From: Microglena sp. YARC
Taxonomy: Eukaryota; Chlorophyta; Chlorophyceae; Chlamydomonadales; Chlamydomonadaceae
Length of the DNA stretch: 64,000 bases
Direction of reading: 5' to 3'
Assembly: GCA_022414725.1 (NCBI GenBank)
Contig: CM039462.1
Coordinates: 47,793,601-47,857,600, forward strand
The translations under genes were made by a program, and so were the position numbers. Below, one piece after another: positions 1 to 64,000 of the stretch. The notes below the pieces were generated by a model. That model worked only from the letters and a program-made list of their open reading frames with translations. It was not told the DNA's origin and searched no databases. Within the stretch, counting starts at the first letter, position 1. The number at the start of each line of letters is the position of its first letter.

Positions 1-153
1 ACAGTGCTGTCCAAGACTTCTACCGGGTAAATCCGGTACAACAAGAGCTAGGTCCTCCATCATTACAGACATGCCATGTACGAATGCAACGTGATTGCCG
101 TTGAATGGCTCTTTCAGGGATCTTGGTCCTAGGTTGCCAAAAACAAGCTTGGC
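1..153 (-). CDS. Gene A, exon 4 (partial): beta-helix segment
   Basis: This exon runs off the left edge of the window. Its acceptor is strong: a T-rich tract ending in ttccttgttcag at 154-165, then GCC AAG. It begins in phase 0, matching the phase-0 end of the exon at 2223-4217. The 51 codons read without a stop and contain KLVFGN, HVAFVHGMSVMMEDLALVV and PDLPGRS. Alternating short hydrophobic strands with a G-x-x-V-x-x-x-x-L pattern resemble coils of a right-handed parallel beta-helix (pectate-lyase-like fold), continuing the motif that ends the previous exon. The precise function is unknown. The 3' end of the gene lies outside the window. Confidence 0.65.
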
Positions 154-480
154 CTGAACAAGGAAAACAAATAGTTATGGGGCTATTGCACATTATTTTC
201 GTCCCATCTAGAAACCCCATGACTCACAACATACTGTCAGCAATAGCTGTTTGTGGTCTTTCTGTCGTAGTTCCTGTCTGCTATACCTTCTGGGGTCCCT
301 GGTAGGTGCCCCTTCGGTATACCCCGAACCCTTGCCACCATTCTGATGGCTGTGGTCTACTTGGTTGCTCCCGCTCCCATTGAACCTGTTCTCCTTTTTC
401 TTTCCTTTCTATAATTGCCCGTGCTCCGTTGACACATACTCTGTTAGCCTCTCAGGCCACCCCATGATCTGCAAGTAAGA
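154..480. other. Intron sequence, nothing recognised
   Basis: This is the start of the 2.07-kb intron between gene A exons 3 and 4. I see no repeat family or coding signal here apart from the acceptor tract at its left edge. Confidence 0.5.
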
Positions 481-483
481 AGA

Positions 484-639
484 TACTAATGCATGTGGAT
501 CGCTAATGCATGTAGGTACTAATGCATGTAGGTACTAATGCATGTAGGTACTAATGCATGTAGGTACTAATGCATGTAGGTACTAATGCATGTAGGTACT
601 TATGCATGTAGGTACTAATGCATGTAGGTACTAATGCAT
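484..639. repeat. 16-bp tandem repeat
   Basis: About nine copies of a TACTAATGCATGTAGG-type unit, with a degenerate start. It lies in a gene A intron. A short (TCTG)n tract follows at about 692-722. Confidence 0.9.
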
Positions 640-856
640 AGACTGGATGGAAGGATATCGTGATGAGTAGATGCACAAAGCAGATAGATTATGTCTGTCT
701 GTCTGTCTGTGTCTGTCTGTTTGTTTCTTGTCAAGGTTGGACGAGTTTCTATAGCCCATTTGAATACCCGAGGATTGCATAATACACACATGCATGTAAC
801 ACTAGGGTTGTCAAGTACGACATTTTATATACACGCATAAGCTGTGTACAATATTC

Positions 857-1333
857 GTTCTATAGCACAGTTTAGTTCTATAGCACAATTCGTTCTATAG
901 CACAGTTTAGTTCTATAGCACAGTTTAGTTCTATAGCACAATTCGTTGCACAATTCGTTGCACAATTCGTTGCACAATTCGTTGCACAATTAGTTGCACA
1001 ATTAGTTGCACATTTAGTTGCACAATTAGTTGCACATTTAGTTGCACATTTAGTTGCACATTTAGTTGCACAATTAGTTGCACATTTAGTTGCACATTTA
1101 GTTGCACATTTAGTTGCACAATTAGTTGCACATTTAGTTGCACATTTAGTTCTATAGCACAATTCGTTGCACATTTAGTTGCACAATTCGTTGCACAATT
1201 CGTTGCACAATTAGTTGCACAATTCGTTGCACAATTCGTTGCACAATTCGTAGCACAATTCGTTCTATAGCACAGTTTAGTTCTATAGCACAGTTTAGTT
1301 CTATAGCACAATTCGTTCTATAGCACAGTTTAG
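857..1333. repeat. Interleaved 12-bp and 16-bp tandem repeat
   Basis: Units of the GTTGCACAATTA and GTTCTATAGCACAATT type alternate in blocks. Because 12 is divisible by three, long spurious reading frames (CATNCATN, VQLNVQLI) appear on the minus strand. The LINE fragment starts where the array ends. Confidence 0.9.
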
Positions 1334-1978
1334 AATGGGTTCCCATTGGCTGAACACAGAAAGAATGAGGGTGGTGGATAGAGCACACATCCCTCGCTCA
1401 ATGAGACACTGTCAAATGTGTGGGTTCCAAAAAACTGAGGATGAAATGCATATGTTTGAGTGCCCTTTTTATAATGATATTCGCCTCCGCTACCAGAATC
1501 TGTTTACAGATATTTATAGGCATGTCCATGAGGATACCGACTTAACCGTATGGAATGTGGAATTCTGCGATTCCACATTCAGAACCTTTATGAATGGAAA
1601 TGGCACTAAGTCTTTTTGGAGCAACCTAGCCGACTATCTTTCTACTTGTAGAAGAGCAAGACAGGAAGCCCTGGACTGCTTAGTGGCACCGTAATTTATT
1701 ATCCCTTTTTTTTCTTCTTGAGACTTCTCATTTGTTAGCTTCTTACCTCCGCCACTGTAAGTGGTTGAGATCTGGGTCCTGCTCTAAGGGGTTTAATACC
1801 TACGCCACCAAAACGGTGGTTGGGAGTTTGGTTTGTTTGTCCTCGACACACCCCTGATGTAATGGGGTTTTTTGCTTTGTGGGTGCTTTTTCTTTTTGTT
1901 TAAAGCACAGAGTCTCATACACCCTCGCGGTGTCAAGTAGACTTTAACATGTAATGTAATGTAATGTAATGTAATATG
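1334..1978 (+). mobile_element. 5'-truncated LINE (non-LTR retrotransposon) 3' end
   Basis: The fragment contains the end of an ORF2-like frame (1335-1694), about 250 bp of 3' UTR and a 3' tail of TGTAA repeats (about 1949-1975), as many non-LTR elements have. A second, reverse-oriented copy of the last 100 bp lies at 5685-5790, which confirms that this is a dispersed element with a defined 3' end. The 5' part is missing, as expected from incomplete target-primed reverse transcription. Confidence 0.75.
1335..1694 (+). pseudogene. LINE ORF2 C-terminal fragment (CCHC region)
   Basis: This 119-codon frame ends in TAA. It holds RAHIPRSMRHCQMCG followed by H and C, giving C-x2-C-x9-H-x3-C. That is the zinc-knuckle-like region seen after the reverse transcriptase in many non-LTR ORF2 proteins. 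No reverse transcriptase or endonuclease motif remains, because the upstream sequence is a tandem array. The ATG at 1335 is therefore not a real start. Assignment to a LINE clade is not possible from this piece. Confidence 0.65.
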
Positions 1979-1983
1979 AGACA

Positions 1984-2095
1984 TCGCAAAGATCAAATAT
2001 ACGATATATTGTATGATACATCGCGAAGATCAAATATACGATATATTGTATGATACATCGCGAAGATCAAATATACGATATAATGTATGATACAT
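1984..2095. repeat. 37-bp tandem repeat, three copies
   Basis: The unit begins GATACATCGCGAAGATC and ends in an AT-rich ACGATATATTGTAT. It immediately follows the LINE tail, inside a gene A intron. Confidence 0.9.
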
Positions 2096-2222
2096 CGCGC
2101 AATGATCCAGGACGATATTGATGACCTCTGTAACATAGTATACAAACCAAAATACTCAGCTGTCCCGTATTGAAACAATCTTGCACCACCAATCAACTCA
2201 TCAACAAAATGTCGCCACCTAC

Positions 2223-4217
2223 CTCAGGCTCTAGAATACCGATGTTTGGTTCCTGTTCATGCTCGTCATGAGGGGAAGCTTCTGTTGCTGTCGTCCTGCC
2301 ACCCAGTATTTGCAGGCAATATTTGGCGTGTTGGCCACTGGCAGCAGGCACTCCAGGCGCTGTGCGATATCCTAGCACCATTTGGCTCTGCATGTACTGC
2401 CCAGGCTGCAACACCAGAGACCACCCTGAGCATCCAGCGGGAGGTGGTGTTGAACAAACATACTCCAGAGCTTCTGACAACTGTGTAAAGTGACCCTCTC
2501 CATCAAGATCAACGATGCGCACTGCCTCCTTGAACATTACCCGAGGCCAGCAGACCAGTGAGGAAGGGTTGATGCGACTGGTTGCATTGTGCATCTCGCT
2601 ATGCCACTGAGCAGCTGCTGCTGCCTCCTTCTCCGCTGCTTGCTTTGCTTCAACCTGGCTGTATAAGCTATCACTGCGAGCAATCCGGTTCATGTGAACG
2701 GCCAGGAAATCCGCCATTGCACCAGCATCCATCGTGTGCGGGTTATCATATGCAGTTAATTGGCGGTAGAGCACATCGCACCATTGTTTGCTGTCACTGT
2801 TAACATCTGATTTCAGCATTGGAAGCACTAGGGACTCTGAGGCACGAGCAGCTCTCACCCCCTCTAGCAGCTTGCTCCGTGCGGTACTGCTGTTGCGATC
2901 ACTGACCAGGAAAGAATACAAAGCGCCGTCATAGTGCGCTTGTGGCACCTGCCGCCCTCCCTCATCTGCTAGGGTTAGGAAGTGCTCGAAGTCCTGTATG
3001 GCTTCCATCCTCTTCTTTCTCTTCTGTCCATCCCAATCTGCCTGACTCATCGTCCCGAGGTCTTTCTTGGCTGTTGACACCACATTTCCCTGTCGATTAT
3101 CTGTTGCTTCCTTGTTGCCCGACAAGTTCCTCTTGCATGCCCCTTTCATGAAGTAAAAGATGGGCTCGCCAGGAACCAGGCTCCCCGCTCGATCACAGTC
3201 CCTAAGCGCAAGGTCCCATTCCGAGCGATTGAGATGAATATTAGCGCGCCAGTAAAGCAGGCCAAAGGCATCCTGAGGAGCTAGCTCCAGGCCTTTACTG
3301 CAAGTCTCCTCAGCCAGTTCCAGATGCATATGTTGCACTTGGCTACATGCAAGAACCAACAGGGCATCTGCAGGTCTGGAAGACATGGCAGCCTTTACTG
3401 CAGCTTTGTATCGTGGATGAACATCCTTCTCTCCTGACGGGTCGCCTGCCCATAACCCAGAGAAGGGATCAGCATCCCGACCGCTCAGGCGCAGTGCTTT
3501 TGCCAGAGTACGGATCGCAGGGATGCTATTACCAGCTATTAGAAGGCACTCTCCATCAAGCCATAGCCTCCGTGCATCCAGCATTCGTTGTGCCACTCTG
3601 CATTGTGCCCCTGACTGTAATTCCTCAACCAGGTCCTCCAGCTGGTCAACCTGAGCCAGGAAATCATGCATGTTTGGCCCCTTTGTTTCTTCCCTCTTTG
3701 CATGCAGGGCTGTGATTGCTGCTCGTGTAGCAGAATGACAAGTATCTACAAATGATGCCTCATCAATCATGTAATCAGCATTGGCATCAGCAGCATCTTT
3801 GATGCGAGCATGGCTCAGGCTCCTTCCAAGCAGAGTGTACTTACCCAGTGGCCCCTGCAGCATCTGCTCTACTTTTTTGGACTGCGCATGCGTAAGGCTG
3901 TACACAGGCTCGCACTCATGCTCTGTTCCAGGTTTACTCCCAGGCTCTGTCCCAAATTCTTTGCTAGGATGGCCAGCCTTCTCAAGTCCATGGTCGTCTA
4001 GCAAATCCTTGAACAGGCTGCCTCCAACTGGCGGATCCTGATTGAGGTCGACAAGCCATTGTGACACATTTCCGGCCACAGTGGACACTACAGAAGTACC
4101 AAGTAGTTCCTCAGGATTTATCAGCCAGCTCTGCACCTCTCTTCTATTACGCCAGACCCCTGGTGGGAATAGCACACGTGACATGACAAACAGATGCAGC
4201 ACCTGCTGCACATGACC
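2223..4217 (-). CDS. Gene A, exon 3: TPR region and beta-helix start
   Basis: This is a 665-codon open exon. Its acceptor is gcgtgtgctgcag|GGT and its donor is CCTGAG|gtaggt; it is in phase 0 at both ends and agrees with the exons on either side. Roughly residues 225-390 of the exon contain helical TPR-like repeats (ADALLVLACSQVQ, ELAEETCSKGLELAPQDAF, YWRANIHLNRSEWDLAL, then EAIQDFEHFL). A lysine-rich, low-complexity insert sits between two of them. Near the end, VDLDGEGHFTQLSEALEYV followed by LVLQPGQY and LQILGG matches the entry coil of pectate-lyase-like right-handed beta-helices. TPRs usually bind partner proteins and such beta-helices often bind or process glycans, but no catalytic residue was identified and no function is assigned. 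Confidence 0.8.
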
Positions 4218-4321
4218 CTGCAGCACACGCAACACACACCGAAGATGTTAATAATGCTCGGCCAGCTACATTCGAGAGCTTGCACTGGAAAAATAACTGG
4301 TAAAATGGAAGAATGAAATGA

Positions 4322-4466
4322 TCACTCTAGCACAAACTCAGGGCCCCCGCCGGTAAAACGATGGTTTGGGGTTCAGGTCATCAGTGCTTTTTCTTTTTAA
4401 GCCCTTCCTCAAACGGTTGGGCAAGTCCCTTGAGCCTATTTGGCCTACCCCTGGAGTGTAACATAC
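4322..4466 (+). mobile_element. Unclassified short interspersed repeat, family R
   Basis: A dispersed sequence of about 140 bp beginning near CACTGTAGCACAAACTC, with a conserved centre GGTTTGGGGTTCAG and a conserved end GCCTATTTGGCCTACCCC. Similar copies lie at 7352-7470 (reverse), 54822-54957, 56346-56488 and 58438-58580, with fragments near 5893 and 11028. No terminal inverted repeat was found, so a SINE or SINE-like origin is possible but unproven. Confidence 0.6.
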
Positions 4467-4573
4467 ATGACCCTACTGCACATGACTCTGCAGCACACGC
4501 AACACACAGTTGGAAGCGGTGATCTGCCCATGTCCTAGACGGTTAAAGAAGTCCAACAGAGTGCTTTGCTTAT

Positions 4574-4640
4574 TGAACTTAAACTTGGTTACACAGCCTC
4601 AGCCCACAATTTAGCTGCTCCCCGTCTTCGGCAGTAAAAA
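4574..4640. repeat. Dispersed repeat family S fragment
   Basis: A 65-75 bp motif (ACTTGGTTACA, then CAATTTGGCTGCTC, then CGGCAGTA). It recurs at about 7140-7205, 10847-10925 and, inside a coding exon, 61258-61332. Confidence 0.55.
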
Positions 4641-4827
4641 CATTATTAGCAGGAAAATGTAAAAAATATTACCAGGAACAAAAACACACCTAAGATGTTA
4701 ATACTGCTTCACCTTCTACATTCAAGGGCTTGCACTGGTAAAATAACAACGGAAATCAACCAGTTGTGGTCGCTTTTAAAGAGTAAGTCTCATGTTAATT
4801 GACCGATTGTTGTTGTTATTAGGCCAA

Positions 4828-4874
4828 AACAAGGGTATAATCTGGGTAAAATTGTCTTATATTATACCCTTGTT
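4828..4874. repeat. Inverted repeat, 14-bp arms
   Basis: AACAAGGGTATAAT at 4828-4841 pairs perfectly with ATTATACCCTTGTT at 4861-4874 across a 19-bp loop. It may be a very small foldback element. Confidence 0.7.
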
Positions 4875-4915
4875 TGTTCCAACACTGGTATTGTATTGTA
4901 CCATGCACTTGAGGC

Positions 4916-5098
4916 CAGGGTACTTCAAATGGCCAAATTGGCCAGCGCTTTTACGCACTTAAAAACAAAAAAACTGCGCTTTGTAGTGCAAAAAGCGCAA
5001 AATTTGCTTGCTGCGCCCACAGGGGGTTGCAAAAAACTGCGCTTAAAGCGCTGAGGGGGTCAAAAAGTCAGCGCTCAAAAGCGCGCGCTTTGAATTAC
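4916..5098 (-). mobile_element. hAT-like MITE (CAGGGTA family), copy 1
   Basis: This copy begins CAGGGTACTTCAAATGGCC and carries the family body of GCGC-rich palindromic steps (AAGCGC, GCGCTTTG). The far end stops at GAATTAC and lacks the final CCTG, so that terminus is damaged. Copies at 5994-6180 and 7656-7848 are intact and define the family. Confidence 0.7.
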
Positions 5099-5523
5099 AG
5101 AGCAGCAGCGCCACGTTTGAGGCATGCAAGGCAGGCATGGACGGCCCCATGGATGAAATCCTAAGCCATGGAGGGGGAGCTATGTGGGTGGGTTTGGGTG
5201 TTGGGTGAGTGGGTTTTGGGTGGGTGTTGGTTGGTTGGGTGGGTGGGTGTTGGGTGAGGCAGAGCCATGCTTGAGGCGGACAAGGGACGCAGATGTTTAC
5301 AATCCAACACGTGACTGGAGGATACTACTATGCCAATGCACCTACCGGTCATCTGCAACATATTGTATATAACAGACGGAGCACTGTACAAGATTCCCGG
5401 GTCAAGGTTAGTATGATCCTGCTCGGCTTCCAACCCTCGACCTTGGTGGGAAATTAGTTATTGACAGGATGAGCCATTCAACTCTACCAATACGCCTATA
5501 GGTCATCTGTAACAGATGTCAAC

Positions 5524-5684
5524 AAGGGTAATTCAAAGCGCGCGCTTTTGCGCTTATGAGCGCTGACTTTTTGACCCCCTCTGCGCTTTAAGCGCACTTT
5601 TTTGCAACCCCTAGTGGGCGCAGCAAGCAATTTTTGCGCTTTTTGCACTACAAAGCGCAGTTTTTTTTTTTCAAGTGCGCTAGT
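5524..5684 (+). mobile_element. hAT-like MITE, copy 2 (truncated)
   Basis: This copy begins AGGGTAATTCAAAGCG and matches the family for about 160 bp. It then stops abruptly at CAAGTGCGCT, where the reverse-oriented LINE 3' end begins. The missing right arm suggests LINE insertion or a deletion at that junction. Confidence 0.7.
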
Positions 5685-5790
5685 TACATTACATTACATG
5701 TTATAGTCTACTTGACACCCCGAGGGTGTATGAGACTCTGTGCTTTAAACAAAAATAAAAAGCACACACAAAGCAAAAAACCCCTAATAA
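5685..5790 (-). mobile_element. LINE 3'-end fragment
   Basis: This is the reverse complement of about 1855-1965. It has the same TGTTTAAAGCACAGAGTCTC stretch, the same stem-like CACCCTCG and the same TGTAA-type tail (here TTACATTACATTACA). Only about 100 bp of the element is present, so this is a severely 5'-truncated insertion. Confidence 0.8.
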
Positions 5791-5993
5791 CACTTGTAAG
5801 GCACATTAGTAATAAGCACTTGTATACAGAGTAGTATAGTTGGCGCTTTAAAGTGAGGAATAAGAGTAGCACACAAGACGAACAGGTGACACAATGCACT
5901 TGTTTGGGGTTCAGTTCATCAATGCTCATGTAGTACCCTGCTCTGACCTAGTGAACTGTGGTGCAGAACATACTGACACATGAGCCTACATAC

Positions 5994-6180
5994 CAGGGTA
6001 ATTCAAAGCGCGCGCTTTTGAGCGCTGACTTTTTGACCCCCTCTGCGCTATAAGCGCAGTTTTTTGCAACCCCTTGTGGGCGCTGCAAGCAATTTTTGCG
6101 CTTTTTGCACTACAAAGCGCAGTTTTTTTGTTTTCAAGTGCGCTGAAGCGCTGGCCAATTTGGCAATTTGAAGTACCCTG
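5994..6180 (+). mobile_element. hAT-like MITE, copy 3, with target duplication
   Basis: A 187-bp element with termini CAGGGTA and TACCCTG, flanked by a perfect 8-bp direct repeat CTACATAC (5986-5993 and 6181-6188). CAGGG termini with 8-bp target duplications are typical of the hAT superfamily. It has no coding capacity. It is inserted within the 73-bp junction array of gene A exon 2. Confidence 0.9.
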
Positions 6181-6184
6181 CTAC

Positions 6185-6345
6185 ATACCTCCAGCCTTGA
6201 CACCAAGCCTCAGAACTAGCGAATTGTGATGCAGACCATACTGACACATGAGCCTACATACCTCCAGCCTTGACACCAAGCCTCAGAACTGGTGAATTGT
6301 GATGCAGAACATACTGACACATGAGCATACATACCTTTAGCTTCG
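6185..6345 (-). repeat. 73-bp tandem array spanning an exon-intron border
   Basis: The 3' end of gene A exon 2 together with its donor (AAG|gtatgt at 6333) is repeated at exactly 73-bp spacing, with gtatgt cores near 6260 and 6187. A fourth, partial unit at about 5948-5993 is cut off by the MITE. The intron therefore begins with consecutive copies of its own 5' splice site. Confidence 0.85.
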
Positions 6346-6587
6346 ACACCAAGCCTCTGAACTGATCCTCACTCAAATCAACCGGTGGTTCTGCTGCATC
6401 ACCCGTTGGCATCCTGGCATCTGCGATGGACTGCAAAACATCCAGCACTAGCTGCATGCTGCCATCGGCTACCTGTGCACCACCGCGTGCAGCTGCTGCT
6501 TCCTGTGCAATCAGAGTCAGCAGTTCCAGGTGGTAGTTCTTAACTGGAGCTGCACTTGGGGCGAAGGCTGCCATGACCTTGAGCATC
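6335..6587 (-). CDS. Gene A, exon 2: helical linker
   Basis: This is a 253-bp exon with acceptor gctatgcag|GATGCTC and donor CTAAAG|gtatgt. Its single leading base completes a codon from the phase-2 end of the exon at 9480-9666, and it ends in phase 0, matching exon 3. The 84 full codons look helical (LELLTLIAQEAAAARGG, MQLVLDVLQSIADA), with an acidic loop before LSEDQFRGLVSKLK. No family is recognised. The phase agreement on both sides is the main support. Confidence 0.75.
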
Positions 6588-6678
6588 CTGCATAGCTCAT
6601 AAGTATTGATATTGCGAGTTTCATTCTAGCACGTACCATATTTTGGTTACACATAGCAGCTTCTTGGCAGCATCCACT

Positions 6679-6872
6679 TATTTTCAGCAACCAGCACCAG
6701 CTTCTAGGTAGCTCCCCTGGCTTGCTACCAAGCCACATGTATATCAACATAGTGCATCTCGAAGCTGGCACAATCAGCTGTCCAGAACTGCTGAAATATT
6801 AGTATGGGTTTATCTCAGTGGCTGGCTCAAGGAGATGCCTAGCAGCTAATGCTCGTAGCCGAAAAGAAAAGG
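6679..6872. mobile_element. M2 foldback element (AGCTTCTAGG ends)
   Basis: A 190-bp element. One end reads TTTTCAGC followed by CAGCTTCTAGGTAGCTCC. The other end is its inverted counterpart, GCCTAGCAGCTAATGC then GCCGAAAAGAAAAGG. Related copies are at 13796-13998, 31619-31713, 37553-37746 and 57250-57442. No target duplication is clear. Confidence 0.65.
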
Positions 6873-6906
6873 TAAATTTCAAGAAAAACCTGGATAGAAT
6901 CCAGCC

Positions 6907-7060
6907 AGCTTGAATTTCTTTTTCGGGCTACGCACAGCAGCTTCCATCCAGCCCCATTAGCCAGCCACAGGGTCAAGCCCACAGCTTTTAGCTGCACTGC
7001 AATGCCTGTCATATCAGCTTCCAGACACACTAGCTAGCTTCAGGCAGACCTCTAGGTGGC
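6907..7060. mobile_element. M3 element (diverged relative of M2), partial
   Basis: Begins TTTCTTTTTCGGGCTACGC followed by CAGCTTCCATCCAGC. Its interior (TGCCTGTCATATCAGCTT) is the reverse complement of part of the copy at about 42667-42848. Confidence 0.5.
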
Positions 7061-7351
7061 TATTTAGCCCAAACAGTCAAAGTTACACAGACATCACCAC
7101 CTCTCCAGAACTGCTGAAGTCTTCAGGTTTTGCCCAGAACTTGAACTTGAACTAGGTTACATAGCTTCAGCCAGCAATTTGGCTGCTCGCCGTCTTCGGC
7201 AGTAAACAAATGATTACCAGGAAAATGTAAACGCGAACAAATCACTTTTCCCCCTTTTTTCCTTTTTTTCTTTTTCCCTTATCCTTTTTCCCCCCTCCTC
7301 TTCTACTAAACGAGAAGCCCAGAAACTGGCTCAGGGAGCTGCCTGTGTATG

Positions 7352-7470
7352 TTGTTGCAGTCCAGGGGTAAAGACACTTGCCCAACCATGACAGGAGGGG
7401 CTTAAAACGAAAAGGCACTGATGGACTGAAACCCAATAATCGCTATACCAACGGGGGCCCTAAGTGTGTG
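7352..7470 (-). mobile_element. Family R repeat, reverse copy
   Basis: The reverse complement of the family R consensus: CAGTCCAGGGGTA, then GGGGCTTAAAACGAAAAG, then CCAACGGGGGCCCTAA. Confidence 0.55.
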
Positions 7471-7655
7471 CTACGGTGCAGCCTATGTGAAACGGCAGCT
7501 AGGCTATCTCACCTGGCAGCATTGCCAGCTGTGGGGTTGTTGGCAAATCGCTCCTCGGCTGGGGGCCGGATACCATGCTCGACTGTGTTAGCGCAGACAA
7601 CATCGATATCCATGCCGAAACATCTGATGTGAATTGCGAGATTAACAGGGTCCAC

Positions 7656-7848
7656 CAGGGTAATTCAGCGCGCGCTTTTGCGCTTTTGAGCGCTGACTTT
7701 TTGACCCCCTCTGCGCTTTAAGCGCAGTTTTTTGCAACCCCCTGTGGGCGCAGCAAGCAATTTTTGCGCTTTTTGCACGAAAAAGCGCATTTTTTTTGTT
7801 TTCAAGTGCGCTAAAGCGCTGGCCAATTTGGCCATTTGAAGTACCCTG
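7656..7848 (+). mobile_element. hAT-like MITE, copy 4, with target duplication
   Basis: A 193-bp element from CAGGGTAATTC to GAAGTACCCTG, flanked by a perfect 8-bp duplication GGGTCCAC (7648-7655 and 7849-7856). It is the cleanest copy of the family. Its interior is strongly self-complementary and gives a meaningless 63-codon frame on the minus strand. Confidence 0.92.
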
Positions 7849-7914
7849 GGGTCCACGTGCCTGTCGTTGAGTTGAGAAACACTATATTAGCCTGGGGTAG
7901 CCCCTTTCAGTGAT

Positions 7915-8108
7915 ATACAATGGTCTAGTGGTAGACCAGATCGCTTGAGGATGAAGAGTTGGGGGTTCGACTCCCCCTTTGGTCGCTCTTGGAGTTGCAG
8001 GTCGTCGTCAACCGCGATGGTAGCTTGTCCAGTTGAGGTAGGAGACCGCTCCCCACCCGCGTACGACGGGCTCCCTTAACACCACGTCCCACCAGAATCA
8101 TCATTACC
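7915..8108 (+). mobile_element. tRNA-derived SINE, head type 1
   Basis: The head contains a pol III A box (TGGTCTAGTGGTAGA) and B box (GGTTCGACTCC) at tRNA spacing. A body follows with CAACCGCGATGGTAGCTTG and ends in CCACCAG-ATCATTACC. The tRNA part is unlikely to be functional by itself because it runs straight into the body. Further copies are at 56488-56672, 59920-60125 and 60403-60598. Confidence 0.85.
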
Positions 8109-8154
8109 TTAGCATGGGGTGCTAGCAGTTGCAAGAGAGGCTTCATGGGCTTCC

Positions 8155-8790
8155 AAAAGGGCTTCCAATCGTGTGAATATGCATACACAATACAATTGTG
8201 CGAATATGCATCAACAAACCAATTGTGTGAATATGTTTACAAAAACCAATTGTGTGAATATGCATCAACAAACCAATTGTGCGAATACGTAAACACAATA
8301 CAATTGAGTGAATATGCATCAACTATACGATTGTGTGATTATGCATACACAATACAACTGTGTGAATATGCATACACGATACAACTGTGTGAATATGCAT
8401 CAACTATACGATTGTGTGATTATGCATACACAATACAACTGTGTGAATATGCATACACGATACAACTGTGTGAATATGCATCAACTATACGATTGTGTGA
8501 TTATGCATACACAATACATCTGTGTGATTATGCATACACGATACAACTGTGTGAATATGCATCAACTATACGATTGTGTGAATATGCATACACAATACAA
8601 TTGTGTGAATATGCCAGATTATGCATACACAATACAACTGTGTGAATATGCATCAACCATACGATTGTGTGATTATGCATACACAATACAACTGTGTGAA
8701 TATGCATCAACTATACGATTGTGTGATTATGCACACACAATACAACTGTGTGAATATGCATACACAATACAACTGTGTGAATCTGGCATA
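8155..8790. repeat. 27-bp minisatellite
   Basis: About 23 copies of a TGTGTGAATATGCATACACAATACAAC unit with ATCAACTATACGA variants. Because 27 is divisible by three, open frames (CEYAYTIQL repeats) appear in several registers. I do not regard them as genes. Confidence 0.9.
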
Positions 8791-8911
8791 TCGTGGGGGG
8801 AACAACAACATTGAATGCATTACCATGTGCAGGCCGATGTTGACCAAAGACAAAAACAGATCACACCATCTGGCGCGGGTCTTCAGCCAGCATAAAAACA
8901 GACATAAGTGA

Positions 8912-9113
8912 AAGTAATGATAACACCTGGTGGAGCGTGGTATTAAGGGAGCCCAGTCTTACAGCGGTAGAGAACGGGCTGCTCCATTACCTGGGCAAAG
9001 CTACCATGGCGGCTGACAGCGACCGCAAACACTTAAGCGCACCCGTAGGGATTTGAACCTGGCACCTGTGTCGTTCAACGAGCTCTGCCATTGAGCCATT
9101 CGTTGAACGGGGA
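8912..9113 (-). mobile_element. tRNA-derived SINE, head type 2
   Basis: The body matches the type 1 SINE (AATGATAACACCTGGTGG, GCTACCATGGCGG). The head differs: in reverse complement it reads ATGGCTCAATGGCAGAGCTC with B box GGTTCAAATCCC. The copy at 15086-15293 shares this head. Confidence 0.75.
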
Positions 9114-9179
9114 TAACGGATCTTCAACCAGCATAAACACAGACAAAGGCTTGAACACACGTATCATCACCAGGTGTCA

Positions 9180-9259
9180 GCGTGAACTAGTAGGACACGA
9201 GTGCATCATCGGCATCTGATCAGATGCCAATGATGCACTCGTGTCCTAGTAGTTCACGC
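9180..9259. repeat. 80-bp near-perfect palindrome, no loop
   Basis: Two 40-bp arms centred on TGATCA between 9219 and 9220, with only two mismatches. It starts GCGTGAACTA and ends TAGTTCACGC. It lies between a SINE and gene A exon 1. It could be a foldback element or a cruciform-forming site. Confidence 0.9.
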
Positions 9260-9479
9260 AGACAATAATGCCTGACCCAGGAGGGAAACAGGGGAGTTCG
9301 ATCCCCCCCCTGAAGGTCGCGGTTCGCAGGCGGGGTGCGGGTCTTGATCAGTACTAAGTTGCCCCCTATCGTAAGACCTGTAGCCGAGTGTGCTTGGCAG
9401 TGGACTAGCGGAACCAGATTGGCTCAATGATGGGCAATAGAGAAAACAAGTCACAGGTATTTAAGCTGAGTCATCATAC

Positions 9480-9666
9480 CTGGGATGGACTGCTGGGATT
9501 CCCTTCATCTTTTCTGCCAGATCCTCAAATTGGCTACGAGTCACAGGCCGGGCTGTTTGCACGAGAATGTCGACATCACTCTGAATCCATTGTGTTCCCT
9601 TCACTAAACTCCCATCAATCAAGGCTCTAGCGCTGCTCCCCAGGACTTCATAAGCAGCCAGTTGCA
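9480..9666 (-). CDS. Gene A, upstream exon: nucleotidyltransferase motif
   Basis: A 187-bp exon with acceptor ctctaaacag|TGCAACTGG and donor CCCAG|gtatga. It ends in phase 2, exactly what the exon at 6335-6587 requires. It contains ALIDGSLVKGT followed by SDVDILVQT, the GS...SDxDxxV signature of the DNA polymerase beta-type nucleotidyltransferase fold; the two Asp are the first metal ligands. The third acidic residue is not obvious in the following exon, so activity is uncertain. Upstream exons and the start codon were not found; they would lie between about 9700 and 15400. Confidence 0.75.
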
Positions 9667-9704
9667 CTGTTTAGAGTTTGAAGGTTTGAGATTGGTGTGC
9701 AGAA

Positions 9705-9780
9705 GCATTTTTGTTGTTGTTGCTGTTGTTGTCGTTGTTGTTGCTGATGTTGTTGTTGTTGTTGTTGTTGTTGTTGCTGT

Positions 9781-9829
<49 letters not shown>

Positions 9830-9845
9830 GCTGCTGTTGTTGTCC
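9705..9845. repeat. (TTG)n microsatellite
   Basis: About 45 triplets with occasional CTG and GTC. A pyrimidine-rich CCCTCC tract follows to 9945, and (AGC)n lies at 9963-9997. They sit directly upstream (minus strand) of the gene A exon and give false polyglutamine and polyvaline frames. Confidence 0.95.
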
Positions 9846-9960
9846 TCGTAGTCCTCCTCCTCCACCTCCTTCACCTCTTTTCTCCTCCCCTCCCTCCCCC
9901 TCCCTCTCCCCTCCCTCCCTCTCCCCTTCCTCTCCCTCCCCCTTCAGTTGTATAGGTGTG

Positions 9961-9997
<37 letters not shown>

Positions 9998-10604
9998 CAA
10001 GGATGATCCAAGTACGTGTTCTCAATTTCGTGATTATGATTTGTTCGGAACCAGTGCATTAAATGCTCATTGGTCGGCCCGAAGGCAGGCAGACCTATGC
10101 ATCGACACCACTATACGGTTATTGAAATTGCCGGTTTTAGACGAAATAACCGGTCGAAACCACAATTCGTAGGTAGGAAAATGATAGGTTTAGCAAAACC
10201 ACCGGAAATTGCAGAAATAACCGGTCGAAAGCTCGCAACGTATAACGACATTACCGACCATACCAAACTTCCCTGCTTCTCTTCAGGTACTCTCGTACCC
10301 CCCGTACCCGGGACCCGGTTGACTCGAGGCGGCCAGTACACCTTTTACCCATCGTCGTTCATTACTTCCTTTCCCTCAAGCACAACGTTCCTTCATATGT
10401 GGCATCCCGACTCAGCACCCATCATCGCTACCCGTGTATTCCGACCCTTCATAGCCATATTGTAACTGAATGCACACAATAGCTCACCGCCCCCGTTACT
10501 ACAACCTAATAGTCGGACTCACCCAGTACGACGCAGGATCCCCAGGGCCGACCTCCATTTCTCATTTCAATTAACCCCTCATTTCAATTAACCCCTCCAG
10601 TTAA

Positions 10605-10855
10605 TGTCAAGGTTGCCTACATCTCTTATGATTTGTTAGGAACCAGTGCATCAAGTGTTCAATTCAATGAGCTCCTCCTGGTAATGTAAAGGTTGCCTAC
10701 AACTATGTATGATTTGTAAGGAACCAGTGCATCGATTTTTCTTTCAATAAGCCCCTCGAGGAAATGTCAAGGTTGCCCACTCCTCTTTATGATTTGTTTG
10801 GAACCAGTGCATCGAATGTTCTTTCAATAAGCCCCTCCTGGTATCTTGGACTTGA
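10605..10855. repeat. Approximately 84-bp degenerate tandem repeat
   Basis: Three units share AAGGTTGCC, then TATGATTTGT, then GGAACCAGTGCATC and CAATAAGCCCCTC. A single related stretch lies at 10033-10070. Confidence 0.75.
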
Positions 10856-10925
10856 CCTAGGTCACATAGCTTCAGCCAGCAATTTGGCTGCTCGCCGTCT
10901 TCAGCAGCAGAACAATTATTAACAG
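10847..10925. repeat. Family S repeat copy
   Basis: Matches the motif at 7140-7205 almost exactly (AGCAATTTGGCTGCTCGCCG). Confidence 0.6.
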
Positions 10926-11372
10926 GAAATGTAAATGCGAACAAAACACCTTTTTAATTTTTCCATGTTTTTTTCATCTGGGGAAAGTTCTGCTAATGCA
11001 AAGGTTGCCTGCAACTCCTTAGGACTTCAGGTAGGTTGGGCTAGTCCCTTCAGCCTATTTTGCTACCCCTGGACTGTAATATGCATATAAAGGATCAAAC
11101 TCAACAACAGTAACAAGCATACACACACATAGCTGCCTACCTGCTTCAATCACTTTAGTGTGTTAACAGGTATTCATAAAACATGTTGCTTGATCCTTCA
11201 GTCCTTCACACAAGCGCTGTAAGACCAGGGCCTCTTGCTTGCACACAAGCTCGGAAAGCAGCACTATGGGCGGATGTTTGATTTTGGCAGCCTGCAGGAT
11301 TGTAAGGCGTAGTGCTCATTTCACTCAATAAAGCTTCTGAGTTTAAACTAATAGGTTGACAGATCCAATCAT

Positions 11373-11417
<45 letters not shown>

Positions 11418-11480
11418 TAGCATCAGCATCAGCATTAGCATCAGCATCAACATCAGCATCAGCATCAACATCAGCGCCAG
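11373..11480. repeat. (AGC)n followed by CATCAG-type triplets
   Basis: A pure AGC run to about 11415, then interrupted triplets. The alanine- and aspartate-rich frame across it is not supported by splice sites or homology. Confidence 0.9.
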
Positions 11481-11579
11481 CATCAATTATCAATTGTTCC
11501 AGATTATTCAATACATTGTTTATAGAGTATCTATTGATCAAACCTGTGGATGCACTTCATTTTGCTGCAGCACCAGATA

Positions 11580-12880
11580 TAGGTGAACAAACCAGAGGAG
11601 ACTGACTAGGCTGATCTAGCCACTCTCCTTACCATAAGTCTCATAACCATCTTTCATTACCACCTCTCTTAACCATAATTCCATCACCATAAGTCGCCAT
11701 GAAGACTGACTATTGGGGCAACGCATTTCATTGTATTCAGCCGGTATTCAGAGACAAATGTGCGAGACAACTCTACTTGAAAATCACCCTGAAAATCGCC
11801 CGAAGGCGAGACTACTTTAATCAAGGGCGAGCTTAACTAGAGGTAGCCGAATAAGAGCAGCCGGGTTGACGAGAATCGGCAGGTGACGTGGGCACACTTG
11901 TGGACATGCGCATGCGACAGATTGGGCCACCGAGATTGGGCGTAGGGCAGGGGCCATGCAGTGGTCTGCGGTCGACACATATATCTGGATATATATATCG
12001 GAGCATCCTGATCACATGGAACCAGGCTTCATGTTTCGAGGCTGGGCCAGTCCTGCAAGCCTACCTGGCCTCCCATGGAACTGGAACTAGGCAGGTGGAG
12101 CACTCTCAAACACACGTCTGCTTTGCGTTTCTCTTAATATATTTCTTTCCCTTCTCACACGAGTTAGTTGACCAGCCCTTCCATGCGTCCTCATGCTTGC
12201 CCTGGATCCATGTTGATGTCTGGGAAAAAAGCCCCTTGCCAGCATTGCAGGCCCTTCTTCTACTACTCTGAAGATAATGCAGTGTTGTTTGAGAAGATGA
12301 CACACGGGGATCGGAAGCGCCCTCAGTCTTAAGTATGTTACAGTGCAGGGGTAGACATAAGTCAAATAGGCGATCTGGAGTAACTTGCCCAAGCTCGAAA
12401 ATCAAGATTATTAACGGTAGCTTGATGCGACCTGGCAGATTTCGCTATACATAAATGATAGCGCCTCGGGTGGATAAGTTTGTCAAATGGCTAGGCGAGT
12501 TTCCAGGCGGAGATCTCGACCTCGTCAATCGCAATCGTCACCAGTCACCCATTTTCACCTTGGCTGAGAACCGAAAGTCTGGGTCATTCTCCCGTTCATA
12601 AATACTTCAACTTTTTAGACCCCATCAGGACTACCAGTTGGAGGTGTTTGTTTCCTGTTCTCCTGGCGGACGACCAACTGCTCTATGTCATGGTGTTATG
12701 AACGATATACGGGGGGTGGAACAAGGGAGGTACGTCATATCCAGAGGATCATATCATAACACCATACCATAATATAAAGCGGTCGGTCAATATCATATGT
12801 ATTACTACATTTTCGCTTTAGCCCCCTCTGGAGCCCCAGGCAGGCAGGGTCACGGGGCTGAAGCTTTAATCGCTGTAGCC
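11580..12880. other. No gene recognised
   Basis: Mostly unique sequence. Open frames near 12087-12405 show no recognisable motif and no convincing splice context. Upstream exons of gene A could be hidden here. Confidence 0.4.
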
Positions 12881-13263
12881 ACCTCCCCCCCCCCCCCCCC
12901 ATACACATTTGTCGACTTTTTTCGATGGTTTTCGGGGCTTATGACTCCTCTAAACCCCGATTCCGATGCGCGGTACACGAGCAACTTTTTAGCGTCTCCC
13001 TGTGTCGGTGTCCAGTTTTTTGGGGATCTGGGCCATAACTTGTAATTAAGCCCATGGCGAATTTTATGTCTGCAGATTGGGAGAACGCAAACATTTTCCT
13101 GCCATGGCGAAATTCCATACTAAAACTGCAGGGGGGGGGGACTTCTAACCAAAATGACACCATCACCCAACTTTGTAGATATCATCAATAGGATGAAGAA
13201 TCCGGTTTTATCTCCTAATTTGGCCCAGTAGAAAAAAGTGCTGGTCCTCCAAAGTTTGGGGCC

Positions 13264-13264
13264 T

Positions 13265-13296
<32 letters not shown>

Positions 13297-13297
13297 C
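13264..13297. repeat. Poly-G tract
   Basis: An uninterrupted run of about 30 G. A C run lies at 12886-12900 and shorter G runs near 13130 and 13668. These are potential G-quadruplex sites and also error-prone positions for sequencing. Confidence 0.85.
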
Positions 13298-13462
13298 GAG
13301 GGGAAAATCTGACATTTTCAAAAATTATGTACTTTCCAAGCACTTTTTTCTAGCCCTCAGAATGACATGGGAGTGGAATTAGGGTGTTCCCCCAAGTGTT
13401 CCTCTATTAAATACCAGTCCATTTATGCTATCGGGGTAGAGATCCACCACATATTTTGCCCA

Positions 13463-13775
13463 GGGCAGAGGGTGGTGGTGGTGGTGGTGTGGGTGGGTGG
13501 GTGGGGGCGGGTGAGGGGGGGGCAGCCATGGCATTTGCCCTGGCGTCGAGCTGCAGGTCAAACGGTGAATGTGTTGCCACCTAAACCACCGTATTCTCTT
13601 CAACGGCTGGCCTGTGCTTGATAAGATGCAGGGGGTCCAGGGTGGTGGTGGTGTGTGTGTGTGAGAGTGGGGGGGGGGGGGGGGGGTCGAGGGGGGCAGC
13701 CATGGCTTTTGCCCTTGTGTCAAACTGCTGTTTAAACGGTGAGAGTGTTGCCACATACAGCATGCACTCAAACCG
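13463..13775. repeat. Tandem duplication of about 170 bp
   Basis: Two diverged copies share GGTGGTGGTG, GGGGGGCAGCCATGGC, TTTGCCCT, TCAAAC-GGTGA and GTGTTGCCAC. They give overlapping proline/histidine-rich frames on the minus strand that are not credible genes. Confidence 0.7.
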
Positions 13776-13795
13776 CTGTTGTGTACCCCGTGCAA

Positions 13796-13998
13796 TGCTT
13801 TTCTTTTCAGCTGCAAGCAGCAGCTTCTAGGTAGCTCCCTGGGCTCTCTCTTCATCCAAACCTTAGGCAACCTAGTGCACCTGCAAGCTCATATCGTACG
13901 CTCCCCAGTGCTCCAGGGCGGCCTAGTGCACCTTGAAGCTGACAAAATCAGCTATCCAGAAGGGCTGACATATTTGGGTGTAGCACTTCCTCTGCAGA
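13796..13998. mobile_element. M2 element, one end intact
   Basis: Starts CTTTTCTTTTCAGCTGCAAG followed by CAGCAGCTTCTAGGTAGC. It shares the interior TCTTCATCCAAAC with the copy at 57250. The opposite terminal repeat is missing. Confidence 0.6.
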
Positions 13999-14059
13999 GT
14001 ATTGAAGGTGGGCACATTAGGGGCCAAGGGGCCCTAATCCCCAAGCCCTACCAAACAAT

Positions 14060-14505
14060 GTAACATTGATGATGATGATTTTCTATGTTTCAAACATTAC
14101 CAATGGTCTCTAGACCAACCTAAATGGAGAGACCTTTAAAAATCCTGTAAAATGAGCCTAATTAGACACCATAACACTCAGTGGTGGCTGAGATAGTGGC
14201 TGTATAGTGGGTTCCGGAGCCGGGGGGGGGGAGGGGGGTCTGCAGAAGGGTGCCTCAGCACTTTTTTGTGATGGTGTATTTCACTTTATGTTTTGCCCCC
14301 CCCCTGCTTAACTGCCCAGAAATCAACCTCGGACTTTCGCCCTGAACCACTCAGATTGAAATACCCGAAAGAATGCGGTGTTTATTCAGATCGACCTGTA
14401 AATTTCAGACCGATCTGAGACGATTTCAGGCCGGTCTGAACATTTTCAGATCATGTGCTTAGGCCTAAGTTAGACAAGACGACTAGAGCTGTCTTCCTGA
14501 GATTG
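14060..14505. other. No gene recognised
   Basis: Contains G- and C-rich runs near 14222 and 14300 and a short CAGACCGATCTGA-type motif. No coding signal is seen. Confidence 0.4.
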
Positions 14506-14511
14506 TCTGAT

Positions 14512-14965
14512 TGAATGTTTCCACTCCGTCACTCTTGCCACTCTGTCAATCTTGCCACACTGCCACTGTTTCCACTCCGACACTCTCGCCACTTGTCAGT
14601 CGCCACTCTGTCACTGTTTGCACCCCGTCAATCTTTCCACTCTGTCACTGTTTCCACTCAGTCACTCTTGCCACTCTGTCACTGCTTCCACTCCATAAAT
14701 CTTGCCACTCTGCCACTTGTCTGTTTACACTCCGTCACTCCTGCCACTCCATCACTCAAGCCACTCTGTCACTGCTTCCACTCCGTCACTCTTGCCACTT
14801 GTCAGTCGCCACTCTGTCACTGTTTCCACTCCGTCACTCTTGCCACACTGCCACTGCTTCCACTCTGTCACTCTTGCCACTTGTCAGTCGCCACTCTGTC
14901 ACTGCTTCCACCCCGTCAATCTTTCCACTCTGTCACTCTGCCACTTGTCTGTTGCCACCCTCTAA
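14512..14965. repeat. 17-bp minisatellite
   Basis: About 26 units alternating CACTCTGTCACTGTTTC and CACTCCGTCACTCTTGC types. All three plus-strand frames stay open, which explains three overlapping serine/leucine/histidine-rich frames. Confidence 0.9.
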
Positions 14966-15085
14966 ATATGTGAGAAGTTTATAAATCTTGCCATATTGCG
15001 GATCAAATGGTGATGCAAACTTTGTCAATTCAAGGCGGACAAATCCATAGGAGCCAGTTTCAACACACCCACGTTGAGGGGTAAT

Positions 15086-15293
15086 CCCGTTTCAACGAAT
15101 GGCTCTATGGTAGAGCTCGTTGAGACAAGAATGTGCCGAGGTGCGGGGTCAAATCCCTACAAGTGCGCTTTAGTGTTCGCGGTCACTGTCAACCGTTATG
15201 GTAGCTTTGCCCAGGTAACTTAGCTTTGCCCGTTCACTACCGCCGAATGACGGGGCTCCCTTAACTCAACGCCCCACCAGGCATTATCATTAC
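15086..15293 (+). mobile_element. tRNA-derived SINE, head type 2
   Basis: The head has A box ATGGCTCTATGGTAGAGC and B box GGGTCAAATCCC. The body has GTCAACCGTTATGGTAGC and ends CCCCACCAGGCATTATCATT. The body is the same as in type 1 elements, but the head comes from a different tRNA. Confidence 0.8.
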
Positions 15294-15417
15294 TGTCAAC
15301 ACACCCACATTACCCCACTGACAAGCAGCAACAGCACACACAACCAGCCCCCAAACACTGCCTGCCTGCAGCCTGCATTACTACATAGCACTACTGTCCC
15401 ATGCACATCTGCTGATG

Positions 15418-15639
15418 TTATCTCGTGCGACCCATCCCCTGCACCCCTCCTCCCCTCCCCTCGGTAGTTCTGCTCAAAAACACTTGTGCACCACCACCAC
15501 TACCACCACCAGCAGCAGCAGCGTCGACCTGCGTCTCAAGCGCCTCATTTGAGAGCCTCTCCTTCTCTGCCTTCACCACTTCCACCAGGAACAGCCAGTC
15601 CTCCATGGACTTGACATGGAACATGCATAGCTGAGGCAC
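15418..15639 (-). CDS. GT31 glycosyltransferase, exon 6 (C-terminus)
   Basis: The terminal exon of gene B. The acceptor is cacccatcag|GTGCCTCAG, in phase 0 as required by exon 5. It encodes residues 405-477, ending GRTR and TAA. The first 35 residues (QLCMFHVKSMEDWLFLVE, KAEKERLSNEALE) look like genuine folded and helical sequence. The rest is a low-complexity Ala/Gly/Ser tail from triplet repeats. The first 24 bases of the exon with the splice acceptor are copied many times in the adjacent intron (15640-17450). No donor precedes the stop, so this is taken as the last exon. Confidence 0.8.
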   Translation of the reverse strand: MPQLCMFHVKSMEDWLFLVEVVKAEKERLSNEALETQVDAAAAGGGSGGGAQVFLSRTTEGRGGGVQGMGRTR

Positions 15640-16794
15640 CTGATGGGTGTGGTGTGTGGTGGTGAGGTGTGTTGTTTGTGGAGAGGAATGTGGGGTGGGG
15701 TATTGTGGGTTGGACTTGACATGGAACATGCAAAGCTGAGGCACCTGAGGGGTGTGGTGTGTGGTGTGGGTTGGTGTGGTGTGGTGTGGAGTGAGGAGTG
15801 TGGTGTGGGTTGGGTTAGTGTGCTGTGTGGTGTGGGTTAGTGTGAGTGTGGTGTGTGTGGGAGGGGTGTGGGGTGGGCTGAGGCACCTGAGGGGAGTGTG
15901 GTGTGTGGTGGTGTGGTTTGTGGAGTGGAATGTAAGGTGGGGTATTGTGGGGTGGGTTGACATGGAACATGCACAGCTGAGGCACCTGTGGTGTGTGGTG
16001 TGGGTTGATGTAGTGTGGAGTGAGGAGTGAGGAGTGTGGTGTGGGTTAGGTTAGTGTGGTGTGTGGTGTGGGTTGGTGTGGTGTGGTGTGGAGTGAGGAG
16101 TGTGGAGTGGGTTGGTGTGGTGTGGAGTGAGGAGTGAGGAGTGTGGTGTGGGTTGGATTAGTGTGGTGTATGGGTGGGGGTTTGTGTGGTGTGGTGTGGG
16201 TTGGGGTGTGGTGTGGTGTGGAGTGAGGAGTGGTGGTGTGGGTTGGTGTGGTGTGGAGTGAGGAGTGAGGAGTGTGGTGTGGGTTGGATTAGTGTGGTGT
16301 GTGGTGTGGGTTGGTGTGGTGTGGTGTGGAGTGAGGAGTGTGGTATGGGTTGGGTTAGTGTGGTGTGTGGTGTGGTTTAGTGTGTGTGTGGTGTGTGTGT
16401 GGGGGGGGTGTGGGGTGGGCTGAGGCACCGGAGGGGAGTGTGGTGTGTGGTGGTGTGGTTTTGTGGAGTGGAATGTGGGTGGGGTATTGTGGGGTGGGTT
16501 GACATGGAACATGCACAGCTGAAGCACCTGAGGGGTGTGGTGTGTGGTGTGTGGTGTGTGTTGGAGTGTGGAGTGTGGAGTGTGGTGTGTGGTGTGGAGT
16601 GTGGAGTGTGGTGTGTGTGTGTCGTGTTTGGAGTGTGGTGTGTGGAGTGTGGTGTGTTGTGGGTGTGTTGTGGGTGTGGTGGTGTGTGGAGTGTGGTGTG
16701 TTTGTGGTGTGGAATGTGGTGTGGGGTATTGTGGGTCGGTCTTGACATGGAACATGCACAGCTGAAGCACCTGAGGGGGGTGTTGTGTGGAATG

Positions 16795-16832
<38 letters not shown>

Positions 16833-17450
16833 GTGTGTGGTGTGGGCTGAGGCACCTGAGGGGGTGGTGTGTGGAATGGAGTGTGTGCGTGTGTGTGTGT
16901 GTGTGGTGTGTGTGTGGTGTGTGGTGTGTGTGGTGGTGGTGTGTGGTGTGTGGTGTGGGGCTGAGGGCACCTGAAGGGGGGTGGTGTGTGGAATGGAGTG
17001 TGTGGTGTGTGTGTGTGTGTGTGTGTTGTGTGGTGGTGTGTTGGTGTGGGTGAGGCACCTGTGTGTGGAATGGAGTGTGTGTGTGTGTGTGTGGTGTGTG
17101 TGTGTGGTGTGTGGTGTGGCTGAGGCAACTGAGGGGTGGTGGTGTGTGGAATGGAGTGTGTGTGGTGTGTGTGTGTGTGGTGTGTGGTGTGGGCTGAGGC
17201 ACCTGCGGGGGGTAGTGTGTGGAATGGAGTGTGTGTGGTGTGTGTGTGGTGTGTGGTGTGGGCTGAGGCACTGAGGGTTTGTGGTGTGTGTGTGTGTGAG
17301 GTGTGGGCTGAAGCAACTGAGGGTGGGTGGTGTGTGGGGTGGGCTGTGACACCTGAGGGTTAGGGTTTGGGTAGTGTGGTGTGTGGTGTGTGTGGTGTGG
17401 GGTGGGTTGGGGTAGTGTGGGTCGGGTTGGGTTGGTGTGGTATGTGGAGT
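15640..17450 (-). repeat. Array of exon 6 3' splice junctions
   Basis: Four long decoys (near 15717-15750, 15957-15989, 16499-16530 and 16741-16772) repeat the exon 6 start plus acceptor: on the plus strand TTGACATGGAACATGCACAG followed by CTGAGGCACCTGA. At least nine shorter ones repeat only CTGAGGCACCTGAGGG. Between them lies GTGTGG satellite. Every decoy keeps the CAG|GTGCCTCAGC acceptor context on the minus strand. The proline/threonine/histidine frames here are read-through of the satellite. Confidence 0.85.
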
Positions 17451-17739
17451 CAGGTGTGTAGTTTGCGATGTGATGTGATGTGTGGGGTGGGTGGGGTGGC
17501 GTGGTGCGTGGTGTGTGGGGCAGGTTGAGGTAGTGTTGGTTGGTGTGGTGTGTAGGGTGGTGTGGGTTGGTGTGGTGTGGTGTGTGGTGTGTGGGCTGGA
17601 AGTGGGTGGGGTAGGGGTGCGCCCGTGGAGAACAAACACATTTGGATGGTGCGTGTGTGATGTGGTGTGGTGTGCGTGGTTTGGGCTGGTGTGGTGTGGT
17701 GTGTGTGGGGGTAAGGAGCAAGTGGAGCAGATATGCATA

Positions 17740-20700
17740 TACCGTAAGAGCGAATCTTAGCCGGCATCATTACAACGTGCTTCTCCCCCCTTACACCCTC
17801 CTCCTCCCTTACTTGTCCCACCCCATTCATAACTCCCCTTGCACTCCTCCTCCTCCCACCCCACTCCCTGCATATCTGGATCACCTTGGGGCGAATCTCA
17901 GCCGCATCAATGACACCTTGTGCTCCCCTCCCTTGCACCCCTCCTCCTCCCTACCCCACCCTCCATGTGTACCTCCTCCCTACCCACCCCTCCATGTGTA
18001 CCCCTCCTCCCCCACCACTCGTCCTCCCTTTCTTCTCCCCACCCAGACCCTGCATATCTGCAACACCCTGGGGCGAAACTCAGTCACCATGAATGACACC
18101 TTGTGCTCTCCTCCCCTTGCACCCCTCCTCCTCCCTTTTTATCCCCACCCTTGCAATAGAGCCCTTGCACCCTCCTCCTCCTTCCTTCTCCCCACCTTGC
18201 ATAGATCCGCCTTGCACCCCTCCTCCTCCCTTCCTTCTCCCACCCCCTGCATAGATCCCCTTGCACCCCTCCTCCTCCTTCCTTCTCCCACCCCCTGCAT
18301 AGATCCCCTTGCCCCCTCTCCTCCCTTCCTTCTCCCCACCCCTGCATAGATCCCCTTGCACCCTCCTCCTCCCTTCCTTATCCCCACTCCTGCATAGATC
18401 CCCTTGCACCCCTCCTCTCCCTTCCTTATCCCCACCCCCTGCATAGATCCCCTTTCACCCCTCCTCCTCCCTTCCTTCTCCCCACCCCTGCATAGATCCC
18501 CTTGCACCCCTCCTCCTCCCTTCCTTATCCCCACCCCTTGTATAACACCCTTGCACCCCTCCTCCTCCCTTCCTTCTCCAGCACCCTTGCATAGATCCCC
18601 TTGCACCCCTCCTCCTCCCTTCCTTATCCCCACCCCTTGCATAGATCCCCTTGCACCCTCCTCCTCCTTCCTTCTCCCCACCCTGCATAGATCCCCTTGC
18701 ACCCTCCTCCTCTCCCTTCTCCCCCCCCTGCATAGATCCCCTTGCACCCCTCCTCCTCCCTTCCTTCTCCCACCCCCTGCATAGATCCCCTTGCACCCCT
18801 CCTCCTCCCTTTCCTTCTCCCCACCCCTGCATAGATCCCCTTGCACCCCTCCTCCTCCCTTCCTTCTCCCCACCCCCTGCATAGATCCCCTTGCACCCCT
18901 CTCCTCCCTTCCTTCTCCCCACCCCCTGCATAGATCCCCTTGACCCCTCCTCCTCCCTTCCTTATCCCCACCCCTGCATAGATCCCCTTGCATCCCTCCT
19001 CCTCCCTTCCTTATCCCCACCCCCTGCATAGATCCCCTTGCACCCCTCCTCCTCCCTTCCTTTATCCCACCCCTTGTATAACACCCCTTGCACCCCTCCT
19101 CCTCCCTTCCTTCTACCCACCCCCTGCATAGATCCCCTTGCACCCCTCTTCCTCCCTTCCTTATCCCCACCCCTTGTATAACACCCTTGCACCCCTCCTC
19201 CTCCCTTCCTTCTCCCCACCCCCTGCATAGATCCCCTTGCACCCCTCCTCCTCCCTTCCTTATCCCCACCCCTTGTATAACTCCCTTTGCACTCCTCCTC
19301 CCTACCCCCACCCTCCATGTGTACCCCTCCTCCTCCTACCCCACCCCTCCATGTGTACCCCTCCTCCTCCCTACCCCACCCCTCCATGTGTACCCTCCTC
19401 CTCCCTACCCACCTCCATTTGTACCCTCCTTCCCCACCACTCGTCCTCTCTTTCTTCTCCCCACCCCAACCCTGCATATCTGCAACACCCTGGGGCGAAT
19501 CTCAGTCACCATGAAGGACACGTTGTTCTCCCCTCCCCTTGCACCCTTCTTCCTCCCTTCCTTCTCCCCACCCCTGCATAGATCCCTTGCACCCCTCCTC
19601 CTCCCTTCCTTCTCCCACCCCTGCATAGATCCCCTTGCACCCTCCACTTCCCCACCTCACCCCTTCCTTTGCACCCCTCCTCCCCACCGCAGAAAAAGGG
19701 GCGCCTTGGGCATATCTCAGCCGCCACCAATTTCACTTTGTCCTTCCTCCCCTTGCACCCCTCCGCCTCACCACCCCACCCTTCCCATGCACCTTCCACC
19801 CACCCACTTCACCCCACCCCACACCCTGCATAACTGGGTCACCTTGGGGCGAATCTCAGCCACCATGGACACCTTGTCCTCCCTCCCTTACACACCTCCT
19901 CCTCCCTCCTCCTCCCCACCCCCTGCATAACTCCCCTTGCTCCCCTTCCTCCTCCCACCCACCTACCCCTTTCTTTGCACCCTTCCTCCCCACCCCAGAA
20001 AAAGGGCACCTTAGGGCATACCTCAGCCGCCATCAATTTCACTTTGTCCATCCCTCCCCTTGCACCTTCAGCTTCCCCACCCCACATCTTACCTTGCACC
20101 CTTCCACACCACCCTTCCCCCCCCCTTCCTTTGCCCCCCTCCCTCTACCCCCCCCCCCCCCCCCCCCCTTCCCTGCACCCTTCTCCCCACCCCACCCCTT
20201 CCCTTGCACCCTTCACCTCACCCACCCCACCTACCCCCTGCATAATTGGATCACGTTGGAGCAAATCTCAGCCGCCATCAACGACACTTTGTGCTCCCCC
20301 CCCCCTTACCCCCTCCGCCTCCACACACCAAACCTTCCTTTGCGCCCCTCCTCTCCACCCCACCCTCCCTTGCATATCTGGGTCACCTTGGAGAAAAATC
20401 TCAGCCGCCATCAACGACACTTTGTGCTCCCCCCCCCTTACCTCCGCCTCCACACCCCAAACCTTCCTTTGCGCCCCTCCTCTCCACCCCACCCCTCCCC
20501 CTTGCATATTTGGGTCACCTTGGGGTGAATCTCAGCCGCCATCAAGGACATTGGTGCTCCCCCCCCCCTTACACCCCTCCGCTCCACACCGAACCCATCC
20601 TTTGCACCCCTCCTCCCCACTCCGCCCTCCACTTGCACCCCCCGCCTCCCACCCACCCCCCCTTCCCTTCCACCTCACCCCACTCCACCCCTTTCCACCC

Positions 20701-21311
20701 CTCCCCTTGCACCTTGCACCCCCGCCTCCCCACCCCCCCCTTCCCTTCCACCCCACCCCACTCCACCCCTTTCCACCCCACCCCACCCTCCTCCTTCCCA
20801 TCCACTGCATAACTAGGACACCTTTGGGCGAATCTCAGCCGCCATCAATGACACGTTGTGCTCCCCTCCCTTACCCCTCTTCGCCTCCCCACCCCCCCGC
20901 CCTTCCTTTGCACCCCTCCTCTCGCCCCTCCCCTCCCCTTACACCCCTCCTCCCCACCCCCCCTCCCTTACACCCCTCCGCCTCCCACCCCGCCCACACC
21001 CTTACTATGCACCCCTTCTCACGCCCCACCCTCCCCTTGCACCCTCCTCCCCACCCACCCGTCCCCTTACCCCTCCTCGCCTCCCCACACCACCACCCCT
21101 TCCTTTGCACCCCTTCTCTCCGCCCACCCCTCCCTTGCACCCCTCCTCCCCACTCCACCCGTCCCTTACCCCCTCGCCTCCCCACCACCGCCCTTCCTTT
21201 GCATCCCCTCCTCTCCGCCCCACCTCCCCTTGCACCCCTCCTCCCCCCACACCCCTCCCCTTACCCCCCTCCGCCTCCCCACCCTGCCCACCCCCTGCAT
21301 ATCTGGTTCAC
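17740..21311 (-). repeat. Array of exon 5 5' splice junctions
   Basis: Eleven decoys of the exon 5 end plus donor occur near 17751, 17889, 18071, 19491, 19708, 19851, 20011, 20259, 20395, 20523 and 20825. On the minus strand the usual form is ATGGCGGCTGAGATTCGCCC followed by CAAG|gtgacc. They keep most of the coding sense of VSLMAAEIR-K. They are separated by a 49-50 bp C-rich satellite (CCTGCATAGATCCCCTTGCA type, densest at 18140-19640), itself plausibly derived from the junction unit. Confidence 0.85.
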
Positions 21312-21482
21312 CTTGGAGCGAATCTCAGCCGCCATTAACGACACGTTGTGTGCCCCATACTCTATGTGGCTCCAGTACTCGTCATCCATGAAGACGTCCG
21401 TAATCTCGTGAGGGCCGTAAAGGCGCATCCAGAAGCCAAGCAGCCAGTCCTCCCAGTGGCCCCCAATGTACTTGCTCTCCAC
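21312..21482 (-). CDS. GT31 glycosyltransferase, exon 5
   Basis: A 171-bp exon, phase 0 at both ends, with acceptor aatattatcag|GTGGAG and donor TCCAAG|gtgaac. It encodes residues 348-404, including GGHWEDWLLGFWMRLYG. The position of the ED pair about 68 residues after the DDD motif, and the W-E-D-x-L-x-G pattern, correspond to the E-D-V-x-x-G segment of GT31 enzymes, where the acidic residue is the proposed catalytic base. VFMDDEYWSHIEYG follows. The end of this exon is the source of the decoy array that fills the next intron. Confidence 0.82.
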
Positions 21483-21499
21483 CTGATAATATTGGGATA

Positions 21500-21855
21500 C
21501 GGGTGTATGGGCGTGTGTATGGGTGTGTTTATGGGAGTGTGTGCATGGGTGTATGTGTGTGTGTATGGGTGTATGGGTGTGTGTTTGGGTGTGTGTATGG
21601 GTGTGTGTGTGTGTGTGTGTGTGTTTGTGTGTTTGTGTGTATGGGCGCATGGGTGTGTGTATGGGTGCATGGGTGTGTGCCCGGGTGTGTGTGTAAGGGT
21701 GTGTATATGGGTGTGTGTATGGGTGTATGGGTGTGTATATGGGTGTGTGTATGGGTGTGTGCATGGATGTATGGGTGTGTGGGTGTGTGTATGGGTGTGT
21801 GTATGGGTGTATGGGCATATAGGTGTGGGTGTGGGAGTATGGGTGTATGGGTGTG
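21500..21855. repeat. GTGTATGG satellite
   Basis: Degenerate GTGTGTATGGGTGTATGG repeats next to the exon 5 acceptor. They give valine/cysteine/glycine frames that are not genes. Confidence 0.9.
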
Positions 21856-21893
21856 AAAAAAATGGAGAAATCAAATCAAATCGAGTACAATAA

Positions 21894-22616
21894 TGTTTGT
21901 CCTGGGTGGCCGGGTATTACCGGTAATATCCGGAATTCGATTCCAGTAATCTTCTGAAATCTTTCTCGTCTCGACTACTTTGTCCTCCTCCTCTGAAGCA
22001 GCGCTACATAGCTCATTCTTCTATATATCGCTGGCATCAAGTTCCTCTACCTGGGAGCTTGCCGGGAGAAGACTTTTTAGCCCAGCCTCGACCTCGCCCT
22101 CGACATTGAGCGTTACAATGAAGCCGCGGCCTTTACCATGCTTCGTCGGTCGATGCTATGGGTGCGGCTGATGAGCCATCCTGCACATCTTTGTTAACAG
22201 CACAGCCCCCCCCCCAACCCACCACACACACACACCAACACACACACACACATGCACATGCACAAACATGCATATACATGCATATACATGCACAAACATG
22301 CACACACACACATACATACACGCATGCACTCTATATTACTTTATTATTATTATTATTACTTTATTAACAGCGCCGGGTAGAAACTCACAACGATTGCCAG
22401 TTTTTCAGTCGCTTGTAGCTAATTGGCAAGAAAAGCGCAAACTTTGGAAGGCGATTTGGCGAAAAACTGCACCTGCGACCACACCCGCCCGATTACGATG
22501 GTGAAGATGGCATCAACAGCAGTACACTGCGTGCGAGGCAGTGTTTATGAGTCGACCCGCCCAAAGTGTCAATCAACATGCAGGGTATGACCCGTAATAC
22601 CCACCCAGGACGAACA
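21894..22616. mobile_element. Putative non-autonomous DNA element, 723 bp
   Basis: The ends are inverted: TGTTTGTCCTGGGTGG at the left and CCACCCAGGACGAACA at the right, followed inward by GGGTATTAC and GTAATACCC. The flanks share ATAA, a possible 4-bp target duplication. The interior contains a CA-rich microsatellite and no transposase frame. Superfamily unknown. Confidence 0.65.
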
Positions 22617-22799
22617 ATAAAATATAATCAAGGAAAGTAAAATAAAATCGAGACAAGCAAAATAAAATCGAGAAAAGTAAAATAAAATCGAGAAAGTAAA
22701 ATGAAATCGGATGAATTGTGCATGATGTTCATAACTCATAAGTCCGTTAAGCAATGGGCTCATTTGGATTCCAGCATTGCACCAGGAAAATTGTGATCA

Positions 22800-22909
22800 T
22801 CATTCACCATCATCATCATCATCATCATCATTATAATCACCATCATCATTTATTATCATTATCATCATTCATCACCATCATTCACTTCCATCATCATCAT
22901 TGATCATTG

Positions 22910-22963
<54 letters not shown>

Positions 22964-22988
22964 GTCACCATCATCATCATCATCGTCG

Positions 22989-23025
<37 letters not shown>

Positions 23026-23036
23026 TCACCACCACC

Positions 23037-23086
<50 letters not shown>

Positions 23087-23266
23087 CATCACCATCATTC
23101 ACCATCATCATCATCTTTCATCATCATCATCACCACCATCACCATCATTATTCATCATCATCATCATCACCATCATCATTTATTACCATTATCATCATTC
23201 ATCACCATCATTCACTTCCATCATCATCATTGATCATCATCACCATCATCATCATCATCATCACCG

Positions 23267-23305
<39 letters not shown>

Positions 23306-23392
23306 CCTTTATCATCATCATCATCATAATCACCGTCATCATCATCATCATCATCACCTTTATCATCATCATCATCATCATCATAATCACCG

Positions 23393-23423
<31 letters not shown>

Positions 23424-23583
23424 TCATCATCATTCACCACCATCATCATCATCTTTCATCATCATCACCACCATCACCAACATTATTCATCACCATCATC
23501 ATTTATTATCATTATCATCATTCATCACCATCATTCACTGCCATCATCATCATTGATCATCATCATCGTCATCATAATCACCG

Positions 23584-23637
<54 letters not shown>

Positions 23638-23691
23638 GCACCTTCATCATCACCATCATCATCATCATCATCATCATCATCATTAACACCG

Positions 23692-23770
<79 letters not shown>

Positions 23771-23824
23771 TCACCATCATCATCATCACCATCATCAGCA
23801 TCATCAGCATCATCATCATTCACC

Positions 23825-23856
<32 letters not shown>

Positions 23857-23918
23857 CATCATCATCATTCACCATCATCATCATGATCATCATCATCATC
23901 ATCATCATCATCATTCAC
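22800..23918. repeat. (CAT)n/(ATG)n triplet array, 1.1 kb
   Basis: Runs directly up to the donor of exon 4. It is mostly CAT triplets with CAC, CAG and TTCAC interruptions. The plus-strand heptamer CATTCAC (GTGAATG on the minus strand, the same as the exon 4 donor) recurs at several places inside. Poly-His, poly-Ile, poly-Met and poly-Asp frames are artefacts. Confidence 0.95.
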
Positions 23919-24044
23919 CTTGGGGACGACCTCTAGGAAGAGATCAACAGAGAAGCCGTTGAGTGACCCATAGCAGTAGTGGTAGTACTGGGTGTAGGGT
24001 CCCCACATGCTATACTTACTCGGCGCAAGCTCCGCGCCCTTCGT
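23919..24044 (-). CDS. GT31 glycosyltransferase, exon 4
   Basis: A 126-bp exon (42 codons) with acceptor gcctgacacag|ACGAAG and donor CCCAAG|gtgaat, phase 0 at both ends. It encodes residues 306-347: TKGAELAPSKYSMWGPY, then QYYHYCYGSLNGFSVDLFLE. The tyrosine/glycine-rich YCYGSLNGFS segment fits the place where GT31 enzymes have Y-P-x-Y-C-x-G-x-x-Y-x-L-S, just before the ED motif. The first 46 bases plus the acceptor recur four times upstream in the intron. Confidence 0.8.
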
Positions 24045-24059
24045 CTGTGTCAGGCATAC

Positions 24060-25320
24060 ATGAACGTGTGTATGTGTATGTGTGGGTACGGGTGTGTATG
24101 GTTGTGTATGGGTGGGTATGTGTGGGTACGGGTGTGGGTTTGTATGGGTGTGTATGTGTGGTTATGTGCAGGTACGGGTGTGTATGTGTGTGTATGTGTG
24201 TGTACAGGTGTGTATGGTTGGGTATGTGTGTGTACGGGTGTGTATGTGTGTGTATGTGTGTGTATGGGTTTGTATGGGTGTGTATGTGTGGTTATGTGCA
24301 GGTACGGGTGTGTATGTGTGTGTATGTGTGTGTACAGGTGTGTATGGTTGTGTATGGTTGGGTATGTGTGTGTACGGGTGCGTATGTGTGTGTATGTGTG
24401 TATGGGTTTGTATGGGTGTGTATGGGTGGAAGGTCCCCACATGCTATACTTACTCGGCGCAAGCTCCGCGCCCTTCGTCTGTGTCAGGCATACAGGTATG
24501 TGTGTGTATGTGTGTGCATGGGTTTGTATGGGTTTGTATGTGTGTGTATGGTTGTGTATGGGTGGGTGTAGGTTGACATGTACGGGTGCAAGGTCCCCAC
24601 ATGCTATACTTACTCAGCGCAAGCTCCGCGCCCTTCGTCTGTGTCAGGCATACATGAATGTATGTGTATGGTTGTGTATGTGCTTGTATGTGTGTGTATG
24701 GTTGTGTATGGGTGGGTGTAGGTTTACATGTATGGATGACAGTTCCCCACATGCTACACTTACTCAGCACCAGCTCCGCGCCGTTTGTCTGCGCCAGGCA
24801 TACATGTGTGTGTATGTCTGGGTGCGGGTGTGTATGGTTGGGTATGGTTGGGTATGTGTGGGTACGGGTGTGTATGTGTGTGTATGTGTGTATGGGTTTG
24901 TATGGGTGTGTATGTGTAGTTATGTGTGGGTACGGGTGTGTATGTGTGTGTATGTGTGTGTATGTGTGTGTATGGGTTTGTATGGGTGTGTATGGTTGGG
25001 TATGTGTGGGTGCGGGTGTGTATGTGTGTGTATGTGTTTGTATGGGTTAGTATGGGTGTGCATGTGTGGTTGTGTGTGGGTACGGGTGTGTATGTGTGTG
25101 TATGTGTGTATGGGTTTGTATGGGTGTGTATGGTTGGGTATGGTTGAGTATGTGTGGTTACGGGTGTGTATTTGTTTGTATGTGTGTGTATGGGTTTGTA
25201 TGGGTGTGTATGTGTGGTTATGTGTGGGTGCGGGTGTGTATGTGTGGTTATGTGTGGGTTCGGGTGTGTATGTGTGTGTATGGGTTTGTATGGGTGTGTA
25301 TGTGTGGTTATGTGTGTGAC
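24060..25320 (-). repeat. GTGTATGG satellite with exon 4 3' junction decoys
   Basis: Decoys of the exon 4 start and acceptor lie at about 24432-24493, 24590-24655 and 24746-24803. Each carries CCCCACATGCTA, then CTTACTC, then CGCCCTTCGTCTGTG or close variants. They are spaced by GTGTGTATG satellite. A fifth copy lies 5 kb away at 29774-29832, beside the same satellite. Confidence 0.85.
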
Positions 25321-25329
25321 ACACACACT

Positions 25330-26110
25330 CTTATTCTATGTGGTTGCCCCTTCCTACAGGATGGTGCATCTTCAAGGACCCCCCCCCCCCCCCCCCCCCC
25401 CCCCCCCACACACACACACAACACGGGGGGTACTCGCGTGTGGTAGTACGATTTGCCGGCGCGGTTTTGCTATGGGCCGCGGGATTTTTGCAATCGGTCA
25501 GGGGCCCGCCTATTTTGTGTGCATCGATGACGTCCTTAAACGATTCCACAGCATTGTTATTTGTTCGATAGGATATCAGGTATGCAGGAGGATGATGCGA
25601 AAGAAAAATCATGGCCTTGGGCACTTTACGTCTGCTCTACATTACCCTACAAAGCTGAAACTAGGCCAAACACCCCAGCTGTGCTTCAAGCGCGCTGCGC
25701 TAACACTCTACGATCCTCAGATAGTTAACGGGGCATGCGATTTATCTACGATTCAAGGACGTTGCTCGTTCTTCGCTGGAGTAGGCGCTGATTCACATCC
25801 TGAGGAAGTGGGGATTGGCCTGGGCACGACTTTCGGCTGGCAACGCGCGTGCAACATTCGCAATTGCCAGGCGACGGCGATAGACCTACAATTGCAAGGG
25901 ACGCATATTTTATGCGGCTCGTTCTTCAGTGGAGTAGGCACTGCAATCGGGTCGACGTTGAAGGAGGGAGTTAGCTAGGGCTCGACAGGAGACAAAGCTC
26001 CCCAAATTCGTTCGCTATGAGTTGCTGCGCATATTCCGGAGTGTTAAGAGCGGTCTGACTCGCCAGAATATCGAACTGATAACCAATATTGCCCGGCAGG
26101 TGAGGGTAGG
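25330..26110. other. Unique sequence within intron 3, no gene recognised
   Basis: Includes a C run at 25379-25407 and a short internal duplication (GCTCGTTCTTC-GTGGAGTAGGC at about 25766 and 25918). Frames on both strands are open for a few hundred bases, but I recognise no motif. Confidence 0.4.
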
Positions 26111-26229
26111 ATGTTGCTGAAAGACCGACTGGTGGGAGCGGATGTAGATGTTGGGATGGAGAGAGGACTGGGAGGCAGACATGGGTTGGAGGGAGGGAGG
26201 GGGGGAGCAATGGCCCATGGTATGGAGGG

Positions 26230-28460
26230 GTGGGGGGCATGGGGTGAAGGGAGGTGGGTGGGGTGTCCATGGGGTGGAGGGATGTGTTGGGGGTGGAGAA
26301 GGGGTGGAGGGAGGTGTGTGGGGCAGCCATGGGGTGGAGGGATGTGTGTGGGGTGTCCATGGGATGGAGGGAGGTGTGTGGGGTGTCCATGGGGTGGAGG
26401 TAGGTGCGTGGGGTGGCCATGGGTTGAAGGGAGGTGTGTGGGGTGTCCATGGGGTGGAGGGATGTGTGTTGGGCAGCCATGGGGTGGAGGGAGCTGTGTG
26501 GGGCAGCCATGGGGTGGAGGGAGCTGTGTGGGGTGGCCATGGGGCGGAGGGAGGTGTGTGGGGTGGCCATGGGGTGGAGGGAGGTGTGTGGGGCAGCCAT
26601 GGAATGGATGGAGGTGTTTGGGGCAGCCATGGGGTGGAGGGATGTGTGTGGGGCAGCCATGGGGTGGAGGGATGTGTGTGGGGCAGCCATGGGTTGGAGG
26701 AATGTGTGTGGGGTGTCCATGAGGTGGAGGGAGGTGTGTGGGGTGTATATGGGGTGGAGGGAGGCGTGTGGGGCAGCCATGGGGTGGAGGGAGGTGTGTG
26801 GGGCAGCCATGGGGTGGAGGGAGGTGTGTGGGGCAGCCATGGGGTGGAGGGAGGTGCGTGGGGCAGCCATGGGAGGAAGGGATGTGTGTGGGGTGTCCAT
26901 GGGGTGGAAGGAGGTGTGTGGGGTGTCTATGGGGTGGAGGGAGGCGTGTGGGGCAGCCATGGGGTGGAGGGAGGTGTGTGGGGCAGCCATGGGGTGGAGG
27001 GATGTGTGTGGGGCAGCCATGGGGTGGAGGGAGGTGCGTGGGGCAGCCATGGGAGGAAGGGAGGTGTGTGCGGCAGCTATTGGGTGGAGGGAGGTGTGTG
27101 TGTTGGGGGCAGGCATGGGGTGGAGGAACATGTTCGCGGTAGCCATGGGGTGGAGGGAGGTGTCATATGCAGCCTTGGGGTGGAGGGAGGACTGGGGGCC
27201 AGCCATGAATTGAGGTGTTGGGGTCAGCCATGGGGGGAGGGAGGTGTGTGGGGCAGCCATGGGGAGGAGGGAAGTGTTGGGGGCAGCCATGGGGTGGAGG
27301 AAGATGTTAGGAGCAGCCATGAGGTGGAGGGAGGTGTTAGGGGCAGCCATGGGGTGGAGGGAAGACTTGGGGGCAGCCATGGGGTGGAGGGAGGTGTTCG
27401 GGGCAGCCATGGGGTGGAGGAATGTGTGTGGGGTGTCCATGGGGTGGAGGGAGGTGTGTGGGGTGTCTATGGGGTGGAGGGAGGCGTGTGGGGCAGCCAT
27501 GGGGTGGAGGGAGGTGTGTGGGGCAGCCATGGGGTAGAGGGAGGTGTGTGGGGCAGCCATGGGGTGGAGGGAGGTGCGTGGGGCAGCCATGGGGTGGAGG
27601 GATGTGTGTGGGGTGTCCATGGGGTGGAAGGAGGTGTGTGGGGTGTCTATGGGGTGGAGGGAGGCGTGTGGGGCAGCCATGGGGTGGAGGGAGGTGTGTG
27701 GGGCAGCCATGGGGTGGGGGGAGGTGTTGTGGGGCAGCCATGGGGTGGAGGGAGGTGCGTGGGGCAGCCATGGGAGGAAGGGAGGTGTGTGCGGCAGCTA
27801 TTGGGGTGGAGGGAGGTGTGTGTGTTGGGGGCAGGCATGGGGTGGGGGGAGGTGTGTGGGGCAGCCATGGGGTGGAGGGAGGTGCGTGGGGCAGCCATGG
27901 GAGGAAGGGAGGTGTGTGCGGCAGCTATTGGGTGGAGGGAGGTGTGTGTGTTGGGGGCAGGCATGGGGTGGAGGAACATGTTCGCGGTAGCCATGGGGTG
28001 GAGGGAGGTGTCATATGCAGCCTTGGGGTGGAGGGAGGACTGGGGGCCAGCCATGAATTGAGGTGTTGGGGTCAGCCATGGGGGGAGGGAGGTGTGTGGG
28101 GCAGCAATGGGGAGGAGGGAAGTGTTGGGGCAGCCATGGGGTGGAGGGAGATGTTAGGAAGCAGCCATGGGTGGAGGGAGGTGTTAGGGGCAGCATGGGG
28201 TGGAGGGAGGACTGGGGGGCAGCCATGGGGTGGAGGGAGGTGTTCGGGGCAGCCATGGGGTGGAGGGAGGTGTTAGAGGCAGCCATGGGGTGGAGGGAGG
28301 ACTGGGGGGCAGCCATGAATGGAAGTGTTGGGGTCAGCCATGGGGGGGGGGGGGGGAGGTGTGTGGGGTGTCCATGGGGTGGAGGGATGTGCGTGGGGCA
28401 GCCATGGGGTGGAGGGAGGTGTCGTGGCAGCCATGGGGTGGAAGGAGGACTGGGGGCCCT
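26230..28460. repeat. 30-bp minisatellite, about 74 copies
   Basis: The unit is GGTGTGTGGGGCAGCCATGG plus GGTGGAGGGA. Length divisible by three and lack of stop triplets leave frames of more than 570 codons open on both strands, none of which I regard as a gene. Higher-order structure is present: a block of variant units beginning near 27078 recurs near 27926, with the first units of the block also near 27799. Confidence 0.95.
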
Positions 28461-29190
28461 GGTTGCTTGCTAGCGTTACCATTATATAGATAGATAGATA
28501 GATACATACATATATATAGATAAATAATTCAATCTTATATTTAATGAAGTTAACATGACTCCATTTATTTGTGTTTTGTATGTAGTTATAGCAGCATGCA
28601 GCATGACGCAGTTTGACATCAATAACAATGCAAGTGAAAACATGTCTTTTGATGGTGATTCTTGATGGTGGTTTTTGATACTGGTTTTCAGAGATAGTCT
28701 TTTTAATTCCTTTAACATATATATTTAGTCTCAATAAGCATTGTGTACACCTATATGGTTATATTAAAGTGTAGTGTTATGGAAATTTGCCCATGAATTA
28801 TTGCCAATAATCCATAGTTAGGGTGGGGTTAAGGGAGGGGGAGGACCAGGCAAATTTACATGTGTGCAGGACTTAAGTAATTTTGTAAAGTGATTTCTGA
28901 TTCGTTTTTTTATAGCAAATTTTGAAGATAGTGATTAAATAGTCTCAATGCGCATAATGTAAACCTTTATTGAAGCGTAGTGTTGGGCAAATTTGCCCAC
29001 GCATATTTGCCGATGGCCCAAAGTAAGGATGAGATTTAGGGGGGTGCAGGCCAGGCAATTTTGCAGATGCAAATTTGCAATTGCACTTGCATGTGTTTTG
29101 CAGATGCAAATTTGCAATTGCATTTGCATGTGTACAGGCCTTCAGCCTGTACACACGCAACTTTTGCCGGCCGTTGGCCTGTAAACACAC
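28460..29190. other. AT-rich intron sequence, no gene
   Basis: A (GATA)n run lies near 28486-28505. A duplicated stretch (TTTGCCCA, GTAAACCT/GTACACCT, AAATTTGCATGTGT types) lies at about 28735-28870 and 28940-29140. No coding signal. Confidence 0.45.
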
Positions 29191-29199
29191 ACGGAATAT

Positions 29200-29835
29200 T
29201 CGCCGTATGTGTGGGTATGGTTGAGTATGTGTGGGTACGGGTGTGTATGTGTGTGTATGTGTGTATGGGTTTGTATGGGTGTGTATGTGTGGTTATGTGT
29301 GGGTACGGGTGTGTATGGGTGTGTATGTGTGTATGGGTTTGTATGGGTGTGTATGGTTGGGTATGGTTGAGTATGTGTGGGTACGTGTGTGTATGTGTGT
29401 GTATGTGTGTGTATGGGTTTGTATGGGTGTGTATGTGTGGTTATGTGTGGGTACGGGTGTGTATGGGTGTGTACGTGTGTATGGTTTGTATGGGTTGTTG
29501 GTTGGGTATGGTTGAGTATGTGTGGGTACGGGTGTGTATGTGTGTGTATGTGTGTGTATGGGTTTGTATGGGTGTGTATGTGTGGTTATGTGTGGGTACG
29601 GGTGTGTATGGGTGTGTACGTGTGTATGGGTTTGTATGGGTGTGTATGGTTGTGTATGGTTATGTGTGGGTAGGGTGTGTAATGTTGGGTAGTGTGTGTA
29701 TGGGTTTGTATGGGTGTGTATGTGTGGTTATGTGTGGATATGGGTGGGTGTAGGTTGACATGTATGGGTGCAAGGTCCCCACATACTATACTTACTCAGC
29801 ACCAGCTCAGCGCCGTTTGTCTGCGTCAGGCATGT
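29200..29835 (-). repeat. Detached part of the exon 4 junction array
   Basis: The same GTGTGTATGG satellite as at 24060-25320, ending with a fifth exon 4 decoy at 29774-29832. The 3.9 kb between the two blocks therefore looks like later insertions into one original array. Confidence 0.75.
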
Positions 29836-29859
29836 ACGTGTCCATGTGTGTGTATGTGT

Positions 29860-29966
29860 TTCAGTCTTTCTGTGTTTCTTTCAGTCTATATGCCCGTGTG
29901 TCAGTCTTTCTGTGTGTCTGTCTGTGTGTCTGTCTTTCAGTCTTTCTGCCTGTCTGTCTGCCTGCC

Positions 29967-30018
<52 letters not shown>

Positions 30019-30240
30019 AGTCTTTCTGTCTGCTTGTCTGTCTGTCTTTCTATGTATCAGTATTTCTGTGTGTCTATCTGTCTGTCTGTCTGTCAGTCAG
30101 TCAGTCAGTCAGTCAGTCAGTCAGTCAGTCAGTCAGTCAGTCAGTCAGTCAGTCAGTCAATAACTCTATGTGTCTGTCTGTCTGCCTGCCTGTCAGTGTG
30201 TCTATGTGTCTCTTTATTTTTTTGTTTGTCTGTGCGTCTG
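29860..30240. repeat. (TCTG)n and (TCAG)n tetranucleotide tracts
   Basis: Runs of TCTG at about 29950-30017 and TCAG at about 30088-30157 within a degenerate pyrimidine-rich region. Confidence 0.95.
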
Positions 30241-30269
30241 TGTGTATGGATGTTACTGTGCAGTGGCTA

Positions 30270-30559
30270 GGGACTTGCCTAACCTCACATTTCTTCAGGT
30301 TTGGGAAGTGGGCGTAAAAGTCATCATAAATTCAGTTCAGTTATCAGTTAGATGATGTTCTTGTAGCCTCCTCACAAACAGCATTGAGCATCTTTTTTCG
30401 ACCTTGGATTTTTCAAGTTCATGTAGATATTCCTCTACTATAGCTAGGGAGTTTTAGGATGACCTTGGTTATAGTAAATGTACCAACGAATTATGTATTT
30501 GTATGTATATACACATATTCTGTACCTGTATATATATACAATATATAATAATAATAATA

Positions 30560-30591
<32 letters not shown>

Positions 30592-32290
30592 CGTAATACT
30601 AATACTCTAATATTAATAAAAAGTATATATTTATTTGCATTACCTGCGTCAAGTACGTCTACAGGTTTTGGAAGTGGGCGTATCAATCGTCATCAAGTTT
30701 GATGATGTGCTTGTATCCGCCTTTGCACACAGCATTAAGGATATTATTTCGACCTTAAAGTTAAAATTCATATAATATTCAACTACTATACCCGAACTAT
30801 ACCTTGGGATATTTTGGATGACCTGACCATGTGCACTGTATACCAGTATGTTTCAAATAATTATGTATTTTTATATAATACTAAAATGAATACTAATACT
30901 TAAAATACTAATACTAATACTAATACTAATACTCATAATATTTAGGGAGAGGCAAAGACCGATAGATCTATATAGATCTATCGGTCTATATAGATCTATA
31001 TTTGTGAAGCCGATAGATCTATCGCTATCCTTGTCCGAGCCCCCCCCCCCCCCCGGTCACGATATATCTATATAGATCTATATGGGCAGTTTGAGCTGTC
31101 AACTGTTCCTCGACCTTGCTTTTCGCTTTCTTCGCACTGTTCCAAATACAAACGGCACTTATTCTTCTGAATGAAGCTGGCTTACTAAGTTATAAGAGCG
31201 ATCGGAAGTCGCCTGCTTCCGTCTTGGCCATTCCTGAGAAAGCCCCACCAGCTTCTAACTGGAGAGCAAACTTCGATGCGCGGATTGAAGAAGGTGGACC
31301 TTTCCTGTTGTTTTGACGCGCTTATGACATTGGCGTCAGTCCCAAAAACATTAGCAACTTGACGAACGCGCACATGAAGGCATGCAAGGGGGGATCAACA
31401 ACCGAGCCGGCTGCATTGTGGAACAGGACCTGGACAGCTCTTCTAAGAACACTCGCCAACTACAAGCTCGGCAGCCTGGGCCCAAGCTTGAGGTCGCATT
31501 TGGTGGGCTGAACAAGGTGTCCATTTAATCCTACTAGTCTACTACCCAAGCAAAGCAATCGTGGCATGATGATGAATTGATGATGATGACGAATTTATGA
31601 TGATGATGAACTGTTCGGCAACAAGTAGCAGCTTCTAGGCAGCTCCCTGTGCACTAGCTGGCATTAGTTTTGGCTGAATAGCCAGCCAGGGGAGCTGCCT
31701 AGAAGCTGCACAAATTAGACAGTTTAAAGACTTTTCTAGGACCTGATGTATGCTGAACTGCTGATGGTGATGAACTGATGATGGGGATAGGGGGGACTGG
31801 GCCTGGGTTGTTTTGGAGGCTATGTGTGACCTTTTGTATGTGACGCGCTGGCAGGGAGCTTCACAAGTGATTACTGAAATCAAAATAAATCCTGCATTTG
31901 TTTTTAAGGCACAAGGCACCTTAATATGACGCAGACTACATGGAAAATAAATCCCAGATTTTCCAGAGGCCTCCTTGAGGTACCGATATACCAGAAATTG
32001 ATATACTTTGATATATATAGATCTATATAGATCTATATGTTGGGACAATATAGATCTATTTGCCGCCCCCTAATAATATTACTAATAATAATGTGCATTA
32101 CCTGTGTCAAGTACGTCTACAGATGTGCTTGTATCCGCCTTCGCACATACATTGAGCATATTTTTTCGACCTTTTAAGTTTAAATTCATATAAATATTAA
32201 ACTACTATACCCGGACTATACCTTGGGATGTTTTGGATGGCCTGACCTTGTACACCGTACATGTACCAAATAATTATGTATTTGTATATT
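30270..32290 (-). repeat. Exon 3 5' splice junction decoys, three copies
   Basis: Copies of the exon 3 end near 30290-30420, 30638-30880 and 32095-32290 share TTTGGGAAGTGGGC and/or GCATTACCTG-GTCAAGTACG, then GATGTGCTTGTA and a common downstream ACTACTATACC-GGACTATACC. The copy at 30638 keeps the donor (cag|gtaatgc) but its coding part has stops. Between the second and third copies is mostly AT-rich sequence, with (TAA)n near 30545-30590 and an ATAGATCT palindrome cluster at 30960-31085. Confidence 0.75.
31619..31713. mobile_element. M2 element, short foldback form
   Basis: AGCAGCTTCTAGGCAGCTCC at one end and GGGAGCTGCCTAGAAGCTGC at the other form inverted ends within about 95 bp. Confidence 0.6.
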
Positions 32291-32437
32291 ACTAATAATG
32301 ATACTAATACTTGTAATAATAATATAATAATAATAAAAAATTAATAATAATAATACTAATACTAATACTAATACCCGTTAAAGGTTTATTACTTTATAAT
32401 ATAATAATAATAATAAATTATATTTAATGTGCATTAC

Positions 32438-32640
32438 CTGTGTCAAGTACGTCTTTAGGTTTGGGAAGTGGGCATACGAGTCATCATCAAGTTTGATGAT
32501 GTGCTTGTATCCACCTTTCCACACAGTATTCAGGAGCTCCACGAGCTGGACCACAGTGTGGTACATCTTCCCATCGTTATGGCTCTCTTTACAATTCACT
32601 AGGAGCAGATCTCCATTGGTCTCCTGCTCCTGGCAAGCCT
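32438..32640 (-). CDS. GT31 glycosyltransferase, exon 3 (DxD motif)
   Basis: A 203-bp exon: acceptor cctgacggag|AGGCTT, donor ACACAG|gtaatg. Its first two bases complete the codon begun by exon 2, and it ends in phase 0. It encodes residues 238-305: EACQEQETNGDLLLVNC, then ESHNDGKMYHTVVQLVELL, then YKHIIKLDDDSYAHFPNL. This is the core of the GT31 (Galactosyl_T) domain: the E...D-L-L...E-S/N-x-x-D-G-K segment followed by K-x-DDD (residues 289-291), which binds the metal-sugar-nucleotide complex. Both edges of this exon are duplicated into the flanking introns. Its acceptor has one G fewer than in the decoys. Confidence 0.9.
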
Positions 32641-32699
32641 CTCCGTCAGGTATTGGGGGAGTCTGGGTGGGTGGGTGGGTGGGGGTCTTGGGGCTGGGT

Positions 32700-32863
32700 A
32701 ATGGTGGTGGTGTGATCACTGTGTGGTTCATTTCCCATCGTTATGGCTCTCTTTACAATTCACTAGGAGCAGATCTTTATTGGTCTCTTGCTCCTGACAA
32801 GCCCTCTCTGTCAGGTAGTTGGGGGAGTCTGGGTGGTCGTGGGGGTCTGGGAGGTGGAGGTCT

Positions 32864-32907
<44 letters not shown>

Positions 32908-34050
32908 TGTGGGTTGGTGGGTGGGGGTTTGGGGTCTGAGTGTTGGTGGTGGTGGTGGTGGTGGACCACTGTGTGGTACATCTTCCCATCGTTATGGCTT
33001 TCTTTGTAATTCAATAGGAGCAGATCTCCATTAGTCTCTTGCTCCTGGCAAGCCCTCTCCGTCAGGTAGTTGGGGGAGTCTGGGTGGGAGAGGTAGGTGG
33101 GTGGTGGGTGGGGGGGGGGGGGACCACTGTGTGGTACATCTTCCCTCGTTATGGCTATATTTACAATTCACTAGGAGCAGACCTTCATTGGTCTCTTGCT
33201 CCTGACAAGCCCTCTCCATCAGGTAGTTGGGGGAGTCTGGGTGGGTGCGGGTGTGCAGATGTGGGGGTCTGGGTGTTTTTAGAGGGAGGGGGACTACTGT
33301 GTGTTACACATTTCCCTCCTTATGGCTCTCTTTGCAATTCACTAGGAGCAGATCATTATTGGTCTCTTGCTCCTGGCAAGCCCTCTTTGTCAAGTAGTTG
33401 GGTGGGTCTGGGTGGGTGAGGTAGGTGATGGGGGTGGGGGTGGGACCACTGAGTGTTACATCTTCCCATCGTTATGGCTCTCTTTACAATTCACTAGGAG
33501 CAGATCTCCTTTGGTCTCTTGCTCCTGGCAAGCCCTCTCCGTAAGGGAGTTGGGGGAGTCTGGGTGGATGGGGGTGTGAAGGAGTGGGGGTCTGGGTGGT
33601 TTTGGGGGGTGGGGGACTACTGTGAGTTACATATTACCCTCCTTATGGATCTCTTTGCAGTTTACTAGGAGCAGATCCTCATTAGTGTCTTGCTCCTGGC
33701 AAGCCCTCTTCGTCAGGTAGTTGGGGGAGTCTGGGTGGATGGGGGTGTGAAGGAGTGGGGTCTGGGTGGTTTTGGGGGGTGGGGGACTACTGTGAGTTAC
33801 ATATTACCCTCCTTATGGATCTCTTTGTAGTTTACTAGGAGCAGATCCTCATTAGTGTCTTGCTCCTGGCAAGCCCTCTTCGTCAGGTAGTTAGGGGAGT
33901 CTGGGTGTGTGGGTTTGTGGGTGTGTGTGGGAGGGACACAGTGTGTTTCATCTTCCCATCGTTATGGCTCTCTTTACAATTCACTAGGAGCAGATGCCCA
34001 TTAGTATCTTGCTCCTGGCAAGCTCTCTCCGTCAGGTAGTTGGGGAGTCT
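32700..34050 (-). repeat. Array of exon 3 3' splice junctions
   Basis: Eight decoys lie near 32738-32818, 32990-33070, 33160-33225, 33325-33405, 33475-33550, 33645-33722, 33825-33893 and 33965-34043. Each carries the first 60-80 bases of exon 3: on the plus strand GGCTCTCTTT, ATTCACTAGGAGCAGAT, CTCTTGCTCCTGGCAAGC, then the acceptor region CCTCTCCGTCAGGTAG. They are separated by GTGG-rich satellite. Confidence 0.9.
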
Positions 34051-34374
34051 GGGTGGGTGGGGTAGGTGGGTGGTGGGGTCCGGATGTCTGTGGGTGTGTG
34101 TGGGGGTCAGGGTGTTTGGAAGATGGGGTGTATGGGCGGGTCTGGGGTGGTGAGGGTTTGGGGTCTGGAGTGGGGGGTCTGGGGGTCTGGGGTGGGGTGG
34201 TGTGTGGGGGGTCTGGGTGGAGTGGGGGTGGATACAAATAAAAGCTTCTATCCGAGTGAGTGAGTTTGTGGGATCAAAGTTGAAATTTTCAAGAAGAGAG
34301 AAACAACAGTAAGAGAAGACGAGAGAAATGGACAAATGATTACAAAAAGCAGCGACGTGTAAAAGGGTTACCTC

Positions 34375-34800
34375 CCCCCCACCCCACCCCAGACCCCCAC
34401 CCCCACCCCCAGACCCTACCCACCCATACCTGGGTTATCCACCACCCACCCCAGACCCCCAACCCACCCCAACCCCCCACCCAACCCCAGACCTCCTCCA
34501 CCCATACCTGGGTTACCCACCCCTACCCACCCCAGACCCACCCACCCCACCACCACCTCACCTATACCTGGTTGACCCCCCCCCCAGACCCCCCACCCAC
34601 CCTCCCGCCACCCAGACACCCACACCCCCAGACACCCAGACACCCCAGATCCCCACACACCCCCACACTCCACCCACACCCTAACCCCCACCCACCCCCA
34701 CCCCAGAACCCACCCCCACACACAAACCCTCCACCCCGGACCCCCCCCACCCCAACCCAACCCACGCCACCCAGAACCCCACACACCCCAGACCCCCTCC
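34375..34800 (-). repeat. C-rich satellite with exon 2 5' junction decoys
   Basis: Three short copies of the exon 2 donor region occur near 34428, 34507 and 34565 (plus ATACCTGGGTTATCC, ATACCTGGGTTACCC, ATACCTGGTTGACC; the real junction is ACCTGTTTTACCGACG). On the minus strand each reads like GGTAACCCAG|gtatgg. Confidence 0.65.
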
Positions 34801-34806
34801 CCACAC

Positions 34807-35011
34807 CTGTTTTACCGACGGCGAATATGACGTCGAAGTCTGCAGGGTATTGGGCGTAGGTGGTTCGGAGGATAGCCCTCCGATCGAAGGTTTGAACGCG
34901 GGTGTATACATACACGAGGCCTAGCTTGCCACCCTTGATCTTCCAGGGGTGCTGGCGCCAGGGGCATCTCCAGTGCCAGATAGAGGCATTGAGATTCATT
35001 CGTTCGGCTGC
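34807..35011 (-). CDS. GT31 glycosyltransferase, exon 2
   Basis: A 205-bp exon: acceptor atgtttccag|GCAGCC (phase 0, matching exon 1) and donor AAACAG|gtgtgg (phase 1, matching exon 3). It encodes residues 170-237: RMNLNASIWHWRCPWR, then GLVYVYTRVQTFDRRAILRT, then TYAQYPADFDVIFAVGKT. The R-R-A-I-x-R-T-T/W...F-x-x-G-K arrangement is the entry motif of the GT31 domain. The first 100 bases of this exon are the most heavily duplicated segment in the window. Confidence 0.88.
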
Positions 35012-35029
35012 CTGGAAACATTATGGTGA

Positions 35030-37120
35030 TGGTGATGGTGGTGTTGATGGTGATGGTTGCATGTGGTGTACACGTACACGAGGCCTAACTTGTCGCCCTT
35101 GATCTTCCAGGGGTGCTGGCGCCAGGGGCATCTCCAGTGCCAGATAGAGGCATTGAGATTCATTTGTTCTGCTACCTGGAAACATTATGGTGATGGTGAT
35201 GGTGGTGTTGATGGTGATGTTTGCATGTGGTGTACACGTACACGAGGCCTAACTTGACGCCCTTGATCTTCCAGGGGTGCTGGCGCCAGGGGCATCTCCA
35301 GTGCCAGATAGAGGCATTGAGATTCATTCGTTCTGCTACCTTGAAACATTATGGTGATAGTGGTGGTGGTGGTGATGGTGGTGGTGGTTTTGGTGGTAGT
35401 GGTGGAAGTTGTGGTGGTGGTGGTGGTGGTAGTGTTTGTGTTTATGTTTGTGGTAGTGGTTGTGGTTGTGTTGGTGATGGTTGTGGTTGTGGTGGTGAAG
35501 GGGATGCTATTTATGGTTGCAGTGGGTGTAGATGTACACGAGGCCTAGCTTTCCGCCCTTGATCTTCCAGGGGTGCTGGCGCCAGGGACATCTCCAGTGC
35601 CAGATAGAGGCATTGAGATTCATTCTCTCTGCTACCTGGAAACATGATGGTGATGGTGGTGGTGATGGTGATGTTGGTGGTGGTGGTGATGGTGGTGGTG
35701 GTGGTGATGGTGGTTGTGGTGTTGGTGGTAGTGTTGGTGTCGGTGGTAGTGGTGGTGGTGGTGATGGTCGTTGTGGTGGTGATGGTGGTTGTGGTGGTGG
35801 TGGTAGTTGTTGTAGTGGTTACCGTGGTGGTCGTGGTGCCGGTGATGGTGGTGATGGTTGCAGTGGGTGTAGACGTACACGAGGCCTAGCTTGCCGCCCT
35901 TGATCTTCCAATGGGTGCTGGCGCCAGGGACATCTCCGGTGCCAGATAAAGGTGTTGAGATTTGTTAGATCAGCCATCTGAGAAAGAATGGTGATGGTGA
36001 TGGTGGTGGTGGTGGTGAAGGAGAGGGTGTTGATTGTTGCAGTGGGTGTAGACATACAGGAGGCCTAGCTTGCCGCCCTTGATCTTCCAGGGGTGCTGGC
36101 GCCAGGGACATCTCCAGCGCTAGATTAAGGTATTGATATTTGTATGATCAGCTACCGGAAAATGATGGTGATGGTGGTGTTGGTGTTGAAGGTAATGGTG
36201 TTGATGGTTGCAGTGGGTGTAGACGAATACGAGGCCATGCTTGACGCCCTTGATCTTCCAGGGGTACAGGCGCCAGGGGCATCTCCAGAGCCAGATAAAG
36301 GTATTAAGATTTGTATGATCAGCTGCCTGAAAACATGATGGTGATAGTGGTGGAGGTGGTGATGGTGGTGATGGTTGCAGTGGGTGTACACATACACGAG
36401 GCCTAGATTTGACGCTCTTCATCCTGCAGGGGTGCTAACGCCAGGGGCATCTCCAGAGCCAGGTAGAGGCATTGAGATTCATCCGATTAGCTAACTGGAA
36501 ACATGATGGTGATGGTGGTTGTGGTGGTGAAGGTGATGGTGTTGATGGTTGCAGTGGGTGTAGACGTAAACGAGGCCTAGCTTGCCGCCTTTGATCTTCT
36601 AGGGGTGCTGGCGCCAGGGGCATCATCAGTGCCAGATAGAGGCGTTGAGATTCATCTAATCAGCTACCTGGAAAATGATGGTGATGGTGTTGGCGTCAGG
36701 GACATCTCCAGTGCCAGATAAAGGTGTTGAGATTTGTATGATCAGCTCCCTGGATAGATGATCATGGTGGTAGTGGTGGTGGTGATGGTGGTGGTGGTGG
36801 TTTTGGGGTTGGAAGTGATGGTGTTGGTGGTCGTGGTGGTGGTGGTGGTGGTGGTGTGGGCAGTGGTAGTGGTGGTGGTGGTGGTGGTGGTGGTGGTGGT
36901 GGTAGTGATGGTGCCAGGGGCATCTGCAGTGCCAGATAGAGGCATTGAGATTCTGCAATCAGATACCTGGAAAAATGGTCGTTTGGTGGTGGTGAAGGTG
37001 ATGGCGATGATGGTTGCAGTGGGTTTAGACGTACACGAGGCCTAGCTTGCTGCCCTTCATCTTCCAGGGGTGCTGGTGCCAGGGGCATCTCCAGTGCCAG
37101 ATCAGCTACCTGGATAAATG
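35030..37120 (-). repeat. Array of exon 2 3' splice junctions
   Basis: About eleven decoys lie near 35075, 35236, 35541, 35880, 36063, 36241, 36404, 36574, 36688, 36913 and 37035. Full ones carry about 100 bases of exon 2 plus the acceptor: plus-strand landmarks are ACGAGGCCTAGCTTG, GATCTTCCAGGGGTGCTGGC, GCCAGATAGAGGCATTGAGA and CTACCTGGAAA. Microsatellite of GGTGGTGATGGT type sits between them. Coding sense is largely preserved in several copies. Confidence 0.92.
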
Positions 37121-37139
37121 ATGAGGCTGATGAGGATGA

Positions 37140-37318
37140 GGAGGCTGGGATGAGGACAAGGATGGGGATGGGGATGGGGATGGGGATGGGATGGGGATGG
37201 GGATGGGGATGGGGATGGGGATGGGGATGGGGATGGGGATGGGGATGGGGATGGAGATGGGGATGGGGATGGGGATGGGGATGGGGATGGGGATGGGAAT
37301 GGGGATGGGGATGAGGTG
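37140..37318. repeat. (GGGGAT)n hexanucleotide repeat
   Basis: About 26 copies with one slip near 37190. Its minus strand encodes proline/histidine repeats. Confidence 0.95.
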
Positions 37319-37552
37319 GTTTGATTACGGGGTTTGATTGCGTGTCAGCCTTGAGGCTGCACACCCTTTGCGGGCATCAAACATTGGTGGTTTAAACAGT
37401 GAACAGTATAAACATTGTAGACAGTACAAACGTGCAAAGATTGAACACAAACTTAAACATAAACATTGTAAACAGTGTAAACATATAGCATTAAACAGTG
37501 TTAATAGTAAACTGTCTAATGGTTGGAGACAGTATAACGTACAAACCATAGC

Positions 37553-37746
37553 TTTTCTTTTTAGCTACAAGCACCAGCTTCTAGGCAGCTCCCCTGGCTG
37601 GCTATTGAGCCAAACTAAATGCGAGCTAGTGCATCTTGAAGCAGACACAATTCACTGCCCAGAACTGCTGACACATTTGGTTTTAGCTCAGTAGCTGGCT
37701 CAAGCAGCTGTCTAGAAGCTACTGCTTGAAGCCGAAAAGAAAAGCG
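37553..37746. mobile_element. M2 element, both ends intact
   Basis: Ends: CTTTTCTTTTTAGCTACAAG followed by CACCAGCTTCTAGGCAGC at the left; GCTGTCTAGAAGCTACTGC followed by TTGAAGCCGAAAAGAAAAG at the right. The left terminus looks like a polypyrimidine tract plus AG. Confidence 0.75.
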
Positions 37747-37846
37747 AAGTACAAACAGTAAATATCGGGAGTATATAAAGTACTACACAACACTCATGAG
37801 TGCAAAAGGCAATCAAACAGATGTGAACAGCTCTAAGACATATCTA

Positions 37847-37962
37847 GATCAGCCAGGTAGACAAATGAAGTTCGACGTTGCCTACCTCATCTGGGGCGTA
37901 GTTAATGAAGTTATCCAGATCAGCCAGGTAGACAAATTAAGTTTTACGTTGCCTATCTACCT
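37847..37962 (-). repeat. 71-bp duplication of the exon 1 5' junction
   Basis: GATCAGCCAGGTAGACAAAT recurs 71 bp apart. The unit includes plus-strand CCTACCTCATCTGGGGCGTA, a copy of the end of exon 1 and its donor (real: CTACCTTATCTGGGGCGTAG). Confidence 0.8.
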
Positions 37963-37964
37963 AC

Positions 37965-38471
37965 CTTATCTGGGGCGTAGTCAATGAACTTCTCAGCTTG
38001 CTCCTTCAGAGATGCTATCATCTCATCCGTGTACACCATGGTGCTCCGCCGTTGCAGCACTCCTTGCTCTCCTTGCTCCTCCTGCTCCCCCTCTCTCCCT
38101 CTTTTGCCGCCTGCCAGCCTCCCATCCATCCCCCGTGACAGCTCTCCCTGCTCTCCCTGCTCCCCCTCCCTCCCCCCATCGCTACCTGTCTGCCTCCTGG
38201 CAAAAAAAAAAAACGGCTGGTCTTCCTGCCTGCTGCCTGCCTGCCTCCATTCACCGCCCCCCAACTTTAGTACAGGCTCAGGGCCGGGCGGTAGCAAGAG
38301 TTCTGGATGGATGAGATCTATGATCTGACGATCTGATGATCTCAGATCCATGATCTGACCTGCATCAGCGCCATGCTGAGTTTGGGTGGTGGAGGGCGCT
38401 GGTGCAGGTTCAGCATCAGCTAGGGTGAAGCAGACGAGCATGGCCCATGGGAGGAGGTGCAGGCCGCGCAT
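37965..38471 (-). CDS. GT31 glycosyltransferase, exon 1 (N-terminus)
   Basis: The first coding exon of gene B: ATG at 38471, donor GATAAG|gtaggt, 169 codons, ending in phase 0 like the start of exon 2. The protein begins MRGLHLLPWAMLVCFTLADA, a likely signal peptide or short signal anchor as expected for a Golgi/secretory enzyme. It continues with a proline- and glutamate/glycine-rich stalk (GEQGEQGEL, four Phe from an A run) and ends with helical TDEMIASLKEQAEKFIDYAP. Joined to exons 2-6 it gives 477 residues, similar to ordinary GT31 enzymes. All five joints agree in phase. GT31 members transfer Gal, GlcNAc or GalNAc in beta-1,3 linkage; the specificity here cannot be told. Confidence 0.78.
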
Positions 38472-38663
38472 ATTATTGGGTCTCCTCAATGGTCCTATGG
38501 ATCTTTGACTAAGCGGCTGCAGGGATGTGGAGGGGGAGGGAGGGGGGAGTATGGGTGTGGGTGGGTGGGTGGGTGGGTGGTGGTGGGGGTGGGGGTGGGG
38601 GTGGAGGGGGGGGGAGGGGGGGGGTGTATGCTTGTATGCGTGCGCGTTTGTGTTTATGTGTGT

Positions 38664-38694
<31 letters not shown>

Positions 38695-38700
38695 GGGGGG

Positions 38701-38754
<54 letters not shown>

Positions 38755-39576
38755 CTCTGCATGCTTGGGTGGGTGTGGGTGGGTTGTGGTAGGTAAAGGA
38801 CCCTAGAAGCTTGATTTGTGGACGTCTCATTCATGCTTTGCCATGCCCCTCACTTATATGAGCGAAGGATCGCACTGGGAATGCAGATCGCTGTAGCATT
38901 CCCTCTGCTCAATTTTGGAGGTTCAAATATTTAAGGGGGCCTCGGACAGCTGAATTTGCCTGCTCGTGAGATCCTCCTTGTTGCAGAAGATCAGGATACG
39001 TAGCCTGTGTAGGAGAGACTAATGCGCACTGGCGCTACAAGGACGGGGCATACACAGAATATATATTCGGTATCGAAGAGAAAAGAAAAGGAAATCAAAA
39101 CGCCGAGTCGGCGTGATAAAGGAAACGAAGGAGTTCGCTTTGTAGCTGAATGCTGGGCTTAAGTTAAGGTTCTTAGTAGCACTACGTACTGCCTGAACGT
39201 TTTGGTCTCGGCGCAGCGCGCGGAGGAAAGCAAAGTCGCACCGAAAGTTTGGGTCGAGGGAAGCTAAGAGCTCGCTTTCACTCAGGACTGAAAATCATGC
39301 TAAATTCCATGTCGTATGAGTAAGCGAGCTTAACGTTTTCCGGGTAGTCACACCCCCGCGGCCCTAGAGTAGGGTGCATTCCTTTGACCCGTGCCATCTC
39401 CACCTCTTCATCCTTCCCCCACTGTCCCACTGCTCCATTTGTCACCTGCTCCAGTCACTGCAAGGTATTGATAGCTGCCTTGGCCCCCCTTAACTCAGCG
39501 AGCTAGTGCCACCCGGCAGCCCGAGAATCCATCGTTTCTTCTCGTGCCCACGCGGCCAACCCCCACCCAGAAGACG
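38472..39576. promoter_or_regulatory. Divergent intergenic region between GT31 and ODA8 genes
   Basis: About 1.1 kb lies between the two opposite start codons, so both promoters must be here or overlap. The GT31 side contains a GTGTGT run and a long G run (about 38678-38754, one C), close to the coding start and likely within its promoter or leader. No TATA box was singled out. Confidence 0.5.
38678..38754. repeat. Very long poly-G tract
   Basis: About 75 G with a single C, preceded by (GT)n. It could fold into quadruplexes. Its exact length in the assembly is doubtful. Confidence 0.85.
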
Positions 39577-39864
39577 ATGGAAGTCGAAAATCCCATTCCG
39601 TCCAGAAGGCCTGGAGACTGGAGCGTGAACGAGCAGCAGTTCGAGTACATGGCAGCAGAAATCGAGGACGAGGAAGCGCACTTACGACATTTGGCTGGCG
39701 TGCGCTCCCTTGACGAGGTTTCAACGCTCAGGATAATTTTGGACACCAGCCAATCGACTGTCAGCCACCTGGGCCCCTAACTGCCCAACCTCGTTGAGTT
39801 GAATATATCTGGATCCAAGCTGGAATCTCTGAGAGATTTGGGGACAGGTTTCCAATTGCTGCAG
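39577..39864 (+). CDS. ODA8: LRRC56/ODA8 homologue, exon 1 (in-frame stop)
   Basis: First exon: ATG at 39577, donor TTGCTGCAG|gtaaca. It reads SLDEVSTLRIILDTSQSTVS, HLGP, then TAA at 39778-39780 (codon 68), then LPNLVELNISGSKLESLRDL, GTGFQLLQ. The sequence on both sides of the stop fits the first leucine-rich repeats of LRRC56 without a gap, so the TAA sits inside the domain. It may be a point nonsense change, an assembly error, or evidence that the gene is dead. An acceptor-like CCCACCCAG precedes the ATG by 6 bases, so a further 5' exon is possible. ODA8/LRRC56 is needed for maturation and transport of outer dynein arms in cilia. Confidence 0.8.
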
Positions 39865-40969
39865 GTAACAAACTTCTCGGCTAAACACACATACATGTTT
39901 TATTATATTTATATGCAGAGCTTTCCCCCCAGATTGAGTCAGCAGCAATTTAATACATTGACCTTCTAGAATATAAATATTTCCACCCCCAGGGAGTGGG
40001 TCACCTTTCACAAATAGTGTAAAAGATTCAGATGCACATGCACAGACACACACAAGCACACACACTCACACACAGACACACACGAACGCACATCACACAT
40101 ATGTTCCACTCTTTTTATTGTTGGGCATGGCAGAAAAATCTACATGCCATTCCTTATTCCTAGGGAACGGCAACTAATATTAGTGTTTGAAAAACTAACA
40201 TCAACTAATGTTATTATAGTGTCACAATAAAAATAGTTTTTCAAATACATTTGAAATTCTGGTGAGACGGCTTGTCCGACTAATCTTATATAATATTATG
40301 TAATATTATACAATATTATGTAATATTGTGTATTCACTAATATTGTATAACATAGCCGGACCCTACATATACCCCATAACCCGCTGACCCGCTCCTATCT
40401 CCTGGGGGTGGGGGGTTATATAATAAAATGAAATGTAAGATAATTTGTCGTGTGGGTCTGTATAATAATATAATTTTCCGTGAATGGGTCTGTATAATAA
40501 AATGAAATAAAAGATAATTTAAAATGTCCTGACTGTCAAAAAATCTGCATGATTATAAATGTATTATTCTATGTTTGATTAAATTTATTTTGGATTTGAA
40601 TCTAAAACTTGATTGTCTTCCTTAACATACCGTATACGCACAAGTAATTGGCAATCGACTTGGCAAACAACTGTTTGCCTAACCGGTTTTAGGTTGAACC
40701 TGAGTCAGCCCTAGCTGGCTCGCGGTTGCCAAGTAACTGCGAGGGTAGTAACGCCTTGCTACCACCTCCTGATGTACTCGGCAGTACACTGATTTAAATT
40801 TCTTTAACACCCGACATAAGCCAACGCGCGAGCAATGGTTATGAGTGTGGGCCGCTATGGTGTTCAGTGATAGGTGTAGGAGGCAGCCAGCAGCTCTGAA
40901 GCTTGCCCCTGAAGAGCAAAAGTGGTAACAAATGAAAGGTCAATTAAACAAGGTTATTTGGACTTGGTA

Positions 40970-41310
40970 AAGGAAATATCAAAGATTTTAATATAAAAGG
41001 AAATATCAAAGGTTTTAATATAAAAGGAAATATCAAAGGTTTTAATATAAAAGGAAATATCAAAGGTTTTAATATAAAAGGAAATATCAAAGGTTTTAAT
41101 ATAAAAGGAAATATCAAAGGTTTTAATATAAAAGGAAATATCAAAGGTTTTAATATAAAAGGAAATATCAAAGGTTTTAATATAAAAGGAAATATCAAAG
41201 GTTTTAATATAAAAGGAAATATCAAAGGTTTTAATATAAAAGGAAATATCAAAGGTTTTAATATAAAAGGAAATATCAAAGGTTTTAATATAAAAGGAAA
41301 TACCGGTATA
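40970..41310. repeat. 27-bp tandem repeat, about 12 copies
   Basis: A highly uniform GGAAATATCAAAGGTTTTAA plus TATAAAA unit. Low divergence suggests recent expansion or homogenisation. Confidence 0.95.
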
Positions 41311-41675
41311 CAAGTTCAATTTGTAAAGGTTGGACTTGAGAAAAGGAAACATACGACTGAATCATAGTTGTACAAGTGCATAAGAATGTACAGAAGATGT
41401 GCACGAGTAGCTGTTGCTGTATTAACTCTCTTCCTTGTTATCAATCTGTAAGCACTTTGTGCTTTATATGCACTAGATATAGTGTGTTCTTGTGTGTTTG
41501 GTGGTGTGGTGTGTGTGTGGAGGGGAGGGGCTGGTGGTGGTGTGTGTGGTGGTGGTGTGTGTAGGGGAGGGGGGGGGGGGGGGGGGGGGGCTGTCATCAT
41601 CTTCAGCCCAAAAGTCGTGGAAAGGGAGCTGTTTGAAGTTGCTACGCATAGCCAAAAAAGAGAAACAGTGCCCCA

Positions 41676-41733
41676 TGCGGGTGCTATGGGTGCCCCGATG
41701 TAATATGCCAGCCCTAGCTGAGCCTTGTAAGCA
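41676..41733 (+). repeat. Decoy of the ODA8 exon 2 3' junction
   Basis: GTGCTATGGGTGCCCCGATG, then ATGCCAGCCCTAGCTG, parallels the real exon start GTACTATGGATCCCCCGATG. The AG before it is changed to GG, so this copy is not a usable acceptor. Confidence 0.7.
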
Positions 41734-41928
41734 GAATGTATGTGTTGACTTTCCTAAGAGTGGTTGTCCCCAGTGAAGGCAAATAGGCTGGCCCCCTCAA
41801 TCTCACGCCTCGCAATAAGGCGTACTATTTATTTATTTATTTATTTATTATTTATTTATTATTTATTTATTATTTATTTATGTATTTATTTATTAACTTC
41901 CCTCCTAACTTGCTCTTTCTTTTTGCAG

Positions 41929-42535
41929 GTACTATGGATCCCCCGATGCGACTTGTCAGGCCTAGCTGGTATTTTGGCCCTCCCAGCCCTGCGTGAGCTG
42001 TATGCATCGTACAACAACATCAGCGAACTGCACCCCCTGGATGGCTGTACCCACTTGGAGCTGCTTGACCTGGAGGGAAACTGTCTCTTAGATGTTGAGT
42101 CGGTCACCTGGCTTGGCTCCACCTGCCCCAAGCTGCAGAGTCTGGCCCTAGCTGGCAACCCGCTGTGCTCCCAGCCCAACCACCAGCAGCTCATCTACAA
42201 GGCGCTCCCCAACCTAGAGGTGCTCGATGACGTGGCGGTTTCGGAGCTGGGTGGTGATGGGGAGTCTGCTTCCACGCCCTCCTCCCTCACCGCCTCCTCC
42301 ATCTCCGAAACCACGCCCTCTGTCTGCAGTACTGGGACCGCCTTAGAGCAGGAGCAGTCGTTGGTGATGGAGGGCATAAAACACGCAAGAGTTGGCTTGG
42401 ACTCGCATCAATTCAAAGAGCTTGAAATGTCGTTAATGCTGGCTTCAGAAATATTACCATCGGATACGAGACCTGCCACATCAGTGATGATGATGCCCAT
42501 GACAGCTGGCGCTTGGATGCGCTGTACTGCGCCAG
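41929..42535 (+). CDS. ODA8: LRRC56/ODA8 homologue, exon 2 (leucine-rich repeats)
   Basis: A 607-bp exon: acceptor tctttttgcag|GTACTATGG, donor GCGCCAG|gtaggc, entering in phase 0 and leaving in phase 1. The first 100 residues carry the SDS22-like leucine-rich repeats typical of LRRC56: LWIPRCDLSGLAGI, ALPALRELYASYNNISEL, HLELLDLEGNCLLD, CPKLQSLALAGNPLC and a capping LPNLEVLDDV. The run LRELYASYNNISEL followed by LELLDLEGN is close to what I remember of animal LRRC56 and decides the assignment. The second half is Ser/Thr-rich and then ordinary sequence. The conserved reading frame here contrasts with the stop in exon 1. Confidence 0.9.
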
Positions 42536-43767
42536 GTAGGCAGAGAGGGTTCAAGAGCTAGCGTGTTTTCGTCAGTAAATAGCAAAAATAAATCATCACT
42601 GCGCCGTATATACGGAGCATTGGGTGAATACCCTCACACGAGCTTTGTGAGCATGGCTTCGGTCACTTTTCTTTTTTTGGCTACGGGTAGCAGCTTCCGG
42701 GCAGCTCCCTTTCCCTGTGCTTGGGTCAAACCTGAAGCTAGCTAGTGTGTCTGATAGCTGATATGACAGGCATTCCTATGCAGCTGCAAGCTTTGGGTTG
42801 ACCCGGTGGCTGGCTATTGGAGCTGCTACGTGAAGCCCAAAAAAGAAACAATGCTCTCAATCAAAAACAGTACAGAAATGAACCAGTGTCTTCATATGGC
42901 ACCATGGTGCTCCGATCAGTCTTTAGAGTGCTATTATCACCTTTGTTGCCCCCAAAGCAACCACAAATAGGCTATATCGTGGCACCATGGTGCTCCTAGA
43001 AGCCTTAGGGGTGCTACTAGCAGCTTTATTTTTCTTTACCAGTGATGCCTATGTACATGGATATAATCAGAAGCCCTTTTCTTGCTGATTCTCCTACAAA
43101 CATGTAAATCCACCTCCATATGCGATAATTTGCAAACAGAAACACATATGATCACGAATACACACATATACGTCCACATGCGAGAATCAGCAAACAGAAA
43201 CACATATGATCATGAATACACACATATACGTCCACATGCGAGAATCAGCAAACACAGACACATTTGGTCATGAATACCGTACACACATATACATCCACGT
43301 CCACATGCAATCATTTGCAAACACAGACATGTTTGATCATGAATACTTTACACACATTCTCCTCACCACTCCCCCCCATCCCCCACTCACCCACCCCACC
43401 CACCCATTCACAGCTCCTCCGTCTACCCCCACCCCACCCACCCATTCACACCACCACAACCAAAAAGGAACCCCAAAAGGCTATTACATAGCACCCTCAA
43501 TACATCAAGGTGCATTTAGCACTTGAGCTACAAGTACTTCAAGAACTCAAAGAAACGTCAAAAAACTTCAAGAACTTCAAACAATGATTGGGGTAATCCC
43601 TTCTTCATTTTTTTTCATTATGGTAAAAAATGATTTAGGGGTAAAAAAAAAGAAAAAATTGTTTTCAATCGGTTTTTTTCTTCTTTTCATTCGGGTACTT
43701 CAAGAACTTCAGGAAAACTGTTCTGGTCCTGAATGCTGATGACACTCGCTGTGCTTCTTACTCTCAG
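42536..43767 (+). other. ODA8 intron 2
   Basis: It contains an M3 foldback element (about 42667-42848, GGCTACGGGTAGCAGCTTCC to GTGAAGCCCAAAAAAG), a 60-bp ACACATATGATCATGAATAC-type tandem repeat (43120-43350) and short ACTTCAAGAAC repeats (43545-43585). The acceptor is cttactctcag at 43757-43767. No splice-junction array was seen in this intron. Confidence 0.7.
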
Positions 43768-45119
43768 GAGCTTCCGGCAGTGCCCCCAGCCCACTCCCCC
43801 CTCGCCACAGCTGCGACGAAACCAACGGCAGGCCCACCTCCAGCCTGGCGCTTCGACTGGCCACGTCGAGGCCCTTCAGTGGCAGGCCCGGCACCAGTAC
43901 CTCTCGACCCACTACCGGCAGTACAGGAACTGCGCCCTCATCAGCCTCCAATGGTGGGCTGTACTGGAAGAAGAATCGGCTTGGCTTCGGCTCTGGATCA
44001 GGCACAACAATGGGGCGGATCAGCGATAGTGATGATGGGGAGGATTCAAGTCAGGGGGGCTCCTCTAGCTCCCTGACTTGCGCCACAGGGGGGCTGGGAA
44101 TTGGAGGTAGCCTGGCCAAGGACCTGCGTAACCGAAAGAAGTCAGCTGCAGCTGGCCTTTTGGCGCGTCCAATGTCTGCAGAGTCAGCAGCAGCTGCCCA
44201 GCAGCTGCACCAACAGCCTAAGGGGGCAGTCATCACGGACACCTCATCCCTCCTGGACTCTTTATGTAAGTGGAAGGTGACCACGGCAGACAAGGCACTA
44301 CAGCCCTCAGAGGATGAGTCAGCAGAGGGGGCGGGGACCCCTTGGGAGGGAGGTGAAAGGGGCTCAGCCCCCCCTAGCACCTCCCTTGATCGCACCACCT
44401 GCCATCTGGACACTTCCAACTCCATTGGGGATGATGGGGATAATTGGGATAGGGACACTGAGCCTTGTGTTGCTGACGTGCTACAGTTGCCTGACTCATC
44501 AGAGGCATGCCCGCCAGCCTGTGAGCCCATGCCAAGTCATCAGCTTTCGTCAGCACCTCACCCAGCAGTAGGGTCCAAGCCAGGCCCCCCCCACCTCCTG
44601 GGCGCAGCCCCCAGGCATGCCCTCCAATCCACAGAAGAGGAGACCAGCCCCTACACACCTTCAATGGGCCCTGCAGCACCCCGCCAGCCAACAGCAAAAA
44701 GCCACTCATTCTCTTTGCTGGTGGCTGGCGGGGTGCTGCAGCAGCAGCGCTCATCAGATCTCCTGGCTCCAAAACCGGCCCCGAATCCAGGACAGCCTGG
44801 CAGGGGTCCCAGCAAGATGCTGCTGCACAAGGTGCTGAGGGATCAGGGCTTGGAGGTTGATCGGGGCTCGGCAAGCGGACAGACATACTACTTGGCCCCC
44901 GTGCAGCCCCCTGCCTCCCACCTCCTACGAGCAGCCGCCGCCAACTCTGATGGTGCAGCTGCCACCCTTAGCACCAATAGCCAGCTACTGAGATCATCCT
45001 CAAAATCCTCCAAGGCAGGCAGCCCGGAGATAGACCTGCGCTCTGTGAACCCTAGACCCCAAGCCAGGGAGGACGAACCTGACTCTGATGATGACCTGTA
45101 CGTTGGTCTGGATGATTAG
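43768..45119 (+). CDS. ODA8: LRRC56/ODA8 homologue, exon 3 (C-terminal region)
   Basis: The terminal exon, 1,352 bp. Its first two bases (GA) complete the codon left by exon 2, giving a continuous frame through ASGSAPSPLPPRHSC, RLATSRPFSGRPGTSTSRP, GGLYWKKNRLGFGSG, then DSDDGEDSS and a long Ala/Ser/Pro-rich low-complexity region to DSDDDLYVGLDD and TAG. LRRC56-type proteins also have disordered C-terminal halves. The full model is 748 residues, counting the codon 68 stop as a residue. In the downstream array the last 30 coding bases with the stop codon are repeated. Confidence 0.8.
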
Positions 45120-45560
45120 GGGCTATGCGATGAATAGGGGCCATGTGATGATGACCTGTGCGCTGGTCTGGATGATTAGGGGCCATGTGATGAATAGGGG
45201 CCATGTGATGATGAACTGTACGCTGGTCTGGATGATTAGGGGCCATGTGATGAATAGGGGCCATTTGAGGATGACCTGTACGCTGGTCTGGATGATTAGG
45301 GGCCATGTGATGAATAGGGGCCATGTGAGGATGACCTGTACGCTGGTCTGGATGATTAGGGGCCATGTGATGAATAGGGGCCATGTAATGATGACCTTTA
45401 CGCTGGTCTGGATGATTAGGGGCCATGTGATGAATAGGGGCCATGTGATGAACAGGGGCCATGTGATGATGACCTTTACGCTGGACTGGATGATTAGGGG
45501 CCATGTGATGATAACCTGTACGCTGGTCTGGATGATTAGGGGCCATGTGATGAATACATC
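45088..45560 (+). repeat. 60-bp array made from the ODA8 stop-codon end
   Basis: About eight units. Each contains GATGATGACCTGTACGCTGG plus TCTGGATGATTAG, i.e. the coding end DDDLY-GLDD plus stop, followed by GGGGCCATGTGATGAATAGG. The first unit is the real gene end. Long methionine/histidine frames on both strands are artefacts of the repeat. Confidence 0.92.
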
Positions 45561-45829
45561 AATTACAAAAATAAGGAGAGGGGCAGGCTGGGGGCAGGAA
45601 TAAAAACAAATTAATTGACCTGAGATCCATTGTGATCCCTAAAAAACTGAGGACCCCCCCCCCCCCCCGCCTCCCCCTCGTTAAATACAAATTAGAGGCA
45701 CGACTTGAAATTATATATGGATTCTGTGTACATATTCTCTGGCGCATATAATGGCATCCACGGAATTTCCAAACAGGGATTGTGTGATAGTCAAAATACC
45801 CGCCCATTCGCCCCCCCCACCCATATTAC

Positions 45830-46932
45830 TAGGGTTGGGCCCACATATGAACGTATGATCATACGTTCATATAATCATACGTACATGCATACGTATACTT
45901 TTTCTCGAAATGTATATTCATATGTATGTACAAATGTATGAGTAGCGTACGTCGAAAAGTACAGCACGCTTCCCGGCATTTAACTTTCTCGGTTTTCATT
46001 TAATTTTGATTTAGATAGCTCATTGGAAAGCTACTGACCTCCTCTATCACAATATGCAATAAAATTAACCTTTCAAGTGTACCATTTTGTTCAAATTTGA
46101 CCCAAAGTTTGATTTTCATAGCCAGATATCAGGCACAGATATCAGAGTGTCACCTAGCCTTCCATTCCATTGAGCTCCCATGAGGGCTCGGTGGATTGAT
46201 GGTGCAAGCCTAGTGCAGTGTGAGCATGGACACTATTGCAATATAGTTATATACCGTAGTTATATTATTATACACGTAAACAGTTATATACTATACCAAC
46301 TGGCGTTGAATGGCTCCCTTAGGTTGGCACCGCGCTTCCTCTCCAAGTTTGGGCGGGTGTACACAAAGTCGAGGGCCAGCCACTCTTTTGAAAGGGGGGA
46401 AAGATGATCTACATAGCTGCCGACGCTGACCTTTCCGACAAAGTCTACGTTGGTGAGGAGGTGTCCTTGGATGCCATGGGCCTTGAGGACTGAAGCAGTA
46501 GCTGACTTAGGGAGCTGCCTAGAAGCTGCGACATACTCACATACTTGGTCTGGCACCTGTAGCTGACTCAGGGAGCTGCCTAGAAAAATGACTCGAGCCC
46601 AGTGCAACGTGAACATGGTTACATAGACAGTATGTCAATATTATTGGCGGTGAATGGCTCCCTTAGATTGACATTGTGCTTTTCCGTTGACGCTCTTCTG
46701 GCCGTGATTTATTTTCTGAGATTTGGACAATCTAAACTTGTCCGATTATTTTTTTAAGAGTTGGTCTGTGATGCCAATGAAATTAGCTATGTGGCAATAT
46801 CTTTAAACCCATGTAAAAGTATTTTCGAGAAGTGAATAATTGTCCTCATACGTTTTCATACGTTTATATGCATACGTTCATACGTTTATACGGCATATGA
46901 AAATCAAAATATACGTGTGCTTCCCAAACCTA
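45830..46932. mobile_element. hAT-like non-autonomous element, 1.1 kb
   Basis: The termini TAGGGTTGGG and CCCAAACCTA are inverted repeats with two mismatches. The flanks carry a perfect 8-bp duplication CATATTAC (45822-45829, 46933-46940). Subterminal ATACGTTCATA-type repeats occur at both ends. Eight-base target duplications point to the hAT superfamily. No transposase is recognised; the interior has an exon-like segment, M2 fragments and an internal duplication (about 46204-46345 and 46590-46680). Confidence 0.8.
46297..46489 (-). pseudogene. Exon-like segment captured in hAT-like element
   Basis: A 64-codon stretch with acceptor-like tactgcttcag|TCCTCAAGG and donor-like AGTTG|gtatag. It reads LKAHGIQGHLLTNVDFVGK, SYVDHLSPLSKEWLALDF, RPNLERKRGANLREPFNAS. 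Composition and codon pattern look like a real coding exon. The acceptor lies in an M2-derived GCTTCTAGGCAGC sequence. NLREPFNAS resembles SLKEPFNGN in gene A exon 4, but the match is too short to prove relatedness. It could be a captured host exon or a degenerate transposase part. Confidence 0.45.
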
Positions 46933-46940
46933 CATATTAC

Positions 46941-47361
46941 CCACCCATCCATACACATCCATACTCACCCACCCATACCCACCCACATTATCTACACACT
47001 CATACACCTACCCACCCACCCCCAAATGTGGTGCCCAGAATTACCTGAAAATTGCTCGAAACATCACCATGAATCATGCCATTATAGCCTCATTCTCAAG
47101 ATAAATCAATCAGGAGAAGTAAACATTTAGAGACCTGGCACCTCCTGAGAAGGGGGCATTTTTTATTTAACATTTGTTAACTGGCTCGCTTTGCATGCTG
47201 CCCTCATTCAGCTCGAGGGATGCATTTCTCGGTTGGCCTTCTGGACTTAAGCAGACCAATGGGTTCAGGGATTTTCCGCTGTATGGCGCTCACTACATTT
47301 GACCCCGTTTTGGCCCAAATTGCCGCTATAAAATTTGTAAACATGCCCTAAATGGCCCTTA

Positions 47362-47424
<63 letters not shown>

Positions 47425-48600
47425 ATGGCCCTTACAACTATACAAAGCTGTCCCTAGAGGAGGCCTAAAACCATTCAGGTTTGAAAGAAAAAAACTGGAT
47501 GGGTTCCCTCGCTCTCACAAGGAGCTTCGGTTGAGTCGCATATCTGTCCAGAAATGGAGGCGATGGAATGTGTTAATGATGGTTCTTAGGGTGAACATCA
47601 GGGTAGAACAAACCGGTCGGTATTCCGGTATTGGGATATTTGATGGTCGGTATGCCAGAGCCCCAAAATCCCAATGTTAGTTTGCCCGGAACTTTCTGTG
47701 AGTCCCTTCAGGTATGCAGTTATGCACCGACCAATTCTGAAGGCGTGTTCCGGTTTGACCGACTGGAATCTGACCTGAGTTTCCGGCATCCGACTCAGCT
47801 TTGTAGCTTAGTAGCTGTGTAGCTTTTATATATGGTGACTAGTGCTCATTAGTTTCTTAACAGTTGGAACTTCATCTTCCTTTTTCATGTTTGGGAGCAG
47901 TGAGATTACAGACACACTTGAGCAGAGATGCTACTTCGTTTACAGAGTAGGAATAAGATGATCGGTCGCAACTGTGGCGAGCTGATGAAGGAGATATGGC
48001 GGCAATACAATTAGGTACTGCATTGCAGTGCACGTGGCGATAGCTGGCAATCGGCACTGTAGGGAGCACATCAGGGACTAAGACCTGGTGCTCTATGCCA
48101 CTCTACAGACGGTATACAAGCCGAACTATAACATCCTTGACCTTCCCAACACCTGCCCTTCGACGAAGAGGAAGATGAAAGCACTTCCCTCCCTTTTTAG
48201 CCGCCCTGTCAGTTTAGCCTAGGGCTCAATCCGCCATGGAAATTAGAACTGAGAGCGTAGGTATTTAATGGCCTGCACACTCGAGCTTCACTGGCTCTTC
48301 GCGTTTGCTGAAACGACTAGGTGGTATCGTTACCCGTGCGTGTTGAACATCGAGACCTTGCTTGTAGTAATAGTTACAGACTCAGTCAACACTGCAACGT
48401 CATGAAATACCTGAATCCCAAATTCAATCACCCAACTTACTTTCATGCTACCAACACACTGCTCAAGGGGCTCAAAACACCCTCTACTTATTTTATTTCT
48501 ATAGAGAGACAGTTCCCCCCCCCTCCCCCTATCAGTGGACACCCCCAGTTATGGTTCGAAATTTTGTAAACAATGCCCCCAACATGTGCCCCCAAAGTGG
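46941..48600. other. No gene recognised
   Basis: Contains a (CTAA)n run at 47363-47423 and CCACCCATCC repeats near 46940-47025. No motif-bearing frame was found; upstream parts of the Copia element may have decayed beyond recognition here. Confidence 0.4.
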
Positions 48601-48617
48601 GGGGGAAACGGAAGGTA

Positions 48618-51600
48618 AAAAACACCGGAGCCACTAACCACATGACTGGGAACCCTGATCTCCTGTGGTCCCTATCCTACCGGAAGTCAGGACTGCAGCT
48701 TGCACGATAGCCATAACGAAAGTAAGACGGGCATGCATCCTTGGGGACAGGGGCAACAGCATCATTCTCAGATGGGTTCATCTTACAGACGACACACCCA
48801 ACCTGCTCTCAACAAACGCACGTAGCAAGCAAAGCAAACCCTACCACGAGAATGCACAGAGACCAAGGCACCTGCACTATCTACATTGACAAGAAACCCT
48901 ATCTTACTGCATACAAAAATATAATTCTCTTCCGTATTCCTACTCGCGACCCTTTGATCAGAGGCCCACAAGGCATTGCTATGGCAGCAGTCACCCGAAA
49001 GCAAGCCCATAGAATCTGCTTCGCTCTGGCACTCACGCTTTGCACATGTCTCGTACCAAGCCCTCAGCCGGCTCACATCAGAAGGCCAGGTCATAAGCAT
49101 AAACACTACCTCCAGAGCATTCAATAAAATGAAAAGCACCCGCCCCCTGTGAGATCTGCATTCTGTCAAAGATGGACAAGAACCCTTACCCCACTTCTCA
49201 CACACGTGCATCACGCCCCTTGGCCATCCTCCACATAGACATGAGTGGGAAAATGCGTGTACCTAGCCTCAATGGCAGCCTGTACTTCCAAGATATCCTG
49301 GATGACAACTCAAAGTACTCCAGAGTCACCTTCCACAAACCAAAGACACTGTCCCTAGAGACACTATCACAGAATTGGAACGCTATGAGAACCTCATTGG
49401 AAACAAAATTGGCAAAGTCTTCATGGACAATGCAAGAGAGTACAACTGCACAGAGTTCACCACATGGTTCAAAAACAAAGGCATCACCCAAGAGTTCACT
49501 ATCCCTGGGAATGCATCTACCAATGGGGCTGCTGAACGCCTAAACCGCACCTTGCATGACAGATCAACAGCACTACTGCTGACCTCCAAGTTCCCTAACA
49601 AGCAAGTAGGCTGAAATGGTCAAGACAGCTAACACCATCAGGAACCTCTCACCCACCAGGGACTCAGACAAGACTTTCTATGAGATGTTCTATGGAACTA
49701 AGCCAAAAGTAGATCACCTGAGGATCATTGGCTGCACTGCCTTCGTTCACATCCCTGTAAAATCTAGAGACTTCAAGTTTGCACCACCAGCCAAGATCAC
49801 TAGACTAGTTGGATACCGTACTCTGACAACAGAAAAGCATACAGGGTGGTAGACGAAAACCACAAGATCTATGATGTCAGAGACATCACTTTCAATGAGG
49901 ATGAAAACCTGGCAGGACTCGAAGGTTTCCCAGGTCCAGATGACGAGGTCCTGGGAGAATATGTACCAGCCATACCCAGTGAACCAGATCTGGAGCAAAG
50001 ACATCTACCACCTGCTCAACCGTTCAGGCAACATCCCAACAGACCAACACAGGTCTGGGGGGACATCTCTATGGAACACAGGTCTGGGGGGACATCTCTA
50101 TGGAACACAGGTCTGGGGGGACATCTCTATGGAACACAGGTCTGGGGGGACATCTATATGGAACACAGGTCTGGGGGGACATCTCTATGGAACACAGGTC
50201 TGGGGGGACATCTCTATGGAACACAGGTCTGGGGGGACATCTCTATGGAACACAGGTCTGGGGGGACATCTCTATGGAACACAGGTCTGGGGGGATATCT
50301 CTATGGAACACAGGGCTGGGGGGACATCTGTATGGAACACAGGTTTGGGGGGACATCTGTATGGAACACAGGTCTGGGGGGACATCTCTATGGAACACAG
50401 CTATGATACCTCCCTCACCCCAAACACTGTCCAGCAAGAAAATATCCACCCCCAGCATAGTGCACAACATCACCCAGCCCACAGTGAACATGAAGCTGAA
50501 AATAACCCACCTGAGCAACAGCATGATCATGAGCATCCCCCACCAGATCCCAACACTTTGTCAGGATCTGCTCCCATGGCTACTCATCCCAACCCTCATG
50601 TTTCCACTGACCCTGTTCTGGACATCACCCCCCCCTGACCCACCTAGAAGGTCAGACAGAGCAACAAGGAAACCAGACTTCCTGAGCTGCCTAGCAGCTT
50701 CCGATGTTCCTTTCCCCAGGAATAAAAAAGAAGCTCTCTCCGGTGAATACTCTGAAGAATGGATTGCTGACATGACTGAGGAACTCACTGCCCTCTCAGA
50801 CATGAAAACCTGGTCACTGTAAGAACTCCCACCAGGGTCCAAAGCCATTGGTGCCAAGTGGGTCTTTGACTTAAAACGACTAGTCTCAGGGGAGATTGAC
50901 CGCTTTAAGGCAAGACTGGTGGCCAAAGGCTATGCCCAACGCCCAGGCATGGACTATGAAGAAGTATTTGCCCCAGTTGCCAAGCTTGCAACAATCCGTT
51001 TCATCCTGTCCATGGCTGCTTTCCCAGCAGCACATCTAGCCCAACTGGATGTATCCACTGCCTTCCTCAATGGTATTGTTGAGGAAGAGATCTACTGCAC
51101 CCAGCCCCCTGGATTTGAGAAAGAGCACAAGGTCTGCCGCATGTGGAAATATCTCTATGGCCTGAAGCAGGCATCTCGACAGTGGTACCTCAAAGTCAAG
51201 GAAGATATGATGGGCATTGGATTCAAATAAGTGGATGTTGACCAAGGCCTCTTCATACTGCCTGGACCATCCAACACACCCCTCATATGGGTCCTTCTTT
51301 GGGTAGATGACTTCCTGCTCCTCTCCTTCAAGACATCCTCCAGCAGTACAAAGCTTCCATCATGGCCCTCTACAAAACTAGAGATCTTGGAGAAGCCTCT
51401 GTCTTTGTTGGGTACGAGATCACAAGGAACAAAGCTGCTGGGACCCTCCACATCTGCCAATCACGCTTCACCAAGCAACTTCTCAAGTCCCACAACATGC
51501 TGGAGGAACCTGGTGGTACCAGATTTCCTATTCCCCTCCAACCTGATGCTCTACTTCCCTACTCTGAGACAGGCACCCCAGAGTCTGGCCTTCCCCTTGC

Positions 51601-52269
51601 ACAGATTGTAGGGTCCCTAAACTACCTGGCAGTCAACACAAGGCCAGACATTGCCCAAGCTGTCAATAGACTTGCCAGACACAGTGCTCACCCCCTGCAC
51701 GACCACATGGAGGCAGCAAAGGGTATCCTGAAGTACCTAGCATCCACCCCAGACCATGGCATCACCTGCACCACCTCAAGGAAACTGCTGCCTGGATACG
51801 GTGACTCTGATCATGCAGCCTGCCCGATCACCAAAAAGTCTGCAACAGGCTGGGTCTTCCTCAACCAAGAAGGAGCAATAGCATGGGCATCCAAGATCCA
51901 ATCCTCAGCCACAGCACTCTCCAGTTCAGAGGCGGAATACATGGCTGCCAGCTCGGCAGCACAAGAAGCTATGTGGCTCAGGAACTGCAGTTCTGTGCCA
52001 CAGGTGTCCAGCCTCCAGCACTCACCATAAATTGTGACAACCAGGCTGCTCTAAGTGCATGGAACCAAGAGAAGCTATCCACTCGCCTGCAGCACATGGA
52101 CCCAAGGTACCACTTCCTCAAGGAGGAATCCAAGAAACAAGGAATCAGACTCAACTGGATCCCCACTGCTGCAAACATAGCAGACATGTTGACCAAGGCC
52201 CTGCCCAGATACAAATTCTGTGATTTCGGGACCCAGATTGGATGCCTGAACAATGCACACAGTCCCTAA
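48618..52269 (+). pseudogene. Copia pol pseudogene
   Basis: Seen in separate frames: protease-like NTGATNHMTGNPDLL (Asp of D-S/T-G replaced by Asn); LWHSRFAHVSYQALS of the GAG-pre-integrase region; C-x2-C then HIDMSGKM and MDNAREY with NGAAERLNRTL for the integrase D-D-E core; WVFDLKRL...FKARLVAKGYAQ, LDVSTAFLNG, YGLKQASRQWY and LLWVDDFLLLS (D-D retained) of reverse transcriptase; then SSATALSSSEAEYMA of RNase H. The frame changes at about 48.9, 49.15, 49.35, 49.6, 49.85, 50.8 and 52.0 kb, and a stop lies at 51228-51230. The integrase-RT linker carries a 29-bp minisatellite. Confidence 0.88.
50046..50400 (+). repeat. 29-bp minisatellite inside Copia pol linker
   Basis: About twelve uniform copies of ACAGGTCTGGGGGGACATCT plus CTATGGAAC. 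As 29 is not a multiple of three, each frame reads all three registers in turn and gives the same 29-residue repeat (MEHRSGGTSLWNTGLGGHLY and on). Confidence 0.95.
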
Positions 52270-52449
52270 GCATCCTGCCTGCCCATGATTTCCCCATAAC
52301 AGTCCAAGTTTCTTTGTTACTATGAATTGACTCTTCCCTTTCTGTCAAATTCACTTGATGACTTCTCTGATTTTCATACTATGCCCAAAATCATGGGGGG
52401 CCAGTACACAGTCATCATGTTCTTCTCCTAGTTTACAACAGTTAAGTAT

Positions 52450-52660
52450 ACCTATCCTGTATGTGACTCTACAGCTTCCCTGTAGCTTCCACCTAGCAGT
52501 CAGGTTGGCACGGCAAATATATCCTATATGTGACTCCTCAGCTTCCCTGTAGCTTCCACCTAGCAGTCAGGTTGGCACGGCAAATATATCCTATATGTGA
52601 CTCCTCAGCTTCCCTGTAGCTTCCACCTAGCAGTCAGGTTGGCACGGCAAATATATCTTA
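52450..52660 (+). repeat. 67-bp tandem repeat in the Copia 3' region
   Basis: Three near-identical copies (TGACTCCTCAGCTTCCCTGT, then AGCAGTCAGGTTGGCACGG, then AATATAT) lie between pol and the polypurine tract. Confidence 0.9.
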
Positions 52661-52733
52661 TATTCCTCTTTAAGCCCCTCAGTAGTTAACTCTAGGAATT
52701 CTTGATCAAAAGAATACCTTGAGTTGAGGGGGA

Positions 52734-53021
52734 TGTTGTAGACCGGATGATATACCGGCTACTGAGTGGCTCAGAGCAGCCAGTGCCTTGTCACTGCCTT
52801 GCTCTGCACTGTGCCCGTGTCTGAGAAGATCACGTGCACCGCCGTGCAGTACTACTGTAATGCCACCAGCTACTATATCATGACCGCTGCGGCGGCATCT
52901 AGTTATCAAATACTATACTGTGTAACAATCATCAGTAGCCACTCCGTGTAACAATCATCAGTAGCCACTATCTCTCCGTGTCTGCAGTCTCACACTCTAC
53001 AAGATACTAAAAGAAGCAACA
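52734..53021 (+). repeat. Copia 3' LTR
   Basis: 288 bp, starting TGTTGTAGACCGG and ending AAGCAACA, with 5-bp inverted ends TGTTG/CAACA. The next five bases, CTAAA, would be the target duplication. It includes a short internal duplication GTGTAACAATCATCAGTAGC. Confidence 0.85.
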
Positions 53022-53035
53022 CTAAAGATGCCTCA

Positions 53036-54718
53036 TCATTTTGCTTTTCTTTTAGATGTTCTGCTCCCCCTAATCAACTGCTGCTTCCATTGCTCCCAGA
53101 AGGCGCGACCCCGGGCCTGGGTTGAGTGGAGTGGTGAGGCCGGGGAGCACATCTCATTGTCAATAGCAGCTACCTGATTATAGGAGCCCTGCTGGTGGGC
53201 GGGCTGGAGGCGGGAGCAACCGGCATGGTCATCTACACCAGCTTCATCACTGCACCCCTGCTGCTGGGATGGGTAGAGGGTAGGATAACCCCCTTCGTCA
53301 CTAGGAGCTACCTGGTTGTCGCCCTGATGCTGGTGGGTGGGTTGGAGGGTGGAGCACCTATCGTTGTCTCTGGAATCATTCATACTTGCTGCATGGTTGT
53401 AGCCCTGTTGCTGCTGGGATGGGTATATAGTAGGATACCCCTCATGTGTGTTGTCTTGAATGTGACGGCGCTTGCTGGCGTTTGGGGAACTGTCACGATG
53501 ATAGGACTGTACAGAGGCATCCCCTCCTGTACTGCTAGGGTGGTATGGATCCACCAGTGCAGTTTCTGTTGTACTGCTTGGATAGTGGGGATGTACCAGG
53601 ACCTCTGCTGTTTCAGTTGGTCGGTGTATGCTCTCCAAAATATTGAGTGAGGTGTGGCGTTGGATGGGGGTAGATGAGCCAGTGAGTGGAGGTGGTATTC
53701 CTTCCGAGGACTGGCGTTGGATAGAGGTGGTGGCTGTTGAGGGGGGTAGCATGCCCCATGAAGTTTGGCGCTGGACGGAGGTGGGTGAGCCAAGGAATGG
53801 TGGCGGCATTTCTTGGGAGAAATGTTGTTGGATAGAGGTGGGTGAGCCAAGGAATGGTGGCGGCATTTCTTGGGAGAAATGTCGTTGGATAGAGGTGCTG
53901 TTTGTATATGATGGTCCTGTTCCCTGAGAGTGTTGACGTTGAATGGCAGTGCCAACTGTTGATGATGGTAGTATGCCCAGTGAAGATTGACGATGGACGG
54001 CAATGCCGCTAGTTGATTGGGGTGGTGTGATCTGTGAGAGTTGACGTTGGATGGCAGTGCCAGCTGTTGATGATGGAAGTACGCCGAGTGAAGATTGACG
54101 CTGGAGGGAGGCGGATGTGCCAGAGAAGGGTGGTGGCATGCTCTGGGAGTGTTGACGTTGGGCGGCAGTGCCAACTGTTGATGATGGAAGTATGCCTAGT
54201 GAAGATTGAGGATGGAGGGAGGCGGATGTGCCAGTGAGTGGTGGCGGCATTTCTTGTGAGGACTGACGTTGGATAGAGGAGCCAGCTGTTGGCTGCAATG
54301 TGCCGCTGTAGTTCTGCAGGTGGCCCTGATAGCCGTCCCGCATGCTGCTCGATTCAAGGGGACCATTCCATGGGGCAGTGTGTGTGTGGTTGTGTGGGTT
54401 GGGTTGGGTTTGTGATAGGGGGAGGGGAGGGTGCTGGTGGGTAGTGGAGTGGAGGTGGGGTGTGGGTGTGGAGGGGACCCTGCTGGAATACAAGGCCTCC
54501 GTCCTTTGCCGGGCTGCGGGGCTGAGCACGACAGAGCTCTGCAGGGGGAGAGCTATGCTTCTGTCGACGCCATCGCCATCACCCCTGCAGCCACCACCAC
54601 CGCCACCACCACCACCACTGCCACCATCACCACCACCGGGGGCTACTCTACGACCACCACCACCACTACTGACGCCGCCACCGCCACTCATCAACACAGC
54701 CGGCTGTTGGTTTCTGAC
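53036..54718 (-). CDS. Gene F, terminal exon: Ser/Gln/Pro repeat protein
   Basis: 561 codons including TGA at 53036-53038. The acceptor is gacggcaggcag|GTCAGAAACC in phase 0, matching the exon at 55175-55965. It begins with a Gly/Arg-rich stretch. About twelve imperfect repeats of 19-27 residues follow, built on SIQRQSSQEMPPPLTGTSAS and RQSSLGILPSSTVGTAI. Then come Tyr/Pro/Gln-rich repeats (YPTLYPSQQQ, CSTLQPTHQHQG) and a basic end, WEQWKQQLIRGSRTSKRKAK. No known domain is recognised; it is probably intrinsically disordered. The basic C-terminus could be a nuclear localisation signal. The Copia LTR ends 15 bp beyond the stop codon. Confidence 0.8.
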   Translation of the reverse strand, partial: VRNQQPAVLMSGGGGVSSGGGGRRVAPGGGDGGSGGGGGGGGGCRGDGDGVDRSIALPLQSSVVLSPAARQRTEALYSSRVPSTPTPHLHSTTHQHPPLPLSQTQPNPHNHTHTAPWNGPLESSSMRDGYQGHLQNYSGTLQPTAGSSIQRQSSQEMPPPLTGTSASLHPQSSLGILPSSTVGTAAQRQHSQSMPPPFSGTSASLQRQSSLGVLPSSTAGTAIQRQLSQITPPQSTSGIAVHRQSSLGILPSSTVGTAIQRQHSQGTGPSYTNSTSIQRHFSQEMPPPFLGSPTSIQQHFSQEMPPPFLGSPTSVQRQTSWGMLPPSTATTSIQRQSSEGIPPPLTGSSTPIQRHTSLNILESIHRPTETAEVLVHPHYPSSTTETALVDPYHPSSTGGDASVQSYHRDSSPNASKRRHIQDNTHEGYPTIYPSQQQQGYNHAASMNDSRDNDRCSTLQPTHQHQGDNQVAPSDEGGYPTLYPSQQQGCSDEAGVDDHAGCSRLQPAHQQGSYNQVAAIDNEMCSPASPLHSTQARGRAFWEQWKQQLIRGSRTSKRKAK

Positions 54719-55174
54719 CTGCCTGCCGTCGAATGCAGATGTGCTTGCGGATACAACCTGCGACAGTGTGAGAATGTGTTTATTATCACTGTAGCAAGAA
54801 TTATCACTGCAGCTTGAATTATCACTGCAGCACGATCTCAGGGCCCTCGTCGGTGAAACAATTGTTTGGGGTTCAGTTCATCCGTTTTGTTCCGTTTGTC
54901 GTGGTTGGGCAAGTCTCTTTAGCCTATTTGGCCTACCCCTGGACTGTAACAACATACATGTGTGTTACATTCCACCCAGCAACAAGATTAGTTGGGCTTG
55001 TATTGTAATCCAGGATCTGTATTAAACAAACCTGCTGTGCCCCCCCCACACCTCCCGCCTCCCGCCTCCCTCCTCCCCCCTCCCCCCCTCCATTTCCCTC
55101 CCCCCCTCTCCGCCCCCCCCCATCCCCCCCCCCCTCCATCCCCTCCTCCCCCCCTCCTCCCCCCTCCTCCTCAC
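54719..55174 (-). other. Gene F intron between exons E and F
   Basis: 456 bp: a purine-rich (minus strand) block of AGGAGGGGGG type next to the donor CAAAG|gtgagg, and a family R repeat at 54822-54957. Confidence 0.75.
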
Positions 55175-55965
55175 CTTTGCACATGGAATGTTGGACAGCC
55201 AAGTTGATAGCTCACTCTCTGACATCTCCTGCCATGGCTGCCTTGTGGCTTGGCTTGTTCCCATCCATCCATGCACCTCGTGTGAGGGTTCTTGCTGTGG
55301 ATAATTATTGGCTTGGCTTGTTCCCATCCATCCATGTGCCTCGTGTGAGGGTTCTTGCTGCGGATGATTATTGGCTTGGCTTGGTCCCATCCATCCATGT
55401 GCCTCGTGTGAGGGTTCTTGCTGCGGATGATCACTGGCTTGGCTTGGTCCCATCCATCCATGCGCCTCGTGTGAGGGTTCTTGCTGCGGATGATTATTGG
55501 CTTGGCTTGGTCCCATCCATCCATGCGCCTCGTGTGAGTGATCTTGCTGCGGATGATTATTGGCTTGGCTTGGTCCCATCCATCCGTGCGCCTCGTGTGA
55601 GTGATCTTGCTGTTGATGAATATTGGCTTGGCTTGAGCCCATCCAGCCATGCCCCTCTTTTGAGGGCTTCTGCTGTTGATGACTAACTGCTTGGCTTGGT
55701 ACTCTCCCGACATGCACCAGTCTTGAAGGCTCCTGCTGTTGATGACTAATGGCTTGGCTTGGGCCCATCCAGCCATGCACCTCTTTTGAGGGTTCTTGCT
55801 GCGAACGACTTATGGCTTGGCTTGCTCCCATCCAGCCATGTGCCTCTTGTGAGGTTTCTTGCTGTGGATGACTAATGGCTTGGCTTGGGCCCATCCAGCC
55901 ATGCTCTTGCTCCGGGGGGTAGGCACTGACCTGCCTAGACCCTGCCGGAGGGAATGGTTTCTTGC
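55175..55965 (-). CDS. Gene F, internal exon: 20-residue HGWMGPSQ repeats
   Basis: A 791-bp exon: acceptor cattctgtatacag|GCAAG, donor TGCAAAG|gtgagg. It enters in phase 1 (fits the exon at 58648-59070) and leaves in phase 0. Twelve tandem repeats of about 20 residues are built on EAHGWMGPSQANNHPQQEPS. The central ones are nearly identical at DNA level (60-bp coding minisatellite) and the outer ones diverged. The exon ends LSTWLSNIPCAK. No function can be given. Gln- and His-rich repeats with a conserved GWMG core suggest an extracellular matrix or flexible scaffold protein, but that is a guess. Confidence 0.78.
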
Positions 55966-56145
55966 CTGTATACAGAATGTGCCTGCTGTCAGAAAATGCC
56001 TGTTGCACAGAATGTGTTGTACAGAATTTTTATACAGAATATGCCTGTTGTACAGAATGTGTAAGCAGAATATCCCTGCTGTACAGAATGTGTTGTACAG
56101 AATGTGTTGTACGGAATGTGTAGTACAGAATGTGTATACAGATTA
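55966..56145 (-). repeat. Array of exon E 3' splice junction motifs
   Basis: Degenerate repeats of the acceptor region: plus-strand ACAGAATGTGTTGTACAGAA and GCCTGTTGTACAGAATGT versus the real junction GCCTGTATACAGAATGTG. About eight acceptor-like units. Confidence 0.7.
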
Positions 56146-56345
56146 CCTATCCCCGTTGTCAGAATAAAGCAGTTGTCAATTTTAAACTTGGTGATGTCCA
56201 TGTACATTCAGGGCTCACGAAGACCCTATGGAACGGGACCTGTGGAACGGGATCCTGACCTGTGGAACGGGACCTGTGGAACGGGATCCTGACCTCGGAT
56301 ATGTGCATAGATGAGATGATGATTTAATTATATTGTAGAATTAAA

Positions 56346-56488
56346 TGATCACTGTAGCACAAACTAAGGGCCCCCGTCGGTAAAACGATTGTTTGGGGTT
56401 CAGCTCATCAATGTTTTGTTATTTCCAAGCCCTTCCTATCACGGTTTGGCAAGTTCCTTTAGCCTATTTGGCCTACCCCTGAGCTGTA
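56346..56488 (+). mobile_element. Family R repeat copy
   Basis: A full-length copy whose end abuts the SINE at 56488, so one of the two probably inserted next to or into the other. Confidence 0.6.
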
Positions 56489-56672
56489 ATGATAACGCCT
56501 GGTGGGGCTCGTACGCGGGCAGAGAACGGTCGACCACCTCGACTGGAAAAGCTACCATCGCGGTTGACAACGACCTGCAACGCTAATGATGACCGTACAG
56601 GGAATCGAATCCCTGACCCTTTGTCGTTAGAGCAATTTGGTGTACCACTAGACCAATCGTATCACTGAAACA
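56488..56672 (-). mobile_element. tRNA-derived SINE, head type 1
   Basis: In reverse complement: A box TGGTCTAGTGGTACACC, B box GGATTCGATTCCCTG, and body end CCACCAGGCGTTATCATTAC. Confidence 0.8.
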
Positions 56673-56772
56673 GGCTCCCTGAGCTGTAACATACATACAT
56701 ACATAGTAACAATCTGCCTCAGGTGCCAGAGGTTGCCCATGTTCTGCAACTGCGCGATGCCACCGTCCCTAA

Positions 56773-56965
56773 CAGGGTACTACAAAGCGCGCGCGGCAGC
56801 GCGATTTCGCGCACACTTTGTGAGCCCCACTGCGCGGTTCGCGCAGTTTTTTAACCCCATGTGGACGCAGCGCGCAGTTTTTGCGCTATTTGCACTACAC
56901 AGCGCTGACCAATTTGACGTTTGTGTGCTTTAAGCGCTGACCAATTTGACACAATGTAGTACCCT
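56773..56965 (+). mobile_element. hAT-like MITE, diverged subfamily copy
   Basis: Begins CAGGGTACTACAAAGCGCG and ends TGTAGTACCCTG, with an 11-bp terminal inverted repeat. The interior has a duplicated GCGCTGACCAATTTGAC. An 8-bp target duplication is not evident, so the flanks have changed. Confidence 0.75.
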
Positions 56966-57249
56966 GGAACACCCTAAGTGCGCCTACTTTATTGTAGGAC
57001 GGGTAACGCCATTCAAACTGAATCCTTTTGGTCGCTGGTTTGTGTCGGGAGACCCACCTCCTGGGGTGAAAATCCTTTCACAAACAAAACAAAAATGCCG
57101 AATCCCGAGTCCATGCAGATGCAACCTTACTTGCATACAAATTATATCGGCACACTAAAACACATGCCTGGATTCAAAACCTGACTGGCATACAAATTAT
57201 ATCAGCACACCAAAACACATGCTCGGATTAAAAGTCATGTGGTTTGTGT

Positions 57250-57442
57250 CATATTTTCTTTTCAGCTACGAGCGGCAGCTTCTAGGCAGCTTCTTGGATT
57301 CTCTCTTCATCCAAACATTAAGCAACCTAGGAACCTGGAAGCTGATATCATCAGCTTTCCAGTCCTCCTGGAATCTTTGGGTCTGGCCTAGTGGCAGTCT
57401 CAAGGAGCTGCCTAGAAGCTGGTGCTGGTAGACGGTAATAAA
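57250..57442. mobile_element. M2 element copy
   Basis: Starts TTTTCTTTTCAGCTACGAGC, then CAGCTTCTAGGCAGC; ends GGAGCTGCCTAGAAGCTGG. It shares its interior with the copy at 13796. A long G run (57508-57531) lies just beyond. Confidence 0.65.
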
Positions 57443-57949
57443 AACAGAGGTTTATGTGATTGTGTGATTGTGTGGGTGGTGGGCGGCTGGGTGTGAGGAG
57501 GGGTGAGGGGGGGGGGGGGGGGGGGGGGGGGGATACAAACCAAATTGGCTGGGTCTAGGGTCTAGGGTTCTAACCTAACCTAACCTAAGATTTTACCGGT
57601 ACATTTGGACGTTCCTGCTTGGAAAATATAATAAATTAACATGCTGCAGGGCTGTGCAGGGTGACAAGTTCTATGCAGCGTCGTCAGCAACAAATGGCGG
57701 AGAGTGTTCGCGACAGAGCGACAGGTGGCAACGGAAGCGAGTTAGTTACGAGACTGTTGGCTGGCATGTCAGGCTTTGTCTCGGTCAGACAGATGGTCGG
57801 TCAGTCAGACGGACAAATGGGTAACCCTGGGGGCTCCCGCCCCCTTGAAGAGGCGACACCGCCCCAAAATCTGGTTAGGCTAGGAGCAAACAAAGAGACT
57901 CACCAATCATGTTTAGATAAATGCTTTTAATGTTGCTTTTACTGCCGAA

Positions 57950-57997
57950 GACTCCACTCTCGAGGCTGTGCGCCAGCACAGCCTCGAGAGTGGAGTC
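57950..57997. repeat. Perfect 22-bp hairpin
   Basis: GACTCCACTCTCGAGGCTGT plus GC and its exact inverse complement are separated by GCCA. It is not followed by a T run and no RNA gene is evident, so it is listed as an inverted repeat only. Confidence 0.85.
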
Positions 57998-58109
57998 GTG
58001 TACTTGACCAAGAAAACATTTTGGCTATGATTTAAAAGCAGCAAGGGTTAGGTGGTGTTTAAAAACACCGTTGTGTTGCTGGGATGCTGATCAGATCAGA
58101 AGCCCTCTC

Positions 58110-58398
58110 TCAACAGATGCGGTGAGCGAGCTGGATGTTCTTAAACATGATAGGAACATGCTTGGCATGGATGGCAGCCAGGTTGGTATACTCAAACAGG
58201 CCAACCAGGTAGGCCAACCAGGTAGGCCAACCAGGTAGGCTTACCAGGTAGGCCAACCAGGTAGGCCAACCAGGTAGGCCAACCAGGTAGGCTTACCAGG
58301 TAGGCCAACCAGGTAGGCCAACCAGGTAGGCCAACCAGGTAGGCCAACCAGGTAGGCCTCGGCAGACACCTGGTGGGCAAGAACCACCCATCCTGTAG
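58110..58398 (-). pseudogene. Histone H3 pseudogene fragment with 13-bp expansion
   Basis: The minus strand encodes the second half of histone H3: WVVLAHQVSAEAYLVG, then [18 protein letters not shown], then [11 protein letters not shown] and TGA. The last codons read TGT TGA GAG AGG GCT where H3 normally has RGERA codons, so the stop comes from single-base decay of a normal C-terminus. The segment encoding AYLVG is expanded to twelve 13-bp units (58198-58353), which breaks the frame (11 extra units are not a multiple of three). The first half of H3 is absent. It lies in a gene F intron; an acceptor-like ttctacag precedes it, so exonisation cannot be excluded. Confidence 0.8.
58198..58353 (-). 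repeat. 13-bp minisatellite born from histone H3 codons
   Basis: Exactly twelve units of ACCTGGTTGGCCT (minus strand). Two variant units (58237-58249, 58289-58301) read ACCTGGTAAGCCT, creating consensus 5' splice sites CTG|gtaag. Confidence 0.95.
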
Positions 58399-58437
58399 AA
58401 TGTTTCTTTTTTTGCTTCTGTTATAATCGTATAATTA

Positions 58438-58580
58438 AATTTCCACTGTAGCACGCACTCAGGGTCCCCCTTGGTAAAACGATTGTTTGGGGTTCAGTTC
58501 ATCAGTGCTTGTTCGTTTTAGCCCCTCCTGCCACGTTTAGGCAAGCCCTTTTAGCCTATTTGGCCTACCCCTGGACTGCA
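58438..58580 (+). mobile_element. Family R repeat copy
   Basis: Full-length copy (CCACTGTAGCACGCACTCAG to TGGCCTACCCCTGGACTG) in the gene F intron just downstream of exon B. Confidence 0.6.
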
Positions 58581-58647
58581 CACGTGCAGGTGCATGCAGG
58601 TACATGTGCAGGTACAGGTAGTACAGGCCTACCCCTAGACTCTTTAC

Positions 58648-59070
58648 CTGAAGCAAGTACTACACTGCTGCTAATGAGGTTATCCACGTCGTGCTGGAGT
58701 GACCTGGCATCCAGCTTCTCATCAGCTCCACTCATCTTCACAACACCACTAGTAATGACATGCTCCACACCATACTGGAGTGACCTGGCAGCCAGCTTCT
58801 CATCAGCTCCACCGACCCTGCTGGTAATGAGATGCCCCACACCGTGCTGGAGTGGCCTGGCAGCCAGCTTCTCACCAGCTCCACCCCCCTGCGTATATTC
58901 TGCTGACCTGGCACTTGGCCCGGCATCCATCTTCTCACCAGCTCCACCCCTCTGCGTATATTCTGCTGACCTGGCACTTGGCCCGGCATCCACCTTCTCA
59001 TCAGCTCCACACAGGAGCTCAAGCCAAGACTTGGGTTCCTCTCCTCCCTTCTTCAACACTTCAGGGTCAC
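58648..59070 (-). CDS. Gene F, exon B: GADEKLDARS repeats
   Basis: A 423-bp exon: acceptor caacctgcag|GTGACC, donor GCTTCAG|gtaaag, phase 1 at both ends, in agreement with exons A and E. After DPEVLKKGGEEPKSWLELLC come five repeats of 20-27 residues (GADEKVDAGPSARSAEYTQ, GAGEKLAARPLQHGVGHLIT, GADEKLDARSLQHDVDNLIS). They are likely helical. No known domain is recognised. The start of this exon with its acceptor is repeated about fourteen times immediately upstream. Confidence 0.78.
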
Positions 59071-59672
59071 CTGCAGGTTGGTTGTATTACACTTCCTCAA
59101 CACTTCAGAGTCACCTGCAGGTAGGTTGTATTACACTTCCTCAACACTTCAGGGTCACCTGCAGGTTGGTTGTATTACACTTCCTCAACAGTTCAGGGTC
59201 ACCTGCAGGTTGGTTGTATTACACTTCCTCAACACTTCAGAGTCACCTGCAGGGTGGTTTTATTACACTTCCTCAACACTTCAGGGTCACCTGCAGGTTG
59301 GTTGTATTACACTTCCTCAACACTTCAGGGTCACCTGCAGGTTGGTTGTATTACACTTCCTCAACACTTCAGAGTCACCTGCAGGTTGGTTTTATTACAC
59401 TTCCTCAACACTTCAGGGTCACCTGCAGGTTGGTTGTATTACACTTCCTCAACACTTCAGAGTCACCTGCAGGTTGGTTGTATTACACTTCCTCAACACT
59501 TCAGGGGCACCTGCAGGTTGGTTGTATTACACTTCCTGAACACTTCAGGGGCACCTGCAGGTTGGTTGTATTACACTTCCTCAACAGTTCAGGGTCACCT
59601 GCAGGTTGGTTGTATTACACTTCCTCAACACTTCAGATTCACCTGCAGGTTGGTTGTATTACACCTTTGTTT
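59057..59672 (-). repeat. 44-bp array of exon B 3' splice junctions
   Basis: About fourteen units of CACTTCAGGGTCACCTGCAG plus GTTGGTTGTATTACACTTCC plus TCAA. In minus-strand sense each unit contains acctgcag|GTGACCCTGAAGTGTTGA, the acceptor plus the first 18 bases of exon B. The first unit is the real junction. Plus-strand frames across it (HLQVGCITLPQHF) are artefacts. Confidence 0.93.
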
Positions 59673-59919
59673 TAGTTGGTTGTGAAAGGAATTTCATCCC
59701 GGGAAGTGGGTCTCCCGACACAAACCAGCGACACCAAGGATCCGGTTCGAATGGCGTTGCTACTCCTACAACAGAGTAGGCGCACGTTTTATGGAAGGAT
59801 TTTCACCCCAGGAAGTGGCACCCCGTACACAGACCAGCACCTCCAAGGACTCAGAAAGAAAGAAGGAGTCATTTCTACATGAGTAGGACCTACTGTCAGA
59901 AGGAGCAACATATAAAAGG

Positions 59920-60125
59920 TAATGATAACGCCTAGTGGGGCGTGGTATTAAGGGAACCCGTCGTACGCGGGTAAAGAGCGGTCTTCTACCTCAACTGGAC
60001 AAGCTACCATCGCGGTTGACAACGACCTGCAACGCTCAAGGCGACCGTAGGGGGAATCGAAACCCCGACCCTGCATCCTCAAAGCGATTTGGTGTACCAC
60101 TAGACAAATTGACTCGCCGAAAGAG
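59920..60125 (-). mobile_element. tRNA-derived SINE, head type 1
   Basis: In reverse complement: A box TTGTCTAGTGGTACACC and B box GGGTTTCGATTCCCCC, with a full body ending GGCGTTATCATTACC. Confidence 0.85.
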
Positions 60126-60402
60126 GCTGCAGGTGCAACATAGTATATATATAATAGTATCACCCAGCATCAAACAGAGGGGTCTGCGGTTCAAGCCCTG
60201 GCCAGATTCACCAAACTTCAGACTTGCCACCTTGGAAGAGGTAGAGTCCTTCCCTCCGTGCTGTCGCACGGTAGTTCAAGCTCAGGCGCATTTGCGCTCT
60301 GCAAAACCAAAATAACCCAATATGGCAGCCATTTTTCAGTATGTACGGTACAGGCAAACGGGAGGGTTCCTTCAATCGTATGTACTGTAGCCCCTTTCAG
60401 CG

Positions 60403-60598
60403 ATGTACATTGGTCTAGTGGTAGACCAAATTGCTCCAAGGACGAAGAGTCGGGGGTTCGACTCCCCTTTCAGTCGCTCTTAGCGTTGCAGGTCATTGTC
60501 AACCGCGATGATAGCTTGTCCAGTTGAGGTAGAAGACCGCTCCCTACCCGCGTACGACGGGTTCCCTTAAACACACACCCACCAGGCGCTATCATTAC
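60403..60598 (+). mobile_element. tRNA-derived SINE, head type 1
   Basis: A box TGGTCTAGTGGTAGACC, B box GGTTCGACTCC, body end CCACCAGGCGCTATCATTACC. It is opposite in orientation to the copy 280 bp away. Confidence 0.87.
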
Positions 60599-60649
60599 CT
60601 ATTACGTCCTGTGGAAGCTCGTTCTAATTTCATTTTTTAGTCCATAGAT

Positions 60650-61195
60650 GTTTGAATATAGATGTCTGAATAGCCACATTGGTTGACTAGGTTACACCCG
60701 CCAACTACAATGTATGGTTTCGGAGCTGATTCAGATGTCTAAATAGCCACATTGGTCGACTATGTTACACCCGCCAACTATAATATCTGGTTTCGGAGCA
60801 GATTCAGTTGTCTGAATAGCCACATTGGTTTACTATATTACACTCGCCGACTCTAATGTTTGATTTCGGAGCTGATCCAGATGTCTGAATAGCCACATTG
60901 GCCTGAATAGCCACATTGGCCGAATAGCCATATAGCCACCCGCCAACTATAATATCTGGGTTTTGAGCAGATTCAGTTGTCTGAATAGCCACATTGGCCT
61001 GACTATATTACACTCGCCGACTCTAATGTCTGGTTTCGGAGCTGATCCAGATGTCTGAATAGCCACATTGGCCTGAATAGCCACATTGGCCTGAATAGCC
61101 ACATTGGCCAAATAGCCATATAGCCACCCGCCGACTATAATGTCTGGTTTCGGAGCTGATTCAGATGTCTGAACAGCAACATTGGTTGATTATAT
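60650..61195. repeat. Degenerate ~77-bp tandem repeat
   Basis: Units carry TCTGAATAGCCACATTGG, CACCCGCCAACTATAATATC, TGGTTTCGGAGC-GATTCAG. The array sits against the donor of gene F exon A. No coding part of the exon is included, unlike the other junction arrays. Confidence 0.85.
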
Positions 61196-61214
61196 TACCC
61201 CTGCTGGCACTTAC

Positions 61215-64000
61215 CTGGCATTTCTGGCATTGCCGAGCTGTCCAATGGTGAGCTGGTGGATTCTTGAACTCGAACTTGAACTTGGTTACATGGCTCCAGC
61301 CAGCAATTTGGCTGCTCACTGACTTGGGCAGTACCATGAACACTGGATCCTGTACGCATGTCTGGCTTGGAGAGGCACACTGCCGGGGAGTGTGTGTTCC
61401 CTGATGGGAAGGGGGGCACCATGGGAACGACGTAGCCTGCCCCCTGAGATTTTTCTTGGCCCTTCCTTGTTTCTAATGATGTATCTTCGCCTTGATATGT
61501 GTGTTGGCCCTTTCTTGACTCTAATGGTGTACCTTCACCATTAAAGGTGTGTTGACCAGCCCCCTGGACGAGCCTTGACCAGATGTCTGACATTGTCCCA
61601 TTGCCTTGGGATGCGTGTTGACCCTTCCTTGTTTCTGATGATGTACCTTGGCCTTGGTATGCGTGTTGGCCCTTTCTTGACTCTGGTGGTGTATCTTCAC
61701 CATCCGAGGAGTGTTCACCAGCCCCTTGGACACCCCTTGGCCAGACGTCTGACATTGTACCGTTGCCTTGGGCTGCGTGTTGACCCTTTCTTGTCTCTGG
61801 TGGTGTATGAGCATCATGTGAGGTGAGTTCACCAGCTCCTTGGACAATCCTTGACCAGACGTCTGACATTGTAGCGTTGCCTTGAGCTGCGTGTTGACCA
61901 GCCCCTTGCTCCTCCAATGTACCTTCCCCCGTCCCCAGCAACTCTCTGGGCGCCTGTCCAGTTCCATTCTTCATGTTGGAGGGGTCATGTGTTATTGTGC
62001 CGTGATGGTGGGGTAGGATGCCATGCCCTTTCCCCTGCATCTCCCTGTTGGATTCCTGTCCTGTCACATCCTTCAGATTGCAGGGGTCGTTTGTTGTTAC
62101 TTCATGATGGTGGGGTTGGATGCCCTGCACTTTCCCCAGCATCTCCCTGGCTGATCCCTGTGGTGCGCCCTGTTGAATGTCATATGGCTTATATGCTGTG
62201 GCTCCTTGCAGATGGGCTGGTATGCGCTGTCCTACACCCATGTTGCATGGGTCGTGTGCTCTTGCGTCATGATGGTGGGGTGGGATGTCATGCCCTGCCC
62301 CCTGCATCTCCCTGGCTGCTGCCTGTGGCGCGATTTGATAAATGTCATAGGGCTCGTGTGCTGTGCTCCCTTGCTGCTGGTCTCGTATGTGCTGTCCTAC
62401 ACCCATGTTGGAGGGGTCGTGTGCTCTTGCGTCCTGATGGTTGGGTTGGATGCCATGCCCTGCCCCCTGAATCTCCCATGCTAATTCCTGTGGTGTGACC
62501 TGTTGAATGCCATATGGCTCATGTGCTGTGCCTCCTTGCTGCTGGTCTGGTATGTGCTGTCCTACACCCATGTTGGAGGCCTCGTGTGCTGCTGTGTCCT
62601 GATTGTTGGGTAGGATGTCACGCTCTGCCCCCTGAATCTCCCTTGCTGATACCTGCGGCGTGACCTGTTGAATGTCATATGGCTCATGTGCTGTGCTCCC
62701 TTGCTGCTGGTCTGGTATGTGCTGTCCTACACCCATATTGGAGGGCTCGTGTGCTGCTGTGTCCTGATTGTTGGGTAGGATGTCAAGCCCTGCCCCCTGA
62801 ATCTCCCATGCTGATTCCTGTTGTGCGACCTGTTCAATGCCAGAGGGCTCATGTGCTGCGCCTCCTTGCTGATGGGCTGGTATGTGCTGTCCTACACCCA
62901 TGTTGGAGGGATCGTGTGCTGTTGCGTCCTGATAGTTGGGTAGGATGCCATGCCCTGCCCCCTGAGTCTCCCTTGCTGATACCTGTAGCGTGACCTGTTG
63001 AATGTCATATGGCTTATATATTGTGCCTCCTTGCTGATGGGTAGGCATCTCCCTGCTGGATTCGTGTGGTGCGACCTGCTTCATGTTAAAGGGCTCATGT
63101 GCCGAGTATTCTTGCTTTTGAGGTCGAGTTTGCTGTCCTACACTCAGCGCCCCTCTTGTGGATCTGCCTCCCGTTGCATGCATCATTCCGGAGGGGTCGT
63201 GTGTCATTGCGTTGCCTCCTTGCATTTGAAGTGGTATGTGTTGCCCTCCCCCATGCAACTCCGCACTGGGTTCCTGTCCTGTCCCATAATTATCATTGGG
63301 GTTGACATCATATACATCTCCTCCTTGCACTTGGAGTGGTGTGTGCTGTTCTGTCCCATGCAACTCCTTGGAGGGCTTGTACAGTGCGTCTCCTCCTTGT
63401 ATTTGAAGTGGTATGTGTTGCTCTACCCCATGCGACTCCGTACTGGGTTCCTGTCCTCTCCCATAATTCTCGTTGGAGGAGACATCATAAACATGCCCTC
63501 CTTGTACTTGAAGTGTTATGCGCCCTGCCACTGCCTCTTCTTTGCAACCTGTCATGCCATTGGATGTGCCCAGACCTGGCCCTTGCTGTTGGCTACATCC
63601 CGCATCGTTGAATGTGCCCAGGCCTGGCCCTTGCTGTTCTTGACTACCTCCTACATCATTAAATGTGCCTGGCCCTGAACCTTGTTGCCGTTGGCTACCT
63701 CCTACATCATTGAATGTGCCCAGACCTGGCCCTTGCTGTTCTTGACTACCTCCTACATCATTGAATGTGCCTGGCCCTGAATCTTGTTGCCGTTGGCTAC
63801 CTCCTACATCATTGAATGTGCCCAGACCTGAACCGTGATTTTCTTGACTACCTCCTACATTATTGAATGTGCACAGACCTGGCCGCTGCTGTTCTTGGCT
63901 ACCTCCTACATCATTGAATGTGCCTGGCCCTGAACAGTGCTGCTGTTGGCTGCCTCCTACATCATTGAATGTGCCCAGACCTGGCCGCTGCTGTTCTTGG
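61215..64000 (-). CDS. Gene F, exon A (partial): giant Gln/Gly/Pro repeat region
   Basis: Open over at least 928 codons to the right window edge, with donor ATGCCAG|gtaagt (phase 1, fits exon B). The upstream part (63556-64000) is about nine repeats built on GLGTFNDVGGSQEQQGP. The middle carries longer repeats of 40-55 residues with HEPYDIQQVTPQ, REIQGAGHDILPN, AHDPSNMGVGQHIP. The last third has QHAAQGNGTMSDVW, RGVQGAGEHS, TPPESRKGQ repeats. No transmembrane segment or known domain is seen. A family S repeat (61258-61332) has become part of the coding sequence near the donor (SEQPNCWLEPCNQ). The true start lies outside the window. Confidence 0.78.
61258..61332. repeat. Family S repeat inside gene F exon A
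   Basis: Matches the non-coding copies at 4574, 7140 and 10847 (ACTTGGTTACATGGCTCCAG, then CAGCAATTTGGCTGCTC) but is read in frame in the exon. Confidence 0.65.

Follow-up and report, generated by a model that had tools for sequence, protein, structure and literature searches.

Why should the introns of a single gene be crowded with copies of that gene's own splice junctions? A sequence-only reading of the window, the whole 64,000-nucleotide stretch of DNA analysed here, had noted such copies beside at least seven of the ten splice sites of a GT31-type gene, and had proposed that they arose by tandem duplication across exon-intron borders, either through some process linked to splice sites or under selection that tolerates only duplications which splicing can discard. 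The gene has six exons on the minus strand with GT/AG at its junctions, and its predicted product matches the Pfam domain Galactosyl_T (PF01762, E = 1.4e-7), with P0006 from Chlamydomonas eustigma being the best named homologue outside EukProt. A 77-base nearly pure G run (C on the gene strand; 38678-38754) lies directly upstream of the gene start.

Each border, represented by up to 160 exon bases and 60 intron bases, was searched against the gene region by blastn (E < 1e-3), and a separate local alignment test was controlled with 10 dinucleotide shuffles per site. Same-strand copies spanning the junction adjoined seven of the ten splice sites by blastn, and the shuffle-controlled test was positive at eight, which upholds both the claimed minimum of seven and the proposed duplication across exon-intron borders. 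Both acceptor and donor sides, and thus 5' and 3' exon boundaries, carry arrays (Table 1). The blastn counts agreed with the sequence-only reading at the exon 1 donor (one spanning copy), the exon 3 acceptor (eight, besides one low-complexity copy) and, among the matches listed, the exon 4 acceptor (four), while other counts held only in part: at the exon 2 acceptor, for which about 11 copies had been claimed, 10 span the junction and the remaining one is exon-only; at the exon 3 donor two of three do so, accompanied by fragments; at the exon 5 donor eight of 11 reach E < 1e-3, with at least three others weaker; and at the exon 6 acceptor the four long copies stood but the short ones, put at about nine, came to five at E < 1e-3 (nine spanning copies together). 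The three copies reported at the exon 2 donor were not recovered, with no spanning copy by blastn and a single weak match above shuffles (45 vs 27). By the shuffle-controlled test, copies were absent at the exon 4 donor and the exon 5 acceptor, at the start and stop codons of the gene itself (0 of 2), and at the splice sites of an LRRC56-type neighbour (0 of 2). Without low-complexity filtering, blastn also gave two minus-strand matches, both of low complexity, that touch the exon 3 acceptor. Divergence between copies and exon is about 5 to 24% (blastn). Of 38 copies in five arrays, 36 have an intact AG or GT dinucleotide; this set excludes the donor copies of exons 1 and 3, a single short copy of exon 6 and the low-complexity match at exon 3. 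The border-copy arrays span 8,682 (40%) of the 21,598 intron bases of the gene, and TRF repeats cover 69%, so the estimate that about 22 kb had grown by such duplication, which equals the entire intron length, was too generous.

Table 1. Exons of the GT31-type gene, copies of its borders, and a neighbouring stop-codon array (positions in the window)
Feature	Positions	Strand	Evidence or remark
Exon 1 of GT31-type gene	37965..38471	-	
Exon 1 donor junction, single copy, intron 1	37841..37915	-	E 3e-18, 81%
Exon 2 acceptor array, 10 spanning + 1 exon-only, intron 1	35065..37102	-	exon identity 0.80-0.94, peak near exon
Exon 2 of GT31-type gene	34807..35011	-	
Exon 3 acceptor array, 8 copies, intron 2	32714..34070	-	blastn
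Exon 3 of GT31-type gene	32438..32662	-	5' part: two 1-nt deletions vs most upstream copies
Exon 3 donor region, two copies (32071-32118, 30602-30741), intron 3	30602..32118	-	blastn
Exon 4 acceptor, distant copy, intron 3	29765..29859	-	blastn
Exon 4 acceptor, three copies, intron 3	24423..24840	-	blastn
Exon 4 of GT31-type gene	23919..24044	-	
Exon 5 of GT31-type gene	21312..21482	-	
Exon 5 donor array, 8 at E<1e-3, intron 5	17833..20866	-	GT intact 8/8
Exon 6 acceptor array, 9 at E<1e-3 (4 long, 5 short), intron 5	15711..17262	-	blastn
Exon 6 + stop codon	15418..15639	-	
LRRC56-type stop array, 60-bp units copying last codons + stop, 3' UTR, no splice site	45086..45556	+	

The history of the copies is partly legible in their differences from the exon. 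Exon identity dropped with distance in all five arrays (rho = -0.75, -0.57, -1.0 with n = 4, -0.76 and -0.32), with a joint permutation P of 5e-5 that is the floor of 20,000 permutations; taken singly, three of the five arrays had P > 0.05 or n = 4. Alleles common to at least two copies and missing from the exon were biased to third codon positions (8:17:39, P = 7e-6), while for private alleles the bias was not clear (21:17:31, P = 0.10), and the contrast between private and shared alleles gave P = 0.08. On our reading, the exon probably evolved on under coding constraint and the copies beside it did not; several copies carry frame-breaking indels. Selection on the decoy dinucleotides was not significant, with 2 of 76 AG/GT positions changed vs 94 of 1155 constrained codon positions (P = 0.12). 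At exon 4, the copies at 29859 and 24840 share alleles that neither the exon nor the two nearer copies have, which rules out a pure conveyor without copy-of-copy events; judged by these alleles, some copies evidently descend from other copies and not from the exon.

The copies also surface in predicted proteins. P0001, the EukProt model of the GT31-type gene, includes, letter for letter, two exon 3 copies (33901-33809 and 33731-33639) and one exon 2 copy (37109-37035), all three intron-derived and in window order, and duplicated exon pieces are present in P0002 and P0003 as well. Because the copies decay like noncoding sequence, their inclusion in these three models looks like annotation error, and border copies thus seem to corrupt gene models. 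P0001 is in frame at the two 1-nt deletions that distinguish the exon-proximal exon 3 copy from the majority of those upstream, so an assembly error or a strain difference is likely there.

Beyond this gene, the pattern is present in the introns of four unrelated gene families on several contigs. Three GT31-type paralogs elsewhere in the 568-Mb assembly likewise have additional exon heads or tails. Their exon 4 acceptor units extend to about DLFL[D/E] and those of the window gene end near WGP, which suggests that the same junction gave rise to independent arrays. Chaperonins and kinesins were sampled by match score alone, taking the best 30 of 56 chaperonin and the best 10 of 124 kinesin matches, each with 1.5 kb flanks; these 40 exons are not 40 independent genes, because several matches share a gene, and their edges are domain-match edges, not proven splice sites. 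Local direct copies followed a simple rule, with heads upstream in 12 exons and tails downstream in 14, no wrong-way and no inverted copies among the 40, and only weak upstream copies of middle pieces in two (E about 5e-6). Altogether, border copies occurred in 18 of 40 exons and at 26 of 80 edges, counts that ignore copies whose partner lies mainly within the exon match. Among dyneins, 17 of 18 partial copies, classed by profile coordinates alone, followed the same head-upstream, tail-downstream rule and one was unclassed; they came from six of 14 gene clusters, the majority from two. Kinesin rows picked for overlap gave seven that obeyed the rule and one unclassed, 15 of the 124 rows having been left untyped. 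The longest array outside the window (G000:C1:61042890-61044687) consists of a dynein heavy-chain exon followed by seven tail copies and preceded by one head copy. The DEAD-box family was tried as a further DNA sample and set aside, because a single near-uniform repeat family accounted for most of its matches; on several contigs, numerous matches with comparable scores over profile positions 3-167 suggest an amplified mobile element or gene family.

Whether the exon border itself is special was addressed by repeat coverage, which here includes the copies left out of the counts above. Over the 80 edges of the 40 exons, coverage was 0.358 at exon edges vs 0.378 in the flanks (difference -0.02, 95% CI -0.09 to 0.05), ranging from 0.36 to 0.43 between -1000 and -20 and falling to about 0.32 between -20 and +20 bp; because match edges need not be true splice sites, any narrow peak would be smeared out. 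Inside exons it was 0.21 at 50-100 bp, 0.05 at 150-200 bp, 0.03 overall beyond 150 bp from the edge, and 0 at 200-300 bp, where only the 12 matches of at least 400 bp contribute. By this match-edge measure, the exon border is not measurably special in repeat coverage. Arrays moreover straddle two stop codons, that of the LRRC56-type gene and that of a chaperonin-family gene (L052), and at a stop codon, as at a splice site, the cell can disregard downstream sequence. The duplication process is not uniform, because coverage reached 0.674 in the introns of the GT31-type gene vs 0.238 elsewhere in the window.

Given these observations, the copies are most likely minisatellites of the kind called 'mirages', that is, local tandem duplications, probably arising genome-wide, which persist where splicing or a stop codon would discard the extra copy; rampant local tandem duplication combined with purifying selection is our best reading. 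Speaking against it are the uneven repeat coverage inside and outside the gene, the copy-free splice sites of the LRRC56-type neighbour, the modest contrast between private and shared alleles (P = 0.08) and the descent of some copies from other copies. Slippage or unequal exchange would make tandem duplicates of stretches tens to a few hundred bases long. If such a stretch includes an exon edge, the copy still attached to the exon body would retain a working site and the other would become an intron decoy. Further events would move earlier copies outward from the exon, and there they would decay. Because the decoys retain AG or GT, the spliceosome would need to pick the working site by context, namely the complete exon. 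Purifying selection suffices to explain the nearly repeat-free exon interiors without any border-seeking mechanism, which bears out the suggestion that only duplications discarded by splicing are tolerated. A rival account, of mutation tied to splice sites or transcription and favouring borders (R-loops, AG|GT microhomology or splicing-coupled breaks), did not fare as well and we regard it as unlikely: seven or eight of ten borders are affected in one gene, whose introns also exceed the remainder of the window in repeat coverage, but the 80 edges show no excess over their flanks, the two stop codons carry arrays, and intron interiors hold large arrays unrelated to any border, such as that at 26238-28448.

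Even less probable is that the copies are functional, as alternative or mutually exclusive partial exons or as selected decoy sites. The nearly universal retention of AG/GT, which might be taken as a sign of use, is not significantly above that at constrained codon positions, private alleles are spread nearly evenly over codon positions, several copies are broken in frame, and the inclusion of three copies, two from exon 3 and one from exon 2, in P0001 is better attributed to a probable annotation error; alternative exons in particular are unsupported by the codon-position counts. That the arrays are assembly artefacts is scarcely credible. The two 1-nt deletions in the exon-proximal exon 3, missing in P0001, indicate that small errors are possible, but the copies diverge too visibly from the exon (about 5 to 24%), the pattern recurs in four gene families on several contigs, and P0001, which differs in exon 3, has copies in window order, though this model may stem from a related assembly.

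The preferred reading, local duplication filtered by purifying selection, places the arrays beside a known class of structures. Two reports on lancelets describe 'mirages', minisatellite-like duplications of intron-exon boundaries in Adh3, TnC, the globin genes BflGb6 and BflGb9, and PGBD5, with normal splicing and length instability (PMC3087553, PMC3902484), and short border arrays were previously known from a few lancelet genes. Lancelet mirages and the GT31-type arrays have in common tandem repeats that span the boundary, occurrence at 5' and 3' exon ends, units of similar size and an AG/GT that is often kept. Unlike the lancelet cases, the present arrays come from a likely green-algal host; they affect the majority of borders within one gene simultaneously, with at most 10 spanning copies per array, and they extend to 26 of 80 edges in two further families and to stop codons. 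Because lancelet genes bear the same structures, we file the arrays as a variant of mirages, to judge from their sequence anatomy, on a wider scale and extended to stop codons; the novelty relative to what those sources describe lies in the scale, in the stop-codon arrays and in a host that is likely a green alga, and the structure at each locus already has a name. Border arrays in algae were not described in the titles and abstract openings of the literature matches listed, a search whose scope left subscription journals mostly outside.

Could the same process also have given birth to introns? In potato RdRp, one tandem duplication over an intron-exon boundary created a new intron (PMC4974935). 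This model of gain predicts that a new intron resembles the adjacent exon at its ends, and here the first 16 bases of intron 5, an intron covered to 98.6% by local direct repeats, match the exon 6 head at 12 of 16 positions (at most 8 in 24 other intron-exon combinations), while the end of intron 3 and the exon 3 tail agree at 12 of 20 positions (other combinations at most 9). The end of intron 5 matched the preceding exon tail at only 6 of 20, no better than other combinations. Three paralogs align gap-free and without an intron across both the intron 4 and the intron 5 position, in a comparison without an outgroup, so intron loss in the three is as parsimonious as gain. Gain of introns 5 and 3 by tandem duplication is thus only suggested; the matches would fit it but fall short of proof, half of the signature being missing in each. 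In potato RdRp there was one event, and comparison with relatives revealed the new intron, whereas the GT31-type gene displays mostly growth of existing introns.

A bolder proposal, to which we give rather less than even weight, is that introns in this lineage both grow and are born mainly through tandem duplication across borders, with introns acting as conveyor belts that lay down dated exon copies, arrays forming a stratified fossil record of past exon sequence, and site choice made by exon definition. The source sequences of introns are seldom recoverable (PMC4974935); here they are visible in many genes, and intron growth and birth by tandem duplication therefore become measurable. The putative decoys would likewise serve as natural tests of how the spliceosome chooses among sites of identical local sequence.

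Elsewhere in the window, the open reading frames at 48741-52269 are presumably those of a Ty1/copia-type retrotransposon, going by their motifs, and a tandem array of 12 units of 29 bp (50046-50400) lies within this region. A protein search with the gene at 2193-4235 gave one match.
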